From Vicinamibacteria bacterium (lineage in GTDB: Bacteria > Acidobacteriota > Vicinamibacteria > Fen-336 > JAGNNV01), in contig JAIBCN010000120.1 of NCBI GenBank assembly GCA_019694155.1, forward strand, positions 1-61,102: a stretch of DNA of 61,102 bases, written 5' to 3'. Below the pieces are notes generated by a model, which worked only from the letters and a program-made list of their open reading frames with translations, ran no database searches and was not told the DNA's origin. Shown piece by piece: positions 1 to 61,102 of the stretch. Numbering within the stretch: position 1 is the stretch's first letter; every line of letters begins with the position of its first letter. The position numbers were made by a program, and so were the translations under genes.

Positions 1-432
1 TTCAAGGGCACCGGACCACACACCCATCCTCTCGATCTCGGCGTCGCCGGGCTTCTCGCGGTCACGGGGCTCGTCACCCTGGCTCTGGGTGCTTTCTTCC
101 GCGCCCCCGTGCTGGTCATCTTCGGGTTGCTCGGCCTCGTCAACGGCATCGGGGACATCCGCCAGTGGCTCGATCCGAACAAGGCCCGGATGCACTGGTG
201 GTTCCGGCACATGGGCGGCATGATCGGCGCATCGATCGCGGCCCTCACTGCCTTCTCGGTGCTGAACGCCCCGCGGCTCGGCCTCGGCGTGTTCTCGGTC
301 TTCGTATGGATCCTGCCGAGCCTCGTCTTCGTTCCGGTTTCCATCCCCTGGAATCGCTACTACCAGCGGCGCTTCGGGATGGTTCGAGGAAAGGCGGAGG
401 TTCAGCCTGCCCTCGCGGCCCGCGCGGCCTGA
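1..432 (+). CDS. Uncharacterised small membrane protein, 3' part only
   Basis: The frame is open from the first base of the window, so the start lies outside; 143 codons are visible. The protein has about four hydrophobic segments. It carries a GDIRQWL stretch, then a WWFRHMGGMIGASIAALTAF segment typical of small conserved bacterial membrane proteins, and a basic tail (WNRYYQRRFG). I do not recognise a named family with certainty and propose no function. The following gene starts about 65 bases downstream on the same strand. Confidence 0.6.
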   Translation, partial: FKGTGPHTHPLDLGVAGLLAVTGLVTLALGAFFRAPVLVIFGLLGLVNGIGDIRQWLDPNKARMHWWFRHMGGMIGASIAALTAFSVLNAPRLGLGVFSVFVWILPSLVFVPVSIPWNRYYQRRFGMVRGKAEVQPALAARAA

Positions 433-497
433 GGCCTCGAAGCGCTCTCCGTCGCGTCGGCGCATGGAGCCGCCTTTATGGCGATAAGCTCCCGGCC

Positions 498-1517
498 ATG
501 ATCCATCCCGCAGCTGGACTCCTGATCACCCTGGCCCTGGCGCCCGTCTCCGAAGCCGAGGCCCTCCAGTCGAAGGCGCCGGCCGCACGGGCCTTCGACC
601 TGCAGGCTCATCGCGGCGGGCGCGGATTGTGGCCCGAGAACACGCTCGTCTCCTTCGCGGGAGCGCTGTCGCTCGGCGTCGACACCCTGGAGCTCGATTG
701 CGCGGTCACGAAGGACGGCGTGGTGGTCATCAGTCACGATCCGCTCCTCAATCCGGAGATCACGCGCGACGCGGGCGGCAAGTTCCTCGAGACGCATGGC
801 CCGTCGTTCCACTCGCTCACCTGGGCCGAGGTCCAGCGCTACGACGTGGGCCGCATGAAGCCGGGCACGAAGTACGCGGAAGGATTCCCCGACCAGAAAC
901 CGGTCGACGGGACGCGCATCCCGCGCCTCGCCGACGTATTCGCGCTGGTGAAGAAGAGCGGGAACACCAGCGTTCGTTTCAACATCGAGACCAAGATCTC
1001 CCCCGACAAGCCCGAAGAGACCCTTCCGCCCCAGGCCTTCGCCGAAGCGGTGGTGAAGGCGGTGCGCGACGCGAAGATGGAAGCGCGGGTGGCCATCCAG
1101 TCCTTCGACTGGCGCACCCTCGCGGTGGTGCAGAAGCTGGCGCCGGAGATCGAAACCGTGGCTCTCACGGTTCAACGCCCGAACGGCGGGAACGTCCAGG
1201 TGGGAGCGCCCGGCGCCTCGCCTTCCCTCGGCGGCCTCGACGTGGACAGCTTCGGCGGATCGGTTCCCAGGGTGGTGAAAGCCTCGGGCGCGCGAGTCTG
1301 GTCTCCCAACCTGGGCGACGTTTCCAAGACCCAGGTTGAAGAAGCCCACGGCCTCGGCCTCAAGGTGATTCCCTGGACCATCAACGAGGCTCCCGACATG
1401 GAGAAGTTCATCGACATGGGCGTCGACGGCATCATCACCGACCGGCCCGACCGGCTCCGCGAGGTCCTGAAGAACAAGGGCCTCTCCCTGCCGAAGGCGA
1501 CACCGGTTCAACCGTAG
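498..1517 (+). CDS. Glycerophosphodiester phosphodiesterase, exported
   Basis: A 339-residue GDPD-family enzyme (GlpQ/UgpQ type) that hydrolyses glycerophosphodiesters to glycerol-3-phosphate plus an alcohol. The sequence shows a hydrophobic N-terminus consistent with a signal peptide, then the family signature with catalytic H38-R39 in HRGG, PENT at 46-49, metal ligands E65 and D67 in ELD, and the second catalytic histidine H80 in ISHDP. The C-terminus has the expected PWTINE and GVDGIITDRPD motifs. An upstream in-frame start exists, but the ATG at 498 immediately precedes the signal-like segment and is preferred. The next gene is a GlpT-type glycerol-3-phosphate transporter, so the pair probably scavenges phospholipid headgroup esters. 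Confidence 0.9.
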   Translation: MIHPAAGLLITLALAPVSEAEALQSKAPAARAFDLQAHRGGRGLWPENTLVSFAGALSLGVDTLELDCAVTKDGVVVISHDPLLNPEITRDAGGKFLETHGPSFHSLTWAEVQRYDVGRMKPGTKYAEGFPDQKPVDGTRIPRLADVFALVKKSGNTSVRFNIETKISPDKPEETLPPQAFAEAVVKAVRDAKMEARVAIQSFDWRTLAVVQKLAPEIETVALTVQRPNGGNVQVGAPGASPSLGGLDVDSFGGSVPRVVKASGARVWSPNLGDVSKTQVEEAHGLGLKVIPWTINEAPDMEKFIDMGVDGIITDRPDRLREVLKNKGLSLPKATPVQP

Positions 1518-1569
1518 CCCCGGGAACTCCCGGCGCGCACGCTCTGACAAGAAACAAGAGGGTCGATTC

Positions 1570-2916
1570 ATGATCGGATGGCTGAAGCCCGCGCCTTTCA
1601 GGACGCCCCTCGCGGCGGCCGAGGTGGATCCCGCGTACCGGAAGCTGCGTCGCCAGGTGTTCGGCGGCATCTTCATCGGCTACGCGGCCTACTACCTGGT
1701 CCGCAACAACCTGGCCCTCGCCATTCCCGACATCCTGAAGGAGTTCCCTCAGCATTCGAAGGCGGAGCTGGGAACGGCGCTCACCGGACTGTCCCTCGCC
1801 TATGGCGTTTCGAAGTTCCTGATGGGCTCCGTCTCGGACCGGAGCAATCCGAAGTACTTCCTCCCCTTGGGCCTGCTTCTGTCGAGCGTGATCATCCTCC
1901 TCTGCGGCACGGTGAAGGCGATCTACGCGTCGCTCTTCGTCCTGGTGGTGATCCAGACCCTGAACGGCTGGGTGCAGGGGATGGGCTGGCCTCCCGCGGG
2001 CAAGACCATGGTTCACTGGTTCTCGACCAAGGAGCGGGGCCTCACCGTCTCCGTGTGGAACGTGTCCCACAACGTCGGCGGAGCCCTCATCGCGAACTTC
2101 GCCCTGCTGGGCGTCACCCTCTTCAACGACTGGGGCGCGAAGTTCTACTTCAACGCTCTCATCGCCGCTGTCCTCGCCGTCGCGGCCTACTTCCTCCTCC
2201 ATGACACGCCTCAGTCGGAAGGCCTGCCGCCGGTGGAGGAGTACAAGAACGACTACCCCCCGGACTACAACGTCGACCACGAGCGGACCATGACCTTCCG
2301 GGAGATCTTCCTGACCCACGTGCTCCCGAACAAGTACCTGTGGGCGATCGCCATCGCCAACGCGTTCATCTACTTCGTCCGCTACGGCGTGGTGAACTGG
2401 ATTCCCACGTACCTCGAGACCGCGAAGGGCTTCTCCTTCCAGCAATCGAGCATCGGCTGGGCGCTCTACGAATACGCGGCGATCCCCGGCACCATCGCCT
2501 GCGGGTGGGTGTCGGACAAGTGGTTCAAGGGCCGCCGCGCGCCCGCCACCATCCTCTTCATGGCCCTCACCCTGGTCGCCGTCCTCGTCTACTGGTTCAA
2601 CCTCAAGGGCCCGCTCTGGATCGACTACGCCGCCCTCATCGCCATCGGCTTCCTCATCTACGGCCCCATCATGATCGTGGGCCTCCACGCCCTCGACCTC
2701 GTCCCCAAGAAAGCCGCGGGCACCGCCGCGGGCTTCACCGGCTTCTTCGGGTACGTGTTCGGCTCGGCGCTCTCCGGCACCGGCGTCGGCTGGATCGCCG
2801 ATCACTGGGGCTGGAGCGGCGTCTTTTCCACCATGGTCGCATGCTGCCTGCTGACCATCGTGTTCAGCGCCTTCACCCTCGGCCACCAGGCCACGAGCGC
2901 GGAACGATCCGCCTGA
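1570..2916 (+). CDS. glpT: GlpT-type organophosphate:phosphate antiporter (MFS)
   Basis: A 448-residue major facilitator protein of the organophosphate:Pi antiporter family, most similar in motif layout to glycerol-3-phosphate transporter GlpT. The N-terminal FGGIFIGYAAYYLVRNNLAL segment is characteristic. About twelve hydrophobic helices follow, with the conserved NGWVQGMGWPPAGKTMVHWF loop and WNVSHNVGGAL. It lies 52 bases after the glycerophosphodiesterase gene on the same strand, which supports import of the glycerol-3-phosphate released in the periplasm. Substrate assignment rests on family and context; hexose-phosphate or phosphoglycerate transport by a relative (UhpT, PgtP) remains possible. 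Confidence 0.88.
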   Translation: MIGWLKPAPFRTPLAAAEVDPAYRKLRRQVFGGIFIGYAAYYLVRNNLALAIPDILKEFPQHSKAELGTALTGLSLAYGVSKFLMGSVSDRSNPKYFLPLGLLLSSVIILLCGTVKAIYASLFVLVVIQTLNGWVQGMGWPPAGKTMVHWFSTKERGLTVSVWNVSHNVGGALIANFALLGVTLFNDWGAKFYFNALIAAVLAVAAYFLLHDTPQSEGLPPVEEYKNDYPPDYNVDHERTMTFREIFLTHVLPNKYLWAIAIANAFIYFVRYGVVNWIPTYLETAKGFSFQQSSIGWALYEYAAIPGTIACGWVSDKWFKGRRAPATILFMALTLVAVLVYWFNLKGPLWIDYAALIAIGFLIYGPIMIVGLHALDLVPKKAAGTAAGFTGFFGYVFGSALSGTGVGWIADHWGWSGVFSTMVACCLLTIVFSAFTLGHQATSAERSA

Positions 2917-3028
2917 TCGGCGGGCCGCAAGGGGCGGTCGTCTTAACCCTGATTTGACGCCCGGGCCGGCCCCGAATGGAGTAACGTCCCGGTCGACAAA
3001 ATCCCCATTCCCAAATCAGAGGGTTCCC

Positions 3029-6000
3029 ATGAGAAAAACTCTAGCCGTCCTCTCCCTGGCCCTGGCTCTGGCCGCGCCTGCCGCGGCCCAGTTCGAAACG
3101 GCCACCGTCCTTGGCACCGTGCGCGACAAGTCGGGTGCGGTCACCCCGGGCGTCACCGTGACCCTTCTCAATCTGGACACCGGCACCGCCCAGACCAAGG
3201 TCACCGACGCCAAAGGTGGTTATGAATTCTTCACCGTGCGGATCGGTCAGTATCGCGTGACCGCGACCCTGGACGGCTTCGCGCCCTCCTCGGTCGATCA
3301 GCTGCGCGTGGGTGTCGGCGCCCGCCAGCGCGTCGATCTCGTGCTTTCGCCGGGCGGGATCACCGAGGCCGTCGAAGTCACCGCGGACGTGAGCCCCCTG
3401 GAAACGGACTCCTCGCAGCGCGGTCAGGCGGTCACCCACGAACAGGCGGTGGCCCTGCCTCTCAATGGCCGCGACTACTCCGCCCTGACCCTGCTGACCA
3501 CGGGCGTCCGCCAGTCCGCCATCGGCACGGGCAGCAGCTCGACCCTTCGCGAAGGCTCGTTCAACGTGAACGGTCTGCGCAGCACCTTCAACAACTTCCT
3601 GCTCGACGGTGTCGACAACAACGCCTACGGCACGAGCAACCAGGGCTTCTCGAACCAGGTCATGCAGCCGCCTCCCGACGCGCTCGCCGAGTTCAAGGTG
3701 GTCACCAACAACATGAGCGCCGAGTACGGACGCGCGGGCGGCGCCACCATCAACGTCGCCTACCAGAGCGGGACCAACCAGTTCAAGGGGGCGCTGTGGG
3801 AGTTCTTCCGCGACACCAGCCTGAACGCCACGGGCTTCTTCAAGCCCCTCGGCGGCGCGAAGCCGTCCATGCGCCGCAATCAGTTCGGCGGCGTGCTCGG
3901 CGGGCCGATCATCAAGAACAAGGCCTTCTTCCTCGTCGACTATGAGGGCTTCCGTCAGGACCGCGAACAGGTCGCCTTCGGCACCATTCCCACCGCGGCC
4001 CAGCGCTCCGGCGTCCTTTCCGTGGCGGTGCGCAACCCCATCACCGGCATCACCTACCCCGCGGGCACCCAGATTCCCATGACGCCCTTCGCGGCGAAGG
4101 TGCTCGCCGGGATTCCCGATCCGACGAACGCGTCTGCGGCCAGCAACTATCAGCTGCTCCAGCAGTTCACGAACGACAACAACAAGTACAACGGGAAGGT
4201 CGACTATCAGATGACGAACTCCCTGCGCGCCTTCGCGCGCTTCGGCTACCGCAAGTCCGACATCTTCGACCAGCCTCTGCTCCCGCTCCCCTCGGGCGGC
4301 GCCGGCAACGGCCTCACCTACACCACCAACAAGCAGTTCGCGACCGGGCTCACCTGGACGAAGAGCGACCATGAACTGGTTGAATTCCGCTTTGCCTGGT
4401 CGCGCACGATCGCCGGAAAGAATCCTCCCGCCCTGGGTTCCGCGAGCGCGGAATCGGCCTATGGAATCACCGGCCTCCCCAGCGACCCGCGAGTCGCGGG
4501 CGGCCTGCCCACCCAGCTCATCACCGGCTACGCCGACCTCGGCCGCCAGGCCACGAATCCGCAGTGGCAGTATCCGACCGTCTACAACCCGAAGCTCAAC
4601 TACACCCGCACCGCGGGACGTCATTCGGTCAAGGTGGGCATCGAGTTCCAGCACATCGAGACGGAAGTGCAGGACGTGAACCCGCTCTACGGCCGTGATG
4701 CCTACACCGGCCAGTTCAGCCGGCCCACCGGCGCGTCCGCTAGCAACCTCTACAACCTCGCCGACTTCATGTTCGGCCTGCGCAGCCAGTACGCGCTCAC
4801 CAACTTCTTCATCGCCAACCTGCGGCAGAACCTCTACTTCGGCTACCTGCAGGACGACTTCCGGGTCAACACCAAGCTCACCTTGAACCTCGGGGTCCGC
4901 TACGAGTACGCGACGCCGCAGTGGGAGCGCGACAACAACGCCACCAACTTCGACCCCGCCACCAAGACCATGGTGAAGGCGACGAACGACGACCGGTACC
5001 TCGTCAACCCGGACAAGAACAACGTGGCGCCGCGCCTGGGCTTCGCCTACGCCATGGATCCGAAGACGGTGGTCCGCGGCGGTTACGGCATCGCCTACAT
5101 TCACTTCCACCGCGCGGGCGGCGGCAACCTCCTGCCCATCAACGGGCCGCAGGTGATCACCGCCGTGGTTTCCCAGAGCAACGCCCTCGATCCGAATTTC
5201 CGCACCACGCAGGCGGGCTACCCGACGGATCTCACGACGCCCAGCAAGTTCAATCCGCTGGTGGCGAACATCACCTACATGCCGCGGGACAACAAGACCA
5301 CCTCGATCCAGAGCTGGTTCTTCTCCGCCCAGCGCGAACTGTGGAAGAACGTGGTGGTGGACCTCGCCTACGTCGGGAACCGGACCAAGGATTCCCTGCT
5401 CTTCGCGAACTACAACCAGGGCCGGCCGAACAACGCCGCGGGAAGCATCCCTCTCGCCGCGCGCCGCCCCATCCCCGAGTACGGCGACATTACCTACGCC
5501 TTCAACGGCGGCCGGTCGTCCTACAACAGCTTCCAGATGCGCCTCGAAGGACGCCGGGGAAGCCTCACCTTCCTGAGCTCGCTCACCATTTCGAAGGCCA
5601 AGGACAACGGGGCAGGATCGCTCGAGAACCCCAACGGGAACTTCCCCGCGCCGCAGGACATCAACAACCTCGACGCCGAATTCACAACCTCGGCCTTCGA
5701 TCAACCCTGGAACAGCACGATCAGCGTGGTGTGGCAGCTGCCCTTCTTCAAGTCCAACAAGATCCTCGGCGGGTGGCAGCTCGCCGCCATCAACAACATG
5801 TGGGCGGGCGAAGCGGTCACCTTCCAGTACACGCCCACCGCGGCGGCGAGCGTCTCCGGCATCGCTCAGGACTTCCGGGGAGCCAACAACTACCGTCCCA
5901 ACATCGTCTGTGATCCCACCCTGCCCGCGGATCAGCGCACGGTGACGCAGTACTTCAACCCCTCCTGCGTGGTGGCTCCGACCGATCCCAGCCAGCCGTT

Positions 6001-6241
6001 TGGAAACGCTCCCCGCAACTCGGCCCGCGGCGATGCTATCTACCAGCTCGACATGGCCCTGTCGAAGTCCTTCGACATGTTCAAGGGCAAGCGCCTCGAG
6101 TTCCGGGTGGAGGCGTTCAACGTCCTCAACAAGACGAACTTCCGCGCTCCGAGCGGCAATCGCAGTTCCGCGGCCTTCGGGAGCATCACCGCCACTTACG
6201 ATCCGCGCCAGATCCAGCTCGGCGCGAAGTTCGTCTTCTAG
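3029..6241 (+). CDS. TonB-dependent receptor with carboxypeptidase-regulatory N-terminal domain
   Basis: A 1070-residue outer-membrane receptor of the large Oar/SusC-like type frequent in Acidobacteria. It starts with a clear signal peptide (MRKTLAVLSLALALAAPAAA), followed by a carboxypeptidase-regulatory-like beta domain at about 25-105 (VLGTVRDKSGAVTPGVTV). A plug domain follows at about 125-250, containing LPLNGRDYSAL and NFLLDGVDNNAYG. The rest is a beta-barrel ending in the terminal aromatic signature (GAKFVF). The ATG at 3029 is preferred over an in-frame start 75 bases upstream because it gives the signal peptide directly. The substrate is unknown. A sodium/solute symporter gene follows after a perfect hairpin. 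Confidence 0.92.
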   Translation: MRKTLAVLSLALALAAPAAAQFETATVLGTVRDKSGAVTPGVTVTLLNLDTGTAQTKVTDAKGGYEFFTVRIGQYRVTATLDGFAPSSVDQLRVGVGARQRVDLVLSPGGITEAVEVTADVSPLETDSSQRGQAVTHEQAVALPLNGRDYSALTLLTTGVRQSAIGTGSSSTLREGSFNVNGLRSTFNNFLLDGVDNNAYGTSNQGFSNQVMQPPPDALAEFKVVTNNMSAEYGRAGGATINVAYQSGTNQFKGALWEFFRDTSLNATGFFKPLGGAKPSMRRNQFGGVLGGPIIKNKAFFLVDYEGFRQDREQVAFGTIPTAAQRSGVLSVAVRNPITGITYPAGTQIPMTPFAAKVLAGIPDPTNASAASNYQLLQQFTNDNNKYNGKVDYQMTNSLRAFARFGYRKSDIFDQPLLPLPSGGAGNGLTYTTNKQFATGLTWTKSDHELVEFRFAWSRTIAGKNPPALGSASAESAYGITGLPSDPRVAGGLPTQLITGYADLGRQATNPQWQYPTVYNPKLNYTRTAGRHSVKVGIEFQHIETEVQDVNPLYGRDAYTGQFSRPTGASASNLYNLADFMFGLRSQYALTNFFIANLRQNLYFGYLQDDFRVNTKLTLNLGVRYEYATPQWERDNNATNFDPATKTMVKATNDDRYLVNPDKNNVAPRLGFAYAMDPKTVVRGGYGIAYIHFHRAGGGNLLPINGPQVITAVVSQSNALDPNFRTTQAGYPTDLTTPSKFNPLVANITYMPRDNKTTSIQSWFFSAQRELWKNVVVDLAYVGNRTKDSLLFANYNQGRPNNAAGSIPLAARRPIPEYGDITYAFNGGRSSYNSFQMRLEGRRGSLTFLSSLTISKAKDNGAGSLENPNGNFPAPQDINNLDAEFTTSAFDQPWNSTISVVWQLPFFKSNKILGGWQLAAINNMWAGEAVTFQYTPTAAASVSGIAQDFRGANNYRPNIVCDPTLPADQRTVTQYFNPSCVVAPTDPSQPFGNAPRNSARGDAIYQLDMALSKSFDMFKGKRLEFRVEAFNVLNKTNFRAPSGNRSSAAFGSITATYDPRQIQLGAKFVF

Positions 6242-6274
6242 GCGGCGCGGGTCCGAGAGGCCCCCGCGACCCCG

Positions 6275-6309
6275 GACCACGCTGACGGACGCCCGACGTC
6301 AGCGTGGTC
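6275..6309. terminator. Perfect 13-bp hairpin between receptor and symporter genes
   Basis: The arms GACCACGCTGACG (6275-6287) and CGTCAGCGTGGTC (6297-6309) are perfectly complementary, with a 9-base loop. It lies 34 bases after the receptor stop and 19 bases before the symporter start. No T-tract follows, so it is not a canonical intrinsic terminator. It may stabilise the upstream mRNA end, attenuate readthrough, or serve as an operator. Confidence 0.45.
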
Positions 6310-6328
6310 GTGAGACACTGCCTCCTCC

Positions 6329-8245
6329 ATGAAAATCACCTGGATCGACTGGATCGTCGCGGCGGGCTCGATCCTCGTCTGTTTCATCCCCGCGCTCTTC
6401 CTCGCCAAGCGCTCGCGCAGCAGCACCTCGGAGTTCTTCGGCTCCGGTCGCTCGGTGCCCTGGTGGCTCGCCGGCCTCTCCATGGTGGCGACCACCTTCT
6501 CCTCCGACACACCGAACTGGGTCACCGAGCAGGTGCGGCGGTACGGTGTCGCGGGCAACTGGCAGTGGTGGGCCTTCGTGCTGACCGGGGTGGCCACCGT
6601 CTTCTTCTTCGCGAGGCTCTGGCGGAGGTCGGGCGTGCTCACCGACCTCGAGTTCTACGAGCTCCGCTACTCCGGGACCTCGGCCTCGGTGGTGCGCGGC
6701 TTCCGCGCGGTGTACCTGGGCCTCTTCTTCAACTGCTTCATCATGGGGATGGTGACGCTCGCCGCCTGCAAGATCGCGAACATCCTGTTCGGCCTGCACG
6801 CCTGGCAGACCATCGTGATCTGCGGAATCCTCAACGTCGTCTTCGCCGCGCACTCGGGGCTCTGGGGCGTGCTGGTCATCGACATGATTCAGTTCTTCAT
6901 CAAGATGACCGCGGTCTTCGCGGCGGCGTGGTTCTCCCTGGTGGAGGTCGGCCGGCGTCTCGGAGGCGAGGCCAGCGCCTGGGCAGGTCTCAGGCACCTC
7001 GTGGCGACACTGTCGACCCAGCAGGTGCTGCAGTCCGGCGGGGCCGATCCCCAGCCCGTGATGTCTCTCGCCGACGGCACGGGCCAGCCGATCCTGAACA
7101 TGCTGCCGAATTTCTCCATGTCGGAGCTGGCCCTGATGGTCTTCATCATGCCCATCGCCATCAGCTGGTGGGCCAACTGGTACCCCGGCGCTGAGCCCGG
7201 AGGCGGTTCCTACATCGCCCAGCGCATGCTCGCGTCGAAGTCCGAGAAGGACTCTTTGGGCGGCACCCTCTTCTTCAACGTCGCGCACTACGTGCTGCGG
7301 CCCTGGCCGTGGATCATCACCGCGCTGTGCTCGATCATCGTTTATCCCGATCTCGCCTCCATCAAGGCCGCCTTCCCGAATGCCGATGCCTCCTTGATCG
7401 GCCACGACTCCGCCTTCCCCGCCATGTTGAAGTTTCTGCCCGTGGGCTTCGTGGGCCTGATGATCGGGGGTCTGCTGGCCGCGAATTCGTCGACCATCCT
7501 CACCCACTTGAACTGGGGCTCGTCGTATCTCGTGCACGACTTCTATCGGCGGTTCATCAGGAAGGACGCTCCTGAGTCTCACTACGTCAACGCGGGCCGC
7601 CTCTCCACGGTGATGCTCTACCTCGTGGCCGCCGTGCTGAGCCTCACCATGAGTTCCGCCCAGCAGGCCTTCCAGGTGCTGCTCTCCATCGGCGCGGGCA
7701 CGGGCCTGCTCTACATCGCGCGCTGGTTCTGGTGGCGCGTGTCGGCCTGGTGCGAGATCGTGGCCATGGCCATGTCGCTCCTCACTTCGCTCCTGGTCCC
7801 GCGTCTGATGCCGGATCAGGGCTTCGCGCCCGTCACCATCGTCCAGGTGGGAATCACCACCGTGGCCTGGCTGATCACCGCCTTCGTCGGCCCCGCCACC
7901 GACCGGGCCAAGCTGATCGCGTTCGTGCGGAAGGTGAAGCCCGCGGGCCCGGGTTGGACGGAGCTGCGCGCGGCCGCGGGAGTGGGAGACGCCGAGGTCG
8001 CGCAGGAAAACCGGATGGGCGCCGCTTTCGTCGGCTGGATCGCCGGCTGTCTCGTGATCTGGTCCTCGCTCTTCGCGATCGGCAACTTCCTCTACTCCTC
8101 GGGAGACCCCACGCGTCTCACTTCCGCCTGGATCCTGGCCGCGGTTTTCGCGGCGAGCGGCTATGTCCTCCTTCGGGTGACGCGTCAGCTCTGGGCGGAC
8201 AGCACGGAGTCGCAGGCCCGCGAGGACGCACGGACGCGCGGGTGA
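6329..8245 (+). CDS. Sodium:solute symporter (SSS family)
   Basis: A 638-residue polytopic inner-membrane protein of the sodium/solute symporter family with about 13-14 hydrophobic helices. Family signs are SEFFGSGRSVPWWLAGLSM near residue 32, a sodium-site-like SMVATTFSSDTPNW segment, and the later GFVGLMIGGLLAANSSTILTHLNWG helix. The C-terminus carries extra helices after residue 560. Substrate cannot be read from sequence; family members carry sugars, amino acids, nucleosides or vitamins. Its place between a TonB-dependent receptor and a 2OG-dependent amino-acid hydroxylase-like gene is suggestive but not decisive. Confidence 0.88.
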   Translation: MKITWIDWIVAAGSILVCFIPALFLAKRSRSSTSEFFGSGRSVPWWLAGLSMVATTFSSDTPNWVTEQVRRYGVAGNWQWWAFVLTGVATVFFFARLWRRSGVLTDLEFYELRYSGTSASVVRGFRAVYLGLFFNCFIMGMVTLAACKIANILFGLHAWQTIVICGILNVVFAAHSGLWGVLVIDMIQFFIKMTAVFAAAWFSLVEVGRRLGGEASAWAGLRHLVATLSTQQVLQSGGADPQPVMSLADGTGQPILNMLPNFSMSELALMVFIMPIAISWWANWYPGAEPGGGSYIAQRMLASKSEKDSLGGTLFFNVAHYVLRPWPWIITALCSIIVYPDLASIKAAFPNADASLIGHDSAFPAMLKFLPVGFVGLMIGGLLAANSSTILTHLNWGSSYLVHDFYRRFIRKDAPESHYVNAGRLSTVMLYLVAAVLSLTMSSAQQAFQVLLSIGAGTGLLYIARWFWWRVSAWCEIVAMAMSLLTSLLVPRLMPDQGFAPVTIVQVGITTVAWLITAFVGPATDRAKLIAFVRKVKPAGPGWTELRAAAGVGDAEVAQENRMGAAFVGWIAGCLVIWSSLFAIGNFLYSSGDPTRLTSAWILAAVFAASGYVLLRVTRQLWADSTESQAREDARTRG

Positions 8246-8270
8246 ACTTGCGCGCGATCGCGGACGTCCA

Positions 8271-8993
8271 TTGATCACGATCGAGTCCATCGCCACCGGC
8301 CTCTCGGGCGAACCGGGCTTCGTCGCCGTCGGGGCGCCCCGGCTTCGTTCGCTCGTCGGCGATGCGCTTCTCGCCGACTGGCCGGCCTTCGCTCGGAGCT
8401 GGGACCATCTCGCCGTGGACGAGTACATGGCGGACGGCGGGAGGTTTAGGCGCCGTCGCTACGGGCGATTCAGGGCCGCGCTCGCGGGCGTCACCCGCGA
8501 GCCGCACGGGCCGCACTTCCAGAGCGTCGACTACAACCCCCTGAACGGCGGGATCGATCGCTGGTTCGAACCGGTGACCGACGCGATCGCCGCGCACCCC
8601 ATCACCACGCGGCTGCTCGAGCTGTGCACCGCGGTCTTCACGGCCGCGTCGGGCTCGGATGCCGCGACGGCCGGATGGCGGATCGAGATGCACCAGTTCC
8701 GCATCGAGCCGGCTCCGCTCAGGCCGGGAAAGCCGACGCCGGAGGGCATGCATCGCGACGGCGTGGACTGGGTCTTCGTGGGCCTGATCGAGCGCACCGG
8801 GGTTGCGGGTGGAGTCACGGGAATCGGGGACGCCGCCGGCCGGTCGCTCGGCTCCTTCACCCTGTCGGAACCGCTCGACGCCGTGTTCCTCGACGATCAT
8901 CGGGTACGCCACGGCGTGACGCCGATCGAGATCCTCGATCCGGGCCGGCCGGCTCACCGGGACGTGCTCGTTCTCACCTACCGCAAGGCGTAG
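8271..8993 (+). CDS. 2OG-Fe(II) dioxygenase, amino-acid hydroxylase-like
   Basis: A 240-residue protein of the 2OG-Fe dioxygenase family that contains the Bacillus L-isoleucine-4-hydroxylase and BsmA. The iron-binding facial triad is visible as H161-x-D163 in PEGMHRDGVDW and H214 in DDHRVRHGVTPI. The family sequence HFQSVDYNPLNGG lies N-terminal, and SFTLSEPLDAVFLDD precedes the distal histidine. The expected reaction is 2-oxoglutarate- and O2-dependent hydroxylation of a free aliphatic amino acid. The best start is a TTG at 8271, 25 bases after the symporter stop; no strong ribosome binding site is evident, so the start is uncertain. Confidence 0.82.
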   Translation: MITIESIATGLSGEPGFVAVGAPRLRSLVGDALLADWPAFARSWDHLAVDEYMADGGRFRRRRYGRFRAALAGVTREPHGPHFQSVDYNPLNGGIDRWFEPVTDAIAAHPITTRLLELCTAVFTAASGSDAATAGWRIEMHQFRIEPAPLRPGKPTPEGMHRDGVDWVFVGLIERTGVAGGVTGIGDAAGRSLGSFTLSEPLDAVFLDDHRVRHGVTPIEILDPGRPAHRDVLVLTYRKA

Positions 8994-9065
8994 TCCGCCC
9001 TCCGGGGCCTCGCTATGCTCGGGAGCCGGCGGGTACTTCGATCCCGTTTCGGCGAGAGGTGCATC

Positions 9066-9521
9066 ATGGAACGAGCCGGTCTCCAGCTGAAGGACATCAT
9101 GACGCGCGATGTGCGGACCGTGGGGCGCAACGACCAGCTCGCGGTAGCCGACACGATCATGAAACAGGCGCGGATACGTCACCTGCCCGTCCTCGACGCC
9201 GACGGAGGGGTGTGCGCGGTCGTGAGTCAGCGCGACCTGTTTCGGGGTGCGCTGCTCCGGGCACTCGGTTTCGGCGGACGGGCCGAGGACGCCATGCTGC
9301 GTCAGGTGGCGGTGAAGGAGATCATGTCCGACGAGCTGCACACCGCAACACCCGACATGACCGTCTCAGACGCCGCGAGCATCATGATCGAACGCAAGAT
9401 CGGCTGCCTGCCCGTGGTCGAGAGCGGCCGGCTCGTTGGTCTCGTGACGGAGACCGACTTCGTGCGTCTGGTCGCGGACGGCGCGTCGTCCACCGGGAGT
9501 CACTCGCAGCGAAGCGCCTGA
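9066..9521 (+). CDS. CBS-domain pair protein
   Basis: A 151-residue soluble protein made of two CBS domains (about 10-65 and 78-138), with LKDIMTRDVRTVGRNDQL and VKEIMSDELHTATPDMTV as the domain starts and LVGLVTETDFVRL closing the second. Such pairs form a Bateman module that binds adenine nucleotides and often acts as an energy sensor. The start at 9066 is chosen over one 51 bases upstream because GAGAGG (9054-9059) lies six bases before it. It converges with the ADOP permease gene and overlaps its 3' end by 22 bases. Confidence 0.88.
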   Translation: MERAGLQLKDIMTRDVRTVGRNDQLAVADTIMKQARIRHLPVLDADGGVCAVVSQRDLFRGALLRALGFGGRAEDAMLRQVAVKEIMSDELHTATPDMTVSDAASIMIERKIGCLPVVESGRLVGLVTETDFVRLVADGASSTGSHSQRSA

Positions 9522-12205
9522 GTGGGGGCGATGCGGGAGGCCCGGCGCGCCGGCACGTAGGCCGCGAGCATGGTCACGAGCAGCATCGACGGGGCCACCA
9601 CGAGGTAGGCCACGAAGTCGACGCGTCCGGCGTTGAAGAGCATCGCGTTCATGAGCTGCTCCACCCCCAGGCCCAGGACGAGTCCGATCGCGGTCCCGGC
9701 GCCCACGAGCAGGAGCCCCTTCCCCATCACCAGCCGCAACACGTCCGAACGGCCCGCGCCGATGGCCATGCGGATACCGATCTCGCGCGTCCGCCGGCTC
9801 ACGTTGTAGGCCATCAGCCCGTACAGACCCGCGCTCGCGAGCAGCAGGCCCACGAGCCCCATGGTGCCGACCATGTCGACCGCGACCCCCGGGCCTTCCA
9901 CCGCGTGATACCGGTACAGATCGCGGTAGGTGCGCAGCTCCGAGATCGGCAGGTTCGCGTCGAGGCTCCGCACGACCCCCTTGAGCGGCTCGACCCGTTG
10001 CAGGGGATCGGCGTTCGTCCGCAGCAGCAGGACGAGGCGCGCCACCGGGTGCTGGGCCACGGGGAGGTATACGAAGTCCGTGGGCGTCTCGGTGGTGCCC
10101 CGGTACTTGACGGTCTGCGCGATCCCCACGATCTCGACAGAGGGTCCGGTGCTTCGCTCGAGCCGGAGGCGCTTGCCCACCACGTCGGCGAGGGCCAGGG
10201 CCGGCCAGTAGTGCCTCGCGAACTGTTCGTTCACGACCGCCACTCTCGGTGCGTCCACCTTGTCGGTGGGCAGAACGCCCCGGCCCCACAGAATCGGAAT
10301 GCCCATGGTTTGGAAGAAGCCCTCGTCCACGGTGTCCATCGTCGAGATGAAGTTCTCCCGGTCGCGCGGCATCTCCAGGCCATCGGGCACGAAAGCAAGG
10401 CGGTCGAAATCGTCGAGACCGAGCGGAGGGCTCTGGGTGAGGCCGACGGCCTCGACGCCGGGGAGGGAGCGGGCGCGGGCGGTGAGCTGCTCGTAGAACC
10501 GGAGGCTCTGTCCGAGGTCGTACTGCACGAGGCGCGGGTCGAAGCGGGCCATGAGCAGCGGGGCATCGGCGAACCGCGTGCCGTCGACCATGCTTTGCTG
10601 GAAGCTGCGGGACATCAGGAACGCCGCGGTGAGGAGCATCAGCGACATGGACACCTGGGCGACCACGAGGACGTTGCGGCCCCACAATCGTCTGCGTCCG
10701 GGCAGCTCCTCGTCCGCCGACTTGAGCCCCTTCACCAGGTCGGCACGGGTGCTCTGCAGCGCGGGGGCGAGACCGCAGGCAATCGCGCAGAGGAGCGAGA
10801 CAAGCACGCTCGCCATGAGGATGCGAACATCCATCCGGAAGGGCACGGTCACCGGCAGTTCGGAAGGGATCTGGAACTTCTGCATGAGACTGAGGCTCCC
10901 GTAACCGACGACGATGCCGCCGAGCCCGCCCATGAGGGCAAGGAGGAGACTCTCGGTGAGAAGGAGCCTGACGAGCCGGAGGCGTCCCGCGCCCATCGAC
11001 AGGCGGATGGCGATCTCGCGCGTTCGCGTGCTGGCGCGGCTGAGCAGGAGTCCGGCCACGTTGGTGCACGCCACGAGCAGGACGGCCACCGCGAGGACGG
11101 AAAAGATCACGCTGAATTTCCAGTTGATGTCGTCGCCGCGCGTCCGCATCTCGAACTGAGTGCGCACGGCGGCGCCGCGGTCACGGCTGACCTGGGGGTG
11201 ATCGCGTTCAAAGCCCCGGGCGAGGGCCGCGAGTTCCGCCCGCGCCTCGGCCAGGGTCGCGTCCGGCCTGAGGCGCGCCTTCACATTCAGTTCGCGGTCG
11301 TCCCGATCCTCGAAGAAGTTCTTCGCGGGATTGGTGGAAAAAACCGGAGCCATGGCAAGGGGCACGTAGAAGTCAGGCCGCATGAAGATGAACATCCCCT
11401 GGAACTCATTCGGCGCCACGCCGACCACCGTGAAGTCGCGGCCGTTCAGGCGGACGACTCGGCCCACCACCGAAGGGTCGGAGGCGAACTCGCGCTTCCA
11501 GAAATCCGGCCCGAGGACGACGACCGCGTCCCGCCCGGGGGCCAGGTCCTCATCATCGCGAAACACCCGCCCGGCCTGGGGTTCCACTCCGAGGACCCGG
11601 AAGTAGTTCCCCGAGACCATCATGCCGCCCCTCACCTGGGGCGTCTCTCCCGGCCGGGCGCTGAAGCCGACCGATTGAGGGCTGACGCTCGCCACGACGC
11701 CTTCGTAGCTCCGGGTGTTGTCGCGGATGTCGAGATACTCGCGGTACGAGAAGGCGCCGAACGCGGTGTCGCGCGACGTGCTCACGAGAGTGACCACTCG
11801 GCCCGGGTCGGGCACCGGATAGGGCCGGAAGATCAGGGCGTCGACCATGCTGAAGGGCGTCGAGGTCATGCCGATGCCGAGGGCGAGGGTGATCACCACG
11901 AGGGCGGCGAGCCCGGGCGCGCGGCGCAGGCTCCGCGCGGCGAAGCGCAGGTCGTCGATGAAATCGGTGAGCCAATGTACGCGGCGGGCGTCCCGCATTT
12001 CCTCCTTGCGCTGCTCGAGGCCGTCCATCGCCCGCAGGGCCTGCTGCCGGGCCTGCTCGGGGGAGAGGCCGTTCCGCACGGCCTCCTCGATCCGGTTCTC
12101 CATGTGGAAGCGAAGCTCCTCCTCGAGCTCGAGCTCCACCTGGCGGCGTCGGAAGATGGACCTGATCCGGAGGGGCAACGTGAACAGCCAGTGTTCCAGG
12201 CGCAT
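9500..12205 (-). CDS. ADOP-family ABC permease (MacB/FtsX-like)
   Basis: A 901-residue membrane protein of the acidobacterial duplicated orphan permease family. An N-terminal region (EEELRFHMENRIEEAVRNGL) precedes the first helix (LAALVVITLALGIG). A MacB-like periplasmic domain, FtsX helices, a second MacB/FtsX half and the closing RTREIGIRMAIGAGRSDVL motif follow. These proteins have permease halves but no ATPase, and their transport role is not established. The start at 12205 gives the canonical beginning (MRLEHWLF); the PadR gene stops 5 bases upstream, so the two are one transcription unit, as is usual for this family. Confidence 0.9.
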   Translation of the reverse strand: MRLEHWLFTLPLRIRSIFRRRQVELELEEELRFHMENRIEEAVRNGLSPEQARQQALRAMDGLEQRKEEMRDARRVHWLTDFIDDLRFAARSLRRAPGLAALVVITLALGIGMTSTPFSMVDALIFRPYPVPDPGRVVTLVSTSRDTAFGAFSYREYLDIRDNTRSYEGVVASVSPQSVGFSARPGETPQVRGGMMVSGNYFRVLGVEPQAGRVFRDDEDLAPGRDAVVVLGPDFWKREFASDPSVVGRVVRLNGRDFTVVGVAPNEFQGMFIFMRPDFYVPLAMAPVFSTNPAKNFFEDRDDRELNVKARLRPDATLAEARAELAALARGFERDHPQVSRDRGAAVRTQFEMRTRGDDINWKFSVIFSVLAVAVLLVACTNVAGLLLSRASTRTREIAIRLSMGAGRLRLVRLLLTESLLLALMGGLGGIVVGYGSLSLMQKFQIPSELPVTVPFRMDVRILMASVLVSLLCAIACGLAPALQSTRADLVKGLKSADEELPGRRRLWGRNVLVVAQVSMSLMLLTAAFLMSRSFQQSMVDGTRFADAPLLMARFDPRLVQYDLGQSLRFYEQLTARARSLPGVEAVGLTQSPPLGLDDFDRLAFVPDGLEMPRDRENFISTMDTVDEGFFQTMGIPILWGRGVLPTDKVDAPRVAVVNEQFARHYWPALALADVVGKRLRLERSTGPSVEIVGIAQTVKYRGTTETPTDFVYLPVAQHPVARLVLLLRTNADPLQRVEPLKGVVRSLDANLPISELRTYRDLYRYHAVEGPGVAVDMVGTMGLVGLLLASAGLYGLMAYNVSRRTREIGIRMAIGAGRSDVLRLVMGKGLLLVGAGTAIGLVLGLGVEQLMNAMLFNAGRVDFVAYLVVAPSMLLVTMLAAYVPARRASRIAPTQALRCE

Positions 12206-12210
12206 GACCG

Positions 12211-12546
12211 CTAGGCCTCCGTGAGTTGGACGACGTAAGAGATGGCGGACGAAAGCCTCTGCCAGTTGGCGGTCTCGGATTCGAGTTCCTTCCGCCCGAG
12301 GCGGGTGAGCGAATAGAACTTGGCGCGGCGGTTGTTCTCCGTCTGCTTCCACTCCGCGGTGATCCAGCCTTCCTGCTCCAGCTTGTGCAGCGCCGGGTAG
12401 AGCGAGCCCTCGCTCACCTGCAGCACGTCGCCGGAGATCGACCGGAGGCGAAGGCTGATGGCCCAGCCGTGCATCGGCTCGAGCGCGAGGATCTTCAGGA
12501 GCAGCAGGTCAAGTGTGCCCTGGACGAGGTCGGATGGCTTGCTCAT
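12211..12546 (-). CDS. PadR-family transcriptional regulator
   Basis: A winged-helix repressor of the short PadR type (111 residues from the ATG at 12546). It carries [16 protein letters not shown], then [10 protein letters not shown] and the wing region [23 protein letters not shown], then [12 protein letters not shown]. The ATG at 12546 gives the usual family start ([10 protein letters not shown]). A GTG at 12573 would add nine residues and has a better purine-rich site before it, but lies inside an inverted repeat. It is immediately upstream of the ADOP permease gene and probably controls it. Confidence 0.9.
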
Positions 12547-12554
12547 ATCGGTTT

Positions 12555-12585
12555 CCGAGGGGAGTGTATCCACAACTCCCCTCGG
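12555..12585. promoter_or_regulatory. Perfect 11-bp inverted repeat, candidate PadR operator
   Basis: The arms CCGAGGGGAGT (12555-12565) and ACTCCCCTCGG (12575-12585) are separated by nine bases, and the centre also contains TGT-N4-ACA. It sits just upstream of the padR start at 12546 and between padR and the divergent monooxygenase gene. Position and symmetry fit an autoregulatory operator for the PadR dimer. Confidence 0.5.
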
Positions 12586-12646
12586 TAAGCAAGGGAAGTA
12601 TTGGACAGCCCTCCGTCAGGGGCCAGGAGGTAGCGTCTCGGGACCG

Positions 12647-13627
12647 ATGATCCCCTTCTCCGTTCTCGACCTCTCTCCGATTGTCGAAGGCGGCAGCGCC
12701 GCGCAGGCTTTCCGCAACACCCTCGACCTCGCGCAGCACGCGGAGCGCTGGGGCTACAGGCGTTTCTGGCTCGCCGAGCATCACAACATGCCGGGAATCG
12801 CGAGCGCCGCCACCGCCGTTCTCATCGGACACGTGGGCGCCGGCACCACGAGCATCCGGATCGGGGCCGGCGGGATCATGCTGCCCAACTGGGCGCCTCT
12901 GCAGATCGCCGAACAGTTCGGGACCCTCGCCTCTCTCTTCCCCGGCCGCGTGGATCTGGGTCTCGGCCGGGCGCCCGGCACCGACCGCGCGGCGGCGCGG
13001 GCGCTCCGTCGGTCCTTGAACTCGCATCCCGACGAATTCCCGAACGACGTGGTCGAGCTGATGGAGTTCCTGCGCGAGGCCCGCCCCGATCAGGCGGTAC
13101 AGGCGGTGCCGGGTTCCGGCGTCGACGTGCCCGTGTGGATTCTTGGCTCCAGCACGTTCGGCGCCCAGGTGGCGGCCGGTCTGGGTCTGCCTTTCTCCTT
13201 CGCCTCCCACTTCGCGCCCGCGCTGCTCTTCGAAGCGTTGGCTCTGTATCGCGACGGCTTCCGGCCTTCGGACCGTCTGGACCGGCCCTGCGTGATGCTC
13301 GGGGTGAACGTGGTCGCCGCCGAGACCGACGAGGAGGCGCGCTTTCTCGCTTCGTCAGGCCGCCAGTCGTTCGCCAGCCTCCGGGAGGGACGCCCGACGC
13401 GATTGCCGCCGCCGTCGAAGGAGTGGGAGCCCGACCCGCGCGAACCACGCGACCCCGTGCTGCGGCCGCGCGTCTCATTCGTCGGCTCCGCCGGCACACT
13501 GGGGCGGGAAATGCGTGAATTCGTCGAGCGCACGGGCGCGGACGAGTTGATCATCGTGTCGCACATCTACGATCACGCGGCTCGGCTTCGGTCTTACGAG
13601 ATCGCGGCCGGGATCATGCGAGAGTGA
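12647..13627 (+). CDS. LLM-class flavin-dependent oxidoreductase
   Basis: A 326-residue luciferase-like monooxygenase fold protein of the bacterial single-chain type. It begins [19 protein letters not shown] and has the conserved [23 protein letters not shown], then [22 protein letters not shown] and [17 protein letters not shown], all diagnostic for this subgroup. The ATG at 12647 is 101 bases divergent from the padR start. The protein likely uses FMNH2 and oxygen; its substrate is unknown. The 3' end is unusually rich in GATC sites ahead of the SeqA-like gene. Confidence 0.9.
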
Positions 13628-13755
13628 GCGCGTCCGCCTTCGGGACCGAAGATCCCAAAGACGGACACTCCGCGCAGGGGCCGGTTCGGAATCCTCGACG
13701 CTTCGGCCCGGCCCGCGCGTGGCATGCGACTTGTATGCCCGGGCTTGAAGATCTC

Positions 13756-14265
13756 ATGAAGACGGTCGAGCTCAGCGAGGAAACGCACACCGCCCTGGAG
13801 CGGCTCGCCGCGGAGCGGGGGGTCACTCTCGACCAGGCCATCGCGGAGCTTCTGCGCGGCGTCCGTCTCCAGCCCTCCGCTGACAGCGTGTCCCAGCTGC
13901 TCGCCGATCCCGGCTTTCGCGGACAGGCCGACCCGGTGGAGCGATATCTCGCCCTTCTCGCGTGCTGCGCCAGGAATCACGCGAGCGATTTCGCCGATTT
14001 CATCTCCCATCAGGAGAGCGGTCACCGCTACCTCATGCTCAGCCGCGAAGAGGTCCAGGAGGTCCGCGCCCACAATCACTCCCGGCAGATCGACGGCACC
14101 CAGTACTGGGCGGTGATGACCATCGACCCGAAAAGCCAGCGGCGGTTCGTGCGTCGCCTCCTGGAGTTCATCGGATGCCGGGACGACGCGGTGACTGAGG
14201 CCTGCCGCGCTCTCGGCCTCGACCGCGGCGATTCCGAGCGCTCGCGACACATCGGCGCGGCCTGA
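13756..14265 (+). CDS. SeqA-like protein
   Basis: A 169-residue protein that aligns with E. coli SeqA (181 residues), recalled from memory. The N-terminus MKTVEL matches MKTIEV of the SeqA oligomerisation domain. The C-terminal domain aligns without gaps from Y117-W118 (E. coli Y145-W146) to C150 (C178), and R91 sits at the phosphate-contacting R118. The two asparagines that read hemimethylated GATC (N150, N152) are T122 and D124 here. SeqA sequesters newly replicated oriC in gammaproteobacteria. Outside that group the role here is unknown; it may bind DNA with altered specificity. An upstream in-frame start exists, but the chosen ATG matches the family start. No Dam methylase is in the window. 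Confidence 0.72.
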   Translation: MKTVELSEETHTALERLAAERGVTLDQAIAELLRGVRLQPSADSVSQLLADPGFRGQADPVERYLALLACCARNHASDFADFISHQESGHRYLMLSREEVQEVRAHNHSRQIDGTQYWAVMTIDPKSQRRFVRRLLEFIGCRDDAVTEACRALGLDRGDSERSRHIGAA

Positions 14266-14298
14266 TCGTTCCCGCGCGCGCCGGCGGGCAGACCGGGC

Positions 14299-15270
14299 TC
14301 AGGAACCGGTCGCGAGGCCGATGAAGCGACGCCTCACCACCGCTTCCCAGCGCGGGTGCCAGTTGTACTGGTGCACGATGGACGGAATCGGGTGCGGTGG
14401 AAGGAGGATGTCGCCACCCTCGGTCTCGGCGAGGGCGAGAGGATCCTCGATGCCCATCGTGAGCACCGCGCCCAGCCCGTTTCCCACGAGGGCGGCCGCG
14501 GGAAGGCGACCGGTGTGAATCAGCCAGTTGTGAACGCCCTGATCGAATCCGGGATCGCGGACCCTTCCGATCACCCGGTTCATTTCCGCAACCAGCAACT
14601 CCAGGTACGCGAAGATCGCCCGATGTTCTCCGATCGTCGTCCCCGAGCACGAGATGGGACAGGCGGAGATTCGAGCAAGCGCATCCTCACCGTAGAGCTG
14701 GCGGATCCACGCCGCGTTCTGCCGCTCGGCGCCGATCGAGTAGCGACTCGATTCGAGATAGAAGTTGAGGGGCGCGGGCGCCGGGGCGAGCGAGGGGTCG
14801 CGCTGGAACACGACATCCTTCACGTCGCTCAGCACAATGCGCTCGTAGCGGTGCTCGAGGCGGGAGAGGAAGTCGAGATAGTGAAGGTACCTGCTCGTGC
14901 CCGGCGGGTGGACGAGCAGCGCCGACCATCGGTCGAGACGGCCCCGGAGGCTCGCGGGGAGGGGCAGCCACCTCGCGAGGCGCGTTCCCAGAGGCAGCAG
15001 GCCCATCCGTCGCAGCGCCACGCGCGGAATTCGCCTCAGGAGGTGATCGGCCGGCCACGGCTGCGCCACCGCGATCAGCTCGACCCGGAATCGGGAGATG
15101 CGAGTGCGGTCGGATTCGCTCAGGTCGTGCACGAGCAGGGCGATATCGCCCTCGTAGCCGCTCGCGCGCAGGCTCGCAAGAAAGAGCGCGACCGTGTCGA
15201 AGTCGAAACCGAGGGCGGCTCCAAGCACCAGGGTGTGCGAGCGCCCGGAGGGTCCGGGCCGGCCGCTCAT
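14299..15270 (-). CDS. Glycosyltransferase-like protein (GT-A type)
   Basis: A 323-residue soluble protein. It begins with a nucleotide-sugar-enzyme-like strand (LVLGAALGFDFDTVALFLASLR), and near residue 145 has RIVLSDVKDVVFQRDP, a DxD-like motif characteristic of several GT-A glycosyltransferase families. Later GFDQGVHNWLIHTG and HQYNWHP fit the acceptor side and a metal-binding histidine. Exact family and sugar are not recognisable. It is the first gene of the large glycosylation locus and runs with the methyltransferase and two further minus-strand genes upstream of it. Confidence 0.6.
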   Translation of the reverse strand: MSGRPGPSGRSHTLVLGAALGFDFDTVALFLASLRASGYEGDIALLVHDLSESDRTRISRFRVELIAVAQPWPADHLLRRIPRVALRRMGLLPLGTRLARWLPLPASLRGRLDRWSALLVHPPGTSRYLHYLDFLSRLEHRYERIVLSDVKDVVFQRDPSLAPAPAPLNFYLESSRYSIGAERQNAAWIRQLYGEDALARISACPISCSGTTIGEHRAIFAYLELLVAEMNRVIGRVRDPGFDQGVHNWLIHTGRLPAAALVGNGLGAVLTMGIEDPLALAETEGGDILLPPHPIPSIVHQYNWHPRWEAVVRRRFIGLATGS

Positions 15271-15391
15271 CCACCCGTCGCCCGCAGAAAAGGCGCCCCC
15301 ACCATCCGGCCATGACTCGCGACCACGCGGCCTTCGCGTCCAGGCCGCGCCGCAGATTCAAGGCTCGCGTGGAGATCGACGCTATGCAGTC

Positions 15392-16039
15392 TCATCGCCC
15401 GGTCCTGCGCGCCACGATGAAGCCCACCGATACCGGCGGATCAACGCGCGCCACGATCTCAAACCCGGATCCTCCTTCGATCAGGGGCCGGATAAGGCGC
15501 GCCTTCTCCGTGTGCCAGTCGTGGGCGAAGAGCAGGGATCCCGCGCCCATGCGAGGCTCGAAGAAGCGCAGCTGCTCGAGAGTGGAGTCGGCGTCCTCGG
15601 GCCCGTCGAGCATCACGCAGTCGAGGCTGTCCGGACAGGATCCTGCCCGGTAGTCGCCGACATGGAAGGCGACGTGCGGGGCGAGCTCGGGCAGACGGTG
15701 TTCGAAGGCATGCCGCGCCGCCGCGGAGAGGGTCGCGTCGACCTCCCACGTGTGCAGCATTCCCGCGCCGTTTTGATGGAGCGCGAGGGCGGTGAAGAAG
15801 GTGCTGCCGCCCCCCTTCCAGGTTCCCACCTCGGCGCAACTGCGGGGCTTATGGGCGCGGAGGGTCCGCACGAGAAGCCGGCGCTCGGCGAACCACATCT
15901 GTCCTTCAAGGAACGGGCATCCCTCGAAGCACAGACGCATCTCCCGCGGCGCCAGGGAACGGACGATCCGCCACAGGGCGCGGAAGCGCGGGCCGGTGGC
16001 CTGGAGCGTTCGACGACGCGCAAGTTCCTGTTCGAGCAT
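15392..16039 (-). CDS. Class I SAM-dependent methyltransferase
   Basis: A 215-residue Rossmann-fold methyltransferase of the Methyltransf_24 type. Motif I is visible as SCAEVGTWKGGGSTFF near residue 70, followed by an acidic ribose-binding strand (LHTWEVDAT) and the motif DSLDCVMLDGPED. Such enzymes in polysaccharide and glycoprotein loci often O-methylate sugars, which here would cap or decorate the glycan; this is inferred from context only. Lies between two glycosyltransferase-like genes on the same strand. Confidence 0.8.
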   Translation of the reverse strand: MLEQELARRRTLQATGPRFRALWRIVRSLAPREMRLCFEGCPFLEGQMWFAERRLLVRTLRAHKPRSCAEVGTWKGGGSTFFTALALHQNGAGMLHTWEVDATLSAAARHAFEHRLPELAPHVAFHVGDYRAGSCPDSLDCVMLDGPEDADSTLEQLRFFEPRMGAGSLLFAHDWHTEKARLIRPLIEGGSGFEIVARVDPPVSVGFIVARRTGR

Positions 16040-16098
16040 GTTCCCCTTTGATTCGGTGGTGAGGTCGACTCTAGCCAGGCCCTACCTCGGGAGACGCG

Positions 16099-16806
16099 TC
16101 AATAGCCCCTGCTTCCGCTCAGGGCCCAAGAGAGCGAGCGGCGAGCCCATCTCCTCGCCCACGTCTCGATATCCCGCGGTCCCACGATCAGCGGGGTGTC
16201 CGTCTCGTCGAAGGGCTGACCCACGAACTGCCGCCCGCGGCGCCGCGTCGGGAACGGGCGGCGCGCGAAATATGGATCGTGCTCGAGCCAGGAGCCGCGG
16301 ACCCGAGGGGCAATGACCGCAGTGAGGAAGTCCTGGTCGGGCCCCCAGCGGTCCGCCTTCTCCCATGAACCGACGAGAGCGCTCATGTCCGGAATGGCGC
16401 CTCTCTTCGCGCCCCAGAGTCCGCCGAGTATCGGGGTGTCATGATCGGGGTGATCGCGCATGACATGAAAGGACGCGTCGCTCGCAAGCCAGGCGTCCAC
16501 CGCGGCGCGCTCCCGCGGATTGAGCCTCGAGTCGGCGTCTCGGGAAATCATCACTTCGACCAGGGGGTCGCCCGCCGCGTCGAATCTCCAGAAGAGTCCG
16601 CTCCAGTCGCCCGGTTCGTCCCGGAGACGCAGCTCCACGTTCGGAAACTGCCGCAGGCGCGCCAAGGTCTGTTCGGGAACCGAGGAACCGCAATGGAAGC
16701 GGCACACCCATCCCGGGTATATCCGCAGGGCGAGTTCGGCGTTCCGCACCGCGCCCGCCGTGTACTTGGGGTTGGCACCCCACAGACTGAAGCTGATCAC
16801 CTTCAC
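16099..16806 (-). CDS. Uncharacterised glycosyltransferase-like protein
   Basis: A 235-residue protein starting MKVISFSLWGANPKYTAGA, which resembles conserved proteins of unknown function found in polysaccharide loci. A central VEVMISRDADSRLNPRE is a DxD-type motif that would bind a nucleotide sugar and metal. DRWGPDQDFL follows, a usual partner motif. Its start codon overlaps the stop of the GT18-like gene by four bases, so the two are translationally coupled and probably act on the same glycan. The family is not firmly recognised. Confidence 0.6.
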   Translation of the reverse strand: MKVISFSLWGANPKYTAGAVRNAELALRIYPGWVCRFHCGSSVPEQTLARLRQFPNVELRLRDEPGDWSGLFWRFDAAGDPLVEVMISRDADSRLNPRERAAVDAWLASDASFHVMRDHPDHDTPILGGLWGAKRGAIPDMSALVGSWEKADRWGPDQDFLTAVIAPRVRGSWLEHDPYFARRPFPTRRRGRQFVGQPFDETDTPLIVGPRDIETWARRWARRSLSWALSGSRGY

Positions 16807-17840
16807 GCCGACGTTTCCACCTCCGACAATATCGCGGCAAGGCGTGACCGATAGGCGTCTCGGGTGAAATCGGCGAGGCCCTCGGGCAGGCAGCGTCTCC
16901 CTGAAGCGGGCCCGGCGCGTACGAGTGCTTCCACGGTACGAATCACCTGATCCGGCTCCGCGAGATCGACGCCAAGGACGTGGGGCGGACCGATGGCCGC
17001 GGCGACTGGATGTTGAGAGCCGAAGGAGATCCCGGGATTACCGTCCACGAGCCGCGACGGCGTGAAGGAAGGGTTCAGCAGCACGGCCCCCGCCGCCAGC
17101 GCCTCGAGTGCTGTAGGTCCCAGAATCGGATCTCCCAGGCCCAGAACGAAGCGGGCGCCAAGAAGGAGCTCCCTCCACACCCGGGGCTCCAGGTGTCCGT
17201 GATTCACGATGCCGTCTCCGGAGAGAGCCTCGGTGTCTCCCCATTCGACGGTGAGATGCATGGGCGCGCGGGTCGCGAGCGCCCGGATGAGCGCGCGCTC
17301 CCCGGGGCCGAAGTAGCGCGGTTCCTTTCCCCACACCACGCCGAAGCGGCGAGGCTTCTCGAGGCTTCGTTCGAACTCCACCGTCAGTTCGGACGCATTC
17401 GCAAAGAACGCCCCGGAGGGCGAGCGAAGCATGAAGCCGAGAAAGCGGTTGGCGAGGCCGGGGTAGCGATAGGGGACGAGATAGTCGCGCGGTGTCAGCG
17501 CCGCCGAAGCGGGGATCGCGGCTTCCGTCGTGCCGAACCACTCGAGGATGAAGGGGCGCGTCGACGAACGCCGCGGCAGAGGCAGGTAACGGGAGGCGAG
17601 GGCGAGCGACCAGGGATCGAGGAAGGCCACCGTGGGCTGATGGAATCGAAGGATCTGCCCGGCCCTCAGGCGCAGGAAACCTCGCAGGGTTCCCGTCCGG
17701 CGCGCGGCGATGCCGAGATCTTCAAGACCCGCGAGGAGCGATGCGGCCATGGCCATCTCGCCGGAAGGTCCGCCCCTCGAGGCTCTTCGTTCCCGGTCGG
17801 GATGGAGGGACGTCAGGTACACGAGTGCGGAAGCGCTCAC
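16803..17840 (-). CDS. GT18-family glycosyltransferase (MGAT5-like)
   Basis: A 345-residue protein whose C-terminal half matches the catalytic domain of eukaryotic alpha-1,6-mannosylglycoprotein beta-1,6-N-acetylglucosaminyltransferase (MGAT5, GT18). The shared pattern includes NHG at 213-215, GLGDPILGPTALEALAAG at 234-251 (GLGFPYEGPAPLEAIANG type in MGAT5), LNPSF at 255-259, SQHP at 275-278, and PPHVLGVDL at 285-293 (RPHVWTVDL type). It lacks the membrane anchor and N-terminal regulatory part of the animal enzyme. In eukaryotes this enzyme adds a branching GlcNAc to N-glycans. A branching role in the bacterial glycan is plausible but unproven. It is coupled to the downstream gene by a 4-base overlap. 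Confidence 0.75.
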   Translation of the reverse strand: MSASALVYLTSLHPDRERRASRGGPSGEMAMAASLLAGLEDLGIAARRTGTLRGFLRLRAGQILRFHQPTVAFLDPWSLALASRYLPLPRRSSTRPFILEWFGTTEAAIPASAALTPRDYLVPYRYPGLANRFLGFMLRSPSGAFFANASELTVEFERSLEKPRRFGVVWGKEPRYFGPGERALIRALATRAPMHLTVEWGDTEALSGDGIVNHGHLEPRVWRELLLGARFVLGLGDPILGPTALEALAAGAVLLNPSFTPSRLVDGNPGISFGSQHPVAAAIGPPHVLGVDLAEPDQVIRTVEALVRAGPASGRRCLPEGLADFTRDAYRSRLAAILSEVETSA

Positions 17841-17926
17841 CGCGCGACCCTACCGTGGCCTCCTCCAGGGAGCAACGACCGGCTGGTCCCGCGGATCGCG
17901 TGATACAAAGAGACCCCGGCCCGGCC

Positions 17927-19021
17927 ATGCGTATCGCTCTCATCGGCAACGATCTCTATCCCCAGTTTCCGCTTCGCGGATACGGCGGCATCGAATCCTC
18001 CGTCGAGACTCTGGCCTTCGGTCTGCACCGGGCCGGGCACGATTTTTTCTGCGTGGTTCCGTCCCTGGATGGAGCAAAGGCGCCCCCAAACGGCCTTCCC
18101 GACTACCCGTTCGAGATCATCCGCACAAGGGCGCGAGCCACGGTTCTCTCTCGCGACTCACCGGCCGGGTTCATCGGTGAGGTGGTGGACATCCTCCGCG
18201 CGGCGAAACCAGACGCGATCTGGGCGCAGAGCTGCTGGTCGGCCGGCCCCCTGGCCGCCCTCGGAATTCCCACGATCGTGACCGTGCAGGACAGCGGCCC
18301 GGGCGACCCCGACCGGCTGCTCCGCCATCCTTCCCTCGTGTATCGCTTCATCTCCGCCTACCAATACCGGCTCTGGGTCCGGGATGAAGACACGCGGCGC
18401 CGCGCGCTCATGGCCCATACCAGCCTGGGCGACGAGGAATACGACTTCAACCCTGCGGGCGGGGATGCCTTCTTATGGGTGGGCGGTCTCGGGTGGGGCC
18501 TTCGAGGCAAGGGCCTCGACACATTCATCGAACTCGCGCGGCGGAATCCCGGTATCCGCTTTGTCGCCTACGCGAGCGGGCGGCGCCTGGCCGTCCTCCG
18601 GGCGCGGTGGTCGAGCCTGGGCCTGCGGAACTTCCGCTTCATGGGCGAACTGGTCCGCGGCCAAGCGCATCGCGAGGCCTTCAAGAACGCACGCGCCCTG
18701 GTCATGCCCACGCGTTTGATGGAGGCGCTGGGCCGGACCGTGCTCGAGAGCCTGTCGAAAGGCACGCCGGTCCTCGGGTCGACGAACGGCGCTCTGCCCG
18801 AGCTGATCGACGACTCCTGCGGAGTGACCACGAACGACTTCGAAGAGATGAACGCCGCGCTCCATGCGACTTTCGACCGCGGCGCGTGCTTCGCCGGTTC
18901 CCGGCGGTTTCATGTCCGTCATGAGGTCGCGAAGCTCATGGAGGTAACCGGTGAAATGGCACGCGGAGCCTTTCCGGGCGGTCCCCCGCTGGAAGCGCCG
19001 GGTGAGGCGGCGCGCCCGTGA
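17927..19021 (+). CDS. GT4-family glycosyltransferase
   Basis: A 364-residue retaining glycosyltransferase with a GT-B fold. The N-terminal donor-independent lobe starts MRIALIGNDLYPQFPLRGYGGIE, which is the glycine-rich GGIE form of GT4 enzymes. The C-terminal lobe has FLWVGGLGWGLRGKGLDTFIELA, and the conserved acidic region is ALVMPTRLMEALGRTVLESLSKGTPVLG with the EALG...E spacing of the E-x7-E motif. The chosen ATG at 17927 removes an unlikely arginine-rich extension. It overlaps the next gene (GT61-like) by four bases (ATGA). Sugar and linkage are unknown. Confidence 0.85.
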   Translation: MRIALIGNDLYPQFPLRGYGGIESSVETLAFGLHRAGHDFFCVVPSLDGAKAPPNGLPDYPFEIIRTRARATVLSRDSPAGFIGEVVDILRAAKPDAIWAQSCWSAGPLAALGIPTIVTVQDSGPGDPDRLLRHPSLVYRFISAYQYRLWVRDEDTRRRALMAHTSLGDEEYDFNPAGGDAFLWVGGLGWGLRGKGLDTFIELARRNPGIRFVAYASGRRLAVLRARWSSLGLRNFRFMGELVRGQAHREAFKNARALVMPTRLMEALGRTVLESLSKGTPVLGSTNGALPELIDDSCGVTTNDFEEMNAALHATFDRGACFAGSRRFHVRHEVAKLMEVTGEMARGAFPGGPPLEAPGEAARP

Positions 19022-20394
19022 AGAGGAAGATCCTCGAGGTGATCTGGGCCGTCCGAAAGCGACTGTCCTCGGCGGCGCGCGCCCCTTTGGCGCGGACGGC
19101 GAGAGGCGAGCCTTCGCCCCGCGAGCGCCCCGATTGGGGTAACACCATCCTGGAGGGCGACGCGGCGATCGGCTACGGCTACCTGGACCGCTGGCGCCGG
19201 TCGGGTCGGGACATCCTGTCATCGGGCCCAGGTTCGGCCTCGAACCTGCGCCTCTACTCGCACAACGCACCCGACACGCCCCCCGCGACGCATCCCCACG
19301 TGATCGTGGAAGCACGGGACCTCGTGATCGACTTCGGCAGGATCGGCGCCGCTCGCGAGCTGCGATCGAGACCCGGCTACCAGCGGGTCCGCGGCGGCTA
19401 CCTCGACTATCGAAAAGGCGCCCTCGTCGCCGCCGCGACGCCGGCCGCGGACCTCGGCCCCGATCTTTTCCCCCGCGATCATCTGCGCGACCTCTTCCAC
19501 TCGCTCGAAACGGTGAGCGCGCCGCCTCCGGCCGACCGCACCATCGAAGAATGCTGCCTGCTGGTCGCGCGCGAACCGCGCGAGTACGAGAATCTCTTCC
19601 ACGCGCACACCGACTGGCTTTCCGCATTCGCCGCCGTTCGGGTGCTCGGCCTCGAAGCGGCCAGGAAGCGAGTGGTGATGCTCGACCCCCACCGCCCCGG
19701 CTCCCTCGATGAGGTCCCGGCCTGCCTCTTCTCCGGCGGCGAGCCCTTGTGGCGCCGACGCGACTTCGGATCGGCGCGCGTGCGCTTTCGTCACGCGGTC
19801 TTCGTGCCGCCCGGCTACGCCTCCGTGCTCTGGGCCCGACAGGAGGCCCACTCTCCGGGTCCGCCGGTCGGATTCCTTCAGGACTACGGGCGCTTCTTCC
19901 GAGCGGCCTTTTGCCCGCGTCCCGCCATCGCCACCGATGCGCCCCTCCGCGTCACCCTTCTTGTCCGCCGCCCCTACCCGGGCCGCGGCCCCGTGCTTCT
20001 GCGGCGATTCCGGTCGGACGAGGCGCTCGCGGCCGCCCTGCGCTCCGTGCCAGGCGTCACGGTTGAGGTTGTGGATCCCGCCTCCATGTCGTTCGCCGAT
20101 CAGGTGCGTCTGGCCGCGAGCACGGAGATTCTCGTAGGCGCGCACGGAGCCGGCCTTGCCCACGCGTTCGCCATGGCGGAACACGGAGCGATCCTGGAGA
20201 TCGTGGCCGCCGGCACTTCGACCTATCGGCTCTACGGGAACCTCGCCGCCTGGACGGATCGGCTGCACGCCCGGATCGAGGCGCCGGAAACGGTGGGCTT
20301 CGGCGGAAGCTGGTTCGATCCCGACCCAAGTCAGTTGAGGGACGAGGTCGCCGCCCTCGCGGCGAAGGTCCGCGAACGCCGCGCGCGCGCTTGA
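19018..20394 (+). CDS. GT61-family glycosyltransferase (EOGT-like, DUF563)
   Basis: A 458-residue protein of the GT61/DUF563 family. Diagnostic features are EYENLFHAHTDWLSAF at 189-204 (the N-x-x-H-x-x-x-D motif shared with eukaryotic EOGT and plant xylosyltransferases), then VVMLDPHRPGSLDEVPACLFSG, then AVFVPPGYASVLW. The C-terminal nucleotide-binding motif is LVGAHGAGLAHAFAM. In eukaryotes this family adds GlcNAc or xylose to proteins or polysaccharides. There is no signal peptide or membrane anchor, so it is predicted to be cytoplasmic. It is translationally coupled to the preceding GT4 gene. Confidence 0.82.
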   Translation: MKRKILEVIWAVRKRLSSAARAPLARTARGEPSPRERPDWGNTILEGDAAIGYGYLDRWRRSGRDILSSGPGSASNLRLYSHNAPDTPPATHPHVIVEARDLVIDFGRIGAARELRSRPGYQRVRGGYLDYRKGALVAAATPAADLGPDLFPRDHLRDLFHSLETVSAPPPADRTIEECCLLVAREPREYENLFHAHTDWLSAFAAVRVLGLEAARKRVVMLDPHRPGSLDEVPACLFSGGEPLWRRRDFGSARVRFRHAVFVPPGYASVLWARQEAHSPGPPVGFLQDYGRFFRAAFCPRPAIATDAPLRVTLLVRRPYPGRGPVLLRRFRSDEALAAALRSVPGVTVEVVDPASMSFADQVRLAASTEILVGAHGAGLAHAFAMAEHGAILEIVAAGTSTYRLYGNLAAWTDRLHARIEAPETVGFGGSWFDPDPSQLRDEVAALAAKVRERRARA

Positions 20395-20417
20395 GGAGGT
20401 CCGCGGCGGGCGAGTGT

Positions 20418-21080
20418 TCAGCTTCGAAAGAAACGCGCGGGATTCAGCCGCCGCAGCAGACCTCCGCTCAAGGAACGCGGATACCGCCCCATCTCGCTTC
20501 CGTTCCCAATGAGCGCGGGCACGCTCCAATACGCACGAAGGCCGAGCTCGATCAGGACTTCGTTCACGGTCAGATCGATGGGGGCCCGGATCTTGCGGGT
20601 CTGAAGGGCGTGCGCGGTCTTGCGAGCCGCCTCGGGTGTGACGAGGTAGCCGCTCATGCTGCGGGTCGCCGGCGCCCGGGCGAAGAGCGGCGCTTTCGGG
20701 TCGGGAGGGAGTTCCAGACCGCATGAAGCCCCCAGGAAGACGAAGTCCCAGTCCTTCGGCAGCCCGGCGAAGTAGGGCGCCGCGCGGCCTTCGAAATCCT
20801 GGCCGAAAACCGGATCATCCTCGAGCACGAGCGATGGCTCGCCGGCCGCGGCGATGGCCTCGAGCGCAGCCTGCTGTTTCGCGTAGACGCTGATCTCTCC
20901 CGAGGTCAGCCGGGGATTCCTGACGTTCCGGATCCAGAACCAGGCACCGAGATCCTCGGCTTCGGGGCGCTCCACAAAGCGGGCGTTCCAGCCAAGAGCG
21001 AGCAACGACGCAAGACACTCGGCCCTTCGGGCGCCGAGGCGCGGGGAGTGGATGACCCAGACCGGAAAGGGCTGGATCAC
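20418..21080 (-). CDS. GT25-family glycosyltransferase
   Basis: A 220-residue member of GT25, the family of lipooligosaccharide galactosyltransferases and collagen galactosyltransferases. It starts with a GTG. It shows VWVIHSPRLGARRAE at the N-terminus and LTSGEISVYAKQQAALEAI, followed by the LVLEDDPVF motif, where the EDD residues bind metal and nucleotide. The family's C-terminal APIDLTVNEVL and YWSVPALIGNGSEMG are also present. It converges with the GT61 gene with only 23 bases between them. The probable role is addition of galactose or a related hexose. Confidence 0.82.
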   Translation of the reverse strand: MIQPFPVWVIHSPRLGARRAECLASLLALGWNARFVERPEAEDLGAWFWIRNVRNPRLTSGEISVYAKQQAALEAIAAAGEPSLVLEDDPVFGQDFEGRAAPYFAGLPKDWDFVFLGASCGLELPPDPKAPLFARAPATRSMSGYLVTPEAARKTAHALQTRKIRAPIDLTVNEVLIELGLRAYWSVPALIGNGSEMGRYPRSLSGGLLRRLNPARFFRS

Positions 21081-21225
21081 GGTCAGGAGAGCGCCATGGA
21101 GTGCGGACAGCGTTCGCGGTTTGCGTCCGCTGCCGCGGGGATCGGACCCAGGGAATCGCGTTCGGGGTCGCAGGGCTGTACGGGCCGGGCCATCGTGTCG
21201 GGAAGCCTAACCGCGGGCGGCTACC

Positions 21226-22008
21226 GTGTCCGGCTTGAGCATCAATACACTTCCAGGCGCCTTGCTCCGCGAACTCATAGTCCTCAACCTCCGCCGCTCA
21301 CCCGAGCGCCGGGCCTATATGACCGCCCAGGCCGAGCGCCTCGGTCTCCTTGTGGAGTTCGTGGAGAGTGTCGACGCGGAGGATCTGAAGCGCCTTGGAG
21401 GCGAGGCTCCCCCCGGCCTGTCCTTCGGGGAGTGGGCCTGCCTCAAGACGCACAGCCTGGTCTGGCGCCGGGTGCGCGAATCCGACCGTCCGGCCGTGGT
21501 GCTGGAAGATGACGTGGAACTCCTCCCTTCCTTCCCGGAAGTCGTTGCCGCGGCTTTGGCCACACTGCCGAAAGACGCGCTGCTGCTTCTCGGCCACCAT
21601 TCGACACTTCGAGGCCCGCGCGAGGGAGCCCGGCTCTGTTTCATGAAGACGCCCCTCGCTCCCGGCCACCACATGGCGCGCGTGGCGGAGTTCCCGATGG
21701 GCGCGTATGCGATGGTGATCTCCCCGGGAGCAGCGAAGCGTCTCGCGAAATTCGCGGAGCCGGAGCGAATGGCGGCGGACTGGGTCACCGGCTATTGTCC
21801 GCGGGCCGGGGTCTCCCTGCTCGCGGTGACGCCTCCTTGCGCCATCCCCTCTCCCATCGCGCAGCAATCCACCATCCCCGATCGGCCGAAGGGCGTGGAG
21901 CAGGGTCACGTCTCGCGGAAAGCACCCGGGGTCCTGAGCGAGGCCTGGCTCTTCATCCGAAGACTCGGCATCGCGACGTCCGCGTACACCTTCAGACTGG
22001 AGCGTTGA
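21226..22008 (+). CDS. GT25-family glycosyltransferase, second copy
   Basis: A 260-residue GT25 protein, divergent from the neighbouring GT25 gene and only distantly similar. It has LIVLNLRRSPERRAYM at the start, GEWACLKTHSLVWRRV and VVLEDDVELL with the family EDD motif, then FPMGAYAMVISPGAAKRL. The GTG start at 21226 follows a 145-base gap that separates it from the divergent gene. Its 3' end overlaps that of the converging GT2-like gene by 17 bases. It probably adds a hexose during glycan assembly. Confidence 0.8.
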   Translation: MSGLSINTLPGALLRELIVLNLRRSPERRAYMTAQAERLGLLVEFVESVDAEDLKRLGGEAPPGLSFGEWACLKTHSLVWRRVRESDRPAVVLEDDVELLPSFPEVVAAALATLPKDALLLLGHHSTLRGPREGARLCFMKTPLAPGHHMARVAEFPMGAYAMVISPGAAKRLAKFAEPERMAADWVTGYCPRAGVSLLAVTPPCAIPSPIAQQSTIPDRPKGVEQGHVSRKAPGVLSEAWLFIRRLGIATSAYTFRLER

Positions 22009-22828
22009 TCCCGAGAAGCCGCTCGATCGATCGAAGCGTGGCGTTGCGAAACCGCTGTTCGGTATCCACGAGCGACGCGGGAAGGCGCTTGAGCCACAAC
22101 CGTCTGACCGCCGACCCGGCGAGGCGCGCACGGGTGTAGAACCCGATGCGCGACGAGCGGCGCGCGGCGTCTTCCGCGGGCCGGATCACCCCGAAGCCGA
22201 AGAGCTTCCGCTGCTCGAAGGTCATCCAGCCGCTCCACCAGCTTCCCGGCTGGTTGTGCCGCATGTAGGTCGCGTCGAGCTTCGCCCGGCCCGCGCTGAA
22301 ATGGCGGTGAGGAAAGAGCAGGTGCTTCGCCTCGACGAGGACGCCCAGGGCGCGCGCGGTTTCCGTGAGGTCCTCGTCGACGAACTGGCCGTGGTAGGCG
22401 GGGTGATAGGCATACCCCAGACGGCGATAGAGGTCGCGACCCAGGATGGGCAGGGTCATGATGCGGGCGCCCAGGCCGTCGTCGACGAGCACGGCCAGGT
22501 CGCGCCGTTCGCTGAAGATCGAGGCCAGTTCCGCATCCCACCGCAGGGGACAGCCGAAGTCGTCCGAGACCACGATCAGGACGTCGCCCTGCGCGCGTTC
22601 CGCGGCGCGATTCGCGGCCTGCACCAGGGTGCGGTTGGGCCCGGTGATCAGGGTGAGAGGAAGCTCGCGCGCCACCGCGGCGTAGGCGTCACGCGCGGGA
22701 TCGTCGTCGTCGATGCTCAGGAGGTGCTCGATCTCGTGCTCGCCGCTTCCCGCAAGGCGCCACTCCGATACGATGCCGCCCGCCTGATCAGGGCGCCCCC
22801 TCGAGGCGTGGACAAGCGAGAACTTCAA
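21992..22828 (-). CDS. GT2-like glycosyltransferase
   Basis: A 278-residue GT-A protein. The N-terminus KFSLVHASRGRPDQA and the later LSIDDDDPARDAY resemble GT2 enzymes that begin with a short strand followed by an acidic site. LITGPNRTLVQAANRAAERAQGDVLIVVSDDF is the canonical N-x-G/A-xx-xD region with a DD metal site. I chose the TTG at 22828 as start: it overlaps the stop of the upstream ABC transporter gene by four bases (TTGA) and gives the expected family beginning, whereas a longer reading would add an arginine-rich extension inside the ABC gene. Confidence 0.75.
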   Translation of the reverse strand: MKFSLVHASRGRPDQAGGIVSEWRLAGSGEHEIEHLLSIDDDDPARDAYAAVARELPLTLITGPNRTLVQAANRAAERAQGDVLIVVSDDFGCPLRWDAELASIFSERRDLAVLVDDGLGARIMTLPILGRDLYRRLGYAYHPAYHGQFVDEDLTETARALGVLVEAKHLLFPHRHFSAGRAKLDATYMRHNQPGSWWSGWMTFEQRKLFGFGVIRPAEDAARRSSRIGFYTRARLAGSAVRRLWLKRLPASLVDTEQRFRNATLRSIERLLGINAPV

Positions 22829-24624
22829 GCGGGCGTCCCCGCCGGAGATTCCTCGTCGTCGAGCCCAGCCCACTTCCGAAAATCGGCGCTCTCGCGCGAG
22901 AGGTCGTCGAACGTCCCCTCGCTCACCGCCCGGCCGCCGCGAATGACGACGATGCGATCGCATTTCGCCACGGTGGAGAGCCGCTGAGAGATGACGAGCA
23001 GGCTTCGCCGCCCCCGCAGCGATTCCAGGGAGCGCAGGATGTCCCTCTCCGTGGCCGGATCGAGGGCGGACGTCGCCTCGTCGAGCACGATCAGGCTCGG
23101 ATCGTCGTAGAGGGCGCGCGCGATGGCGATGCGCTGCCTCTCGCCGCCCGAGCAGCGCATCCCCTTCTCCCCAAGCCGGGTATCCAGGCCCTCGGGGAGA
23201 TTCGCGAGAAAGGCCTCGAGTCTCGCTTCGCGGATCGCCCTCAGCACCCGTTCCTCGTCGATCGCGGGATCGTCGACCCCAAGCGCGATGTTGCGGCGCA
23301 CGGTGTCGTCCATCATGAAGAGGGTCTGCGGCACGTAGCCCGTGCGTACGTGCCCGCGGATGTTCCCGGTGGCCTCCACGCCATCGACGAGGATCGACCC
23401 GCTCTGCGCGGAGTGCAGGCCCAGGATCACGTCGCCGAGCGTGGTTTTTCCGGCTCCGGAAGCACCCACGAGCCCGAGCATCTCGCCGGGCCGGATCTGA
23501 AGGTGAACCGCTTCGAGCGCGGGCTTTCGCGCGCCCTCGTACTGGAAGCGGATATCGCGGAGCTCGATCAGGGGCGGTCCGACCCGGGAGACGACGGGGG
23601 GGCGCTCGGGGCGTCCGCTCAGGCGTCGCAGGTCGCCGAGCACGGGCTCGGTGAGGGCAATGTAGGTCCGCACCGAACCGATCTCCCGCGCCGTCGCGAT
23701 CGCGGCCGGGATGGCCCGCACACCCACGTAGGCGTAGAGCGAGAGGAGAGGCACGATCTGGCTCTGATCACCGCCGGTGCCAAGGCTGACGGCGGCGAGG
23801 ACGCCGACTCCGAAGATCGCTTCGATGAGCAGACGGGGCAGGTTGCCGAGCGAATGCTGCTTGATGGTCAGTTCGAGCGCGGCCAGCCGGTCGGTTCGAA
23901 ATCGCTCGCCGAAGAAGCCTTCGCGGCCCACGACGCGCAGCTCCTTGATCGCCCCCAGCCCGTGGAGCAGATGCCGATAGGCGGCGATCGACAGCTCGTT
24001 CTGCCGGGTCGACCACTGGTACTGGAGATTGCGCGTGACCTTCAGAAAAACGTGAAGGACGGTCCCGATGGCGAGGGCGGTGATCACGCTCGCCCCAGGC
24101 GACACCTTGATGACCACGGCGAGAAGGCCGGCCACGGTAAGCGCCTGGGTGACGAGGTTCACTCCCCCATTGAGGACGAAGAGAACGTACTCGCTGTTGT
24201 GGAACACGTGCCCCTGCAACTCCGTGGAGTGCCGGCGCAGGTGGAACGAGTAGGGCGCGGCCAGGTACAGATCGAAGAGGCGGCACGAAAGGGAGTAGGC
24301 GGTGCCGGTGGCGAGGCGCAGATGGGCCCGCCCCAGTCCGATCTGGGCCACCGACCGCACCAGGTGCACGGCGCCCAGCAGGACAAGGAACGCAATGGAC
24401 TTCTGCCCCGCGGTTTCGCCCGGAAGGCGCGCGACGATGAAGCCCATGATGGTGCTGTATTGCGCGGTCTCGGGCCGGGTGAGGTACGCGACCGACGAAT
24501 AGACGAGACCGCCCATGAGGGTCTCCACTCCGACCGTGAAGAGCGCCATCACCGACAGAAGCCGCCAGGCCCGCCGTTCCGAGGGAGACAGAAGGCGATA
24601 GCGTTCGAGGAATGCGGCCAGCAT
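22825..24624 (-). CDS. ABC transporter fusing membrane and ATPase domains, PglK-like lipid-oligosaccharide flippase
   Basis: A 599-residue half-transporter. Six hydrophobic helices (about 20-325) precede a nucleotide-binding domain with Walker A GASGAGKT at 387-394, the signature CSGGERQR at 491-498, Walker B LIVLDE at 511-516 and a downstream H-loop-like region (ISQRLST). This is the MsbA/PglK architecture. Because it sits inside a locus with a WecA-type enzyme and an STT3 enzyme, its likeliest job is ATP-driven flipping of a polyprenyl-linked oligosaccharide to the outer leaflet, as PglK does in Campylobacter. A lipid or peptide exporter role cannot be excluded from sequence alone. Confidence 0.8.
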   Translation of the reverse strand: MLAAFLERYRLLSPSERRAWRLLSVMALFTVGVETLMGGLVYSSVAYLTRPETAQYSTIMGFIVARLPGETAGQKSIAFLVLLGAVHLVRSVAQIGLGRAHLRLATGTAYSLSCRLFDLYLAAPYSFHLRRHSTELQGHVFHNSEYVLFVLNGGVNLVTQALTVAGLLAVVIKVSPGASVITALAIGTVLHVFLKVTRNLQYQWSTRQNELSIAAYRHLLHGLGAIKELRVVGREGFFGERFRTDRLAALELTIKQHSLGNLPRLLIEAIFGVGVLAAVSLGTGGDQSQIVPLLSLYAYVGVRAIPAAIATAREIGSVRTYIALTEPVLGDLRRLSGRPERPPVVSRVGPPLIELRDIRFQYEGARKPALEAVHLQIRPGEMLGLVGASGAGKTTLGDVILGLHSAQSGSILVDGVEATGNIRGHVRTGYVPQTLFMMDDTVRRNIALGVDDPAIDEERVLRAIREARLEAFLANLPEGLDTRLGEKGMRCSGGERQRIAIARALYDDPSLIVLDEATSALDPATERDILRSLESLRGRRSLLVISQRLSTVAKCDRIVVIRGGRAVSEGTFDDLSRESADFRKWAGLDDEESPAGTPA

Positions 24625-24656
24625 CGAGGGCCGTCATCATAGAGTGAGGCCGTTCG

Positions 24657-25574
24657 ATGAGGGTCACCACGAGCGGCGTCGCCATACTGAGAAACGCGGT
24701 CTCGCTCGGCTATCCCTTTCGTGAATCGCTGCGTTCCCTGCTTCCTGCCGTCGATGAGCTGATCGTGAATGTGGGCCAGGGAGACGACGGGACGTGGGAG
24801 GCGGTGGCCGCGCTGGGCGAGCCGAAGATCAAACCCTTCCGGAGCACCTGGGACCTCGCTCCGAGAGGAGGCGTCGCTCTATCGGAGCAGACGAACCTCG
24901 CGATGAGACAGTGCCAGGGCGACTGGATCCTCTACCTGCAGGCCGACGAGGTGCTGCACGAGGACGATCTTCCCGGATTGAAGCGCGCCCTCGCGCGGCA
25001 TGCGCACGGACCGGTCGAAGGACTCGTCTTCGACTACCTCCATTTCTACGCCTCGCCGCATTTCATCAACGACGACTGGCTCTCCTTCTACCCCCGGGCG
25101 GTGAGGGCGGTCCGGAACGGCTCGGGCGTCCAATCGGCGGGAGACGCGGCGGGCTTCGTCCGCTCGCTCGGCCCTCGCAGCCGCGGCCTGATCAAGGGCC
25201 ACGCGCACACCCGGATCTTCCACTATGGATGGGCGGATGGCGCGAAGCTCGCCCGCGCCCAGGCCCTCTCCTCGCTCTACCACGACCGATTCGAATTCCG
25301 GCCCGAAGACCTCTTTCCGCAGGACCTGTCGCAGTTCCGGGCGGTGCGACCCTTCGCGGGAACTCATCCCGCGGTGATGAGCGAGCGGGTCGGCAGCGCT
25401 CCTCCGCCGGGCCCGACGGCTCCCTACCGGTCGCCGGCGTGGCTCCGGGCCTGGTCCTCCTTTCTCGCCGCCCCGAGAAGCCGCCGATACGCGGCACGGC
25501 CCTTCATGCCGCTGTGGCTCGGCAACCTGAGATGGCGGATCGCAGATCGGCGCGCGCGGCGCCTAGCCGGTTGA
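24657..25574 (+). CDS. GT2-like glycosyltransferase
   Basis: A 305-residue GT-A protein. It has SGVAILRNAVSLGYPFRESLRSLLPAVDELIVNVGQGDDGT at the N-terminus, where GDDGTW marks the nucleotide-binding loop. WILYLQADEVLHEDDL contains the metal-binding acidic motif, and HYGWADGAKLARAQ follows. It is divergent from the flippase gene with only 32 bases between starts. Its 3' end overlaps that of the converging GT2 gene by 12 bases. Donor and acceptor are unknown. Confidence 0.72.
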   Translation: MRVTTSGVAILRNAVSLGYPFRESLRSLLPAVDELIVNVGQGDDGTWEAVAALGEPKIKPFRSTWDLAPRGGVALSEQTNLAMRQCQGDWILYLQADEVLHEDDLPGLKRALARHAHGPVEGLVFDYLHFYASPHFINDDWLSFYPRAVRAVRNGSGVQSAGDAAGFVRSLGPRSRGLIKGHAHTRIFHYGWADGAKLARAQALSSLYHDRFEFRPEDLFPQDLSQFRAVRPFAGTHPAVMSERVGSAPPPGPTAPYRSPAWLRAWSSFLAAPRSRRYAARPFMPLWLGNLRWRIADRRARRLAG

Positions 25575-26690
25575 CGGGTTGTCCCAGGTCGAATCGTCCC
25601 GGTGGGAGAGGAAGGTGGTGACGAGTCCCGGAGCACAGGGCAGGAGCAGACCGCGCTTCTCGACGGAGAGCGGCGCGTGGCAGGTGATCCACCAGTCCTC
25701 GAGCGAAGCGCCGATGCGCTGCTTGGGAGCGCCGAGGTAGGGAGAAGGGATGGGCATCACGGAGGCCCAGTAGGAACGATGTCCGTGCAGGTGAACGGCC
25801 GGGCTGGTTCGCTTCATCTTTATGGTCCGCCCGCCCGAATCGGAAGTGGAGACGGTCGGATGATCGGCGGCATCGAAGCCGGTCAGGAGGGGCGCCTTCT
25901 CCGCGTCCTGGAGCGATCCCATCACTTCGAGAAGCTCGGGCCGCACGTCGACGTCGTCCTGCAGGTACGAGATCCACTCGACCAGCGGGTCGGCCAGCCA
26001 GAAATCGAGGGCCATGTTCATGGCCGCGGGGAGGCCGCGGTTTTCGGGGAGAAGGAGATGCAGGACCCCCTCCCTTTCGCAGATCTTCCGGTTGAGGAGG
26101 GCCGCTTCGGGGCGCGAGCCGTCGTCAATCACCAGCACGGGCGCGCCAAGGCGCACGATCCCGGGAAGGCTCCTCGAAAGGGCCGTCGGACGTTCGTAGG
26201 TGGTGACACAGATCGCCACCTTCGAGCCCGCGGGAGCGCGGCCGGGGCCCGGGCGGTGGGGTGTGAAGCCCCGCTCTTCGGGAGACTCCAGCGCCGCCAT
26301 GCGATCGAGTAACGCGCGCAGCCGATCCCCCGCGATGCCGGGCGCCCCGTTCACCCCGCGATGGAAGACCGCGAAGGGCGCGCCCATCCACACGCACCGG
26401 AACGAGTGGCGGATGTCGCGAAGCAGCCGCGGATCGACGTCGGTCAGTCGCTCGATGTCCAGGATGGCGGCCTCGAATCGGTCGAGGCCTTCGAGCAGGA
26501 AGAGAGCGTGATGCACCGCCGCCGCCGGGCGCGCGGCGGCCAGGTCGAAGGGCACGACCGATCTTTCTCCGGCAACGCCCGTGCGATCGAGCGCGTGGAG
26601 GGCGGCGCGGCGTCTCCAGTCGCGGCGAAGGCGGCCGAGGATCCGGTGGGACCGTACCGCTCTTTCCAAACGGTCACGCAGCTTCGTCAC
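25563..26690 (-). CDS. GT2-family glycosyltransferase with N-terminal extension
   Basis: A 375-residue protein in which a GT2 catalytic domain starts near residue 160 (KVAICVTTYERPTALSRSLPGI). VLVIDDGSRP and ENRGLPAAMNMALDF follow, and YLQDDVDV is the metal site. An N-terminal section of about 155 residues has no recognised domain. The GTG at 26690 is chosen because it overlaps the stop of the ALG11-like gene by four bases; the longer in-frame extension runs inside that gene and is rejected. It is coupled to the ALG11-like gene and likely works on the same glycan. Confidence 0.75.
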   Translation of the reverse strand: MTKLRDRLERAVRSHRILGRLRRDWRRRAALHALDRTGVAGERSVVPFDLAAARPAAAVHHALFLLEGLDRFEAAILDIERLTDVDPRLLRDIRHSFRCVWMGAPFAVFHRGVNGAPGIAGDRLRALLDRMAALESPEERGFTPHRPGPGRAPAGSKVAICVTTYERPTALSRSLPGIVRLGAPVLVIDDGSRPEAALLNRKICEREGVLHLLLPENRGLPAAMNMALDFWLADPLVEWISYLQDDVDVRPELLEVMGSLQDAEKAPLLTGFDAADHPTVSTSDSGGRTIKMKRTSPAVHLHGHRSYWASVMPIPSPYLGAPKQRIGASLEDWWITCHAPLSVEKRGLLLPCAPGLVTTFLSHRDDSTWDNPSTG

Positions 26691-27829
26691 GGTCGCGGCC
26701 CGATCTCGCTCACGATCGCTCGCAGGCGGGAGCAGAAGGCCTCGACCCCGAGCAACTCCCCTTTCCGCGCGAGAGCCTCGCGCGCCTCGGTCTGCAGTTC
26801 CTTCGAACGCAGCATGCGATCGATCTTCTCCACCGCATCCTGTTCGGATGAATAGAGCAGGCGGGGATCGCCGTCCAGGATCTCGCCCTGCCCCCCGCCG
26901 CCGGGCATGAAGACGAGGCAGCCCGCGGCGACCATCTCCGCGGGGGCCATGCCGAAGTGCTCTTCGCTCATCCCATGAATGCCATAACGGCTCGAGGCGA
27001 TCAGCCGATTCCACGCCCCGCGGTCGAGATCGACCAGGAGGCGCGCCCACGGCGCCCTCGATTCCACTCGAGCATGGATCTCCCTCATGTACGCGAAAGG
27101 CCCCCGGCCTCCCGCGATGGTGAGCGCCACTTCGTGGCCTCGGGCCCGGACGCGTTCCAGGATGGAGATGACCTTCTCGATCTCCTTCTCCGGGGAGATC
27201 CGGCCCAGGCAGAGGAAAGCGTCCTCGCGAGCCTCCCACTCGACGGGCGCGGGCGCGCTGACCGGCGGATGGAGAGTGACGGCGTCGATTCCATGCAGGG
27301 ACTTTACGAGACGGCCGGTCCAGCCGGAGTTCACCAGAGTTCGATTCGCGCGCATCCGCTCGAACGAAATTCCGGACGCGGCGTCGGCGAGGCGGTAGTA
27401 GGCGCGCAGGACGGAAGCTGCGTGGAACCAGCGAAGATCCGCCCCGGGGCGGGGACGCTGGTATCTCGGGTAGTGAATGTACTGAAGGGCGCGGTCGCCC
27501 AGGTCGGCCTCGTTGTTTCCACTGATGGCGAGATCGAACGCGGGCGCCCGGCCGCGGCCGGCCCGCATGAGGAGCGCCGTCTTCAGGAGATCGGTGGGAG
27601 TGGGCAGCAGGTCGAGCATTCCGGCAAGCCGCGGATGGGCGCGCAGGAAGCGCGCGTCGCCGGGGCGAAGCGCTGTCCCAAAATGCCGGTTCACCTCATC
27701 GAGCCGCACCTCGGCCCAGGTCAGCACCGTAAGGTCGTGCTCGTCGCGCAACGCCTGAATCATCCAGGCCGCGACGCCGTTGCCTCCGCCCGGTGGTTGC
27801 AGCGAGGGTTGGACGAACAGGATCCGCAT
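26687..27829 (-). CDS. GT4-family glycosyltransferase, ALG11-like
   Basis: A 380-residue GT-B enzyme. Its motif order resembles eukaryotic ALG11, the GDP-mannose alpha-1,2-mannosyltransferase: GGG at 14-16, QYIHYP at 116-121, TLVNSGWT at 164-171, LHPPV at 186-190, CLGRISPEKEIEKV at 207-220, and GIHGMSEEHFGMAPAEMVAAG at 283-303, where the E-x7-E site falls. Human ALG11 carries the equivalents YVHYP, VNSSWT, YPPC, GQFRPEKNH and EHFGIGVVECMAAG. Its membrane anchor is missing here. No strong ribosome binding site precedes the ATG; an in-frame ATG lies farther upstream. It is divergent from the ALG2-like gene (58 bases apart). GT4 families overlap, so this is the weakest of the three ALG matches. 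Confidence 0.7.
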   Translation of the reverse strand: MRILFVQPSLQPPGGGNGVAAWMIQALRDEHDLTVLTWAEVRLDEVNRHFGTALRPGDARFLRAHPRLAGMLDLLPTPTDLLKTALLMRAGRGRAPAFDLAISGNNEADLGDRALQYIHYPRYQRPRPGADLRWFHAASVLRAYYRLADAASGISFERMRANRTLVNSGWTGRLVKSLHGIDAVTLHPPVSAPAPVEWEAREDAFLCLGRISPEKEIEKVISILERVRARGHEVALTIAGGRGPFAYMREIHARVESRAPWARLLVDLDRGAWNRLIASSRYGIHGMSEEHFGMAPAEMVAAGCLVFMPGGGGQGEILDGDPRLLYSSEQDAVEKIDRMLRSKELQTEAREALARKGELLGVEAFCSRLRAIVSEIGPRP

Positions 27830-27887
27830 TTTGCGGAGGAAGGGTAGCAGGCATGGGGCGAGCCGGCGGTTTGTCATACTGAAGCCC

Positions 27888-29081
27888 ATGGCTCTCCGGA
27901 TCGCCTTCGTCCGCCCCCGGCTCGGTGTGGGCGGCGCCGAGAGGCTGGTCGTCGACGCGGCGCGGGTCCTCGCCGAACGCGGGCACGAGGTAGCGCTCTT
28001 CGCTCCCGACCGCCCCTCGGTTCCCCAGTTCGAAGACGCCGTCTCCCCTCGGTTCTCCTGGGCGCGAGACGGCGCCTGGATTCCCGAATCGCTGCTTGGG
28101 AGGCTGCGCGCGCCCATGGCGATGATCCGCGCCGCCGCGGCGGGGTGGTTCGCTCGCGGCTTCTCGCCCGATGTCGTCTTCGCCGACGTGACCTCGCACA
28201 TCGTTCCCTGGCTCTCCCGCGTCACGCGCGCCCCCGTCGTCTTTTACTGCCATTTCCCGGACGCCCTGCTGACCGCGGAAGGGGCAAGAGCGCGACCGGC
28301 GTACCGGTCCTACCGGAGCCGGCTCGACCGGATGGAGGCGCGTGGCCTCGAGGCGGCCCGGGTCGTCCTCGTGAACAGCGCCTTCACGGCACGCCGGCTG
28401 GCGGAAACGTTCCCCGAACTTCGGGTTCAGACGACCGTACTCGCCCCCGGCGTGGATGTCTCCAGGCACGCCGTGGAGCCCATCTCTGACGATGGGGAGA
28501 TCCCGGTGGTCACCGTCTCCCGCTTCGACCCACGCAAGAACCTGACTCTGGCCGTCGAAGCTTTCGCGGCGGCGAGGCGCGAGGCGCCGGCCGGGCCTCG
28601 ATCACGCATGGTCCTTCACATAGCCGGGCGTCATGACGACCGCTGGCCCGAATGCCGGGAGGCGCTGGCCCATCTGAAGAACATCGCGGCCGGGCTCGGG
28701 ATCGCGGATGCCGTGCGCTTCCATCTCTCCCGAGGCGACGCCGAGGTTCGCGCGCTTCTCGCGGGCTCGCGCGTGGTGCTCTACACGCCCCGGGGCGAGC
28801 ATTTCGGCTACGGCCCCCTCGAAGCGATGGCGTGCGCGCGTCCGGTGATCGCCGTGAACGAAGGCGGACCGGCGGAAACCGTGGTCGACGGTGTGACCGG
28901 GTTCCTGCGCGCTCCCGAGGTCGCGGCCTTCGCGGGCGCTCTGTCTCTCTGCGTGGCCGACCCGGATCTGTCCAGGCGCCTTGGCCTCGCCGGCCGGGAT
29001 CGAGCGGCGTCCAGGTTCTCTCTCGAGGGCTTCGGCAGGGAACTGGAGCAGGTCTGCCTCAGGGTGTCGGGGCGTAGTTGA
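27888..29081 (+). CDS. GT4-family mannosyltransferase, ALG2-like
   Basis: A 397-residue GT-B enzyme that matches eukaryotic ALG2, the alpha-1,3/1,6-mannosyltransferase of the dolichol pathway, at nearly every diagnostic block: LGVGGAERLVVDAA at 12-25, VFYCHFPDALLT at 118-129, VLVNSAFTA at 160-168, KNLTLAVEAF at 217-226, VVLYTPRGEHFGYGPLEAM at 296-314, PVIAVNEGGPAET at 319-331, VTGFL at 336-340, and GLAGR further on. The EHFG...E motif is the retaining GT4 catalytic site. By family it would add mannose to a lipid-linked intermediate from the cytoplasmic side. Its 3' end overlaps the converging STT3 gene by 23 bases. Confidence 0.82.
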   Translation: MALRIAFVRPRLGVGGAERLVVDAARVLAERGHEVALFAPDRPSVPQFEDAVSPRFSWARDGAWIPESLLGRLRAPMAMIRAAAAGWFARGFSPDVVFADVTSHIVPWLSRVTRAPVVFYCHFPDALLTAEGARARPAYRSYRSRLDRMEARGLEAARVVLVNSAFTARRLAETFPELRVQTTVLAPGVDVSRHAVEPISDDGEIPVVTVSRFDPRKNLTLAVEAFAAARREAPAGPRSRMVLHIAGRHDDRWPECREALAHLKNIAAGLGIADAVRFHLSRGDAEVRALLAGSRVVLYTPRGEHFGYGPLEAMACARPVIAVNEGGPAETVVDGVTGFLRAPEVAAFAGALSLCVADPDLSRRLGLAGRDRAASRFSLEGFGRELEQVCLRVSGRS

Positions 29082-31191
29082 AGACGCGCACGGAAGCACG
29101 GCCGAGCCCGGTCAGCGAGGCGTCATCCGACTCGAAGGCGAGCGAGAACCCGGCGCGCGCCTTTAGGTCCACGCACGTGCGAAACGGGTCGCGTGAGGCC
29201 AGGATGTGGCGGCCCGGTCCGAGTGAAGCGCGGTAGCGCTCGGCCGCCGCCTGATCGGGAAACGATCTCGAGGCGGCGACGCGAAGACCGGATCCTGCGG
29301 GGTCGAGTGTGAAGACCCAGACGTCCCGGGCGGCAACGGCCCGCCCGTCGTAGACGTAGAGGTGAACGGCCAGGCTCGTGAAGTAGTCGGGAAGAAAGAG
29401 CCAGGTCTGCCCCTCCGAGCCGTCCTCCCGCTTCTCATCGACCGCGATCATGTACCGGGTCGGTTCGCGACCGCCCCACGAGAGCATCGTCGCGTACTTG
29501 CCGAAGAGTTCGGTCGATGACGTCAGGTGCATGAGCATTTCGTCGCTCACCACCACCGTCTTCAGAGCCAGGTCCTTGAAGGTGGGAGAGTTGTCCTCAT
29601 CGATCGGCGCGGTGAGGAGTTTGCCCGCGACGTCGGCGAAGTACTGAGTGGGATTGCTCAGCGCCACACGGCGGCCAATGCGCTCCACCAGGTAGCCGTA
29701 GTCCCACCAGGTCAGCACCCGGGCTTCCGGCCGCGAATCGGGCGGGGTGGCGAAATAGAACGCCGGATCTCCAAAGGGCTCTGGGCTGGTTCGCCTCAGC
29801 CAGGACATGGCCTGATGCCACCCGAGGGGAGCACCCTCGTCTATCACGAGCGAGAACATGATCGCGCGGGTGCTGGCGCCGAGGATCAGAACGGCCGCCG
29901 CGGCCGCGGCCAGGCGGCTCCCGAGGAAGCGGGACTGCCACAAAGGCCCGAGCAGCATGCCGATGAGAATCGCGAGGTTCGGCACGAGGTAGTAGCCGAA
30001 CCGGATCTGGCCCACGGTCGCGACCAGGGTGAGCACGGTCCAGGCCAGGAGGAGGGCGGATCCCCGGGTCGGGCGCTTCCAGACGCGAGTGACGAGCCAG
30101 GGAAGCGCAATCAGCCCCATGAAGCCCCAGCCGAAAATCGTCGTGACGGTTTCGACCGGATCGTTCGACATGGCCATCAAAGACCGGGTCTCTCCCACCG
30201 TGGATGCGCCGCCGCCGAAGACGCGGGAGAAGTCGCCGGCGAAGGCCGAGAGCGCCGGATGACGCAAAGCCAGCATCCCCGCCAGGACGGCGAGCGCGAA
30301 CAAAGCGAGACCGGCGCGGCGCGGAGGCAACACGCGCCTCGTCACCGCCACGACAAGCGCTCCGACCGCGACGAAGGCGAGAAGGGTCACAAGCGACAGG
30401 TACTGCAGGTCGAATCGATACAAGCCCCGGGACTGAAACGCCATCACCAAAGCGAAGGCGACGCCCGCGGCCGCGGCCAGGGGAATGAAACGTCCCTCGT
30501 GGGCACGCCCGTGCCAGACATCGCCCCAGATCTCGAGAGCAACGCCCGCGGCGAGGGCGGGAACAATGAACGCAGCGCCGCTCCAGACGAGGAAGTACGC
30601 GGCGAGAAAGGCCCCGGCGAGCGCTCCCAGGCGAGCCCCCGCGAAAGACAAGGGCCGCTCGTCGGTCCTGCCCATGGCCTCGATCAGGACGGCGAGAGCG
30701 AGGCTGGTGAAGAGCACCTCGGCCACGTGATGATCCGCAACCCCCACGGTCGAGCGCATCAGGAAGGGCCCGGGCAGGATGACCGCGAAGACGGCCGCGA
30801 TCCAGGCGGCCGGACGGGAGGCGAGGCGTCGCGCAAGCAGGAAGACGGGAACGGCGACGAGGCCTCCCAGCACGGCCGGGGCGACCGCCGCGGCCACGTC
30901 CGCCGCGTAGGTCCCTGGAGCCGGCCACCCGGCGAGGGCCACGAAGAAGGCGAGGATGAGATCGAAGAGCGGGGGCAGGGGGATGAAGACGTTGTTGGCG
31001 TAGGCGTCGTTGGTGAGAGTCGACGGAAAATTCGCGAGATGCCAGTCGAGGCGCCTCAGGTGGTACCAGGCGTCTCCCTGGAAGTTCACGTAGGCGAAGG
31101 TGAAGATCCGCGGCGCAGGGACAAAGCGAAGAGCCACGCCGGCGGCGGTCACGGCCAGCAGACCGAGGATCGTCTTCGTGCGCGGGCGCAT
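29059..31191 (-). CDS. STT3/AglB/PglB-family oligosaccharyltransferase
   Basis: A 710-residue GT-C membrane enzyme with about 12-13 hydrophobic helices up to about residue 445 and a C-terminal periplasmic domain. Catalytic features are present in order: first external loop acidic residue D40 in GDAWYHLRR; D153 in STVGVADHHVAEV, close to the archaeal AglB form; E334 in STVGETRS (the SVSE/TIxE position); and the family hallmark WWDYG at 495-499. After it, SDEM...FGKYATM resembles the DK-type Ser/Thr-binding motif of archaeal and eukaryotic enzymes. It should transfer a lipid-linked oligosaccharide to asparagine in N-X-S/T sequons outside the inner membrane. Its ATG overlaps the ALG1-like stop by one base (TAATG). 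Confidence 0.9.
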   Translation of the reverse strand: MRPRTKTILGLLAVTAAGVALRFVPAPRIFTFAYVNFQGDAWYHLRRLDWHLANFPSTLTNDAYANNVFIPLPPLFDLILAFFVALAGWPAPGTYAADVAAAVAPAVLGGLVAVPVFLLARRLASRPAAWIAAVFAVILPGPFLMRSTVGVADHHVAEVLFTSLALAVLIEAMGRTDERPLSFAGARLGALAGAFLAAYFLVWSGAAFIVPALAAGVALEIWGDVWHGRAHEGRFIPLAAAAGVAFALVMAFQSRGLYRFDLQYLSLVTLLAFVAVGALVVAVTRRVLPPRRAGLALFALAVLAGMLALRHPALSAFAGDFSRVFGGGASTVGETRSLMAMSNDPVETVTTIFGWGFMGLIALPWLVTRVWKRPTRGSALLLAWTVLTLVATVGQIRFGYYLVPNLAILIGMLLGPLWQSRFLGSRLAAAAAAVLILGASTRAIMFSLVIDEGAPLGWHQAMSWLRRTSPEPFGDPAFYFATPPDSRPEARVLTWWDYGYLVERIGRRVALSNPTQYFADVAGKLLTAPIDEDNSPTFKDLALKTVVVSDEMLMHLTSSTELFGKYATMLSWGGREPTRYMIAVDEKREDGSEGQTWLFLPDYFTSLAVHLYVYDGRAVAARDVWVFTLDPAGSGLRVAASRSFPDQAAAERYRASLGPGRHILASRDPFRTCVDLKARAGFSLAFESDDASLTGLGRASVRVFNYAPTP

Positions 31192-32348
31192 TACCGTCCC
31201 AGTATCACCGGACGCGCGTCTCGCTGCCACGACTCTTCCCACGAGCGCCCGGCCGCCGCACCCCGCATGGACTCGAGAGACTCGCGCTCGCCGCCCCTTC
31301 CCGACACGCGCTGCGCCAGTTCCGCGGCGGAGGCGAAGCCAAACCCATCGCGCCCCTCGACAAAACCCTCGACGAGCCCGGGGAATCGAAGGGCGAGGAC
31401 GGGCAGCCCGGCGCCGCGCATGTCGTGGATCTTCATCGGGAAATCGGCGCCGGACGAAGAGGCGTGAAGGGACAGGCCCAGGTCGGCGCCGGCGAGCAGC
31501 CGCGCGTAGTCAGAGCCCTCGAACCAGGCGGTGGCGAAGCGCACGCGGCCCCAGGGCCGGCCCGCGACGCGACTCTCGAACGACGCCTTCTGCTCGCCCC
31601 GGCCGGAGATGATGAAGACGATCGGAGGGCCCGGCCTGTCGTCGAGGAGCGTGCCCGCCGATGCGAGAAGCTCGAAATCCTCGTCGCGCGTCCAGCTCGT
31701 GGGGCTGATCACGATGGTGAGCCCGTCCGAATCGGGGACCGCGATGCGTTGGAGGAGCTCCGCCCTCAGGAGGAGACGCTCGGCTTCGCTCACCGGGCCG
31801 AAGGCTCGCGACGGTCGATCCTGGAAGACGCGGGCCTCGACACCGAATCGGGCCCGAAGCGCCTCTCCGAGCCTTTGCGTCACGCACAGATGAGCGTGGG
31901 CGGCGCGAGCGGACCGCCCCTCGCCCCACCCGTAGAGGCGGACCGCCGGATTTTTCGGACCGGTACGGAGAGCAAGCAGGGAGAAGCCGAGGTTGTGCCA
32001 GTCGAAGACCACGCGCGCGCCGCGCGCGCGGCCGAATCGCGCGGCCAGAAACAGGGCGGGAAGAGCAGGAGGCGTCTGCGCCAGAACCACGTCCGGAGAC
32101 TCGAGCGATCCGAGGACCTTCGAGAGCGACAGAGAAAGCGAGAGGCCGCGCAGGATCCTCGAGCGGTGGGAGCGTCCGTCCCCGACGAAGCGGATCGAAA
32201 CCCGGGCGGACGGGCCTAGGAGCCAGCAGGGCGACCCCGCGAAACCCACGAGGTCGACGTCGCACCCGGCCTCCGCGAGCGATGCGGCATGGAGCTGAAT
32301 GCGAGGACTCCGCCCGAGATCTCCGAGAGCGAGCACTGTCGCGCGCAT
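31191..32348 (-). CDS. ALG1-like beta-mannosyltransferase (GT33)
   Basis: A 385-residue GT-B enzyme matching eukaryotic ALG1, chitobiosyldiphosphodolichol beta-1,4-mannosyltransferase, along its length: LGDLGRSPRIQLHAASLA at 8-25, TPPALP at 92-97, FDWHNLGFSLLAL at 115-127, HAHLCVTQRL at 151-160, SPTSWTRDEDFELL at 215-228, ISGRGEQ at 247-253, WFEGSDYARLLAGADLGLSLHASSSG at 275-300, FPMKIHDM at 303-310, and SWEESW near the end (RWDESW in human ALG1). The N-terminal membrane anchor of the eukaryotic enzyme is absent. It should add the first mannose to a lipid-linked chitobiose-like acceptor. The start is nine bases from the divergent WecA-type gene. Confidence 0.85.
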   Translation of the reverse strand: MRATVLALGDLGRSPRIQLHAASLAEAGCDVDLVGFAGSPCWLLGPSARVSIRFVGDGRSHRSRILRGLSLSLSLSKVLGSLESPDVVLAQTPPALPALFLAARFGRARGARVVFDWHNLGFSLLALRTGPKNPAVRLYGWGEGRSARAAHAHLCVTQRLGEALRARFGVEARVFQDRPSRAFGPVSEAERLLLRAELLQRIAVPDSDGLTIVISPTSWTRDEDFELLASAGTLLDDRPGPPIVFIISGRGEQKASFESRVAGRPWGRVRFATAWFEGSDYARLLAGADLGLSLHASSSGADFPMKIHDMRGAGLPVLALRFPGLVEGFVEGRDGFGFASAAELAQRVSGRGGERESLESMRGAAAGRSWEESWQRDARPVILGR

Positions 32349-32357
32349 GAATCGGTC

Positions 32358-33350
32358 ATGATACCGGCCGTTCTCATGACCCTGCTTCTGCACGCCGCCG
32401 TGTCCGCATTGCTGGCCTTCGTTCTGACCCCGATGGTGGCGAAGCTCTCGGTGAGGCTTGGCGTCATGGATCTCCCGGGGCCGCGCAAGGCCCATCGGGA
32501 GGCGGTGCCGCGTCTCGGCGGACTCGCGGTCCTGTTGGGCGCGTCGCTCGGTCTTGCCGTGGTGACTCCCCTCGCCGGCCCCTGGACGGAGATGAGTTCG
32601 AGGCCCCTCGTCCTCCTGCTCCTCGGCGGCCTCGCCGTGTTCCTCATCGGCCTCCTCGATGATGTCCGGGGTCTCTCCGCGACCGGGAAGCTTTTGGCGG
32701 AGGCGGCGGTGGCGATCCTGGTGGTGGCCTCAGGCGTGCGCATCGAGAGGGCGACGCTCCTGGGCTCGGTGATCGAGCTCGGGGTTTTCGCTCCGGCGCT
32801 CACCGTCTTGTGGATCGTGGTCCTCACCAACGCCTTCAACCTCATCGACGGCCTCGACGGGCTCGCCACGGGAGTCGCCCTCATTTCCGGCTCCACGTGC
32901 GCGCTGATCCTCGCGGTGCGCGGCAACCAGGCGGAGGCCGTCATCCTGGCCGCTCTGGTGGGAGCGGCCCTCGGTTTCCTCCCCCACAATTTCAGCCCCG
33001 CGCGGATCTTCCTCGGGGACTGCGGGAGCCTGCTCTTCGGCTACTTCCTCGCGACCACGGCCATCACGGGCTTCCAGAAGGGCGCCACCGTGCTTTCCGT
33101 GGGCGCCCCCATGCTGCTCTTTGCGCTGCCTCTCGTCGAGACCACGGCCTCGATCGTGCGTCGTTCTCTCCGGGGCGCGAAGCTCTCGGGCTTTCGCGGC
33201 CTGCTCCAGATCCTCGTCGCCGACCAGGAACACATCCATCACCGGCTCATCGACGCCGGCCTCAGCCCAAAGATGGTGGTGCTCGTCCTTTACACTCTCA
33301 CCCTCGGCCTCTGCTTTCTGGCCCTCTTCACGGTGCGAAATGTCCCCTGA
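32358..33350 (+). CDS. WecA/TagO-type polyprenyl-phosphate glycosyl-1-phosphate transferase
   Basis: A 330-residue inner-membrane protein of the MraY/WecA superfamily with about ten helices. Diagnostic loops are DLPGPRKAHREAVPRLGG, then LIGLLDDVRGLSATGK (the DD motif), then NAFNLIDGLDGLATG (NxxNxxDGxDGL), FLGDCGSLLFGY and DQEHIHHRLIDAGLSP (the HIHHRL histidine motif of WecA-like members). It should place HexNAc-1-phosphate, probably GlcNAc-1-P, on polyprenyl phosphate and so start the oligosaccharide, the role ALG7 has in eukaryotes. The ATG at 32358 is preferred; an in-frame upstream start would overlap the divergent ALG1-like gene. Confidence 0.88.
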   Translation: MIPAVLMTLLLHAAVSALLAFVLTPMVAKLSVRLGVMDLPGPRKAHREAVPRLGGLAVLLGASLGLAVVTPLAGPWTEMSSRPLVLLLLGGLAVFLIGLLDDVRGLSATGKLLAEAAVAILVVASGVRIERATLLGSVIELGVFAPALTVLWIVVLTNAFNLIDGLDGLATGVALISGSTCALILAVRGNQAEAVILAALVGAALGFLPHNFSPARIFLGDCGSLLFGYFLATTAITGFQKGATVLSVGAPMLLFALPLVETTASIVRRSLRGAKLSGFRGLLQILVADQEHIHHRLIDAGLSPKMVVLVLYTLTLGLCFLALFTVRNVP

Positions 33351-33903
33351 CGCCCTTTCTCCCCGAGGGCCGGCCGCGCGCCGGCTTCTCATCCTCCTCG
33401 CGACGCTCGCTCTGTCCGGGTGCACGAAGAACCTCGACATGCCAAGGATCAAGGCCTCGATCAAGGAGGGGATTCAGAAACAGGCGGGGGTCGCGGTGCT
33501 GTGGGTGGAGTGCCCGCAGTCGCGCAAGGCCCGGGCCGGCGACCGTTTCGAATGCCGCGCCGGCGTCGAGGGGGGTGCGGTCACCATCGACGTGGTGCAG
33601 GACGAGTACGCGAACGCCCAGTGGACGCAGCGCGAGCAGCTGCTCGAGTTGTCGAAGGTGGAGGCGACGATCCGCGACGGTCTCAAGCAGAACCTCGGCC
33701 TCGAGACGAGCGTCCGATGCCCGGGTCCGCGCATCCCGTCCGTGGTCGGGACCCGTTTTGCCTGTTCGGTGACCCGAAGTTCCGGGGCTGGCGCACCCTT
33801 CGAGGCGATGATCCTCATCAAGGACACACAGGGGCAGATCGATTGGTCCGTCCCCAAGTCCGCGCTGCCGCCCGCGACACCCCAGCACCCTTCCTCCCGG
33901 TGA
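33340..33903 (+). CDS. Lipoprotein with two DUF4333-like repeats
   Basis: A 187-residue protein with a signal peptide and lipobox LSGC (lipidated cysteine C28). Two similar segments follow, each with the pattern C-P-x(n)-G-x-x-F-x-C: VECPQSRKARAGDRFECRAG, then VRCPGPRIPSVVGTRFACSV. This resembles the small DUF4333 fold, though with low certainty. The start overlaps the end of the WecA-type gene by 11 bases, so it belongs to the same transcript. Its role is unknown; it may be a secreted partner or merely co-transcribed. Confidence 0.75.
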   Translation: MSPDALSPRGPAARRLLILLATLALSGCTKNLDMPRIKASIKEGIQKQAGVAVLWVECPQSRKARAGDRFECRAGVEGGAVTIDVVQDEYANAQWTQREQLLELSKVEATIRDGLKQNLGLETSVRCPGPRIPSVVGTRFACSVTRSSGAGAPFEAMILIKDTQGQIDWSVPKSALPPATPQHPSSR

Positions 33904-33967
33904 CGGAGGTCATTTGTCGACGCTCCTCAACTGAAGTACGCTGCGGAAACATCTCTTGGAAATGCCC

Positions 33968-36900
33968 ATGACTACCAGAAAGGCCGGAACGTCCCTGCTC
34001 GTGGCCGGGTTCCTGGTGCTGGTCTGCGCCCTGCCCGGCGCGGCCGTCACCAACACGGTCACGTCGAACTCGAATCCGTCCCAGCTGGGTGAATACGTCA
34101 CTTTCACCTCGACGGTGACCGGCATCGCGCCAAGCGGCAACGTCAGGTTCACGATCAACGGAGGGGCGCCGAGCGCGTGGATCCCCCTCGTCGCTCAGAA
34201 CGCGAACGTCTCCACCGCCACCTTCGTGGCCTCCGGCCTGATCCTGGGAAACAACTCCGTGGTCGCCCAATACGCCGGGAATCTTGGAAACCTGTCGTCA
34301 CCCACGTTCCTGCAGTCGGTGGTCAACACCCGCGTCACCACGACCACCACGACTCTCACCGCTTCTCCCGACCCCTCGACCCAGGGGCAGAGCGTCACCT
34401 TCACGGCGACCCTCGCCGGCGCTCTCAACCCGAGCGGCGTGGTGAACTTCTACTCCCGGGACGGCGCGGGTCTGCTGACCCTGATGGGATCGACCCCGGC
34501 CAGTCCGACCGGGAACCTCTCCACCGCCTCCTTCGCGACCTCGAGCCTCCCCGTCGGGTCGACCACCGTGTTCGCGAACTTCGTGGCCGACGCTCCTCTC
34601 CGGATGAGTTCGGGGAACCGCAGCGTCACCGTGAACGCGCTCGTCCCCTCTCCGACCTCGTCGTCCCTCACCGTGAGTCCGACGAGCGCGATGGTGGGCG
34701 ACACCGTGACCTTCACCGCGGTCGTCACCTCCGGCGGCGGCACGCCCACGGGCACCGTCCTCTTCACCATCGCGGGATCTCCCTCCGGCCCCTTCACCCT
34801 CACCAACGGCAGCGTCGCTGTTCCGAGCTCGTTCCTGACCGCCGGGAACTTCTCCGCGTCGTACGTGTACACCCCCTCCGGGAACTTCCAGGCGAGTGTT
34901 TCGAGCACACGATTCTTCCTCATCACCAAGGCTCCGACCACGACGAACCTCGGCTCCTCCCTCGATCCGGCGGCGTCCGGCGCGTCCGTGACCTTCACCG
35001 CATCGGTGACCTCGGGCTTCGCGGGAACACCGGGCGGCACCATGAACTTCCTCGCCGACGGCTCGCCCCTGTGCACATCGGTTGCGATGTCCCTGGGTTC
35101 CGCTCAGTGCACGACCTCGGCCCTCGCAACCGGAATCCGGCAGATCCAGGCGAACTACTCTGGAGACGGCACCTACGCCGCGAGTTCCGACGTCTACTTC
35201 CAGACGATCAGCGCGCCCGCCGCGGCGGTGACGGTGACCTCGAACGCCAACCCCTCGCAGCTCTCCCAGTTCGTCACCTTCACCTCGAGCGTGGCCGGGA
35301 TCAACCCGAGCGGGTCCGTCGTCTTCACCCTCGACGGCGGCTTCTCCACACCCCCGATTCCTCTGACCTCGGTGAGCGGCAATCTGTCGACCGCGACCTG
35401 GGTCGCATCGACGCTGACTCTCGGCAACCACTCGATTAGTTCGGCGTACACCGGAAACCTCGGGAATTTCTCGTCGCCGGTCTTCCAGCAGACCGTCCTC
35501 AATACCCGCACCCTGGCCACGAGCACATCCATCGTGGCCGCGCCCAATCCGGGGACCCAGGGTCAGAATGTGACGTTCACGGCCACCCTCATCGGCGCGG
35601 GCGCGGCGGGCACCGTCACTTTCTACTCGGAGGACAGTCAGGGTCTTCTGACCGCGCTCGCCTCCTTCGGAAACGTCTCCATCGCGAACTACTCGACCTC
35701 CAGTCTGCCCCTTGGAACGACGCGGGTCTTCGCGAACTACGTCTCGAACCCGCCCTATCGCATGAGCGCGGGGAACGTGAGCGTGAGCGTGTTGGCCCCG
35801 CCCGAGATGAACGTCACCGGAAACGGCAACTCCATCGCCGACGGCGACGCCAGTCCCGATCCTTCGGACCACACCGACTTCGGGAGCGCGACTTTCGGCG
35901 TCACCACGGTGACGAGAACCTTCACCATCGCGAACACGGGAGCGGGTCCGCTCCGGCTCACCGGCATTCCCGCGGTGGCGATCAGCGGGCCCCAGGCTTC
36001 TGACTTCAGCGTCACCGCGCCGCCCGCCACGCCGATTGCGGCGCTTGGCAGCACGACCTTCCAGGTCACCTTCACTCCGGGCGGATTGGGGGCGCGCACG
36101 GCGACGCTCTCCATCAACAACAATGACGGCGACGAGAACCCCTACAACTTCGCCGTCCAGGGAACGGGCCTGAGCCCCTGCCCCGCCATCACCCTCAGCT
36201 CGCTGGGGAACGGAACGATCGGGGTGCCGTACGTGGGCTCGGTGTCCGCCTCCGGCGGCGCCGGCCCCTACGCGTACTCGCTCACATCCGGAACGCTGCC
36301 CACGAGCCTGCTTCTGAACAGCCCCACGGCCGGAGATCTCACGGGCACGCCCACGGCCACCGGGACGTTCACCTTCCAGATCACCGCGACGGACGCGAAC
36401 ACCTGCACAGGATCACAGTCCTACACGGTCCACGTCGGCTCGCCAGTGAGCGCGGGCGACCTCGTGATCCGTGAGTTCCGGACCCGCGGCCCCGCGAGCG
36501 CCGCCGATGAGTACATCGTTCTCCACAACCGGACGACGTCTCCGATCACGGTGGCGGCGACCGACGGGTCGTCGGGCTTCGCGGTTGCGAGTTCCGACGG
36601 GAACGTCGTCTTCACCATCGCGAACGGCACGGTCATCCCGGCGCGGGGCTTCTTCCTCGGCGTCAACACCGCGGGGTACAGCCTGGGTGGCGCTTCGGAC
36701 GCTTCCTGGACCACCGATATCGCGGACGGACTGGGGCTCGGCTTGTTCAGGACCTCGAATCCCGGGAATTTCGGCGTGCCGACCTCGCTCGACGCCGTCG
36801 GATTCAGCGGGGGCAGCGCGCCCTATATCGAAGGCGCGGGCCTCACGTCCCTCGGGGCGGTGGGCGGAGAGTACGCGTGGATCCGAAAGGGTCTGGTGAA

Positions 36901-37477
36901 TGTTCCCCAGGACACCAACGGCAACAGCACGGACTTCCTGCTCGTGTCAACGAACGGAGGCGTGTACAACACGGTCCAGTCCGTCCTGGGCGCTCCGTCC
37001 CCGACGAACGGCAACACCCGGGACGTCTACGACAGCCTTACCGTTTCGCTCATCGAGCCGAGCCTGAACGTCAATGCGGGGCCCAATCGCGTCCGTATTC
37101 TGGCGGGCGGCGATCGCCTCGAGTTCAGGCGCAGGATCACCAACAACTCCGCCTCCCCCATCGCCTCGCTCCGGCTGCACTTCATGGATCTGACCACGTT
37201 CCAGAGTCCCGGCTATTCGCCGGGCACGAGCCAGGCCGACCTGCGCCCCAATACGAGCGCCACGGTGAGCATCGTTCCGACAACGTCCACCGGCGTCACC
37301 TCGGTAAGCGGCCTCACCCTGATAACGCCGCCCGCCCAGTCCATGGGCGGCGGGCTCAACTCGATCCTCACCATCCCCGGAGGTCTCGCGCCCGGGGCGT
37401 CCGTCGACATCAACATCGCTCTCTTCGTCACACGGGTGGGCGGCTACCGCTTCTTCGCAACCATCGAAGGCCAGTAA
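33968..37477 (+). CDS. Large secreted Ig-like/lamin-tail protein, sequon-rich
   Basis: A 1169-residue exported protein with a signal peptide (MTTRKAGTSLLVAGFLVLVC). Bacterial Ig-like domains of the Big_3_5 type fill about residues 30-610. They include a duplicated two-domain unit, seen in the repeat of SNSNPSQLGEYVTFTS as SNANPSQLSQFVTFTS. A choice-of-anchor/ASH-like domain (about 615-735), a putative-Ig domain (about 740-830), and a lamin-tail-like domain (DLVIREFRTRGP, DEYIVLHNRT) follow. I count 22 N-X-S/T sequons, most as GNxS within the Ig repeats. The ATG at 33968 has GGA seven bases upstream; 33962 is an alternative. It follows the glycosylation locus directly, so it is a candidate glycoprotein. 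Confidence 0.85.
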   Translation: MTTRKAGTSLLVAGFLVLVCALPGAAVTNTVTSNSNPSQLGEYVTFTSTVTGIAPSGNVRFTINGGAPSAWIPLVAQNANVSTATFVASGLILGNNSVVAQYAGNLGNLSSPTFLQSVVNTRVTTTTTTLTASPDPSTQGQSVTFTATLAGALNPSGVVNFYSRDGAGLLTLMGSTPASPTGNLSTASFATSSLPVGSTTVFANFVADAPLRMSSGNRSVTVNALVPSPTSSSLTVSPTSAMVGDTVTFTAVVTSGGGTPTGTVLFTIAGSPSGPFTLTNGSVAVPSSFLTAGNFSASYVYTPSGNFQASVSSTRFFLITKAPTTTNLGSSLDPAASGASVTFTASVTSGFAGTPGGTMNFLADGSPLCTSVAMSLGSAQCTTSALATGIRQIQANYSGDGTYAASSDVYFQTISAPAAAVTVTSNANPSQLSQFVTFTSSVAGINPSGSVVFTLDGGFSTPPIPLTSVSGNLSTATWVASTLTLGNHSISSAYTGNLGNFSSPVFQQTVLNTRTLATSTSIVAAPNPGTQGQNVTFTATLIGAGAAGTVTFYSEDSQGLLTALASFGNVSIANYSTSSLPLGTTRVFANYVSNPPYRMSAGNVSVSVLAPPEMNVTGNGNSIADGDASPDPSDHTDFGSATFGVTTVTRTFTIANTGAGPLRLTGIPAVAISGPQASDFSVTAPPATPIAALGSTTFQVTFTPGGLGARTATLSINNNDGDENPYNFAVQGTGLSPCPAITLSSLGNGTIGVPYVGSVSASGGAGPYAYSLTSGTLPTSLLLNSPTAGDLTGTPTATGTFTFQITATDANTCTGSQSYTVHVGSPVSAGDLVIREFRTRGPASAADEYIVLHNRTTSPITVAATDGSSGFAVASSDGNVVFTIANGTVIPARGFFLGVNTAGYSLGGASDASWTTDIADGLGLGLFRTSNPGNFGVPTSLDAVGFSGGSAPYIEGAGLTSLGAVGGEYAWIRKGLVNVPQDTNGNSTDFLLVSTNGGVYNTVQSVLGAPSPTNGNTRDVYDSLTVSLIEPSLNVNAGPNRVRILAGGDRLEFRRRITNNSASPIASLRLHFMDLTTFQSPGYSPGTSQADLRPNTSATVSIVPTTSTGVTSVSGLTLITPPAQSMGGGLNSILTIPGGLAPGASVDINIALFVTRVGGYRFFATIEGQ

Positions 37478-37629
37478 GTCGGCGCCCTGGTCGGGTCGAT
37501 CCCGGGGGCGAGCCCTACCGATCCCGCCGACAGGGCCTTCAGCTTCGCGACTGACGGAGCAGGAACCCCGGGCTGGACGGCCCGTCCCGCGAGTTTGCTC
37601 AGCGGACGCCCCCTCCGGTAGCGGCGCGA

Positions 37630-38181
37630 CTAGAGCTTGCGGGCGATGGTGAGGTGGAAGCCGTCCGGATCATCCACCGAGAAACTGCGGACGCCCCAGG
37701 CCGGATGGTCTTCAGGCTCCTCGGTCAACGTGGAGCCCGTGGCCTTCAGTCGGGCCGCGATGGCGTCGATGTCCTGATTGGTATCGCACCAGATGCGGAA
37801 TCCGGCGCCCTTCATGCGATCCCGGCCCTGCTTCCAGTCGTCCTGGGAGAGGCCGAACTCGCACGTCCCCGCCTTGAGCATCACACCTCGCAACACGTCT
37901 CCGTCGCTCCATCTCTCGCCTACGATGAAGCCCAGCCCGTCCGTATAGAACGCCAGGCTGCGCGAGAGGTCGTTCACGGTCAGAGAGGGAGTGAATCCGG
38001 TGAGGCGGAGCGTCTCGGGGACGCGGCGCGTCTTGAGCACAGGCGCCGGCACGGCCGCCGGCTTCGCCACTGCCGATGTCCTCTTCTTCGCGGGCGCAGT
38101 CCTCTTCGGGGCGGCCTTGGTCGACCTGGCGCGTTTCGCGCCCTTCGCTGGGGCCTTTCGAGCCTTTCTCGCGGTTGCCAT
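37630..38181 (-). CDS. VOC-superfamily protein with histone H1-like basic tail
   Basis: A 183-residue protein in two parts. Residues 1 to about 55 form a lysine-, arginine-, alanine- and proline-rich tail (ARKARKAPAKGAKRARSTKAAPK) like histone H1 and bacterial nucleoid proteins. Residues about 60-183 are a glyoxalase/bleomycin-resistance (VOC) domain (LRLTGFTPSLTVNDLSRSLAFY, then VRSFSVDDPDGFHLTI). The start at 38181 is supported by AGGAGG eight bases upstream on the coding strand. The tail could anchor the domain to DNA or RNA, or to acidic membranes. The enzymatic role of the VOC part is unknown. Confidence 0.8.
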   Translation of the reverse strand: MATARKARKAPAKGAKRARSTKAAPKRTAPAKKRTSAVAKPAAVPAPVLKTRRVPETLRLTGFTPSLTVNDLSRSLAFYTDGLGFIVGERWSDGDVLRGVMLKAGTCEFGLSQDDWKQGRDRMKGAGFRIWCDTNQDIDAIAARLKATGSTLTEEPEDHPAWGVRSFSVDDPDGFHLTIARKL

Positions 38182-38370
38182 GGGGAAGACCTCCTGCCGG
38201 GGAAATTCGCCGGCCGACTGCACAATGTGCTTCAACATAGCATTGCCGGCGGGTTGTTCATGCGGCTCCTTCTCTTTGGAAGGCCGCCGGGGCTTCGGTC
38301 AGCGGCGCAACGGCCGCGGCCGGCCGCGTCCCGAGTGTCGTCCGGCCCGGAGACGAAGTAGTCTCCTCCC

Positions 38371-39705
38371 ATGGCGCTCAAGCGCGAACTCGGCCTGTTC
38401 GACGCCACCATGGTCGTGGTGGGCGGCATCATCGGCACCGGTATCTTCGTCAATCCCTACATCGTCGCGCGCGCGCTCGACTCGACGCCCCTGGTGCTGG
38501 GGGCGTGGCTCGCGGGAGGCGTGGTCGCGATCATCGGCGCCCTCGCTTACGCCGAGCTGGGACAGCAGCAGCCGCAGGCCGGCGGACCCTATGTCTACCT
38601 GCGCGACGCGTGGCATCCGATGGCGGGCTTCATGTATGGGTGGGCGCAGCTGCTTATGATCGAGGCGGGGGGCATGGCCGCGGTCGCCCTCAACTTCGCG
38701 CGTTACTCTCTCCGGCTCGCCGGGCGCGAGGAGACCGGGTTCATGCTGATCGCGGTGGCCGCGGGGGCGATCCTTCTCCTCACCGCCATCAACTACGCGG
38801 GCGTGCGCCCGGGCAGCCGCGTCGTGAACGTCTCCGTGGTCCTGAAGCTCGCGGCCCTGGTGGTGCTCATCGCCTTCGCGTTCTGGGGTGAGGCCGCTCC
38901 CTCCTGGTCGTCGGAGTCGCGCGCGGACGAAACACCCTCCGGCGTGCTCGCCTTCGGCGCGGCCCTCATTCCCATTCTCTTCACGTATGGGGGCTGGCAG
39001 AAGGCGAACACCGTCGCGGAGGAGATGCGCGACCCGCAGCGCGACATGCCGCGAAGCCTCATCATGGGCACGCTCATAGTGATCGCGATCTACCTGCTCG
39101 CCAACGTCGCCTACCTGCGCACCCTCGGCCTCGGCGGGCTCGCGGGCACGGAGACGCCGGCCGCGAGCGTCGCCGGGCTCTGGCTGGGCGCGGGCGGCGC
39201 GCGGTTCATATCGGCCACCATCGCGATCTCGACCTTCGGCTTCCTGAATCTGGGAATCATGGCGTCGCCGCGCATCTACTTCGCGATGGCGCGCGACGGT
39301 GTCTTCGTTCCCGCCCTCGCCCGGCTCCATCCGCGGTTCCAGACTCCGGCCCTCGCCATCCTCCTGCAGTCCGCCTGGGCCCTCGCCCTGCTCTTCACGG
39401 GCAAGTACGAGGATCTGCTCAACACCGTGGTCTTCGCGGACTGGGTGTTCTTCGGCTTGACGGTGGCCGGCCTCTTCAGACTCCGGCGGAGGTTCGAAGG
39501 CCGAGAGGGGTTCCGTACTCCCGGCTATCCCTTTCTCCCCGGCCTCTTCGTCCTCGTCGCGATCACGGTGGTGCTCAGCGTGATTCGCACGGCGCCGGAG
39601 CGCTCCGCGGTGGGAGTGGCGCTCCTGGCTCTCGGAGTGCCCGTCTATTACTGGTCAAAGGCGCAGGCCGCCTCGACCCCAGGCTCGGACGCAACCTCAC
39701 GCTGA
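38371..39705 (+). CDS. Amino acid/polyamine permease (APC family)
   Basis: A 444-residue inner-membrane permease with about 12 helices. Family signs are the N-terminal substrate/ion-site helix VVVGGIIGTGIFVNPYI, the GPYVYLRDAWHPMAGFMYGW segment, and IPILFTYGGWQKANTVAEEMRDP. This matches the amino acid/polyamine/organocation superfamily, most like the LAT-type subgroup. The substrate is undetermined. The next gene, an aminotransferase, begins eight bases downstream, which points to uptake and breakdown of an amino acid. Confidence 0.88.
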   Translation: MALKRELGLFDATMVVVGGIIGTGIFVNPYIVARALDSTPLVLGAWLAGGVVAIIGALAYAELGQQQPQAGGPYVYLRDAWHPMAGFMYGWAQLLMIEAGGMAAVALNFARYSLRLAGREETGFMLIAVAAGAILLLTAINYAGVRPGSRVVNVSVVLKLAALVVLIAFAFWGEAAPSWSSESRADETPSGVLAFGAALIPILFTYGGWQKANTVAEEMRDPQRDMPRSLIMGTLIVIAIYLLANVAYLRTLGLGGLAGTETPAASVAGLWLGAGGARFISATIAISTFGFLNLGIMASPRIYFAMARDGVFVPALARLHPRFQTPALAILLQSAWALALLFTGKYEDLLNTVVFADWVFFGLTVAGLFRLRRRFEGREGFRTPGYPFLPGLFVLVAITVVLSVIRTAPERSAVGVALLALGVPVYYWSKAQAASTPGSDATSR

Positions 39706-39712
39706 GAATCCC

Positions 39713-40840
39713 ATGCTGACCTCGTCCCTCGCCCCCTATCTTCACTGGGCCAAGAACCGTCCGCCCGCGGCCTTCGACCTGGCCGCCAGCAACCTCCTCG
39801 CCTGCACCCTCGACGATCTGCCTGGAGCACGCGAGGCCATCGAGCTCACCGCGCCCGATCGCGGGGGCTATCCGCCCCTCGTCGAGGCGATCGCCACGCA
39901 CTACGGGGTCGAGACGGGCCGCGTGGCCACGGCCTCAGGATGCTCGGCCGCGAACTTCCTCGCCATCGGAGCGCTCGTCGGCCCGGGCGATACCGTGCTC
40001 ATGGAAGGGCCTTGGTACGACCAGATCACGGGCGCCTGCCGCCTGCTCGGCGCGAAAGTGGAGACCTTCGAGCGACCGTTCGAAGAGGGCTACCGCCTCG
40101 ATGTCGGCGTGATCCGGGCCCGCGTCACCCCGGGGACGAAGCTCGTCATCATCACGAGCCCGCACAATCCGAGCGGTGTGGCCGCCGACCGCGACACCCT
40201 CGTTGCTCTGCAGGCGATGGCCGAAGAAACGGGGGTGTATGTCCTCGTGGACGAGGTGTACCTCGACGTAACGAATCTTCTTCTCGCCTCGCGGGCGTCC
40301 GAGAACCGGGCCGCCCTTCCGCGGGCGGCCGGCCGCTACACACCCGCCGCACTCGTGGGCGATCGCCTGCTCTCGGCCAGCAGCCTCACGAAGTCCTATG
40401 GCCTGTCCGGGCTGCGCTGCGGCTGGGTCGTGGCGGCGCCTCGAATCGCGGAACGGGTTCGGCGCGTCCGGGATGTCATCGACAACATCGGAGCCGCGCC
40501 CGCCGATCGTCTGGCCGCCCTCGCCTTCACGCGGATCGAGCACCTGGCCGCCCGAGCCTGTTCGCTTGTTTCCACGAACCTCGACCTGGCTCGTGCGTTC
40601 TTCGGTCGCCATCCCGGGCTCGAGCTCGCCGGTCCCCTCGAGGCCACCATCGCCTTTCCGCGCCTGAAAGGGATGCCGGACACCGGTCCCTTCGTATCGC
40701 GTCTCCTCGCCGAGCACGGCGTGGCCGTGGTTGCCGGGAGTTTCTTCGGGGCGCCCGCCCACATAAGGCTCAGTCTTGGCGGCGCCACGGAAACGCTCGC
40801 GGCGGGCCTCGAGCGGATGGACCGGATGATTCCGGCCTGA
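39713..40840 (+). CDS. PLP-dependent aminotransferase, fold type I
   Basis: A 375-residue class I/II aminotransferase. The cofactor-binding lysine is in SSLTKSYGLSGLRCGW (about residue 226). Other family sites are PDRGGYPPLVEAI, the SPHNPSG phosphate-cup region, and VDEVYLDVT with the PLP-pyridine aspartate. It lies seven bases after the permease stop, so the two are probably co-transcribed. The amino donor cannot be told from sequence. Confidence 0.87.
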   Translation: MLTSSLAPYLHWAKNRPPAAFDLAASNLLACTLDDLPGAREAIELTAPDRGGYPPLVEAIATHYGVETGRVATASGCSAANFLAIGALVGPGDTVLMEGPWYDQITGACRLLGAKVETFERPFEEGYRLDVGVIRARVTPGTKLVIITSPHNPSGVAADRDTLVALQAMAEETGVYVLVDEVYLDVTNLLLASRASENRAALPRAAGRYTPAALVGDRLLSASSLTKSYGLSGLRCGWVVAAPRIAERVRRVRDVIDNIGAAPADRLAALAFTRIEHLAARACSLVSTNLDLARAFFGRHPGLELAGPLEATIAFPRLKGMPDTGPFVSRLLAEHGVAVVAGSFFGAPAHIRLSLGGATETLAAGLERMDRMIPA

Positions 40841-40879
40841 CGGCAAGGGATCTATCATGCGGAAAGCGGAGGCGCGAAC

Positions 40880-41374
40880 ATGAACCAGAGCCGGGCCCGT
40901 TGCATCAGCTGTCGCGCCGAGGTTCTGGTCCCCGACAGCTACGCCGAAGGCGCGCAGATCAGCTGCGGCAGCTGCGCGACCCAGATGAAGATCGTGCGCG
41001 CGGGCGGCCTGCGGCTGGTGATTGCCGATCCCCTGGCCCTCCGCGAGACCCTGCGCCAGGTGAAGGCGGACATCACGCAGGCCAGCCGAGAGCTGCAGGA
41101 GGCGCGGGCCAGCTGGGGCATCGGCGTGAACGGCTTCGGCCTGGGCGTGCTCTACGTGGTGGCGCGGGTGGCCCTCGAGGAGCGCCGCCTCGACCGTGGG
41201 CTGATCATCGAAGCGGTGGTGCTCTCCGTCCTCGTGGGCGTCGTGCTCGAGCTGGTGAACTACCTCTTCCTCGCCAAGCGCCAGGCGATCTCGCGCCTCA
41301 CCGAACAGATCCGGCTCGCCGAGGCGGAGCGCAAGGACCTGGAACGCAAGATCCGGGAGAGTTCACGCCGCTGA
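40880..41374 (+). CDS. Zinc-ribbon membrane protein with coiled coil
   Basis: A 164-residue protein. The N-terminus has a likely zinc ribbon with C8-x-x-C11 and C29-x-x-C32. A helical, charged segment (LRETLRQVKADITQASRELQEARAS) follows, then two hydrophobic stretches (about 80-95 and 110-130). A second charged helix ends the protein (SRLTEQIRLAEAERKDLERKIRESS). The architecture suggests a small membrane-anchored protein with cytoplasmic coiled-coil regions. I do not recognise a named family. Confidence 0.7.
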   Translation: MNQSRARCISCRAEVLVPDSYAEGAQISCGSCATQMKIVRAGGLRLVIADPLALRETLRQVKADITQASRELQEARASWGIGVNGFGLGVLYVVARVALEERRLDRGLIIEAVVLSVLVGVVLELVNYLFLAKRQAISRLTEQIRLAEAERKDLERKIRESSRR

Positions 41375-41432
41375 GGCTACGCCCGAACGAGACTCCAGGC
41401 ATTCGGGCAGAACTCCCAGGAAACGAACCAGG

Positions 41433-42131
41433 ATGAGACAACTCCGCCTCGCAGGATTCCTCACCGTCACGAGCGTGCTCGCCGCTCCCGGGATAGCCGC
41501 GCCTGAGCACAAAAACCTGCAGGTGCTCCCCAGGACCATCACGAACACGCAGCTCAAGACCATGATGGAAGGCTTCACCGAGCAGCTCGGAGTGAAGTGC
41601 ACCTTCTGTCATGTGCTCGAGCAGTATGAGAAGGACGATCGCCCGCACAAGGCGGACGCCCGGCGGATGATCGCGCTCGTCCTCCACATGAAGGCGAAGA
41701 AGGCCTTGTACTTCGGCCCCCGCGTGAAGGACGGTGTCATCTCCTGCGGCCTGTGCCACCGCGGCCAGGCCGAGCCCGAGCCCTTCGTCGCGACCCTGCT
41801 CCCGAATCTCGCCTTCCTCGCCCCCCCGACTCCCGCGGGTTCGCGGCCGAAGAACCTGCAGGTGCTCGCAAAGACCACCACCCCGCTCGAGCTCCAGAAG
41901 GTGATGGACGGCTTCAACGGGCAGCTCGGGGTCAAATGCGAGTTCTGTCACGGAACGGAGATGGACAAGGACGACCGCCCCCACAAAGCGGATGCGCGAA
42001 GGATGCTCAGGCTGACGCTGGACCTGAAGGCGGGCAAGGCCACCTACTTCGGCCCGCGGGTCAAGGACACGGTCATCACCTGCGGCATGTGCCACCGCGG
42101 GAAGGCCGAGCCCGAGCTCTTCGCTCCGTGA
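41433..42131 (+). CDS. Duplicated tetraheme c-type cytochrome, reaction-centre-cytochrome-like
   Basis: A 232-residue periplasmic protein with a signal peptide (MRQLRLAGFLTVTSVLAAPG) and four CxxCH heme-binding motifs at 56-60, 105-109, 169-173 and 217-221. The two halves are similar: NLQVL...LGVKC[TE]FCH...DDRPHKADARRM...YFGPRVKD...I[ST]CG[LM]CHRG. They therefore arose by internal duplication of a diheme unit. The repeated unit resembles small cytochromes of the CytoC_RC family common in Acidobacteria. A role in extracytoplasmic electron transfer is likely; partners are unknown. Confidence 0.85.
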   Translation: MRQLRLAGFLTVTSVLAAPGIAAPEHKNLQVLPRTITNTQLKTMMEGFTEQLGVKCTFCHVLEQYEKDDRPHKADARRMIALVLHMKAKKALYFGPRVKDGVISCGLCHRGQAEPEPFVATLLPNLAFLAPPTPAGSRPKNLQVLAKTTTPLELQKVMDGFNGQLGVKCEFCHGTEMDKDDRPHKADARRMLRLTLDLKAGKATYFGPRVKDTVITCGMCHRGKAEPELFAP

Positions 42132-42180
42132 CGCACGGCGCCGGCCTCGCTTCCTCGCCGGTTGGATCTATGCTCGGGCC

Positions 42181-42411
42181 GTGGCTAAATCACCCTGTCC
42201 CATCAGCAAGACCCAGTTCCTCGAGAAGGCGGAGGCGGTCAAGATAGCCATCAACGGCCAGGAGCTGATCGCGGACCGCCGCGAGTTCAGCACGGGATCG
42301 TTCGGCTGGTACCACAACGGCAAGGTCGTGATCACGGTGGACGGCAAGCCGCTGAGCGTGCAGGTCGGGCTCAACCTGACCGTGGTCGGCAGCAAGGAAG
42401 CCGAACGCTGA
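42181..42411 (+). CDS. Conserved small protein, unknown function
   Basis: A 76-residue protein starting from GTG at 42181. It has a mixed helix/beta composition with KIAINGQELIADRREFSTGSFGWYHNGK and VTVDGKPLSVQVGLNLTVVGSK. The pattern is that of small acidobacterial proteins of unknown function. It sits eight bases before the hydrolase-like gene on the same strand, so the two are probably co-transcribed. No function is proposed. Confidence 0.65.
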   Translation: MAKSPCPISKTQFLEKAEAVKIAINGQELIADRREFSTGSFGWYHNGKVVITVDGKPLSVQVGLNLTVVGSKEAER

Positions 42412-42419
42412 GGCGAGCG

Positions 42420-43223
42420 GTGCGCGCGGGGACCCTGGCTTTCTCGCTGGCCATCGCCGTCGCCGGAGGAGCGCCGTGCGAGGCCGCCCCGCCTTCCGAT
42501 CACCCCGCGGTCGAGTTGAAATCCGTGGCGGGCCACCCGATGCAGTATTACGTGGCCCTCCCGGACGGCTGGACGCCCGGCCGCAAATGGCCGATCGTGG
42601 CCGCCCTGGAAGCGGCGGAGAAGGAGTTCAGGCTGAACGCGGAACGTTTCGCCCGCGCCGCCAGGGTGTTTCCCTCCATCATCGTCACGCCAGTGACGGT
42701 CACGAATGGCAACGCCGGGCAGCGCGACCCCTCCATCTATCCCTACTCCGCCGCCACCTGGGATCGGATAGAGAAAGAAGGCGTGTGCGCGTTCGACGAG
42801 GATGGGCTTGCGAAAGTGCTGAGCGCGGTTCGCGAGGCCTACCACGGCGAGGATCGGATCTACCTCACGGGTTTCGAAGCGGGCGCGCATCTCGTGTGGG
42901 CGACGGTTTTCCACCGGCCGGAGGAACTCGCGGCCGCCGCACCGGTGGCGGGAAACTACCGGGGACGCTGCGTGGACGGTAAGCCCGTCTCTCTGCACCC
43001 GTCGCGCAAGGCCCTTCCCATCCGCGGCTTCGCGGGTGCGCTCGACACCGCCTTCGGACCGTCCGGCCCCATCTTCGCCCAGTGGAAGGACGCCGAGCGG
43101 ATCGCGCGGAGCCAGGGTTATGCCGACATCGATGCGGTCGTCATCCGGGGCAAGGGGCACGTCCCCCTGCCCGACGAGGTTCTCGCGTACTTCGCGTCGC
43201 TGCGGAAAGGGCGCTCGCGCTGA
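42420..43223 (+). CDS. Secreted alpha/beta-hydrolase-like protein lacking the nucleophile serine
   Basis: A 267-residue protein with a signal peptide, starting at GTG 42420. The fold resembles PHB-depolymerase/feruloyl-esterase hydrolases: VALPDGWTPGRKWPIVAAL near the N-terminus, an acid residue in GALDTAF, and GKGHVPLPDEVLAYF with the catalytic-histidine position. The nucleophile elbow reads LTGFEAGAHLVW, with glutamate in place of serine in G-x-S-x-G. The protein may be a non-hydrolysing pseudo-enzyme, for example a binding or scaffolding protein, or the alignment of the elbow may be wrong. Confidence 0.72.
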   Translation: MRAGTLAFSLAIAVAGGAPCEAAPPSDHPAVELKSVAGHPMQYYVALPDGWTPGRKWPIVAALEAAEKEFRLNAERFARAARVFPSIIVTPVTVTNGNAGQRDPSIYPYSAATWDRIEKEGVCAFDEDGLAKVLSAVREAYHGEDRIYLTGFEAGAHLVWATVFHRPEELAAAAPVAGNYRGRCVDGKPVSLHPSRKALPIRGFAGALDTAFGPSGPIFAQWKDAERIARSQGYADIDAVVIRGKGHVPLPDEVLAYFASLRKGRSR

Positions 43224-43256
43224 CCTGAGGCCGCGCGCCGCCCGCGGCCTCCGCGC

Positions 43257-44165
43257 CTATCGCGGACGGGCGTCGTAGCCCTCGCGGTGACGGACGGTGA
43301 GGTCGCGGCGCACCACCTCCACACTCAGCCGCCGATGCTCGGCCTTCTTCGAGGGCCCGGGAGCGAAGCCGATGACGTACAGCGAAGAGATGTCATCGGC
43401 AATCCGCTTGAGCTGCGCGACGACGTCGGGCGACGTGCCGTCCACCACGAAGCCGCCGGAACCCCTGGCGAGGGTCTCGATCGATCGCTGCGCCTCGCGG
43501 GCGAGGTCCTTGTAGGTTCCGCTCCCCGAACCGAAGGCGGCCAGGCGCGAGGCGTAGGAAACGCCATAGCACGTGACCTCGGATTCCTGGAGCGCGCGCA
43601 CCGCGTCTTGGAGGCCGCGCCGGCTGGTCGAATCGTCGCCGTCGGTGAACAGGACCATCACCCTCCGGCCGCGGCGTTGCGACACCAGGCCGGCGCCGTC
43701 GATCACGGCGTCGAAGATGCGGGTTCCCGCACCGCCTTTCAACCGGATCATCTGATCGATGACCGGCCCGACGGTCTCGGCATCGAAGGCCCGGTCGTAG
43801 CCGTCGCGGTCGAAGGCGAAGACCCGGCCCCTGGCGAAGGAGGGCATCGCCCGGGCGAAATCCACGATCACGTCGCCCGCGCGGCGGAGGTCGGCAGCCA
43901 TGCTCGTGCTGGTATCGAGAAGGAGCACCAGCTCGACGGGCGCCCGTTCGGAGTCGGCCGCGTCGCGCGTGCGGAGAAACGTCTCGATGGCCCGCGCCTT
44001 TCCGTTCTCGCGGATCACGAAGTCCCTGGCCAGCAGATCGCCGACCGGCGCACCGTCTTTCGCGGTGACGCTCACCACCACCTGCACGAGTTCGACGCCC
44101 GCCGGAAACACGAGCTCGGGCCGAGGGTCCTGAGCGAGGGCGAGCAACAAGGCCGCGTGCACCAT
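43257..44165 (-). CDS. VWA-domain protein of the acidobacterial VWFA-related type
   Basis: A 302-residue protein with a short hydrophobic N-terminus. A region with VVVSVTAKDGAPVGDLLARDFVIRENGKAR comes first, then a von Willebrand A domain with the MIDAS motif DTSTSM (about residue 84) and the later TDGDDSTSR. A closing ISSLYVIGFAP...RRLSVEV segment is typical of the acidobacterial VWFA-related family. The role is unknown; MIDAS binding of a divalent metal and protein partners is expected. The gene is transcribed away from the hydrolase-like gene. Confidence 0.87.
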   Translation of the reverse strand: MVHAALLLALAQDPRPELVFPAGVELVQVVVSVTAKDGAPVGDLLARDFVIRENGKARAIETFLRTRDAADSERAPVELVLLLDTSTSMAADLRRAGDVIVDFARAMPSFARGRVFAFDRDGYDRAFDAETVGPVIDQMIRLKGGAGTRIFDAVIDGAGLVSQRRGRRVMVLFTDGDDSTSRRGLQDAVRALQESEVTCYGVSYASRLAAFGSGSGTYKDLAREAQRSIETLARGSGGFVVDGTSPDVVAQLKRIADDISSLYVIGFAPGPSKKAEHRRLSVEVVRRDLTVRHREGYDARPR

Positions 44166-44199
44166 GATTCGGCTCCGGACTCTCGTCGCGACGAGTCGC

Positions 44200-45354
44200 T
44201 CAGGCTCGGGTGAGGAAGATCGGAAGCCCGAGCTTCCTGGCGTAGTTCGGGCGGTAGCGGTCCCGGTTGTAGAGCGTGTTCACATCGACCATACGCGGCC
44301 CCAGAGACGGATCGGGTATGGGCACCAGGGTGTAGCAGCCTTCGACGAGGGCGGCCATGAGCCCGGAACGGCCTTCGAGGATGGCGTCCATGGCGAGATT
44401 GCCGAAGGTTCCAGCGATCATCTTGTCCACGAAGTCGGCCTCGCCGCTGCGCAGGTCGTAGGTGAGGTCGCTGACCGTGCATTCCTCGCCGGACCGCCGC
44501 GCCACTTCCGATTCGAGGGCCTCGGCCACGCTGGGTTTGCGCCGGTGGCCATAGGCGTCCGCGGGGAGCAGGCCCGGGTGATAACCCTCCCAGCGCGCGC
44601 CCTCCGAGATGACGAACATGACGTAGTTGCTCGGAGTGTCCTTCTTCTCCTTGATGAGCAGCTCGATGAGACGGTCCAGGTTCACCGTGAACTCCGGAAT
44701 GGCGCAGCGCAGCGAAGTGACGTAGGCCGTGTAGAGCGCCGTGAAGCCTGAATCCCGGCCGAAGACGCGGAATATCCCCACCCGCTCGTGGGAGGCCACG
44801 GTGGTGCGCTGTCGCTGGATGGCCGCGGTCGCCCGAGTGATGGCGGTCGAGAACCCGACGGAGTACTCGGTGCCCTGGACGTCGTTGTCCATCGTCTTGG
44901 GAATCGCAATCACTTTCATCCCGAGGCCGGCGAGCCGGTGGGCGAAGCTCAGGGTGCCGTCTCCTCCGATCACGATGAGGTCGTCGAGGCGGAGTTTCTC
45001 GATGTTCGCGAGGACGTGCGAACTCACATCCCAGGCGCCGTCGTTCTTCGGGAAGGTATCCCCCGAGAGGAAGGCGGGGAGCGACCGCAGCTGGGTGGGG
45101 CTCACCCGGCTCGAGTGCAGGATGGTGCCGCCGAAGCGGTCGATGGTGCGTGTGTTGGCGCGGTCAAGCGGCAGCAGGTACTTCTCGCGCGAGTGCTCGT
45201 CGGCGTGGTCGAGATGGGTGAGACCCTCCCAGCCCCGTCGAATGCCCAGCACTTCGAAGTCGTTCTCGGTCGCCCGATAGACGACCTCCTTGATCACCGA
45301 GTTGAGGCCGGGGACGTCCCCGCCGCCGGTGAGAATTCCGATACGTCGAGCCAC
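44200..45354 (-). CDS. pfkA: 6-phosphofructokinase
   Basis: A 384-residue PFK. GILTGGGDVPGLNS is the phosphate-binding loop, IGGDGTLSFAHRL the nucleotide site, PKTMDNDVQGT the catalytic loop with its conserved aspartates, and RVFGRDSGFTALY and ISEGARW are further family sites. The enzyme should phosphorylate fructose-6-phosphate in glycolysis. GGDG at the donor site favours ATP, while the K in PKTMDND is the residue more often seen in PPi-dependent and some eukaryotic enzymes. GTG at 45354 is taken as start; TTG at 45360 is an alternative. Confidence 0.9.
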   Translation of the reverse strand: MARRIGILTGGGDVPGLNSVIKEVVYRATENDFEVLGIRRGWEGLTHLDHADEHSREKYLLPLDRANTRTIDRFGGTILHSSRVSPTQLRSLPAFLSGDTFPKNDGAWDVSSHVLANIEKLRLDDLIVIGGDGTLSFAHRLAGLGMKVIAIPKTMDNDVQGTEYSVGFSTAITRATAAIQRQRTTVASHERVGIFRVFGRDSGFTALYTAYVTSLRCAIPEFTVNLDRLIELLIKEKKDTPSNYVMFVISEGARWEGYHPGLLPADAYGHRRKPSVAEALESEVARRSGEECTVSDLTYDLRSGEADFVDKMIAGTFGNLAMDAILEGRSGLMAALVEGCYTLVPIPDPSLGPRMVDVNTLYNRDRYRPNYARKLGLPIFLTRA

Positions 45355-45399
45355 GCCCAATGATAGGTGATGGCTTTGTGCGCTCCCGCACGCCGGGCT

Positions 45400-47280
45400 T
45401 CAGGCGGGCCGGGGGATGCGGCCGGTGCCGGTCGCGGGATCGAGGCGCGTGGGGGTCAGAGTGACCTCGAATTGGGCCTGCGGCCCCTGGACATTCAGGC
45501 GCCCTTGAAGCTGGCGCGCCAGATCCGAGACGAGCTGCAGCCCGAGCGACTGGCGCCTTCGATCCTCGAAGTCCTCCGGAAGGCCGGGGCCGTTGTCCCT
45601 CACCGTGAGCACGAACTCCCCGTTCTGGGAGGGCTGAAGAGAGATCCACAAGTCGCCGGTGCGTCCGTTGCCAAACCCATGCCGCAGGCTGTTCGAGGCA
45701 AGCTCGTTGACGATGAGGCCGCATGGAATGGCCTGATCGATGTCGACGCGAAGCGAAGCCAGGTCGAGGTGAAGCTGCACCGCTCCCGGCTGGAGAGCGT
45801 GGGAGCGGAAGAGCTGCCGGGTGAGATCACCAAGGTAGGACTTCAAGTCCACGCTCGCGAAATTGCCCGACCGGTAGAGGGTCTCGTGCAGAAGGGCCAT
45901 CGAGTAGATCCGTCCCTGCATCTGACCGAGCGCCGATTTCGCCGCTTCGTGAACGCTGCGCCTCCCCTCCATGCGCAGAAGGGACGCGATGACCTGGAGG
46001 TTGTTCTTGACCCGGTGATGGACCTCCTTGAGCAGGGCCTCCTTCTCGCGAAGCGAGGCCACGAGAGCGCGCTCCGCCTCTTCGCGCACCACCCGGGAGC
46101 GGATGGCCCCGATGCCGAAGGCAAGGTCGTCCGCGAGATCCTGAAGCGACTTGAGTTCACCCGCGTCGATCTCCTGGGCTTCGGCGCCGTAGAGCGCGAG
46201 GAGCCCGAAGGCCCGGCCTCCCTCGCGAATGGGCAGACAGATCACCGATCGATACCCTCTTTTGCGCGCCTCTTCGAGCGCGTGGAACTCCGCGGCGGGA
46301 TCGCCGATGTCCGGGCAGACCACGGGTCGGGCCTCGCGGATGCACTGGCCGGCAGGCCCGCGCCCCGCCGGCCGCTCCCTGGACCAGGTGAGGGCGAGGC
46401 CGTCGAGATAGCCGGTCTCGCTTCCCGCCCGGGCGATGGGCCGGATGCTCTTCTCCGCGTCGTCCTCCGCGTAGCCGACCCAGGCCATGAGATGACCGCC
46501 GAGTTCGACGGCGATCCTGCAGATCTGATCGAGCAGAGCCGACTCATCCTGGGCCCAGATCAGAGCTTCATTGCAGCGGCTCAGCATCTTGAGCGCGCGG
46601 TTGCTGTGGGCGAGGGCGCGGCTCGTGTGCTGCTCGTCCTCGAGGACGCTCAACAGGGCGGCGCGCGATTCCTCCGCAAGGTCGAGAAGACGCGAAGTCT
46701 CGGCGCGGCTCTGCTCGAGCCGCTCGTTCTGCTCCCGAACGTCCTCTTCGACTTTCTTCCGCCGCCCGACCTCGTCCATCAGGTCCCTCGACTGCCGCCG
46801 CAGCTCGAGCTGGATGACGGCCTGACGGCCGAGGGCGCGGAGCCCGGTCCGCTGGTCGCCGCTCAGGACGCGCGGTTGCCGGTCGATGACGCACAAAGCG
46901 CCGAGCACCCCGCCGTCCGGGGCCACGAGGGGTACGCCCGCATAGAAGCGGGCGAAGGGCTCGGAGATGACGAGCGGGCTCGTGGCGAAGCGGGAGTCGG
47001 CCTGGGCGTCCGGCACTTCGAGGATCTCGTCGGGTCGAACTATGGCCTGTTCGCAGAAAGCGCCGTCGCGCGCCGTCTCCGCGGTGCTGATGCCCACCTT
47101 CGCCTTGAACCACTGGCGGTCTTCGTCGATCAGGGAGACATAGGCGATGGGGGTCTGACAGATCCGGGAGGCGAGAAAGGCGAGCTCGTCGAAGCCGTCC
47201 TCCGCGGGCGTGTCGAGGATCCGGTACCGCCTCAGGGTGCGGAGGCGATCGACTTCGGTGTCGTGAACGAAGCGGCTCAT
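45400..47280 (-). CDS. GAF-domain sensor histidine kinase (HisKA_2/HWE type)
   Basis: A 626-residue soluble kinase. Two GAF domains (about 5-170 and 240-395) precede a HisKA_2 box with LKEVHHRVKNNLQVIASLLRM; the histidines lie near residue 420. An ATPase domain with NELASNSLRHGF and DNGPGLP follows. It senses small ligands or light/redox via GAF and signals by phosphotransfer. The start overlaps the stop of the upstream receiver/PAS gene by four bases (ATGA), so the two are translated together and form one pathway. A longer reading upstream is rejected. Confidence 0.88.
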   Translation of the reverse strand: MSRFVHDTEVDRLRTLRRYRILDTPAEDGFDELAFLASRICQTPIAYVSLIDEDRQWFKAKVGISTAETARDGAFCEQAIVRPDEILEVPDAQADSRFATSPLVISEPFARFYAGVPLVAPDGGVLGALCVIDRQPRVLSGDQRTGLRALGRQAVIQLELRRQSRDLMDEVGRRKKVEEDVREQNERLEQSRAETSRLLDLAEESRAALLSVLEDEQHTSRALAHSNRALKMLSRCNEALIWAQDESALLDQICRIAVELGGHLMAWVGYAEDDAEKSIRPIARAGSETGYLDGLALTWSRERPAGRGPAGQCIREARPVVCPDIGDPAAEFHALEEARKRGYRSVICLPIREGGRAFGLLALYGAEAQEIDAGELKSLQDLADDLAFGIGAIRSRVVREEAERALVASLREKEALLKEVHHRVKNNLQVIASLLRMEGRRSVHEAAKSALGQMQGRIYSMALLHETLYRSGNFASVDLKSYLGDLTRQLFRSHALQPGAVQLHLDLASLRVDIDQAIPCGLIVNELASNSLRHGFGNGRTGDLWISLQPSQNGEFVLTVRDNGPGLPEDFEDRRRQSLGLQLVSDLARQLQGRLNVQGPQAQFEVTLTPTRLDPATGTGRIPRPA

Positions 47281-49469
47281 GGCTCGTCCCGCGCTGCGTA
47301 CTTCGGGGGAAGATCGAGGCGCGCGAGGAGCGCGTTCACTTCCTGCTTGAGTTCGCTCACCCGGCTCTCCCGGTTGACCATCACGCGCTGCCAGCGCTGC
47401 AGTTCGCTCAGCTGCTCGCCTATCCGCCGCTCGCTCTGCTTCGGGTGGTGGATGTCCTGAAGGGCGCCGTGGACACGGACGATCGCTCCATCCGAGTCCC
47501 GCTCGGCCTCGCCGGTGCATCTGACCCACCGGCGCTCCCCCGAAGGAGTGACGATCTCCATCTCCAGATCGAAGGGGGCTCCATCGCGGGCGCACACGAG
47601 CACGGATTGAAGAGCGGCGTCCCGCCACTCCGGCGCGATCAGCTTGACCGCCTCCTCGAGGCTCGGCGTCCGGCCCGGCGGCAGACCGTGGATCCGGTGG
47701 ACCTCGTCCGTCCAGGTGAGCGTCTGTCCGGGGAAATCCACGGCCCAGCCTCCAAACTGCGCCGTTCTTCCAGCGATGCGGAAGAGCGCCTCCCGCTTCT
47801 GAAGGGCCTCCTCCGCCAGGCGGCGCTCCGTGATGTCGGTGACCACCGCGATGTGCCCTCCCGGGCTCCCGTCCGTTCCGGGGTCGGGAATGAGGTTCAC
47901 GATCGAGTGCATCAGCTCACCCCGTGCGGTGCGGGCCGATACTTCGTAGCTCACCCGCTCTCCCGCGAGCGCCCGCTCGATGTAGGGCCGGGCGCGATGC
48001 AAACGCTGCGGGCCGAAGATCTCCAGCTGGGTCCTGCCGACGATGTCCTGGGCGGAGCGGCCGAAGTAACGGGCGAAGGCCGCGTTGACGAAGAGGTAGC
48101 GCCCGTCCCGGGAGACGCGGGAGATAGGCCCGGGAACCGCGTCCGTGATCAGGGCGAGCTGTTCCTCGCGATAGCGGATCAACTGCTGCGCCCGATACTC
48201 GCGGGTGACGTCCTTGAAGACCAGCACGACGCCGCGGATGGCGTTGTCGCTGTCGCGGATGGGCGCCGCCGTGTTGGCGATCTGGTACTCGCGTCCGTCA
48301 CGGGAGAGAAGCGTCGTGTGGTCGGAAAGGCCGCTCACCTCGCCCTGGGCGAGGACCTTCTGCACCGGGTCCTTGACCGGCTTGCGGGTCTCGGTGTTGA
48401 CGATCCGGAAGACGTCCTGAAGGGGCAGCCCCAGGCTCTCACTCAGTGATCGCCCGGTCAGCCGTTCCGCAGTCGCGTTCATGCGGCGCACCCGCCCGTC
48501 CGCGTCCGTCGCGATCACTCCATCCCCGATGGACTGGAGTGTGACCGCGAGACTGGTCTCTGCTTTCTCACGCTCCCGGATCTCGTTCTGGAGCTCGATC
48601 GTGCGCGCGAGCACCCTCTCCTCGAGTGTTCGATTCAGGGAGGTGAGGTCTTCCCTCAGGCGTCGCGCGGTGCGATCCAGATGCGATCGGTGGCAGGCGT
48701 TGTCGATGGAGTGCGGAAGCTGAGTGAGGTACCCGTCGCGCTTGACGATGTAGTCGCTCGCACCAAGGCGCAGAAGAGCCACCGCGGTCCGCTCGTCGCC
48801 GTTGCCGGCGATGACGATGAGGGGCAGGTCGAGCGTCCTGCGCTGAACCTCGTGGAAGAAGTCCATGGCCGTCATGTCGGGCACGCGCAGTTCGCTCAGG
48901 ATCATGTCGAAGGAGTGATCGCCGCTCAGGAGGGCCAGGGCCTCGCGGCAGCTCTCCACCACCTGGAGGCGCAGGTGGGGCGAGCTGGCGGAGAAATGCC
49001 GGATCGCCGCCTCGGCGTCCGCCGCGTACGGCTCGACGTACAGAATCAGGCGCGCCCGGATCGCCGCCGTCCCATCGGTCGTCCGTCTTCGCACCCGTTC
49101 CAGCAGATCCCTGAGAATCGCGGGAAGACGGGTCAGGTAGTCCCCCGCCTTGGTCACGTAGTCGTCGGCTCCCGCGAGAAGAGCGCGGGCGACGGCATCT
49201 TGGTCGCTGTTGCCGGTGAGCATCACGATGGGGAGATGGTGACCCGCCGCGCGCAGCCGGGCGAGCACCTCGACTCCGTCGAGGTCGGGCAGGTGGTTGT
49301 CCAGGAGGAGGACGTCGAATCGGCCGGCCTCGAGCCGTTCCTGAACTCGCGCTCCCCGCTCCAGGATCTCGATTTTCACGTCGGGCGCCGCACTTTGGAA
49401 GTGCGCCTGCGCCAGCTCCGCATCGAACGGATTGTCCTCGGCGTACAGGACGCTCAGGGGGAGAGGCAT
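47277..49469 (-). CDS. Double-receiver, triple-PAS signalling protein without kinase domain
   Basis: A 730-residue protein. The first receiver (1-125) has phosphoacceptor D57 in LLLDNHLPDLD and the lysine in YVTKAG. The second (about 140-265) is degenerate: its phosphoacceptor position is E in ILSELRVPDM. A coiled region follows, then three PAS domains (about 310-425, 440-560 and 570-690) with linkers typical of PAS-PAC (VFKDVTRE, VVTDITERR). There is no histidine-kinase domain, so it probably acts as a sensory adaptor for the histidine kinase encoded immediately downstream and coupled by a 4-base overlap. Confidence 0.87.
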   Translation of the reverse strand: MPLPLSVLYAEDNPFDAELAQAHFQSAAPDVKIEILERGARVQERLEAGRFDVLLLDNHLPDLDGVEVLARLRAAGHHLPIVMLTGNSDQDAVARALLAGADDYVTKAGDYLTRLPAILRDLLERVRRRTTDGTAAIRARLILYVEPYAADAEAAIRHFSASSPHLRLQVVESCREALALLSGDHSFDMILSELRVPDMTAMDFFHEVQRRTLDLPLIVIAGNGDERTAVALLRLGASDYIVKRDGYLTQLPHSIDNACHRSHLDRTARRLREDLTSLNRTLEERVLARTIELQNEIREREKAETSLAVTLQSIGDGVIATDADGRVRRMNATAERLTGRSLSESLGLPLQDVFRIVNTETRKPVKDPVQKVLAQGEVSGLSDHTTLLSRDGREYQIANTAAPIRDSDNAIRGVVLVFKDVTREYRAQQLIRYREEQLALITDAVPGPISRVSRDGRYLFVNAAFARYFGRSAQDIVGRTQLEIFGPQRLHRARPYIERALAGERVSYEVSARTARGELMHSIVNLIPDPGTDGSPGGHIAVVTDITERRLAEEALQKREALFRIAGRTAQFGGWAVDFPGQTLTWTDEVHRIHGLPPGRTPSLEEAVKLIAPEWRDAALQSVLVCARDGAPFDLEMEIVTPSGERRWVRCTGEAERDSDGAIVRVHGALQDIHHPKQSERRIGEQLSELQRWQRVMVNRESRVSELKQEVNALLARLDLPPKYAARDEP

Positions 49470-49886
49470 GGCGTCAAAACGCCCGGGCGGCGGAGAGGCG
49501 AGCGACGAAGGCCTGTGGAATCTCCCGGCGGTCTCGGGCGACCGGCCGGGTTCGACGGTAGTACATGAGGTGCCCCTGATGGCTCATGTGATCGTCCAGT
49601 GCGCTTCGCGCGGTTGTTAGTGAAAGTGGATATGTTGTGTGACCTTGGTCAAACCTGTCAGATCAGTGATCACGCCAGCCGTCGGGGGCCGGAAGGCACT
49701 CCTGCTTCATCGACGTGATCAGCGCGGATTCAGGCTATTGCGGGGCCCGCCCGGGGGCCATCGGTAGGAATACCTACCAGGTCGCTGGGTAAACACCTAG
49801 GAGCCTGTCAAAGATCAGCCGGGCGGGCGCATAATGTCCGCAACGTCCGGTTCCACATGGTTCGGGGCCGGCACCTCGGGAGAGCG
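49470..49886. other. Intergenic region between divergent signalling genes
   Basis: This 417-base stretch separates the divergent receiver/PAS gene and sensor kinase gene and contains no convincing gene. It holds the palindrome at 49763-49778, GACCTTGGTC just before position 49651, a CCTAGG hexamer near 49796, and a CATAAT -10-like hexamer at 49830-49835 without a convincing -35. It should carry the promoters of both operons. Confidence 0.6.
49763..49778. promoter_or_regulatory. Palindrome GGTAGG-N4-CCTACC upstream of sensor kinase
   Basis: Perfect six-base arms with an AATA spacer, 108 bases before the sensor kinase start, in the divergent intergenic region. The symmetry fits a dimeric regulator such as the NarL-type response regulator encoded just downstream. 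No experimental link is known to me. Confidence 0.4.
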
Positions 49887-52454
49887 ATGCCGTCAACTGC
49901 CGAAGCGCGGGAAACACCTCGTCCGACTGGCCTCCGCGCGGAGCCCCCGCGTCCGAGAGGCCTCGCGGCCGCCAACGAACAGCTCCGCGCGCGAAATCGG
50001 CAGCTCGCCGCGGTGGCCGCTCTGGGCCAGGTCGCGATCGGCAGCCGCGACCTGCCGAGCCTGATGGACGAAGCAGCCGGCGTGGCCGCGGTCACGTTGG
50101 ATGCCACGTACAGCATCGTCGCGCAGGCGGTGGGGGACGGAACGTCCTTCGCAGTCCGGGCGGGCCGCGGCTGGAAAGAGGGGACCATCGGCGTCACTCT
50201 CAGTGGCGCGGGCACGCCGGCCGAGTATCTGCTGTCGTCGGGCCAGCCTCTCGTCATCGCGGATGTCGCCACCGAGTCGAGATTCCCCATCCCCGACACC
50301 ATGATCGAGCACGGAGTGGTGAGCGCCATCTACGTCATCATCCGCGCCAAGGACCGGCCCTGGGGGATTCTCGCCGCCTACATGACCTACCCGCGGGCTT
50401 TCAGTAACGACGATGTCGATTTCCTCCAGTCTGCTGCGAATGTCGTGGCCCTCGCCGTCGAGAGGCAGGGCCTCGAAGACGCGACGCGGCGCAAGAACGA
50501 GATTCTCCAGGCGATCTTCGAAAACATCCCGGTCATGATCTCGTCTTTCGATCCCTCCGGACGGCTCCAGAGCGCGAACAAGGCCTGGGAAAAGACCCTC
50601 GGCTGGACCCTCGAGGAAGCCCAGCAGGTCGACATCGTGTCGCTCGTCTATCCGGACCCGAGCGCCCGGCAGGAAGTGGTGGAGTTCATGCGGCACACGG
50701 AACGGCAATGGAAGCCATTCAGACCCCGAACTCGCGATGGCCAGGTCCTCGATACCCTGTGGACCCGGGTGTCTTTGTCGGACGGATCGGAAATCGGATT
50801 CGGCCTGGACATTACCGAGCGAAATCAGGCCGCCGCGGCGCTCGCCGCCTCCGAAGCCCGTTTCGCGAAACTCTTCGAGGCGAGCCCCGTCGCCCTCGGC
50901 ATGGCCACGTTTCCCACGGGTGAGATCGTCGCGGTCAACGACAGCTGGCAGCGGTTCTACGGATACACCGCGAAAGAGGTTGTGGGCCGGACGGGAGGTG
51001 ACCTGAACATCTCCGTCGATCCACGGGCGAAGGACGCTGTCTTCAGCCGTCTGGCCGAGGTCGGGACGGTTCGTGACTTCGAAACCCAGGTCCGAGTCAA
51101 GTCCGGCGAAGTGCGGGACGTCATCGCCTCGGTCGTGCTCCTTCGGGATGGGAGCGGACCGGCCCACGTGCTGTCCGCCCAGACGGACATCACGGAGTTG
51201 AAGCGAGCCCACCTGGAACGCGATCGGCTGCTCGAGAGCGAACGAATGGCGAGGGAAGGGGCCGAGCGCGCCCTCATCCGTCTTAGCGCGATTCAGAGAG
51301 TCATGGACGCCGCTCTCCTCCACCGAAGCCTCGACGATCTTCTGGCCGCCCTCCTCAGCCGCCTGCGCGCGGCCCTCCACCTCGAGTCGAGCACGGTGAT
51401 GCTCATCGACCCCAAAACCCACGAACTGTTCGCTCGCGCCTGGGACGGCCACTACGTGCCCGACATCGGCACGGTGAGAGTCCCTCTGGGGAAGGGCCTC
51501 TCGGGCCGAATCGCCACGGAGGGCCGGCCGCTCATCGTGAACGACGGCGCCGTGATCGACATCGAGGGCATCAAGGGCACCGCGCACGCGGCGAGGACGT
51601 CTGGGCAGGCCCTCATCGGGGCGCCTCTCGAAGTTGGAGGACGGATCATCGGCGCCGTCACCGCGGCCGCCGCCAAGCCCCGACGCTTCAGCAACGACGA
51701 CCTGGAGATCATCCGCCTGGTGGCGGATCGGGCGGGCCCCGCCATCGAGCGCGCCCGCCTGGTGAACGAGGCGCAGGAAGCGCAGGAGAGGCTCGCCGCC
51801 CTTTCCCGCCGCCTGCTGAGCGCCCACGAGGATGAACGCCGCCGGGTAGCGGGCGAACTGCACGATGAGCTCGGCCAGATCCTGACCGCGGTGAAGATCA
51901 ACCTGGAGTCGCTCGCCCTCTCCGATCCCGCCGCCGCCGCCCTCCGCCTCGCCGACGCCACGCGTTCGGTCGACCACGCGATGCACCGGGTCCGAGACAT
52001 CGCCCTTGACCTGCGTCCTTCCGTGCTCGATGACCTCGGCCTCCCCCCGGCCCTCCGCTGGTACGTCGACAGGTTCGCAAGAGCAGCGAAGGTGGAGGCG
52101 CGGGTAGCCATCGACGCGGTGCCCGAGCTCGACCCGCAGATCGAGACAGCCTGCTTTCGAGTGGCGCAGGAGGCGCTCACCAATGTCGCCCGTCACGCGC
52201 AGGCGAAGCAGGTCCGCCTCAATTTGAGCCTCGTTCCCGACGGGCTCGAGCTCAGCGTGGTCGACGACGGAATCGGCTTCGACGTGACGGAAGGGCGCCT
52301 CAAGGCGGCGCGCGGGGCGTCCATGGGTCTTCTGGGAATGGAGGAGCGCGTTTCCCTCGCGGGAGGCAGGTTCGAAGTGACTGCCACGAAAGGCGGGGGC
52401 ACCCGGGTGCGGGCCCTCTTTCCGGTCCAGGGACCGGTCCGGGGGTCGAGATGA
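49887..52454 (+). CDS. NarL-type sensor histidine kinase (GAF-PAS-PAS-GAF)
   Basis: An 855-residue soluble kinase. In order: GAF (about 40-195), PAS (about 205-315), PAS with its PAC tail (about 325-440), a second GAF (about 470-630), and HisKA_3 with H659 in AGELHDELGQILTAVKINLESL. The HATPase domain follows, with EALTNVARHAQAKQVRL and VVDDGIGFD. ATG at 49887 has GGGAGAG a few bases upstream; an in-frame start ten codons earlier is less likely. It overlaps the response regulator gene by four bases, making a cognate pair. Confidence 0.9.
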   Translation: MPSTAEARETPRPTGLRAEPPRPRGLAAANEQLRARNRQLAAVAALGQVAIGSRDLPSLMDEAAGVAAVTLDATYSIVAQAVGDGTSFAVRAGRGWKEGTIGVTLSGAGTPAEYLLSSGQPLVIADVATESRFPIPDTMIEHGVVSAIYVIIRAKDRPWGILAAYMTYPRAFSNDDVDFLQSAANVVALAVERQGLEDATRRKNEILQAIFENIPVMISSFDPSGRLQSANKAWEKTLGWTLEEAQQVDIVSLVYPDPSARQEVVEFMRHTERQWKPFRPRTRDGQVLDTLWTRVSLSDGSEIGFGLDITERNQAAAALAASEARFAKLFEASPVALGMATFPTGEIVAVNDSWQRFYGYTAKEVVGRTGGDLNISVDPRAKDAVFSRLAEVGTVRDFETQVRVKSGEVRDVIASVVLLRDGSGPAHVLSAQTDITELKRAHLERDRLLESERMAREGAERALIRLSAIQRVMDAALLHRSLDDLLAALLSRLRAALHLESSTVMLIDPKTHELFARAWDGHYVPDIGTVRVPLGKGLSGRIATEGRPLIVNDGAVIDIEGIKGTAHAARTSGQALIGAPLEVGGRIIGAVTAAAAKPRRFSNDDLEIIRLVADRAGPAIERARLVNEAQEAQERLAALSRRLLSAHEDERRRVAGELHDELGQILTAVKINLESLALSDPAAAALRLADATRSVDHAMHRVRDIALDLRPSVLDDLGLPPALRWYVDRFARAAKVEARVAIDAVPELDPQIETACFRVAQEALTNVARHAQAKQVRLNLSLVPDGLELSVVDDGIGFDVTEGRLKAARGASMGLLGMEERVSLAGGRFEVTATKGGGTRVRALFPVQGPVRGSR

Positions 52455-53104
52455 GCGCGATCCGCGTGCTTCTGGCCGACGACCACGTCCTCGTGCGGGC
52501 CGGAATCCGCGGCCTCATCCAGGGGCTTTCGGGCGTGACCGTCGTCGGCGAGGCGGGGGACGGCGCGGAGGCGACGCGCCTCGCCGAACAGCTCCGCCCC
52601 GACCTGGTGCTGCTCGATGTGGGCATGCCGCGCCTCAACGGCCTCGAGGTGGCCGGCCGTATCGCCGCCATCGACCCGGCGATACGAGTGGTGATCCTCT
52701 CCATGCACACCTCCGAGGAGTACGTCCTGCGCGCGCTGCGCGCCGGATGCGCGGGCTACCTCGTGAAAGGGTCCGCGGTCGCCGAGCTCGAACTCGCGCT
52801 GCGCGCGGTGGCGCGCGGCGAGACATATCTGAGCCCGGTGGTCTCGAAGCGCGTGGTGGAGGACTACGTGAGCCGCACGGGCGGCGCCGTCGATCCCCTG
52901 GACGCGCTGACGCCGCGCCAGCGCGAGATCCTGCAACTCGTCGCCGAGGGCTTCACCAGCAAGGATGTCGCCCATCGCCTCGGGCTGAGCCAGAAGACCG
53001 TGGACACGCACCGCGCCCAGATCATGGAACGACTGGGCGTCCACGACGTGGCGGGACTCGTTCGCTTCGCTCTCCGCGTCGGGCTCGTCGCGCCCGACGT
53101 CTAG
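52451..53104 (+). CDS. NarL/FixJ-family response regulator
   Basis: A 217-residue regulator: a receiver domain with D10-D11 and phosphoacceptor D56 in VLLDVGMP, then the lysine in LVKGS, and a LuxR-type helix-turn-helix (LTPRQREILQLVAEGFTSKDVAHRLGLSQKTVDTHRAQIMERLGVHD). It is coupled to the upstream kinase gene by an ATGA overlap. The candidate target is its own divergent promoter region, where a perfect palindrome lies. Confidence 0.93.
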   Translation: MSAIRVLLADDHVLVRAGIRGLIQGLSGVTVVGEAGDGAEATRLAEQLRPDLVLLDVGMPRLNGLEVAGRIAAIDPAIRVVILSMHTSEEYVLRALRAGCAGYLVKGSAVAELELALRAVARGETYLSPVVSKRVVEDYVSRTGGAVDPLDALTPRQREILQLVAEGFTSKDVAHRLGLSQKTVDTHRAQIMERLGVHDVAGLVRFALRVGLVAPDV

Positions 53105-53182
53105 AAGGCGCGCCGGGAGGGTCGAGATGCGAGGCACATCGCGTCCCTTCCACGCCTGGAGGCGGCGGGTACCGGCGTGCGC

Positions 53183-55804
53183 TCAGCTCCGGGCGGCGCG
53201 CGGCCGTCCGTAACGCCAGCCCCACCAGGCCACGAGGGCCACGTAGACGAGCACCACTCTCGTGGGCGTGGAGTACCAGGCACCGAGCTGGCCGGTCAGG
53301 GGATAGCCGCCGAGGACATTGACCGACACCAGCGAGAACACGAACGACACCACGCCGTAGCGCAGCAGGGCGTACATCTGAGGGGCAAAGAGAATGCTGT
53401 AGAGGACGAAGACGATCTGCCAGGGCGCCTGTCCCGACAAGGCCTCACGCGCGATGATCGCGATCACCGTCAGGACACCGGCAAGCCACAGCTTCTTGAC
53501 CACCTGCTCCATGCCCACGAGCAGCAGCAAAGTGGCGAGGCCGATGCCCACACCCTGCTGCAGCCGGGCCAGGAGAGGGACGAGGGCATCGGGGGTGCTG
53601 AGCACCGCGTCGACCGTGTAGGTGATCGGCATGTCGGGAGGAATCCCGAACAACCCCTGGAAGGACGTGGATCCAAAGAGCGCGAAGAGAGCGCCCGCGG
53701 CGGTGCCGATGACCGCGTGGCTCGCCACCAGGGGATCGCTCAGTCGGCCGGTCAGCAGGCGCGTCCACGAGATGAGCATCTCGGGATGGCGCCGCCGGAC
53801 GAACGGTTCGAGAGCCAGGTACAAGGTGGCGAAGAACGCAGCCTGGAGAAGGACCTCGGCGAACCCGGCGACCGCGAGCTGGAACTCCCGGGCGACATCG
53901 GAGAGGTGGTGCGCGCGCAGGGCCCAGGTCAAGGACCCGAGGATGATCGAGGCGATGGTGATGGTGATGGCGCCGCGCCGGTCTCCGCGGCCGGCGACGA
54001 GGTTCTTCCGGGCGAGAGCCACGCTCGCCACGATCATGGTCACGATCATGGCGATGCTCATGATCTGCCCAAGCCTCTGCTGCGCGTTGGGCTTGAAGGG
54101 CTCCATGCGCAGCGGCCGCTGCCAGTCGCCGATGATCTTGAACCACACGGGCCGGCCCCGGTAGGCCGCCGCTTCGATGCGCACCACGCGATCGGGCAGG
54201 CCGGCGTAAGCACCCGTCCACGCTTTTCGCTCGTCGAACCCGAACGCGGGCAGCCACTCGGGAACGGCCTCCTTGAACGCGGCCTTGTCGAGGGCCGCGT
54301 AGCCGAAGAGACTCGCGTAGTCCGCGGACGGGGCCGGCGCGCCCTGGGCTTCGTCGCGCTGGGGCGGCACTCGATAAAACTCCACGAGACGGCCGGACGT
54401 GCTGAGCCACACCCCTGCCATACCCGAGAGCACGATCGGGGGGTTGCTCGTGTAGACCTGTCCCGACGGGTCCGAGGTGAGCAGCGGCCGCGGGCTCTCC
54501 CGGTACCAGAACTGCAGCACCGGCGGCTCGTTTGTCGCGAGGTGATCCCACCGCGTCCTGGACTGGTCTCGCTTCGCGACGTCGAGAAGGTACTCGCCGT
54601 CATAGGCGTACCCGATGGCGCTGTCGGCGGCCTCGGTGGCGCCCTGGGTTCTGAGGATCTCCCGGGCCCGATCCTCGAGAACCGCGGGGGCTTTCTCCAT
54701 GGGCACCCGGCTGATGATCCCGCTCTCGATTCCGAGGAATACCAGGGCGAGGGTGGCGGCGACCGTGATGAAGGCCGCGCCGGCGACGAGCCCGGGGTGC
54801 GGCAGGCCCGTGCCCCCCGCCGCCGCCACCATCTCCGGCGAAGGCGTCTCGCCCGCCAGGAGCGCGGCGGTGAGCGGATCGGCGCCGGGCAGCGCGCCCG
54901 CAACGGCGAGCGCCGACGAGGGCCGGGCGAGCGGATCCTTGGCGAGACAGCGCAGGATCACTCTCTCGATCGCGGGATCGAGAGTGGCCACGAGGCGCGA
55001 AGGTTCGACGGGCGCTTCGTGCTCGTGTTTCTTCAACAGCTCGACGAAGGTTCTCCCTTCGAAGGCGCGCTTCCCCGTGAAGATCTCGTAGAGCACGAGG
55101 CCGAGGGAGTAGACGTCGCTGCGGGGCGTGACTTCGCGCCCGCTCAGCTGTTCGGGGGACATGTAGGCCGGCGTGCCCGAACGGACATCGGCCTGCGCAA
55201 TCTCTTCCGCGATTCCAGCGAGGCCGAAGTCGGTGATGCGCACCTTGCCCCGGCCGTCGATCATGATGTTCTCGGGTTTGAGGTCGCGGTGGAGCACCCC
55301 CCGGTCGTGGGCGGCGGCGAGCCCCGCGCAGAGCTGTCGCGCGATGTCGAGCCCCTTGTCCTCGGGAAGCCTCCCAATGCGCCGAAGGAGCGAGGCGAGG
55401 TCGTCGCCATCGACGAATTCCATGGCGAGGTAGTGAAGGCCGCCCACTTCGCCGATGTCGTACATGCGGCAAACGTTCGGATGGGAGACCTGGCGCGCGA
55501 CCCGCACCTCGTTGTAGAAGCGATCCAGCCGGTCGGAATGCTGCGCGAACGCGTCGGGCAGGAACTTGAGAGCCACCGGCTGGCCGAGGCGCAGGTCGTC
55601 GGCGCGATAGACCTCGCCCATGCCGCCCTTCCCGAGAAGGCCCACGATGCGGAAGCGGTCGGCGACCATCTCGCCGGAAGCGAAACGGCCGTCGCTCGGA
55701 TGGCTGCCCGTACGCGTGCGCGAGGCCGGGCGGTGGGGCGAAGACGCGGACGGGGGCTCGGGCCGGGTGCCCGTCTTCAACGAATCCTCGTCCTCCTGAG
55801 CCAC
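53183..55804 (-). CDS. Transmembrane Ser/Thr protein kinase with large membrane C-terminus
   Basis: An 873-residue protein. The Hanks-type kinase domain (about 50-310) has the glycine loop GKGGMGEVYR, the ATP lysine in VALKFLP, HRDLKPENIM and the DFG. A membrane segment follows near residue 345, then a soluble region of about 200 residues (with YDGEYLLDVAKRD, LQFWYRESPRPLL). The last ~290 residues have seven or more hydrophobic stretches. The C-terminal half is not a domain I recognise, though such kinase fusions occur in Acidobacteria. The GTG at 55804 gives the full family start. Confidence 0.87.
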   Translation of the reverse strand: MAQEDEDSLKTGTRPEPPSASSPHRPASRTRTGSHPSDGRFASGEMVADRFRIVGLLGKGGMGEVYRADDLRLGQPVALKFLPDAFAQHSDRLDRFYNEVRVARQVSHPNVCRMYDIGEVGGLHYLAMEFVDGDDLASLLRRIGRLPEDKGLDIARQLCAGLAAAHDRGVLHRDLKPENIMIDGRGKVRITDFGLAGIAEEIAQADVRSGTPAYMSPEQLSGREVTPRSDVYSLGLVLYEIFTGKRAFEGRTFVELLKKHEHEAPVEPSRLVATLDPAIERVILRCLAKDPLARPSSALAVAGALPGADPLTAALLAGETPSPEMVAAAGGTGLPHPGLVAGAAFITVAATLALVFLGIESGIISRVPMEKAPAVLEDRAREILRTQGATEAADSAIGYAYDGEYLLDVAKRDQSRTRWDHLATNEPPVLQFWYRESPRPLLTSDPSGQVYTSNPPIVLSGMAGVWLSTSGRLVEFYRVPPQRDEAQGAPAPSADYASLFGYAALDKAAFKEAVPEWLPAFGFDERKAWTGAYAGLPDRVVRIEAAAYRGRPVWFKIIGDWQRPLRMEPFKPNAQQRLGQIMSIAMIVTMIVASVALARKNLVAGRGDRRGAITITIASIILGSLTWALRAHHLSDVAREFQLAVAGFAEVLLQAAFFATLYLALEPFVRRRHPEMLISWTRLLTGRLSDPLVASHAVIGTAAGALFALFGSTSFQGLFGIPPDMPITYTVDAVLSTPDALVPLLARLQQGVGIGLATLLLLVGMEQVVKKLWLAGVLTVIAIIAREALSGQAPWQIVFVLYSILFAPQMYALLRYGVVSFVFSLVSVNVLGGYPLTGQLGAWYSTPTRVVLVYVALVAWWGWRYGRPRAARS

Positions 55805-55871
55805 GAGAGAACTCTATACGGTGACATCGCCTCCGCGCCCGGCATCACGCCCCATCTATGCTTCAGGCGCG

Positions 55872-57806
55872 ATGATCGAGCGGCGGCCTCACCGATCCCT
55901 GGCCCTGATCGCGGCCGCGTTCCTCGCCCTCGCCATCCGGGGCCTGGCGCCCGTCGCAGCCTGGGGCGGCTGGACGAGCCTGCTGGCGCTCGAACTCTTC
56001 GCTCTTCTGGCCTGTCTCGGCGCAGCCTGGCGGCGCCGGCGCGAAGGGACGGGAGCGGCGAGGCGCGACCCGATGGTGTTTCTCCTGCTCGCCCACTTCC
56101 CGATCTGGACGCTCTCCTACTTCGCCCTCGGCGCGAATCACGGCGTCGACGCCATCAACCACATCGAGTACGTGAGAAGCGCCGTCTTCGATCACGACCT
56201 CGATGTCTCGAACGACGACGCCATCCTGGGAGGCGCGCCTGGAGAGCATCCGGAGACGGATCCTACGCAGATCAACATGCATGGGATCGGGCCCGCCTTC
56301 CTGTGGGCGCCCCTCTATCTCACCGCCCACGCGTTCTGCGGCGTGATCGGCCAGGCCTGCAACGGCGCGTCACGGCCCTATCTCGCTGCCTGCACGCTCA
56401 CCAGCATGTTCGTGAGCAGCCTGGGCCTCGTCTTCGCCTATCGGCTCGCCCTGCGCTTCGCCTCGCGGGGCGCCGCCTTCCTCGGCGTTTTGGGCATCGC
56501 CTGGGGCACGTTCCTCTTCTGGTACCTCACGAGCGAGCCCACGATGTCGCACAATGTCTCCTTCGCCTCGGCGGCGCTCACCTTCCTGCTCATCCAGCGC
56601 GGGCCGCGAGGACCGCTCGGCTGGTTCGTCGTGGGGCTCAGCATCGGCTTCTCCTCCTGCGTCCGTTTCGCGAACGCTCTGCTCGGCGTGGCCGCGCTGC
56701 CCGCGCTCGGCTGGCGGCGCGAGGGGCAGGGCCTCGCGCCATGGCGGAATCTCGCCGCCCTCGGCCTCGGCGCCTTCGTCGCCTTCCTGCCGCAGATGCT
56801 CGCCTGGCGGGCCATCTTCGGCTCGTTTCTGCTCGTGCCCAACGGCCCCGGCTTCCTCGACCATCCGCCGGCCCTGCTGGGCGTCTTGTTCTCGGCGCGC
56901 GGCGGCCTTTTCACCTGGTCGCCTCTGCTCTACCTCGCTCTTCCGGGGTTGCTCGCCTTCCGGCGGCTCGGCTTCCGCACATGCGTCGGATTCTGGGGCG
57001 TCATCATCCTCCTCTATGTGACGAATGCCCGCGTGCCCGATTGGTGGGGCGGATCGAGCTTCGGCAACCGGCGCTTCTGCACGATCCTCGCGCCCATGGC
57101 GGTGGGTATGGCGATCGCCATCGATGCTCTTTCGCGCTTCGTGCGACGCCACCCCCTGGCCGCGCCGGGCGCATTGATCGCGATGATGAGCGGGTGGAAC
57201 GTGCTTCTCGCGGGCGGGCATCGCGACTGGGCCTGGGAATGGGGAGAACCCGCGAGCTTCCCGCAGATGACCCGCGTGGTCGTGGACCGGATCGCGCGGA
57301 GCATCGGATCGCCCTTCTCGCTTCCCGGCGCCGTGATCGAGTCGTGGAGTTCTGGGCGGAGAATCGCCGACTATGACGCGGCGCTCTTCCGCCGGCCCTA
57401 CTCCACCTTCGTCCTTCGGTTTGGCGACGGAGACCTTCCCTTCCTCGGAGACGGCTTCTCCCTTCCCCAGGGAACGGGTGACGGCCTTCATCGAAGCACC
57501 CGCGACGGGACTGTCGTGGTGCCCCTGCAGAAAGCGGCGGCCTACACCCTGGGGCTGCGTCTTCGGGGACGCGAGGACCACGTGCTCCGGGTCGAGATCA
57601 ACGGCGCCGCGACCCTCGCCTGTCCGCTCGAACGCGAGCTCAAGGATTGTGAGGTCGACGTCTCCGAATCGTGGCTGAGGGCCGGGGACAACGTCATTCG
57701 CCTTCGAGCCGACCCGGGTGGTTCACCTCTCCCAAGCGATGTGCAACTCCACGCCTTCTGGTTGAAGCCGCGGCGGGGCGCGGAAGCACCCGCGGACGCG
57801 AGATAG
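55872..57806 (+). CDS. GT-C-like polytopic membrane protein
   Basis: A 644-residue protein with about eleven hydrophobic helices up to about 440 and a C-terminal soluble region with a beta-sandwich-like pattern. Acidic residues in the first periplasmic loop (HGVDAINHIEYVRSAVFDHDLDVSNDD) and a DWWGGSSFGNRR loop suggest a GT-C glycosyltransferase or mannosyltransferase (GT39/GT83-like), though no family is firmly recognised. The ATG at 55872 is chosen; an in-frame start 51 bases upstream exists. It is divergent from the kinase gene. Confidence 0.65.
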   Translation: MIERRPHRSLALIAAAFLALAIRGLAPVAAWGGWTSLLALELFALLACLGAAWRRRREGTGAARRDPMVFLLLAHFPIWTLSYFALGANHGVDAINHIEYVRSAVFDHDLDVSNDDAILGGAPGEHPETDPTQINMHGIGPAFLWAPLYLTAHAFCGVIGQACNGASRPYLAACTLTSMFVSSLGLVFAYRLALRFASRGAAFLGVLGIAWGTFLFWYLTSEPTMSHNVSFASAALTFLLIQRGPRGPLGWFVVGLSIGFSSCVRFANALLGVAALPALGWRREGQGLAPWRNLAALGLGAFVAFLPQMLAWRAIFGSFLLVPNGPGFLDHPPALLGVLFSARGGLFTWSPLLYLALPGLLAFRRLGFRTCVGFWGVIILLYVTNARVPDWWGGSSFGNRRFCTILAPMAVGMAIAIDALSRFVRRHPLAAPGALIAMMSGWNVLLAGGHRDWAWEWGEPASFPQMTRVVVDRIARSIGSPFSLPGAVIESWSSGRRIADYDAALFRRPYSTFVLRFGDGDLPFLGDGFSLPQGTGDGLHRSTRDGTVVVPLQKAAAYTLGLRLRGREDHVLRVEINGAATLACPLERELKDCEVDVSESWLRAGDNVIRLRADPGGSPLPSDVQLHAFWLKPRRGAEAPADAR

Positions 57807-57833
57807 CCGCCGGGCCTGAAGGCCCGTCCGTGA

Positions 57834-58661
57834 CTAGCGCGCGGGGACCTGCTGCCAGGATCCGTACATCGGATTCGGCAGGACGAAGTAGCGCCGCCCG
57901 AACGCGTCGTAGGCCGAATCGGGCTCGTCCCGAAGCGACTGCTTGAGGGCCGGGAAGTCGAGAATGTTGTCTCCCACGAAAGCGAGGACCTCGCGCGCCT
58001 TGTTATCGCCGAAGGCGGCGCCGCTGGCCGCGGCTTCGAAACGGGGATTCTTGTCGCCCGTATTCGCGCCCGTGGTGGCGCGGCAGAGGATCACATCGAA
58101 AGGAAGGCCGTGGGCGCGGAAGTTCTCGCGCGTGTCTTCGCACAGGGGCTCGAAGCGGTTGGTGACGATCGCGATGCGTCCACCCAGTTCCTTCACCCGG
58201 TCAAGGAAGGCCTTGGCGCCGGGAACAGGGATCGCGGAGCGCTGACGGACGAAAGCGGCCCACAGCTCCTCACTAAAGGGCGCCACACCTTTCGCGAGAT
58301 CGCGCTGGAAGACGGAATTGTCGAGCACAGTCTCGTCCGCGTCGAGCACCACGGCCCAGCTGTCGCGTGCCCTGCCCTTCGCCGCGGCGCTGACCGCGTC
58401 CGCCGCCGCCCGGTAGGTGGAGATGGTGATGGCGCGATACTCGGCGGCGGTGCGAAGCCACTTGACGCCGTCACCGAGTCCGGCGCCCGCGGGCCGCGGC
58501 GGACGCGGCGCCTCTGCCGCCGGGGGCGCCGCCGGAGCCGGAGCGGCCGCGGGTGGGGCCGCGGCGGGAGCCTTGGGAGCCTGGGGCGCCTTGTGATCGG
58601 CGCAAGCCGCCGCGAGCAGCGTCAGGAGAGCGAAAGCAATGCGGGAGGAGGATCGCTTCAT
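57834..58661 (-). CDS. HAD acid phosphatase lipoprotein (e(P4)-like)
   Basis: A 275-residue protein of the class C acid phosphatase/5'-nucleotidase e(P4) family. A signal peptide ends in the lipobox LAAAC, followed by an Ala/Pro-rich spacer of about 40 residues. The HAD motifs are VVLDADETVLDNS (catalytic DxD, about 103-115), IVTNR, and VGDNILDF. As an outer-membrane lipoprotein it would release phosphate from nucleotides or phosphoesters. Its 3' end lies 27 bases from the converging membrane-protein gene. Confidence 0.85.
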   Translation of the reverse strand: MKRSSSRIAFALLTLLAAACADHKAPQAPKAPAAAPPAAAPAPAAPPAAEAPRPPRPAGAGLGDGVKWLRTAAEYRAITISTYRAAADAVSAAAKGRARDSWAVVLDADETVLDNSVFQRDLAKGVAPFSEELWAAFVRQRSAIPVPGAKAFLDRVKELGGRIAIVTNRFEPLCEDTRENFRAHGLPFDVILCRATTGANTGDKNPRFEAAASGAAFGDNKAREVLAFVGDNILDFPALKQSLRDEPDSAYDAFGRRYFVLPNPMYGSWQQVPAR

Positions 58662-58825
58662 CCCCCTATTCTGGCCTCCGGGGGCCGGCTTCGTCCATCG
58701 TCAGACTGGGCAGGGCTCTTGTCGAAAGCCCTTGTCGCGTTGCCTCCGGGAATCGAACGGAGATTTAATAGGAGCGGCGGGTAACCTCGGGGCGGCGGCG
58801 GCGTCTCAGACCAGAGGAGGCTCTG

Positions 58826-61102
58826 ATGTTCGACGATCTTCGCGTGGCCTGCCGGGGCCTCATCAAACGGCCCGGCTTCACTTCCCTCGCCCTTCTGACC
58901 CTGGCCCTGGGCATCGGCGCGAGCGGGGCGGTCTTCAGCCTGCTCGATGCTCTCTACTTCCGACCGCTGCCTCTGCGGGAGCCGGACCGGCTCGCCCGAA
59001 TCACCCGCCCCTCGCCGAAGACGGTTTACGGACTCCTCTCCTATCCGGAATTCCGGGAGCTGTCCGCCTCGTCCCCGGCGTTCTCGAACGTGGTGGCGAT
59101 CGGAGGCCGGGGAGTCACCCTCCACGAGCAGGGCGAAACGAGCATGTTGCTCGTGAAGTACGTGTCGCCGGAGTTCTTCGACACCGTCGGGATCCCCATG
59201 AGCCGGGGCCGCGGGCTCCGGGCGGGCGACGAGCGGTCGGAGACGCCGCTCGTGGTCATCAACCATCAGCTCTGGCAGACGCGTCTGGCCGGACGCCCCG
59301 ACGTGGTGGGCCGTACCATCCGGCTGAACGACGCTTTCTTCACGGTGGTCGGTGTGACCTCACGGGACTTCGTCGGCCTCGACCGCGTGGTGCGAAGCGA
59401 TGTCTTCATCCTGGCCGAGCATGCGCGCTTCGCGGTGAAGGGCCTTGGCAATGAGCTGGTCGACCGGTCTTCGAGGTGGTTCGAGGTCTACGCGCGCCTC
59501 GCGCCCGGCGCCTCCCTGGAGCAGGCGCGGGCCCATCTCGACGCGTTGTCCGCCCGCTGGGCCGCCGACAACGCGAGCGACTACGCGGGGGCGGGTCTGC
59601 GCGTGGCGGCGTTCAACGACGAGTATCGGGGCGGCGTCGCCCAGGGCGCGGTGTTCCTGGGTCTCGTGGTCCTCGTGCTCCTCGTGGCCTGCGCCAACGC
59701 GGCCAATCTCACTCTCGCCCGTAACGAGGGCCGGCGGCGCGAGCTCGCGGTGCGGGTAGCCCTCGGCGCCTCGCGCGGGCAGATGGCGCGTCAACTGTTC
59801 GCGGAGAGCCTGCTCCTCTCGACCGGAGGGGTGATCGCGGGCCTCGCCCTCGCCCGCGGCCTGATGGGTCTCCTGGCCGCCCTGGCCTCGCCGGGATCGG
59901 ACGCCTACGTGGTCGACGCGCGTTTTGACGCGCGCCTCGTGGCCTTCACCGGCCTGCTGATGGCGATATCGACGGCGCTTGTCGCCATCGTCCCCGCCTG
60001 GCGGCACAGCCGGCCGGACCTCGTGCCGGACCTCAAACAGGGACAGGCGACCAGAACGACGGGCTGGACCGCTCGGGAGTGGATCGTGGTCTCCCAGATG
60101 GCGGCCACCGTCGTGGTTCTCATCGCCGCCGGGCTTCTCTCGAGAAGCCTCCTCCACAGCGCGCGCATCGACGCCGGTTTCGACCCTGCGAAGAACGTGG
60201 CGACCTTCTACGCGGTGCCCGCTCTCCGAGGCTATGACGATGCCGCGAGCGCCCGCTTCTTCGAAGGGGCGCGCCGCCGTGCGCTCTCCCTCCCGGGCGT
60301 CACGCGCGCGAGCTATGCCATCCGCCTCCCCGCCCAGGCGAACGAGTCCGGATGGGCGGCCGACTTCTTCATCCCCGGCGTGGCGCCGCCTCCGGGCGAA
60401 GACGCGTTCCAGATCCGCTACGGCATCGTGGGCCCCGACTACTTCGAAACCATTGGCGCGCGCCTCATCAAGGGTCGGGGCGTGCGCGAGACGGATGGCC
60501 CGGAGAGTCCGCGGGTGGCGATCGTGAATCGCACCTTCGCGGAGAGGATGTGGCCGGGAGAAGACCCCATCGGAAAGCGCGTGGTGATGGGCCGGAAGCA
60601 GCGGATCGAACGCGAGGTCGTGGGAGTGGCCGAGAACGGGCGCATCGCCGATCTGAGCGAATCACCCGAGCCTTATGCCTTCGTCCCCTTCGCCCAGATG
60701 CCGCAGGGTTTCGCCCTGCTGCTCGTCGAGACCTCGGGCCGGGCGGAGTCGCTGTTCGGGCCCGTGCGCGGCGCTATCAGGGAGATGGACGCGGAGATGG
60801 CGGTACTGGAAACGAGCACGCTCGCCGACCATCGCGCAAGCGTTCTCTTCGAGCAGAGCCGCGACGCGAAGATCGGAGCGGGTGTCGGCCTGCTCGGACT
60901 TCTCCTCGGCATGGTGGGCCTGTACGGCGTGATTTCCCTGGTCGCGGTCGCGCGCACGAAGGAGATCGGCGTGCGCATGGCGCTCGGCGCGCGGCGATCC
61001 GACGTGCTGGCCCTGGTGCTCGGACGCGGCGTCCGGCTCGCGGCGACGGGCGCGCTGCTGGGCGCGCTCGCGGGGCTTGCCGCGGCGCGCGTGCTGGCGA
61101 GC
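58826..61102 (+). CDS. ADOP-family ABC permease, cut by window end
   Basis: 759 codons are visible and the frame stays open to the last base, so the 3' end is missing. The N-terminus is the acidobacterial permease type without the long N-terminal helical region (MFDDLRVACRGLIKRPGFTSLALLTLALGIGAS). MacB-like periplasmic domains and FtsX helices (VLLVACANAANLTLARNEGRRRELAVRVALGASRGQM) follow in two copies, and the last visible part is KEIGVRMALGARRSDVLAL. GAGGAGG ends five bases before the ATG. No PadR gene is adjacent, unlike the copy near 12 kb. Confidence 0.9.
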   Translation, partial: MFDDLRVACRGLIKRPGFTSLALLTLALGIGASGAVFSLLDALYFRPLPLREPDRLARITRPSPKTVYGLLSYPEFRELSASSPAFSNVVAIGGRGVTLHEQGETSMLLVKYVSPEFFDTVGIPMSRGRGLRAGDERSETPLVVINHQLWQTRLAGRPDVVGRTIRLNDAFFTVVGVTSRDFVGLDRVVRSDVFILAEHARFAVKGLGNELVDRSSRWFEVYARLAPGASLEQARAHLDALSARWAADNASDYAGAGLRVAAFNDEYRGGVAQGAVFLGLVVLVLLVACANAANLTLARNEGRRRELAVRVALGASRGQMARQLFAESLLLSTGGVIAGLALARGLMGLLAALASPGSDAYVVDARFDARLVAFTGLLMAISTALVAIVPAWRHSRPDLVPDLKQGQATRTTGWTAREWIVVSQMAATVVVLIAAGLLSRSLLHSARIDAGFDPAKNVATFYAVPALRGYDDAASARFFEGARRRALSLPGVTRASYAIRLPAQANESGWAADFFIPGVAPPPGEDAFQIRYGIVGPDYFETIGARLIKGRGVRETDGPESPRVAIVNRTFAERMWPGEDPIGKRVVMGRKQRIEREVVGVAENGRIADLSESPEPYAFVPFAQMPQGFALLLVETSGRAESLFGPVRGAIREMDAEMAVLETSTLADHRASVLFEQSRDAKIGAGVGLLGLLLGMVGLYGVISLVAVARTKEIGVRMALGARRSDVLALVLGRGVRLAATGALLGALAGLAAARVLAS

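What the first reader, a model, noticed from the sequence alone, without database searches (positions are those of the whole stretch)
14299..33350. Bacterial locus resembling a eukaryote-type N-glycosylation pathway
One dense locus holds a WecA-type phosphoglycosyltransferase, glycosyltransferases with motif matches to ALG1, ALG2 and ALG11, an ABC flippase, an STT3 oligosaccharyltransferase, and GT18 and GT61 enzymes related to eukaryotic glycoprotein-modifying enzymes. Known bacterial Pgl systems use other glycosyltransferases. A set that mirrors the dolichol core steps (ALG7-like, ALG1, ALG2, ALG11, OST) next to one another in a bacterium is unusual and may bear on the origin of the eukaryotic pathway. 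An ALG13/14 counterpart is not in the window.
Basis: partly seen in the sequence, partly recalled or inferred. Interest (0 to 1): 0.95.

Follow-up and report, generated by a model that had tools for sequence, protein, structure and literature searches.

The report
Bacterial cluster with eukaryote-type ALG1, ALG2
A bacterium carries, side by side, a clear relative of the eukaryotic sugar-adding enzyme ALG1, a likely relative of ALG2 and an archaeal-type enzyme that is predicted to attach the finished sugar chain to proteins; related gene sets recur in several bacterial phyla, so they may let us test where part of our own protein-glycosylation pathway came from.

Summary
Window 22.8-33.4 kb holds a WecA-type initiator, an ALG1 homologue, an STT3/AglB-type oligosaccharyltransferase, an ALG2 homologue, a GT4 enzyme, two GT2 and an ABC exporter; variable glycosyltransferases follow to 14.3 kb. 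ALG1 is real homology: insect ALG1 at E=1.5e-60 over 99% of the protein and a shared ALG1-type signature. The 'ALG11' gene shows no specific ALG11 affinity, and Alg14 was found in 0 of 19 genomes. The transferase is closest to archaeal AglB, then eukaryotic STT3, then PglB. Of 69 bacterial ALG1 loci, 26 hold an STT3-family gene, 29 the GT4, 27 the ABC gene, 19 WecA and 15 ALG2 in the held stretch; 23 hold none. Two Rokubacteria share the core order. Trees place eukaryotic ALG1 among bacterial ones, but the root is undecided and archaea are missing. Best reading: a bacterial N-glycosylation pathway, predicted, untested.

The parts
32358..33350 (+). WecA-type polyprenyl-phosphate HexNAc-1-P transferase (330 aa), predicted to start the lipid-linked glycan
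   Evidence: PF00953 E=3e-39; NCBIfam wecA 113 bits against a cut-off of 326, so superfamily only; homologue near ALG1 in 19 of 69 loci
31191..32348 (-). ALG1 homologue (385 aa), predicted beta-1,4-mannosyltransferase
   Evidence: Eukaryotic hits E=1.5e-60 and 6e-45; signature HASSSGADFPMK at residue 295; AlphaFold GT-B model pLDDT 94.6
29059..31191 (-). STT3/AglB-type oligosaccharyltransferase (710 aa); its start overlaps the ALG1 stop by one base (TAATG)
   Evidence: PF02516, AglB_core-like; TIGR04154 293.8 bits, E=3e-87, below cut-off 450; profile hits A. fulgidus AglB E=4e-102; best fold match AglB 7e9s; junction
27888..29081 (+). ALG2 homologue (397 aa), predicted alpha-1,3/1,6-mannosyltransferase
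   Evidence: labels; recalled human/yeast ALG2 E=1.4e-58/4.4e-42; EX7E motif EHFGYGPLE at residue 304
26687..27829 (-).
   Evidence: PF00534 E=3e-11; homologue near ALG1 in 29 of 69 loci
25563..26690 (-). GT2 glycosyltransferase (375 aa)
   Evidence: PF00535 E=3e-8
24657..25574 (+). GT2 glycosyltransferase (305 aa)
   Evidence: PF00535 E=2e-6
22825..24624 (-). ABC exporter (599 aa), predicted flippase of the lipid-linked glycan
   Evidence: PF00005 E=7e-28; NCBIfam HepA, MsbA, PglK and others, the 25 shown of 188 all below cut-off; homologue near ALG1 in 27 of 69 loci
21992..22828 (-). GT2-like protein (278 aa)
   Evidence: PF00535 E=2e-5
21226..22008 (+). GT25 glycosyltransferase (260 aa)
   Evidence: PF01755 E=1e-15
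20418..21080 (-). possible GT25 relative (220 aa)
   Evidence: PF01755 E=0.005, below cut-off
19018..20394 (+). GT61 glycosyltransferase (458 aa)
   Evidence: PF04577 E=6e-14
17927..19021 (+). GT4 glycosyltransferase (364 aa)
   Evidence: PF13692 E=5e-12
16803..17840 (-). GT18-family protein (345 aa)
   Evidence: PF15024 E=7e-21
16099..16806 (-). protein of unknown family in the cassette (235 aa)
   Evidence: no Pfam or NCBIfam family at E<=0.01
15392..16039 (-). methyltransferase (215 aa)
   Evidence: PF13578 E=5e-10
14299..15270 (-). protein of unknown family in the cassette (323 aa)
   Evidence: no Pfam family at E<=0.01

Best explanation
The locus is a bacterial gene cluster that likely builds a mannose-containing glycan on a membrane lipid with a WecA-type starter and ALG1- and ALG2-type mannosyltransferases, would flip it across the membrane with the ABC exporter, and is predicted to transfer it to asparagines of exported proteins with an archaeal-type (AglB) oligosaccharyltransferase. 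Shown here: the families, the main catalytic motifs of the transferase, the homology of ALG1 to eukaryotic ALG1, and the recurrence of the core in several bacterial phyla. Supported only by recalled references and by source labels: the ALG2 identity. Inferred: the sugars (mannose from GDP-mannose), the lipid (undecaprenyl phosphate), the order of steps, flipping by this ABC protein, and N-linkage to N-X-S/T. The left half (GT18, GT61, GT25, GT2, GT4, methyltransferase) probably elaborates the outer, lineage-specific part of the glycan.
For: ALG1: insect protein E=1.5e-60, fungal E=6e-45. The stretch HxSSSGxDxPMK is in the window and in the four proteins I treat as eukaryotic (two of them named), the looser pattern in 83 of 92 family members of at least 370 aa (of 98 looked at), in 52 of 64 locus ORFs over 300 bits, in 0 of 120 ALG2-family proteins and in 0 of 47 locus ALG2/GT4 ORFs. 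The ALG1 profile has no PDB match better than E=0.22, so this is not generic GT4 similarity. ALG2. OST: GDAWY, DHH, TVGE, WWDYG present, as defined for A. fulgidus AglB in passages of PMC8342417; AglB is best by profile (E=4e-102) and by fold (E=1e-25, TM 0.75). Two Rokubacterial relatives and P0228 pass the curated AglB-subfamily cut-off (482, 482, 468 against 450 bits). Linkage: 26 of 69 ALG1 loci hold an STT3-family ORF in the held stretch (up to 10 kb each side), 46 of 69 at least one core partner by score thresholds that I chose. Order WecA< ALG1> STT3> ALG2< is the same in the window and in Rokubacteria L029 and L039. Co-occurrence in 247 genomes of the phylum: STT3 over cut-off in 6 of 11 with ALG1 against 19 of 236 without (p=2e-4; without the own genome 5 of 10, p=1e-3). 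ALG1 stop and STT3 start overlap.
Against: No biochemistry or glycopeptides. No Alg14 in 19 of 19 genomes, and none of the three PF04101 hits of the own genome lies in this contig, so the second GlcNAc step has no candidate. No complete fused GMP-PMI in the own genome (C-terminal stretch only); GDP-mannose supply not shown. The OST has no exact DxxKxxxM, although a GKxxxM segment aligned with AglB's is there. It misses the TIGR04154 cut-off (294 against 450). Sequons of the neighbouring predicted secreted protein are not significantly enriched (22 against 16.5, P=0.077). In 23 of 69 loci ALG1 stands without any core partner, and 23 of 68 ALG1 genomes show no STT3: ALG1-type enzymes also serve elsewhere. 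The co-occurrence test ignores kinship, and three of its six double carriers are one genus. No other gene family was run as a control for the linkage count.
Confidence: 0.8

Rival explanations
1. The cluster makes a surface polysaccharide or glycolipid (O-antigen/capsule-like) and the STT3-type enzyme transfers it to something other than asparagine, or is a bystander.
For: Many genes are of kinds common in capsule/LPS loci (GT2, GT25, GT4, methyltransferase); 23 of 69 ALG1 loci lack every core partner and 23 of 68 ALG1 genomes lack STT3.
Against: An STT3-family ORF with ALG1 in 26 of 69 loci in several phyla, overlapping its stop codon here, with the main catalytic motifs; the best fold matches are N-glycosylating OSTs (AglB, STT3, PglB fill ranks 1-18).
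Confidence: 0.15
2. The ALG1- and ALG2-like genes are ordinary bacterial GT4 genes that only look like ALG enzymes by shared GT-B motifs.
For: Fold search of the ALG1 model returns generic GT4 enzymes (MshA, BshA) at 11-18% identity; the third gene, called ALG11, fits this null.
Against: Full-length E=1.5e-60 to insect ALG1; ALG1 signature absent from 167 ALG2/GT4 proteins; the ALG1 profile has no PDB match better than E=0.22.
Confidence: 0.04
3. ALG1 and ALG2 came into bacteria from eukaryotes and then spread among phyla; the cluster is a secondary assembly and says nothing about eukaryotic origins.
For: Outgroup-rooted AU tests do not reject all bacterial ALG1 as one clade (1.26 log units lower, p=0.186; in the quick 59-row tree that arrangement scored 36.6 log units better, p=0.925) nor all bacterial ALG2 (10.97 better, p=0.725).
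Against: In the careful ALG1 tree the eukaryotes group inside bacteria with L022, L027 and L065 (98/96) and 0% of 200 bootstrap trees hold the bacteria together; MAD rooting ranks the eukaryote stem 89th of 209 branches; bacterial carriers span several phyla with a recurring gene set.
Confidence: 0.2

Closest known systems
Eukaryotic dolichol-linked N-glycan assembly (ALG7, ALG13/14, ALG1, ALG2, ALG11, OST)
   Same: ALG1 homologue and likely ALG2 homologue over their full length; GlcNAc-1-P transferase superfamily; STT3-family OST
   Different: No ALG11 or Alg14 counterpart found; OST nearer AglB; ABC exporter; bacterial cluster with extra GTs
Archaeal AglB N-glycosylation (A. fulgidus AglB; TIGR04154 subfamily)
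   Same: OST fold and main motifs; best profile and fold match
   Different: Window protein is shorter (710 aa) and below the subfamily cut-off; partnered with ALG1, for which none of the 69 loci returned by the pattern scan had an archaeal title
Campylobacter-type Pgl system (PglB, PglK, PglA/H/J; composition recalled)
   Same: Bacterial, OST plus ABC exporter plus GT4 enzymes
   Different: PglB comes after AglB and eukaryotic STT3 in the fold search (best E=5e-11) and is not reached by the profile at E<=0.01; PglK model 194 bits against a cut-off of 1000

Membership tests
STT3/AglB/PglB oligosaccharyltransferase | PF02516 over curated cut-off | tested here: met
   60 bits against 24.5
STT3/AglB/PglB oligosaccharyltransferase | Two DXD motifs, TIXE/SVSE, WWDYG | tested here: met
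   GDAWY 40, DHH 154, TVGE 332, WWDYG 496 in the 711-residue reading; definitions from passages of PMC8342417
STT3/AglB/PglB oligosaccharyltransferase | DK or MI motif in the C-terminal domain | tested here: inconclusive
   No exact DxxKxxxM; the only MxxI lies at 359, in the membrane part. A GKxxxM segment aligned with the one of A. fulgidus AglB is present
TIGR04154 archaeosortase-associated AglB | Curated cut-off 450 bits | tested here: not met
   Window 293.8; relatives L078, L081, P0228 pass
ALG1 (GT33) | Full-length homology to eukaryotic ALG1 | tested here: met
   E=1.5e-60, 99% coverage, Bemisia tabaci beta-1,4-mannosyltransferase
ALG1 (GT33) | HxSSSGxDxPMK stretch and no EX7E (signature derived here, not a published definition) | tested here: met
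ALG1 (GT33) | Beta-1,4-mannosyl transfer to GlcNAc2-PP-lipid | not testable with these tools
   needs an enzyme assay
ALG2 | Full-length homology to eukaryotic ALG2 | tested here: inconclusive
   E=1.4e-58 and 4.4e-42, but against sequences recalled from memory; jgi labels agree
ALG2 | EX7E motif | tested here: met
   EHFGYGPLE; 119 of 120 listed family members fit a similar pattern
ALG11 | ALG11_N domain (PF15924, accession recalled) | tested here: not met
   absent at E<=0.01 in the window protein and in 3 relatives
ALG11 | Specific affinity to ALG11 | tested here: not met
   window gene E=3e-4 to recalled human ALG11; relatives L056, L015, L016 reach about 1e-17, no better than ALG2-family proteins (to 3e-25); recalled ALG11 lies on a long branch between the two families
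ALG13/ALG14 | Alg14 (PF08660) in the genome | tested here: not met
   0 of 19 genomes; the control rings in 1 of 14 genomes, Methanosarcina acetivorans
Campylobacter-type Pgl | PglB as closest OST | tested here: not met

The most novel reading that the evidence does not exclude
The ALG1 and ALG2 steps of eukaryotic N-glycosylation descend from an adjacent bacterial ALG1-ALG2 gene pair that worked in a bacterial oligosaccharyltransferase cluster: several bacteria (for example L022, L027, L028, L030) carry the two genes side by side, three of these four with an STT3-family gene in the held stretch, and the bacterial ALG1 proteins nearest to eukaryotic ALG1 (L022, L027, L065) come partly from the same loci.
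Probability: 0.3. Interest if true: 0.95.

Novelty: new variant of a known kind. Interest (0 to 1): 0.84.

Why it matters
Lombard 2016 (PMC4973528) could not determine the closest prokaryotic relatives of Alg1 and suggested that it may be a eukaryotic innovation. A family of bacterial ALG1 homologues, often beside an oligosaccharyltransferase gene, makes that question directly testable by tree and by enzyme assay. It would also add a bacterial N-glycosylation route that pairs an archaeal-type transferase with eukaryote-type mannosyltransferases; the listings I saw of eight searches of an open-licence library showed no title or abstract start reporting it. The enzymes could also help to build mannose-core glycans in bacteria.

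Tried and rejected
ALG11 label: rejected. Alg14 and Glyco_tran_28_C counterparts: sought, none in the locus. Fused GMP-PMI: only a C-terminal stretch. Sequon enrichment in 25 window ORFs (the secreted Ig-like protein among them, some not supported as genes): none significant, lowest P=0.077. GT18 and GT61 as part of the core: no homologue in 69 loci. Fold search of the ALG1 model: only generic GT4 matches, not informative. Outgroup rooting of ALG1 and ALG2 does not settle direction. The ALG1 signature pattern was mistyped and gave 0 of 95; the corrected one is. An early STT3 profile from ten close relatives missed distant STT3 genes (16 of 69 loci); a broader one gave 26 of 69. Rows: the 106-row ALG1 tree used 62 of 69 loci (7 dropped as under 330 residues) and 44 of 99 proteins; the careful tree 41 rows that I picked; the ALG2 trees 85 and 37 rows, with proteins from the 120 of 1,626 hits that were listed.
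Full report
WHAT IS THERE. The window is one 61,102-base contig of an unnamed 5.27 Mb genome, 93.7% complete and 0.5% contaminated. The flanks look bacterial (TonB receptor, MFS, MacB/FtsX on the left; phosphofructokinase, histidine kinase and PAS proteins on the right), so the locus is not a stray eukaryotic or archaeal contig. Mean GC3 of the 17 locus genes is 0.822 against 0.866 in 19 flanking genes that I chose (p=6e-4), a mild hint of a different history.

GENES. The core is, from right to left: WecA-type transferase (+), ALG1 (-), STT3 (-), ALG2 (+), a GT4 enzyme (-), GT2 (-), GT2 (+), ABC exporter (-). Left of it lie a GT2-like protein, two GT25-like (one below cut-off), GT61, GT4, GT18, an unknown protein, a methyltransferase and another unknown protein. 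The ALG1 stop (TAA) and the STT3 start (ATG) share one base.

ALG1. A search of 5.77 billion proteins gave 99 hits at E<=1e-5 among 7,997 scored candidates. They include a Bemisia tabaci beta-1,4-mannosyltransferase (E=1.5e-60, 33% over 99%) and a lichen-fungus mannosyltransferase (E=6e-45); jgi calls many of the others beta-1,4-mannosyltransferase. The profile of 32 of these 99 has no PDB match better than E=0.22. The stretch HxSSSGxDxPMK stands in the window protein and in the four proteins that I treat as eukaryotic (two named, two inferred); a looser form is in 83 of 92 hits of at least 370 aa, in 52 of 64 locus ORFs over 300 bits, in 0 of 120 ALG2-family proteins and in 0 of 47 locus ALG2/GT4 ORFs. 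The AlphaFold model is confident (pLDDT 94.6) and has the GT-B fold of GT4 enzymes at 11-18% identity.

ALG2. The search listed 120 of 1,626 hits; where jgi names one it is an alpha-1,3/alpha-1,6-mannosyltransferase. These references are recalled, so this is a strong lead rather than a test.

ALG11 AND ALG13/14. The third gene lacks ALG11_N (three relatives). Recalled human ALG11 matches it at E=3e-4 by phmmer (2e-7 by blastp on the window proteins) and the ALG2 gene at 2e-15 (4e-15). Some relatives of the third gene do better (L056, L015, L016 about 1e-17), but ALG2-family proteins reach 3e-25, and recalled ALG11 sits on a long branch between the two families. So I reject the label for this gene. 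It is still a frequent partner (29 of 69 loci). Alg14 was absent from 19 of 19 genomes; the control rang in 1 of 14.

OST. The two DXD-type sites, TIXE and WWDYG are present; the DK/MI motif is not there in its exact form, though a GKxxxM segment aligned with AglB's is (definitions from passages of PMC8342417). The profile of 15 relatives hits A. fulgidus AglB at E=4e-102, mammalian STT3A at 2e-17, yeast STT3 at 2e-11 and no PglB at E<=0.01. The model (pLDDT 87.4) ranks AglB first (E=1e-25, TM 0.75), eukaryotic STT3 next and PglB after them (E=5e-11). Two Rokubacterial relatives and P0228 pass the curated AglB-subfamily cut-off; the window protein does not. This agrees with Lombard 2016 (section 14 read): the few bacterial homologues lie within the euryarchaeal clade.

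RECURRENCE. One pattern scan of the genome collection (84,980 species) returned 69 ALG1 loci, all with bacterial record titles; the patterns came from an alignment that is mostly bacterial, so distant archaeal forms could be missed. The held stretches (up to 10 kb each side, many shorter) contain, of 69: STT3 family 26, GT4 29, ABC 27, WecA 19, ALG2 15; 23 have none of them (thresholds mine; no other gene family was run as a control, but 20 kb of a 5 Mb genome would hold a given gene by chance in well under 1% of cases). The order WecA< ALG1> STT3> ALG2< is the same in the window and in Rokubacteria L029 and L039; L016 has ALG2, GT4, WecA, ALG1, STT3. Carriers with STT3 are titled Acidobacteria and its classes, Rokuibacteriota, Myxococcales, Deltaproteobacteria, Proteobacteria, Binatia and Opitutaceae. 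In the metagenome hits, four ALG1 and STT3 pairs share a contig length (4331, 8558, 10737, 13756), two of them with ALG2 too, which suggests the same contigs. In whole genomes, 45 of 68 ALG1 carriers have an STT3 match, 43 over cut-off, against 25 of 247 over cut-off in the phylum sample (41 of 247 at E<=0.001). Within that sample 6 of 11 ALG1 genomes have STT3 against 19 of 236 without ALG1 (p=2e-4; without the own genome 5 of 10, p=1e-3); the test ignores kinship, and three of the six are one genus. A group of Acidobacteria-titled genomes with ALG1 but mostly without STT3 (L003-L014 and others) shows that ALG1-type enzymes also work outside this pathway.

EVOLUTION. In an ALG1 tree of 106 rows the four eukaryotes form one group (89), next to L022, L065, L027, L028. 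With an ALG2/GT4 outgroup, the careful tree of 41 rows puts them inside bacteria with L022, L027, L065 (98/96), but holding all bacteria together is not rejected (p-AU 0.186), and in a quicker tree of 59 rows it scored better (p 0.925). MAD rooting of the 106-row tree puts the root inside bacteria (best deviation 0.192; eukaryote stem 0.259, 89th of 209 branches). For ALG2 the quick tree nests the two recalled eukaryotes near L069, L027, L028, while the careful one leaves them in a bush (p-AU 0.725 for all bacteria together). So kinship is firm for ALG1, direction is open, and archaea are missing from all trees.

LITERATURE. Lombard 2016 (PMC4973528; abstract, section 14 and 12 of 31 passages seen) states that the closest prokaryotic relatives of Alg1 could not be determined and that it may be a eukaryotic innovation, and that a euryarchaeal clade with several bacterial groups is related to Alg2/Alg11; so bacterial relatives of ALG2/ALG11 were in part known. 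In the passages that I saw, the Agl24 paper (PMC8993221) and the Asgard paper (PMC10307638) do not treat bacterial ALG1. Eight library searches (0 papers, up to 15 listed in the others of up to 130 found) listed no title or abstract start reporting this cluster; only open-licence papers are held. jgi's names already call such proteins beta-1,4-mannosyltransferase, alpha-1,3/1,6-mannosyltransferase and dolichyl-diphosphooligosaccharide--protein glycosyltransferase.

VERDICT. A predicted bacterial N-glycosylation cluster with ALG1- and ALG2-type mannosyltransferases and an AglB-type OST; ALG11 and ALG13/14 not supported; direction of transfer undecided.

Noticed in passing
window 33956-37477 (+): Large predicted secreted protein with six Big_3_5 Ig-like stretches and a lamin-tail match below cut-off, directly beside the cluster; 22 sequons against 16.5 expected, not significant. 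A candidate substrate.
   Followed up: partly
L003-L014, L018, L020, L024, L032, L050, L057 and others: A group mostly titled Acidobacteria keeps ALG1 with no core partner in the held stretch, and most of its genomes have no STT3 match; its ALG1 must act in some other pathway.
   Followed up: no
   Followed up: partly
L027 3168-8830: Two long STT3-family ORFs in tandem (934 and 1056 aa) lie just upstream of ALG1-ALG2-ABC; the longer one scores low against the AglB subfamily and the PDB, so it is of a different STT3 branch from the window's.
   Followed up: no
window 13624-14265 (+): Protein with a SeqA C-terminal domain match (E=1.5e-8, over cut-off), outside the enterobacteria in which SeqA is usually described (recalled).
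   Followed up: no
window 41433-42131 (+): Multihaem cytochrome with CytoC_RC and CXXCH matches.
   Followed up: no
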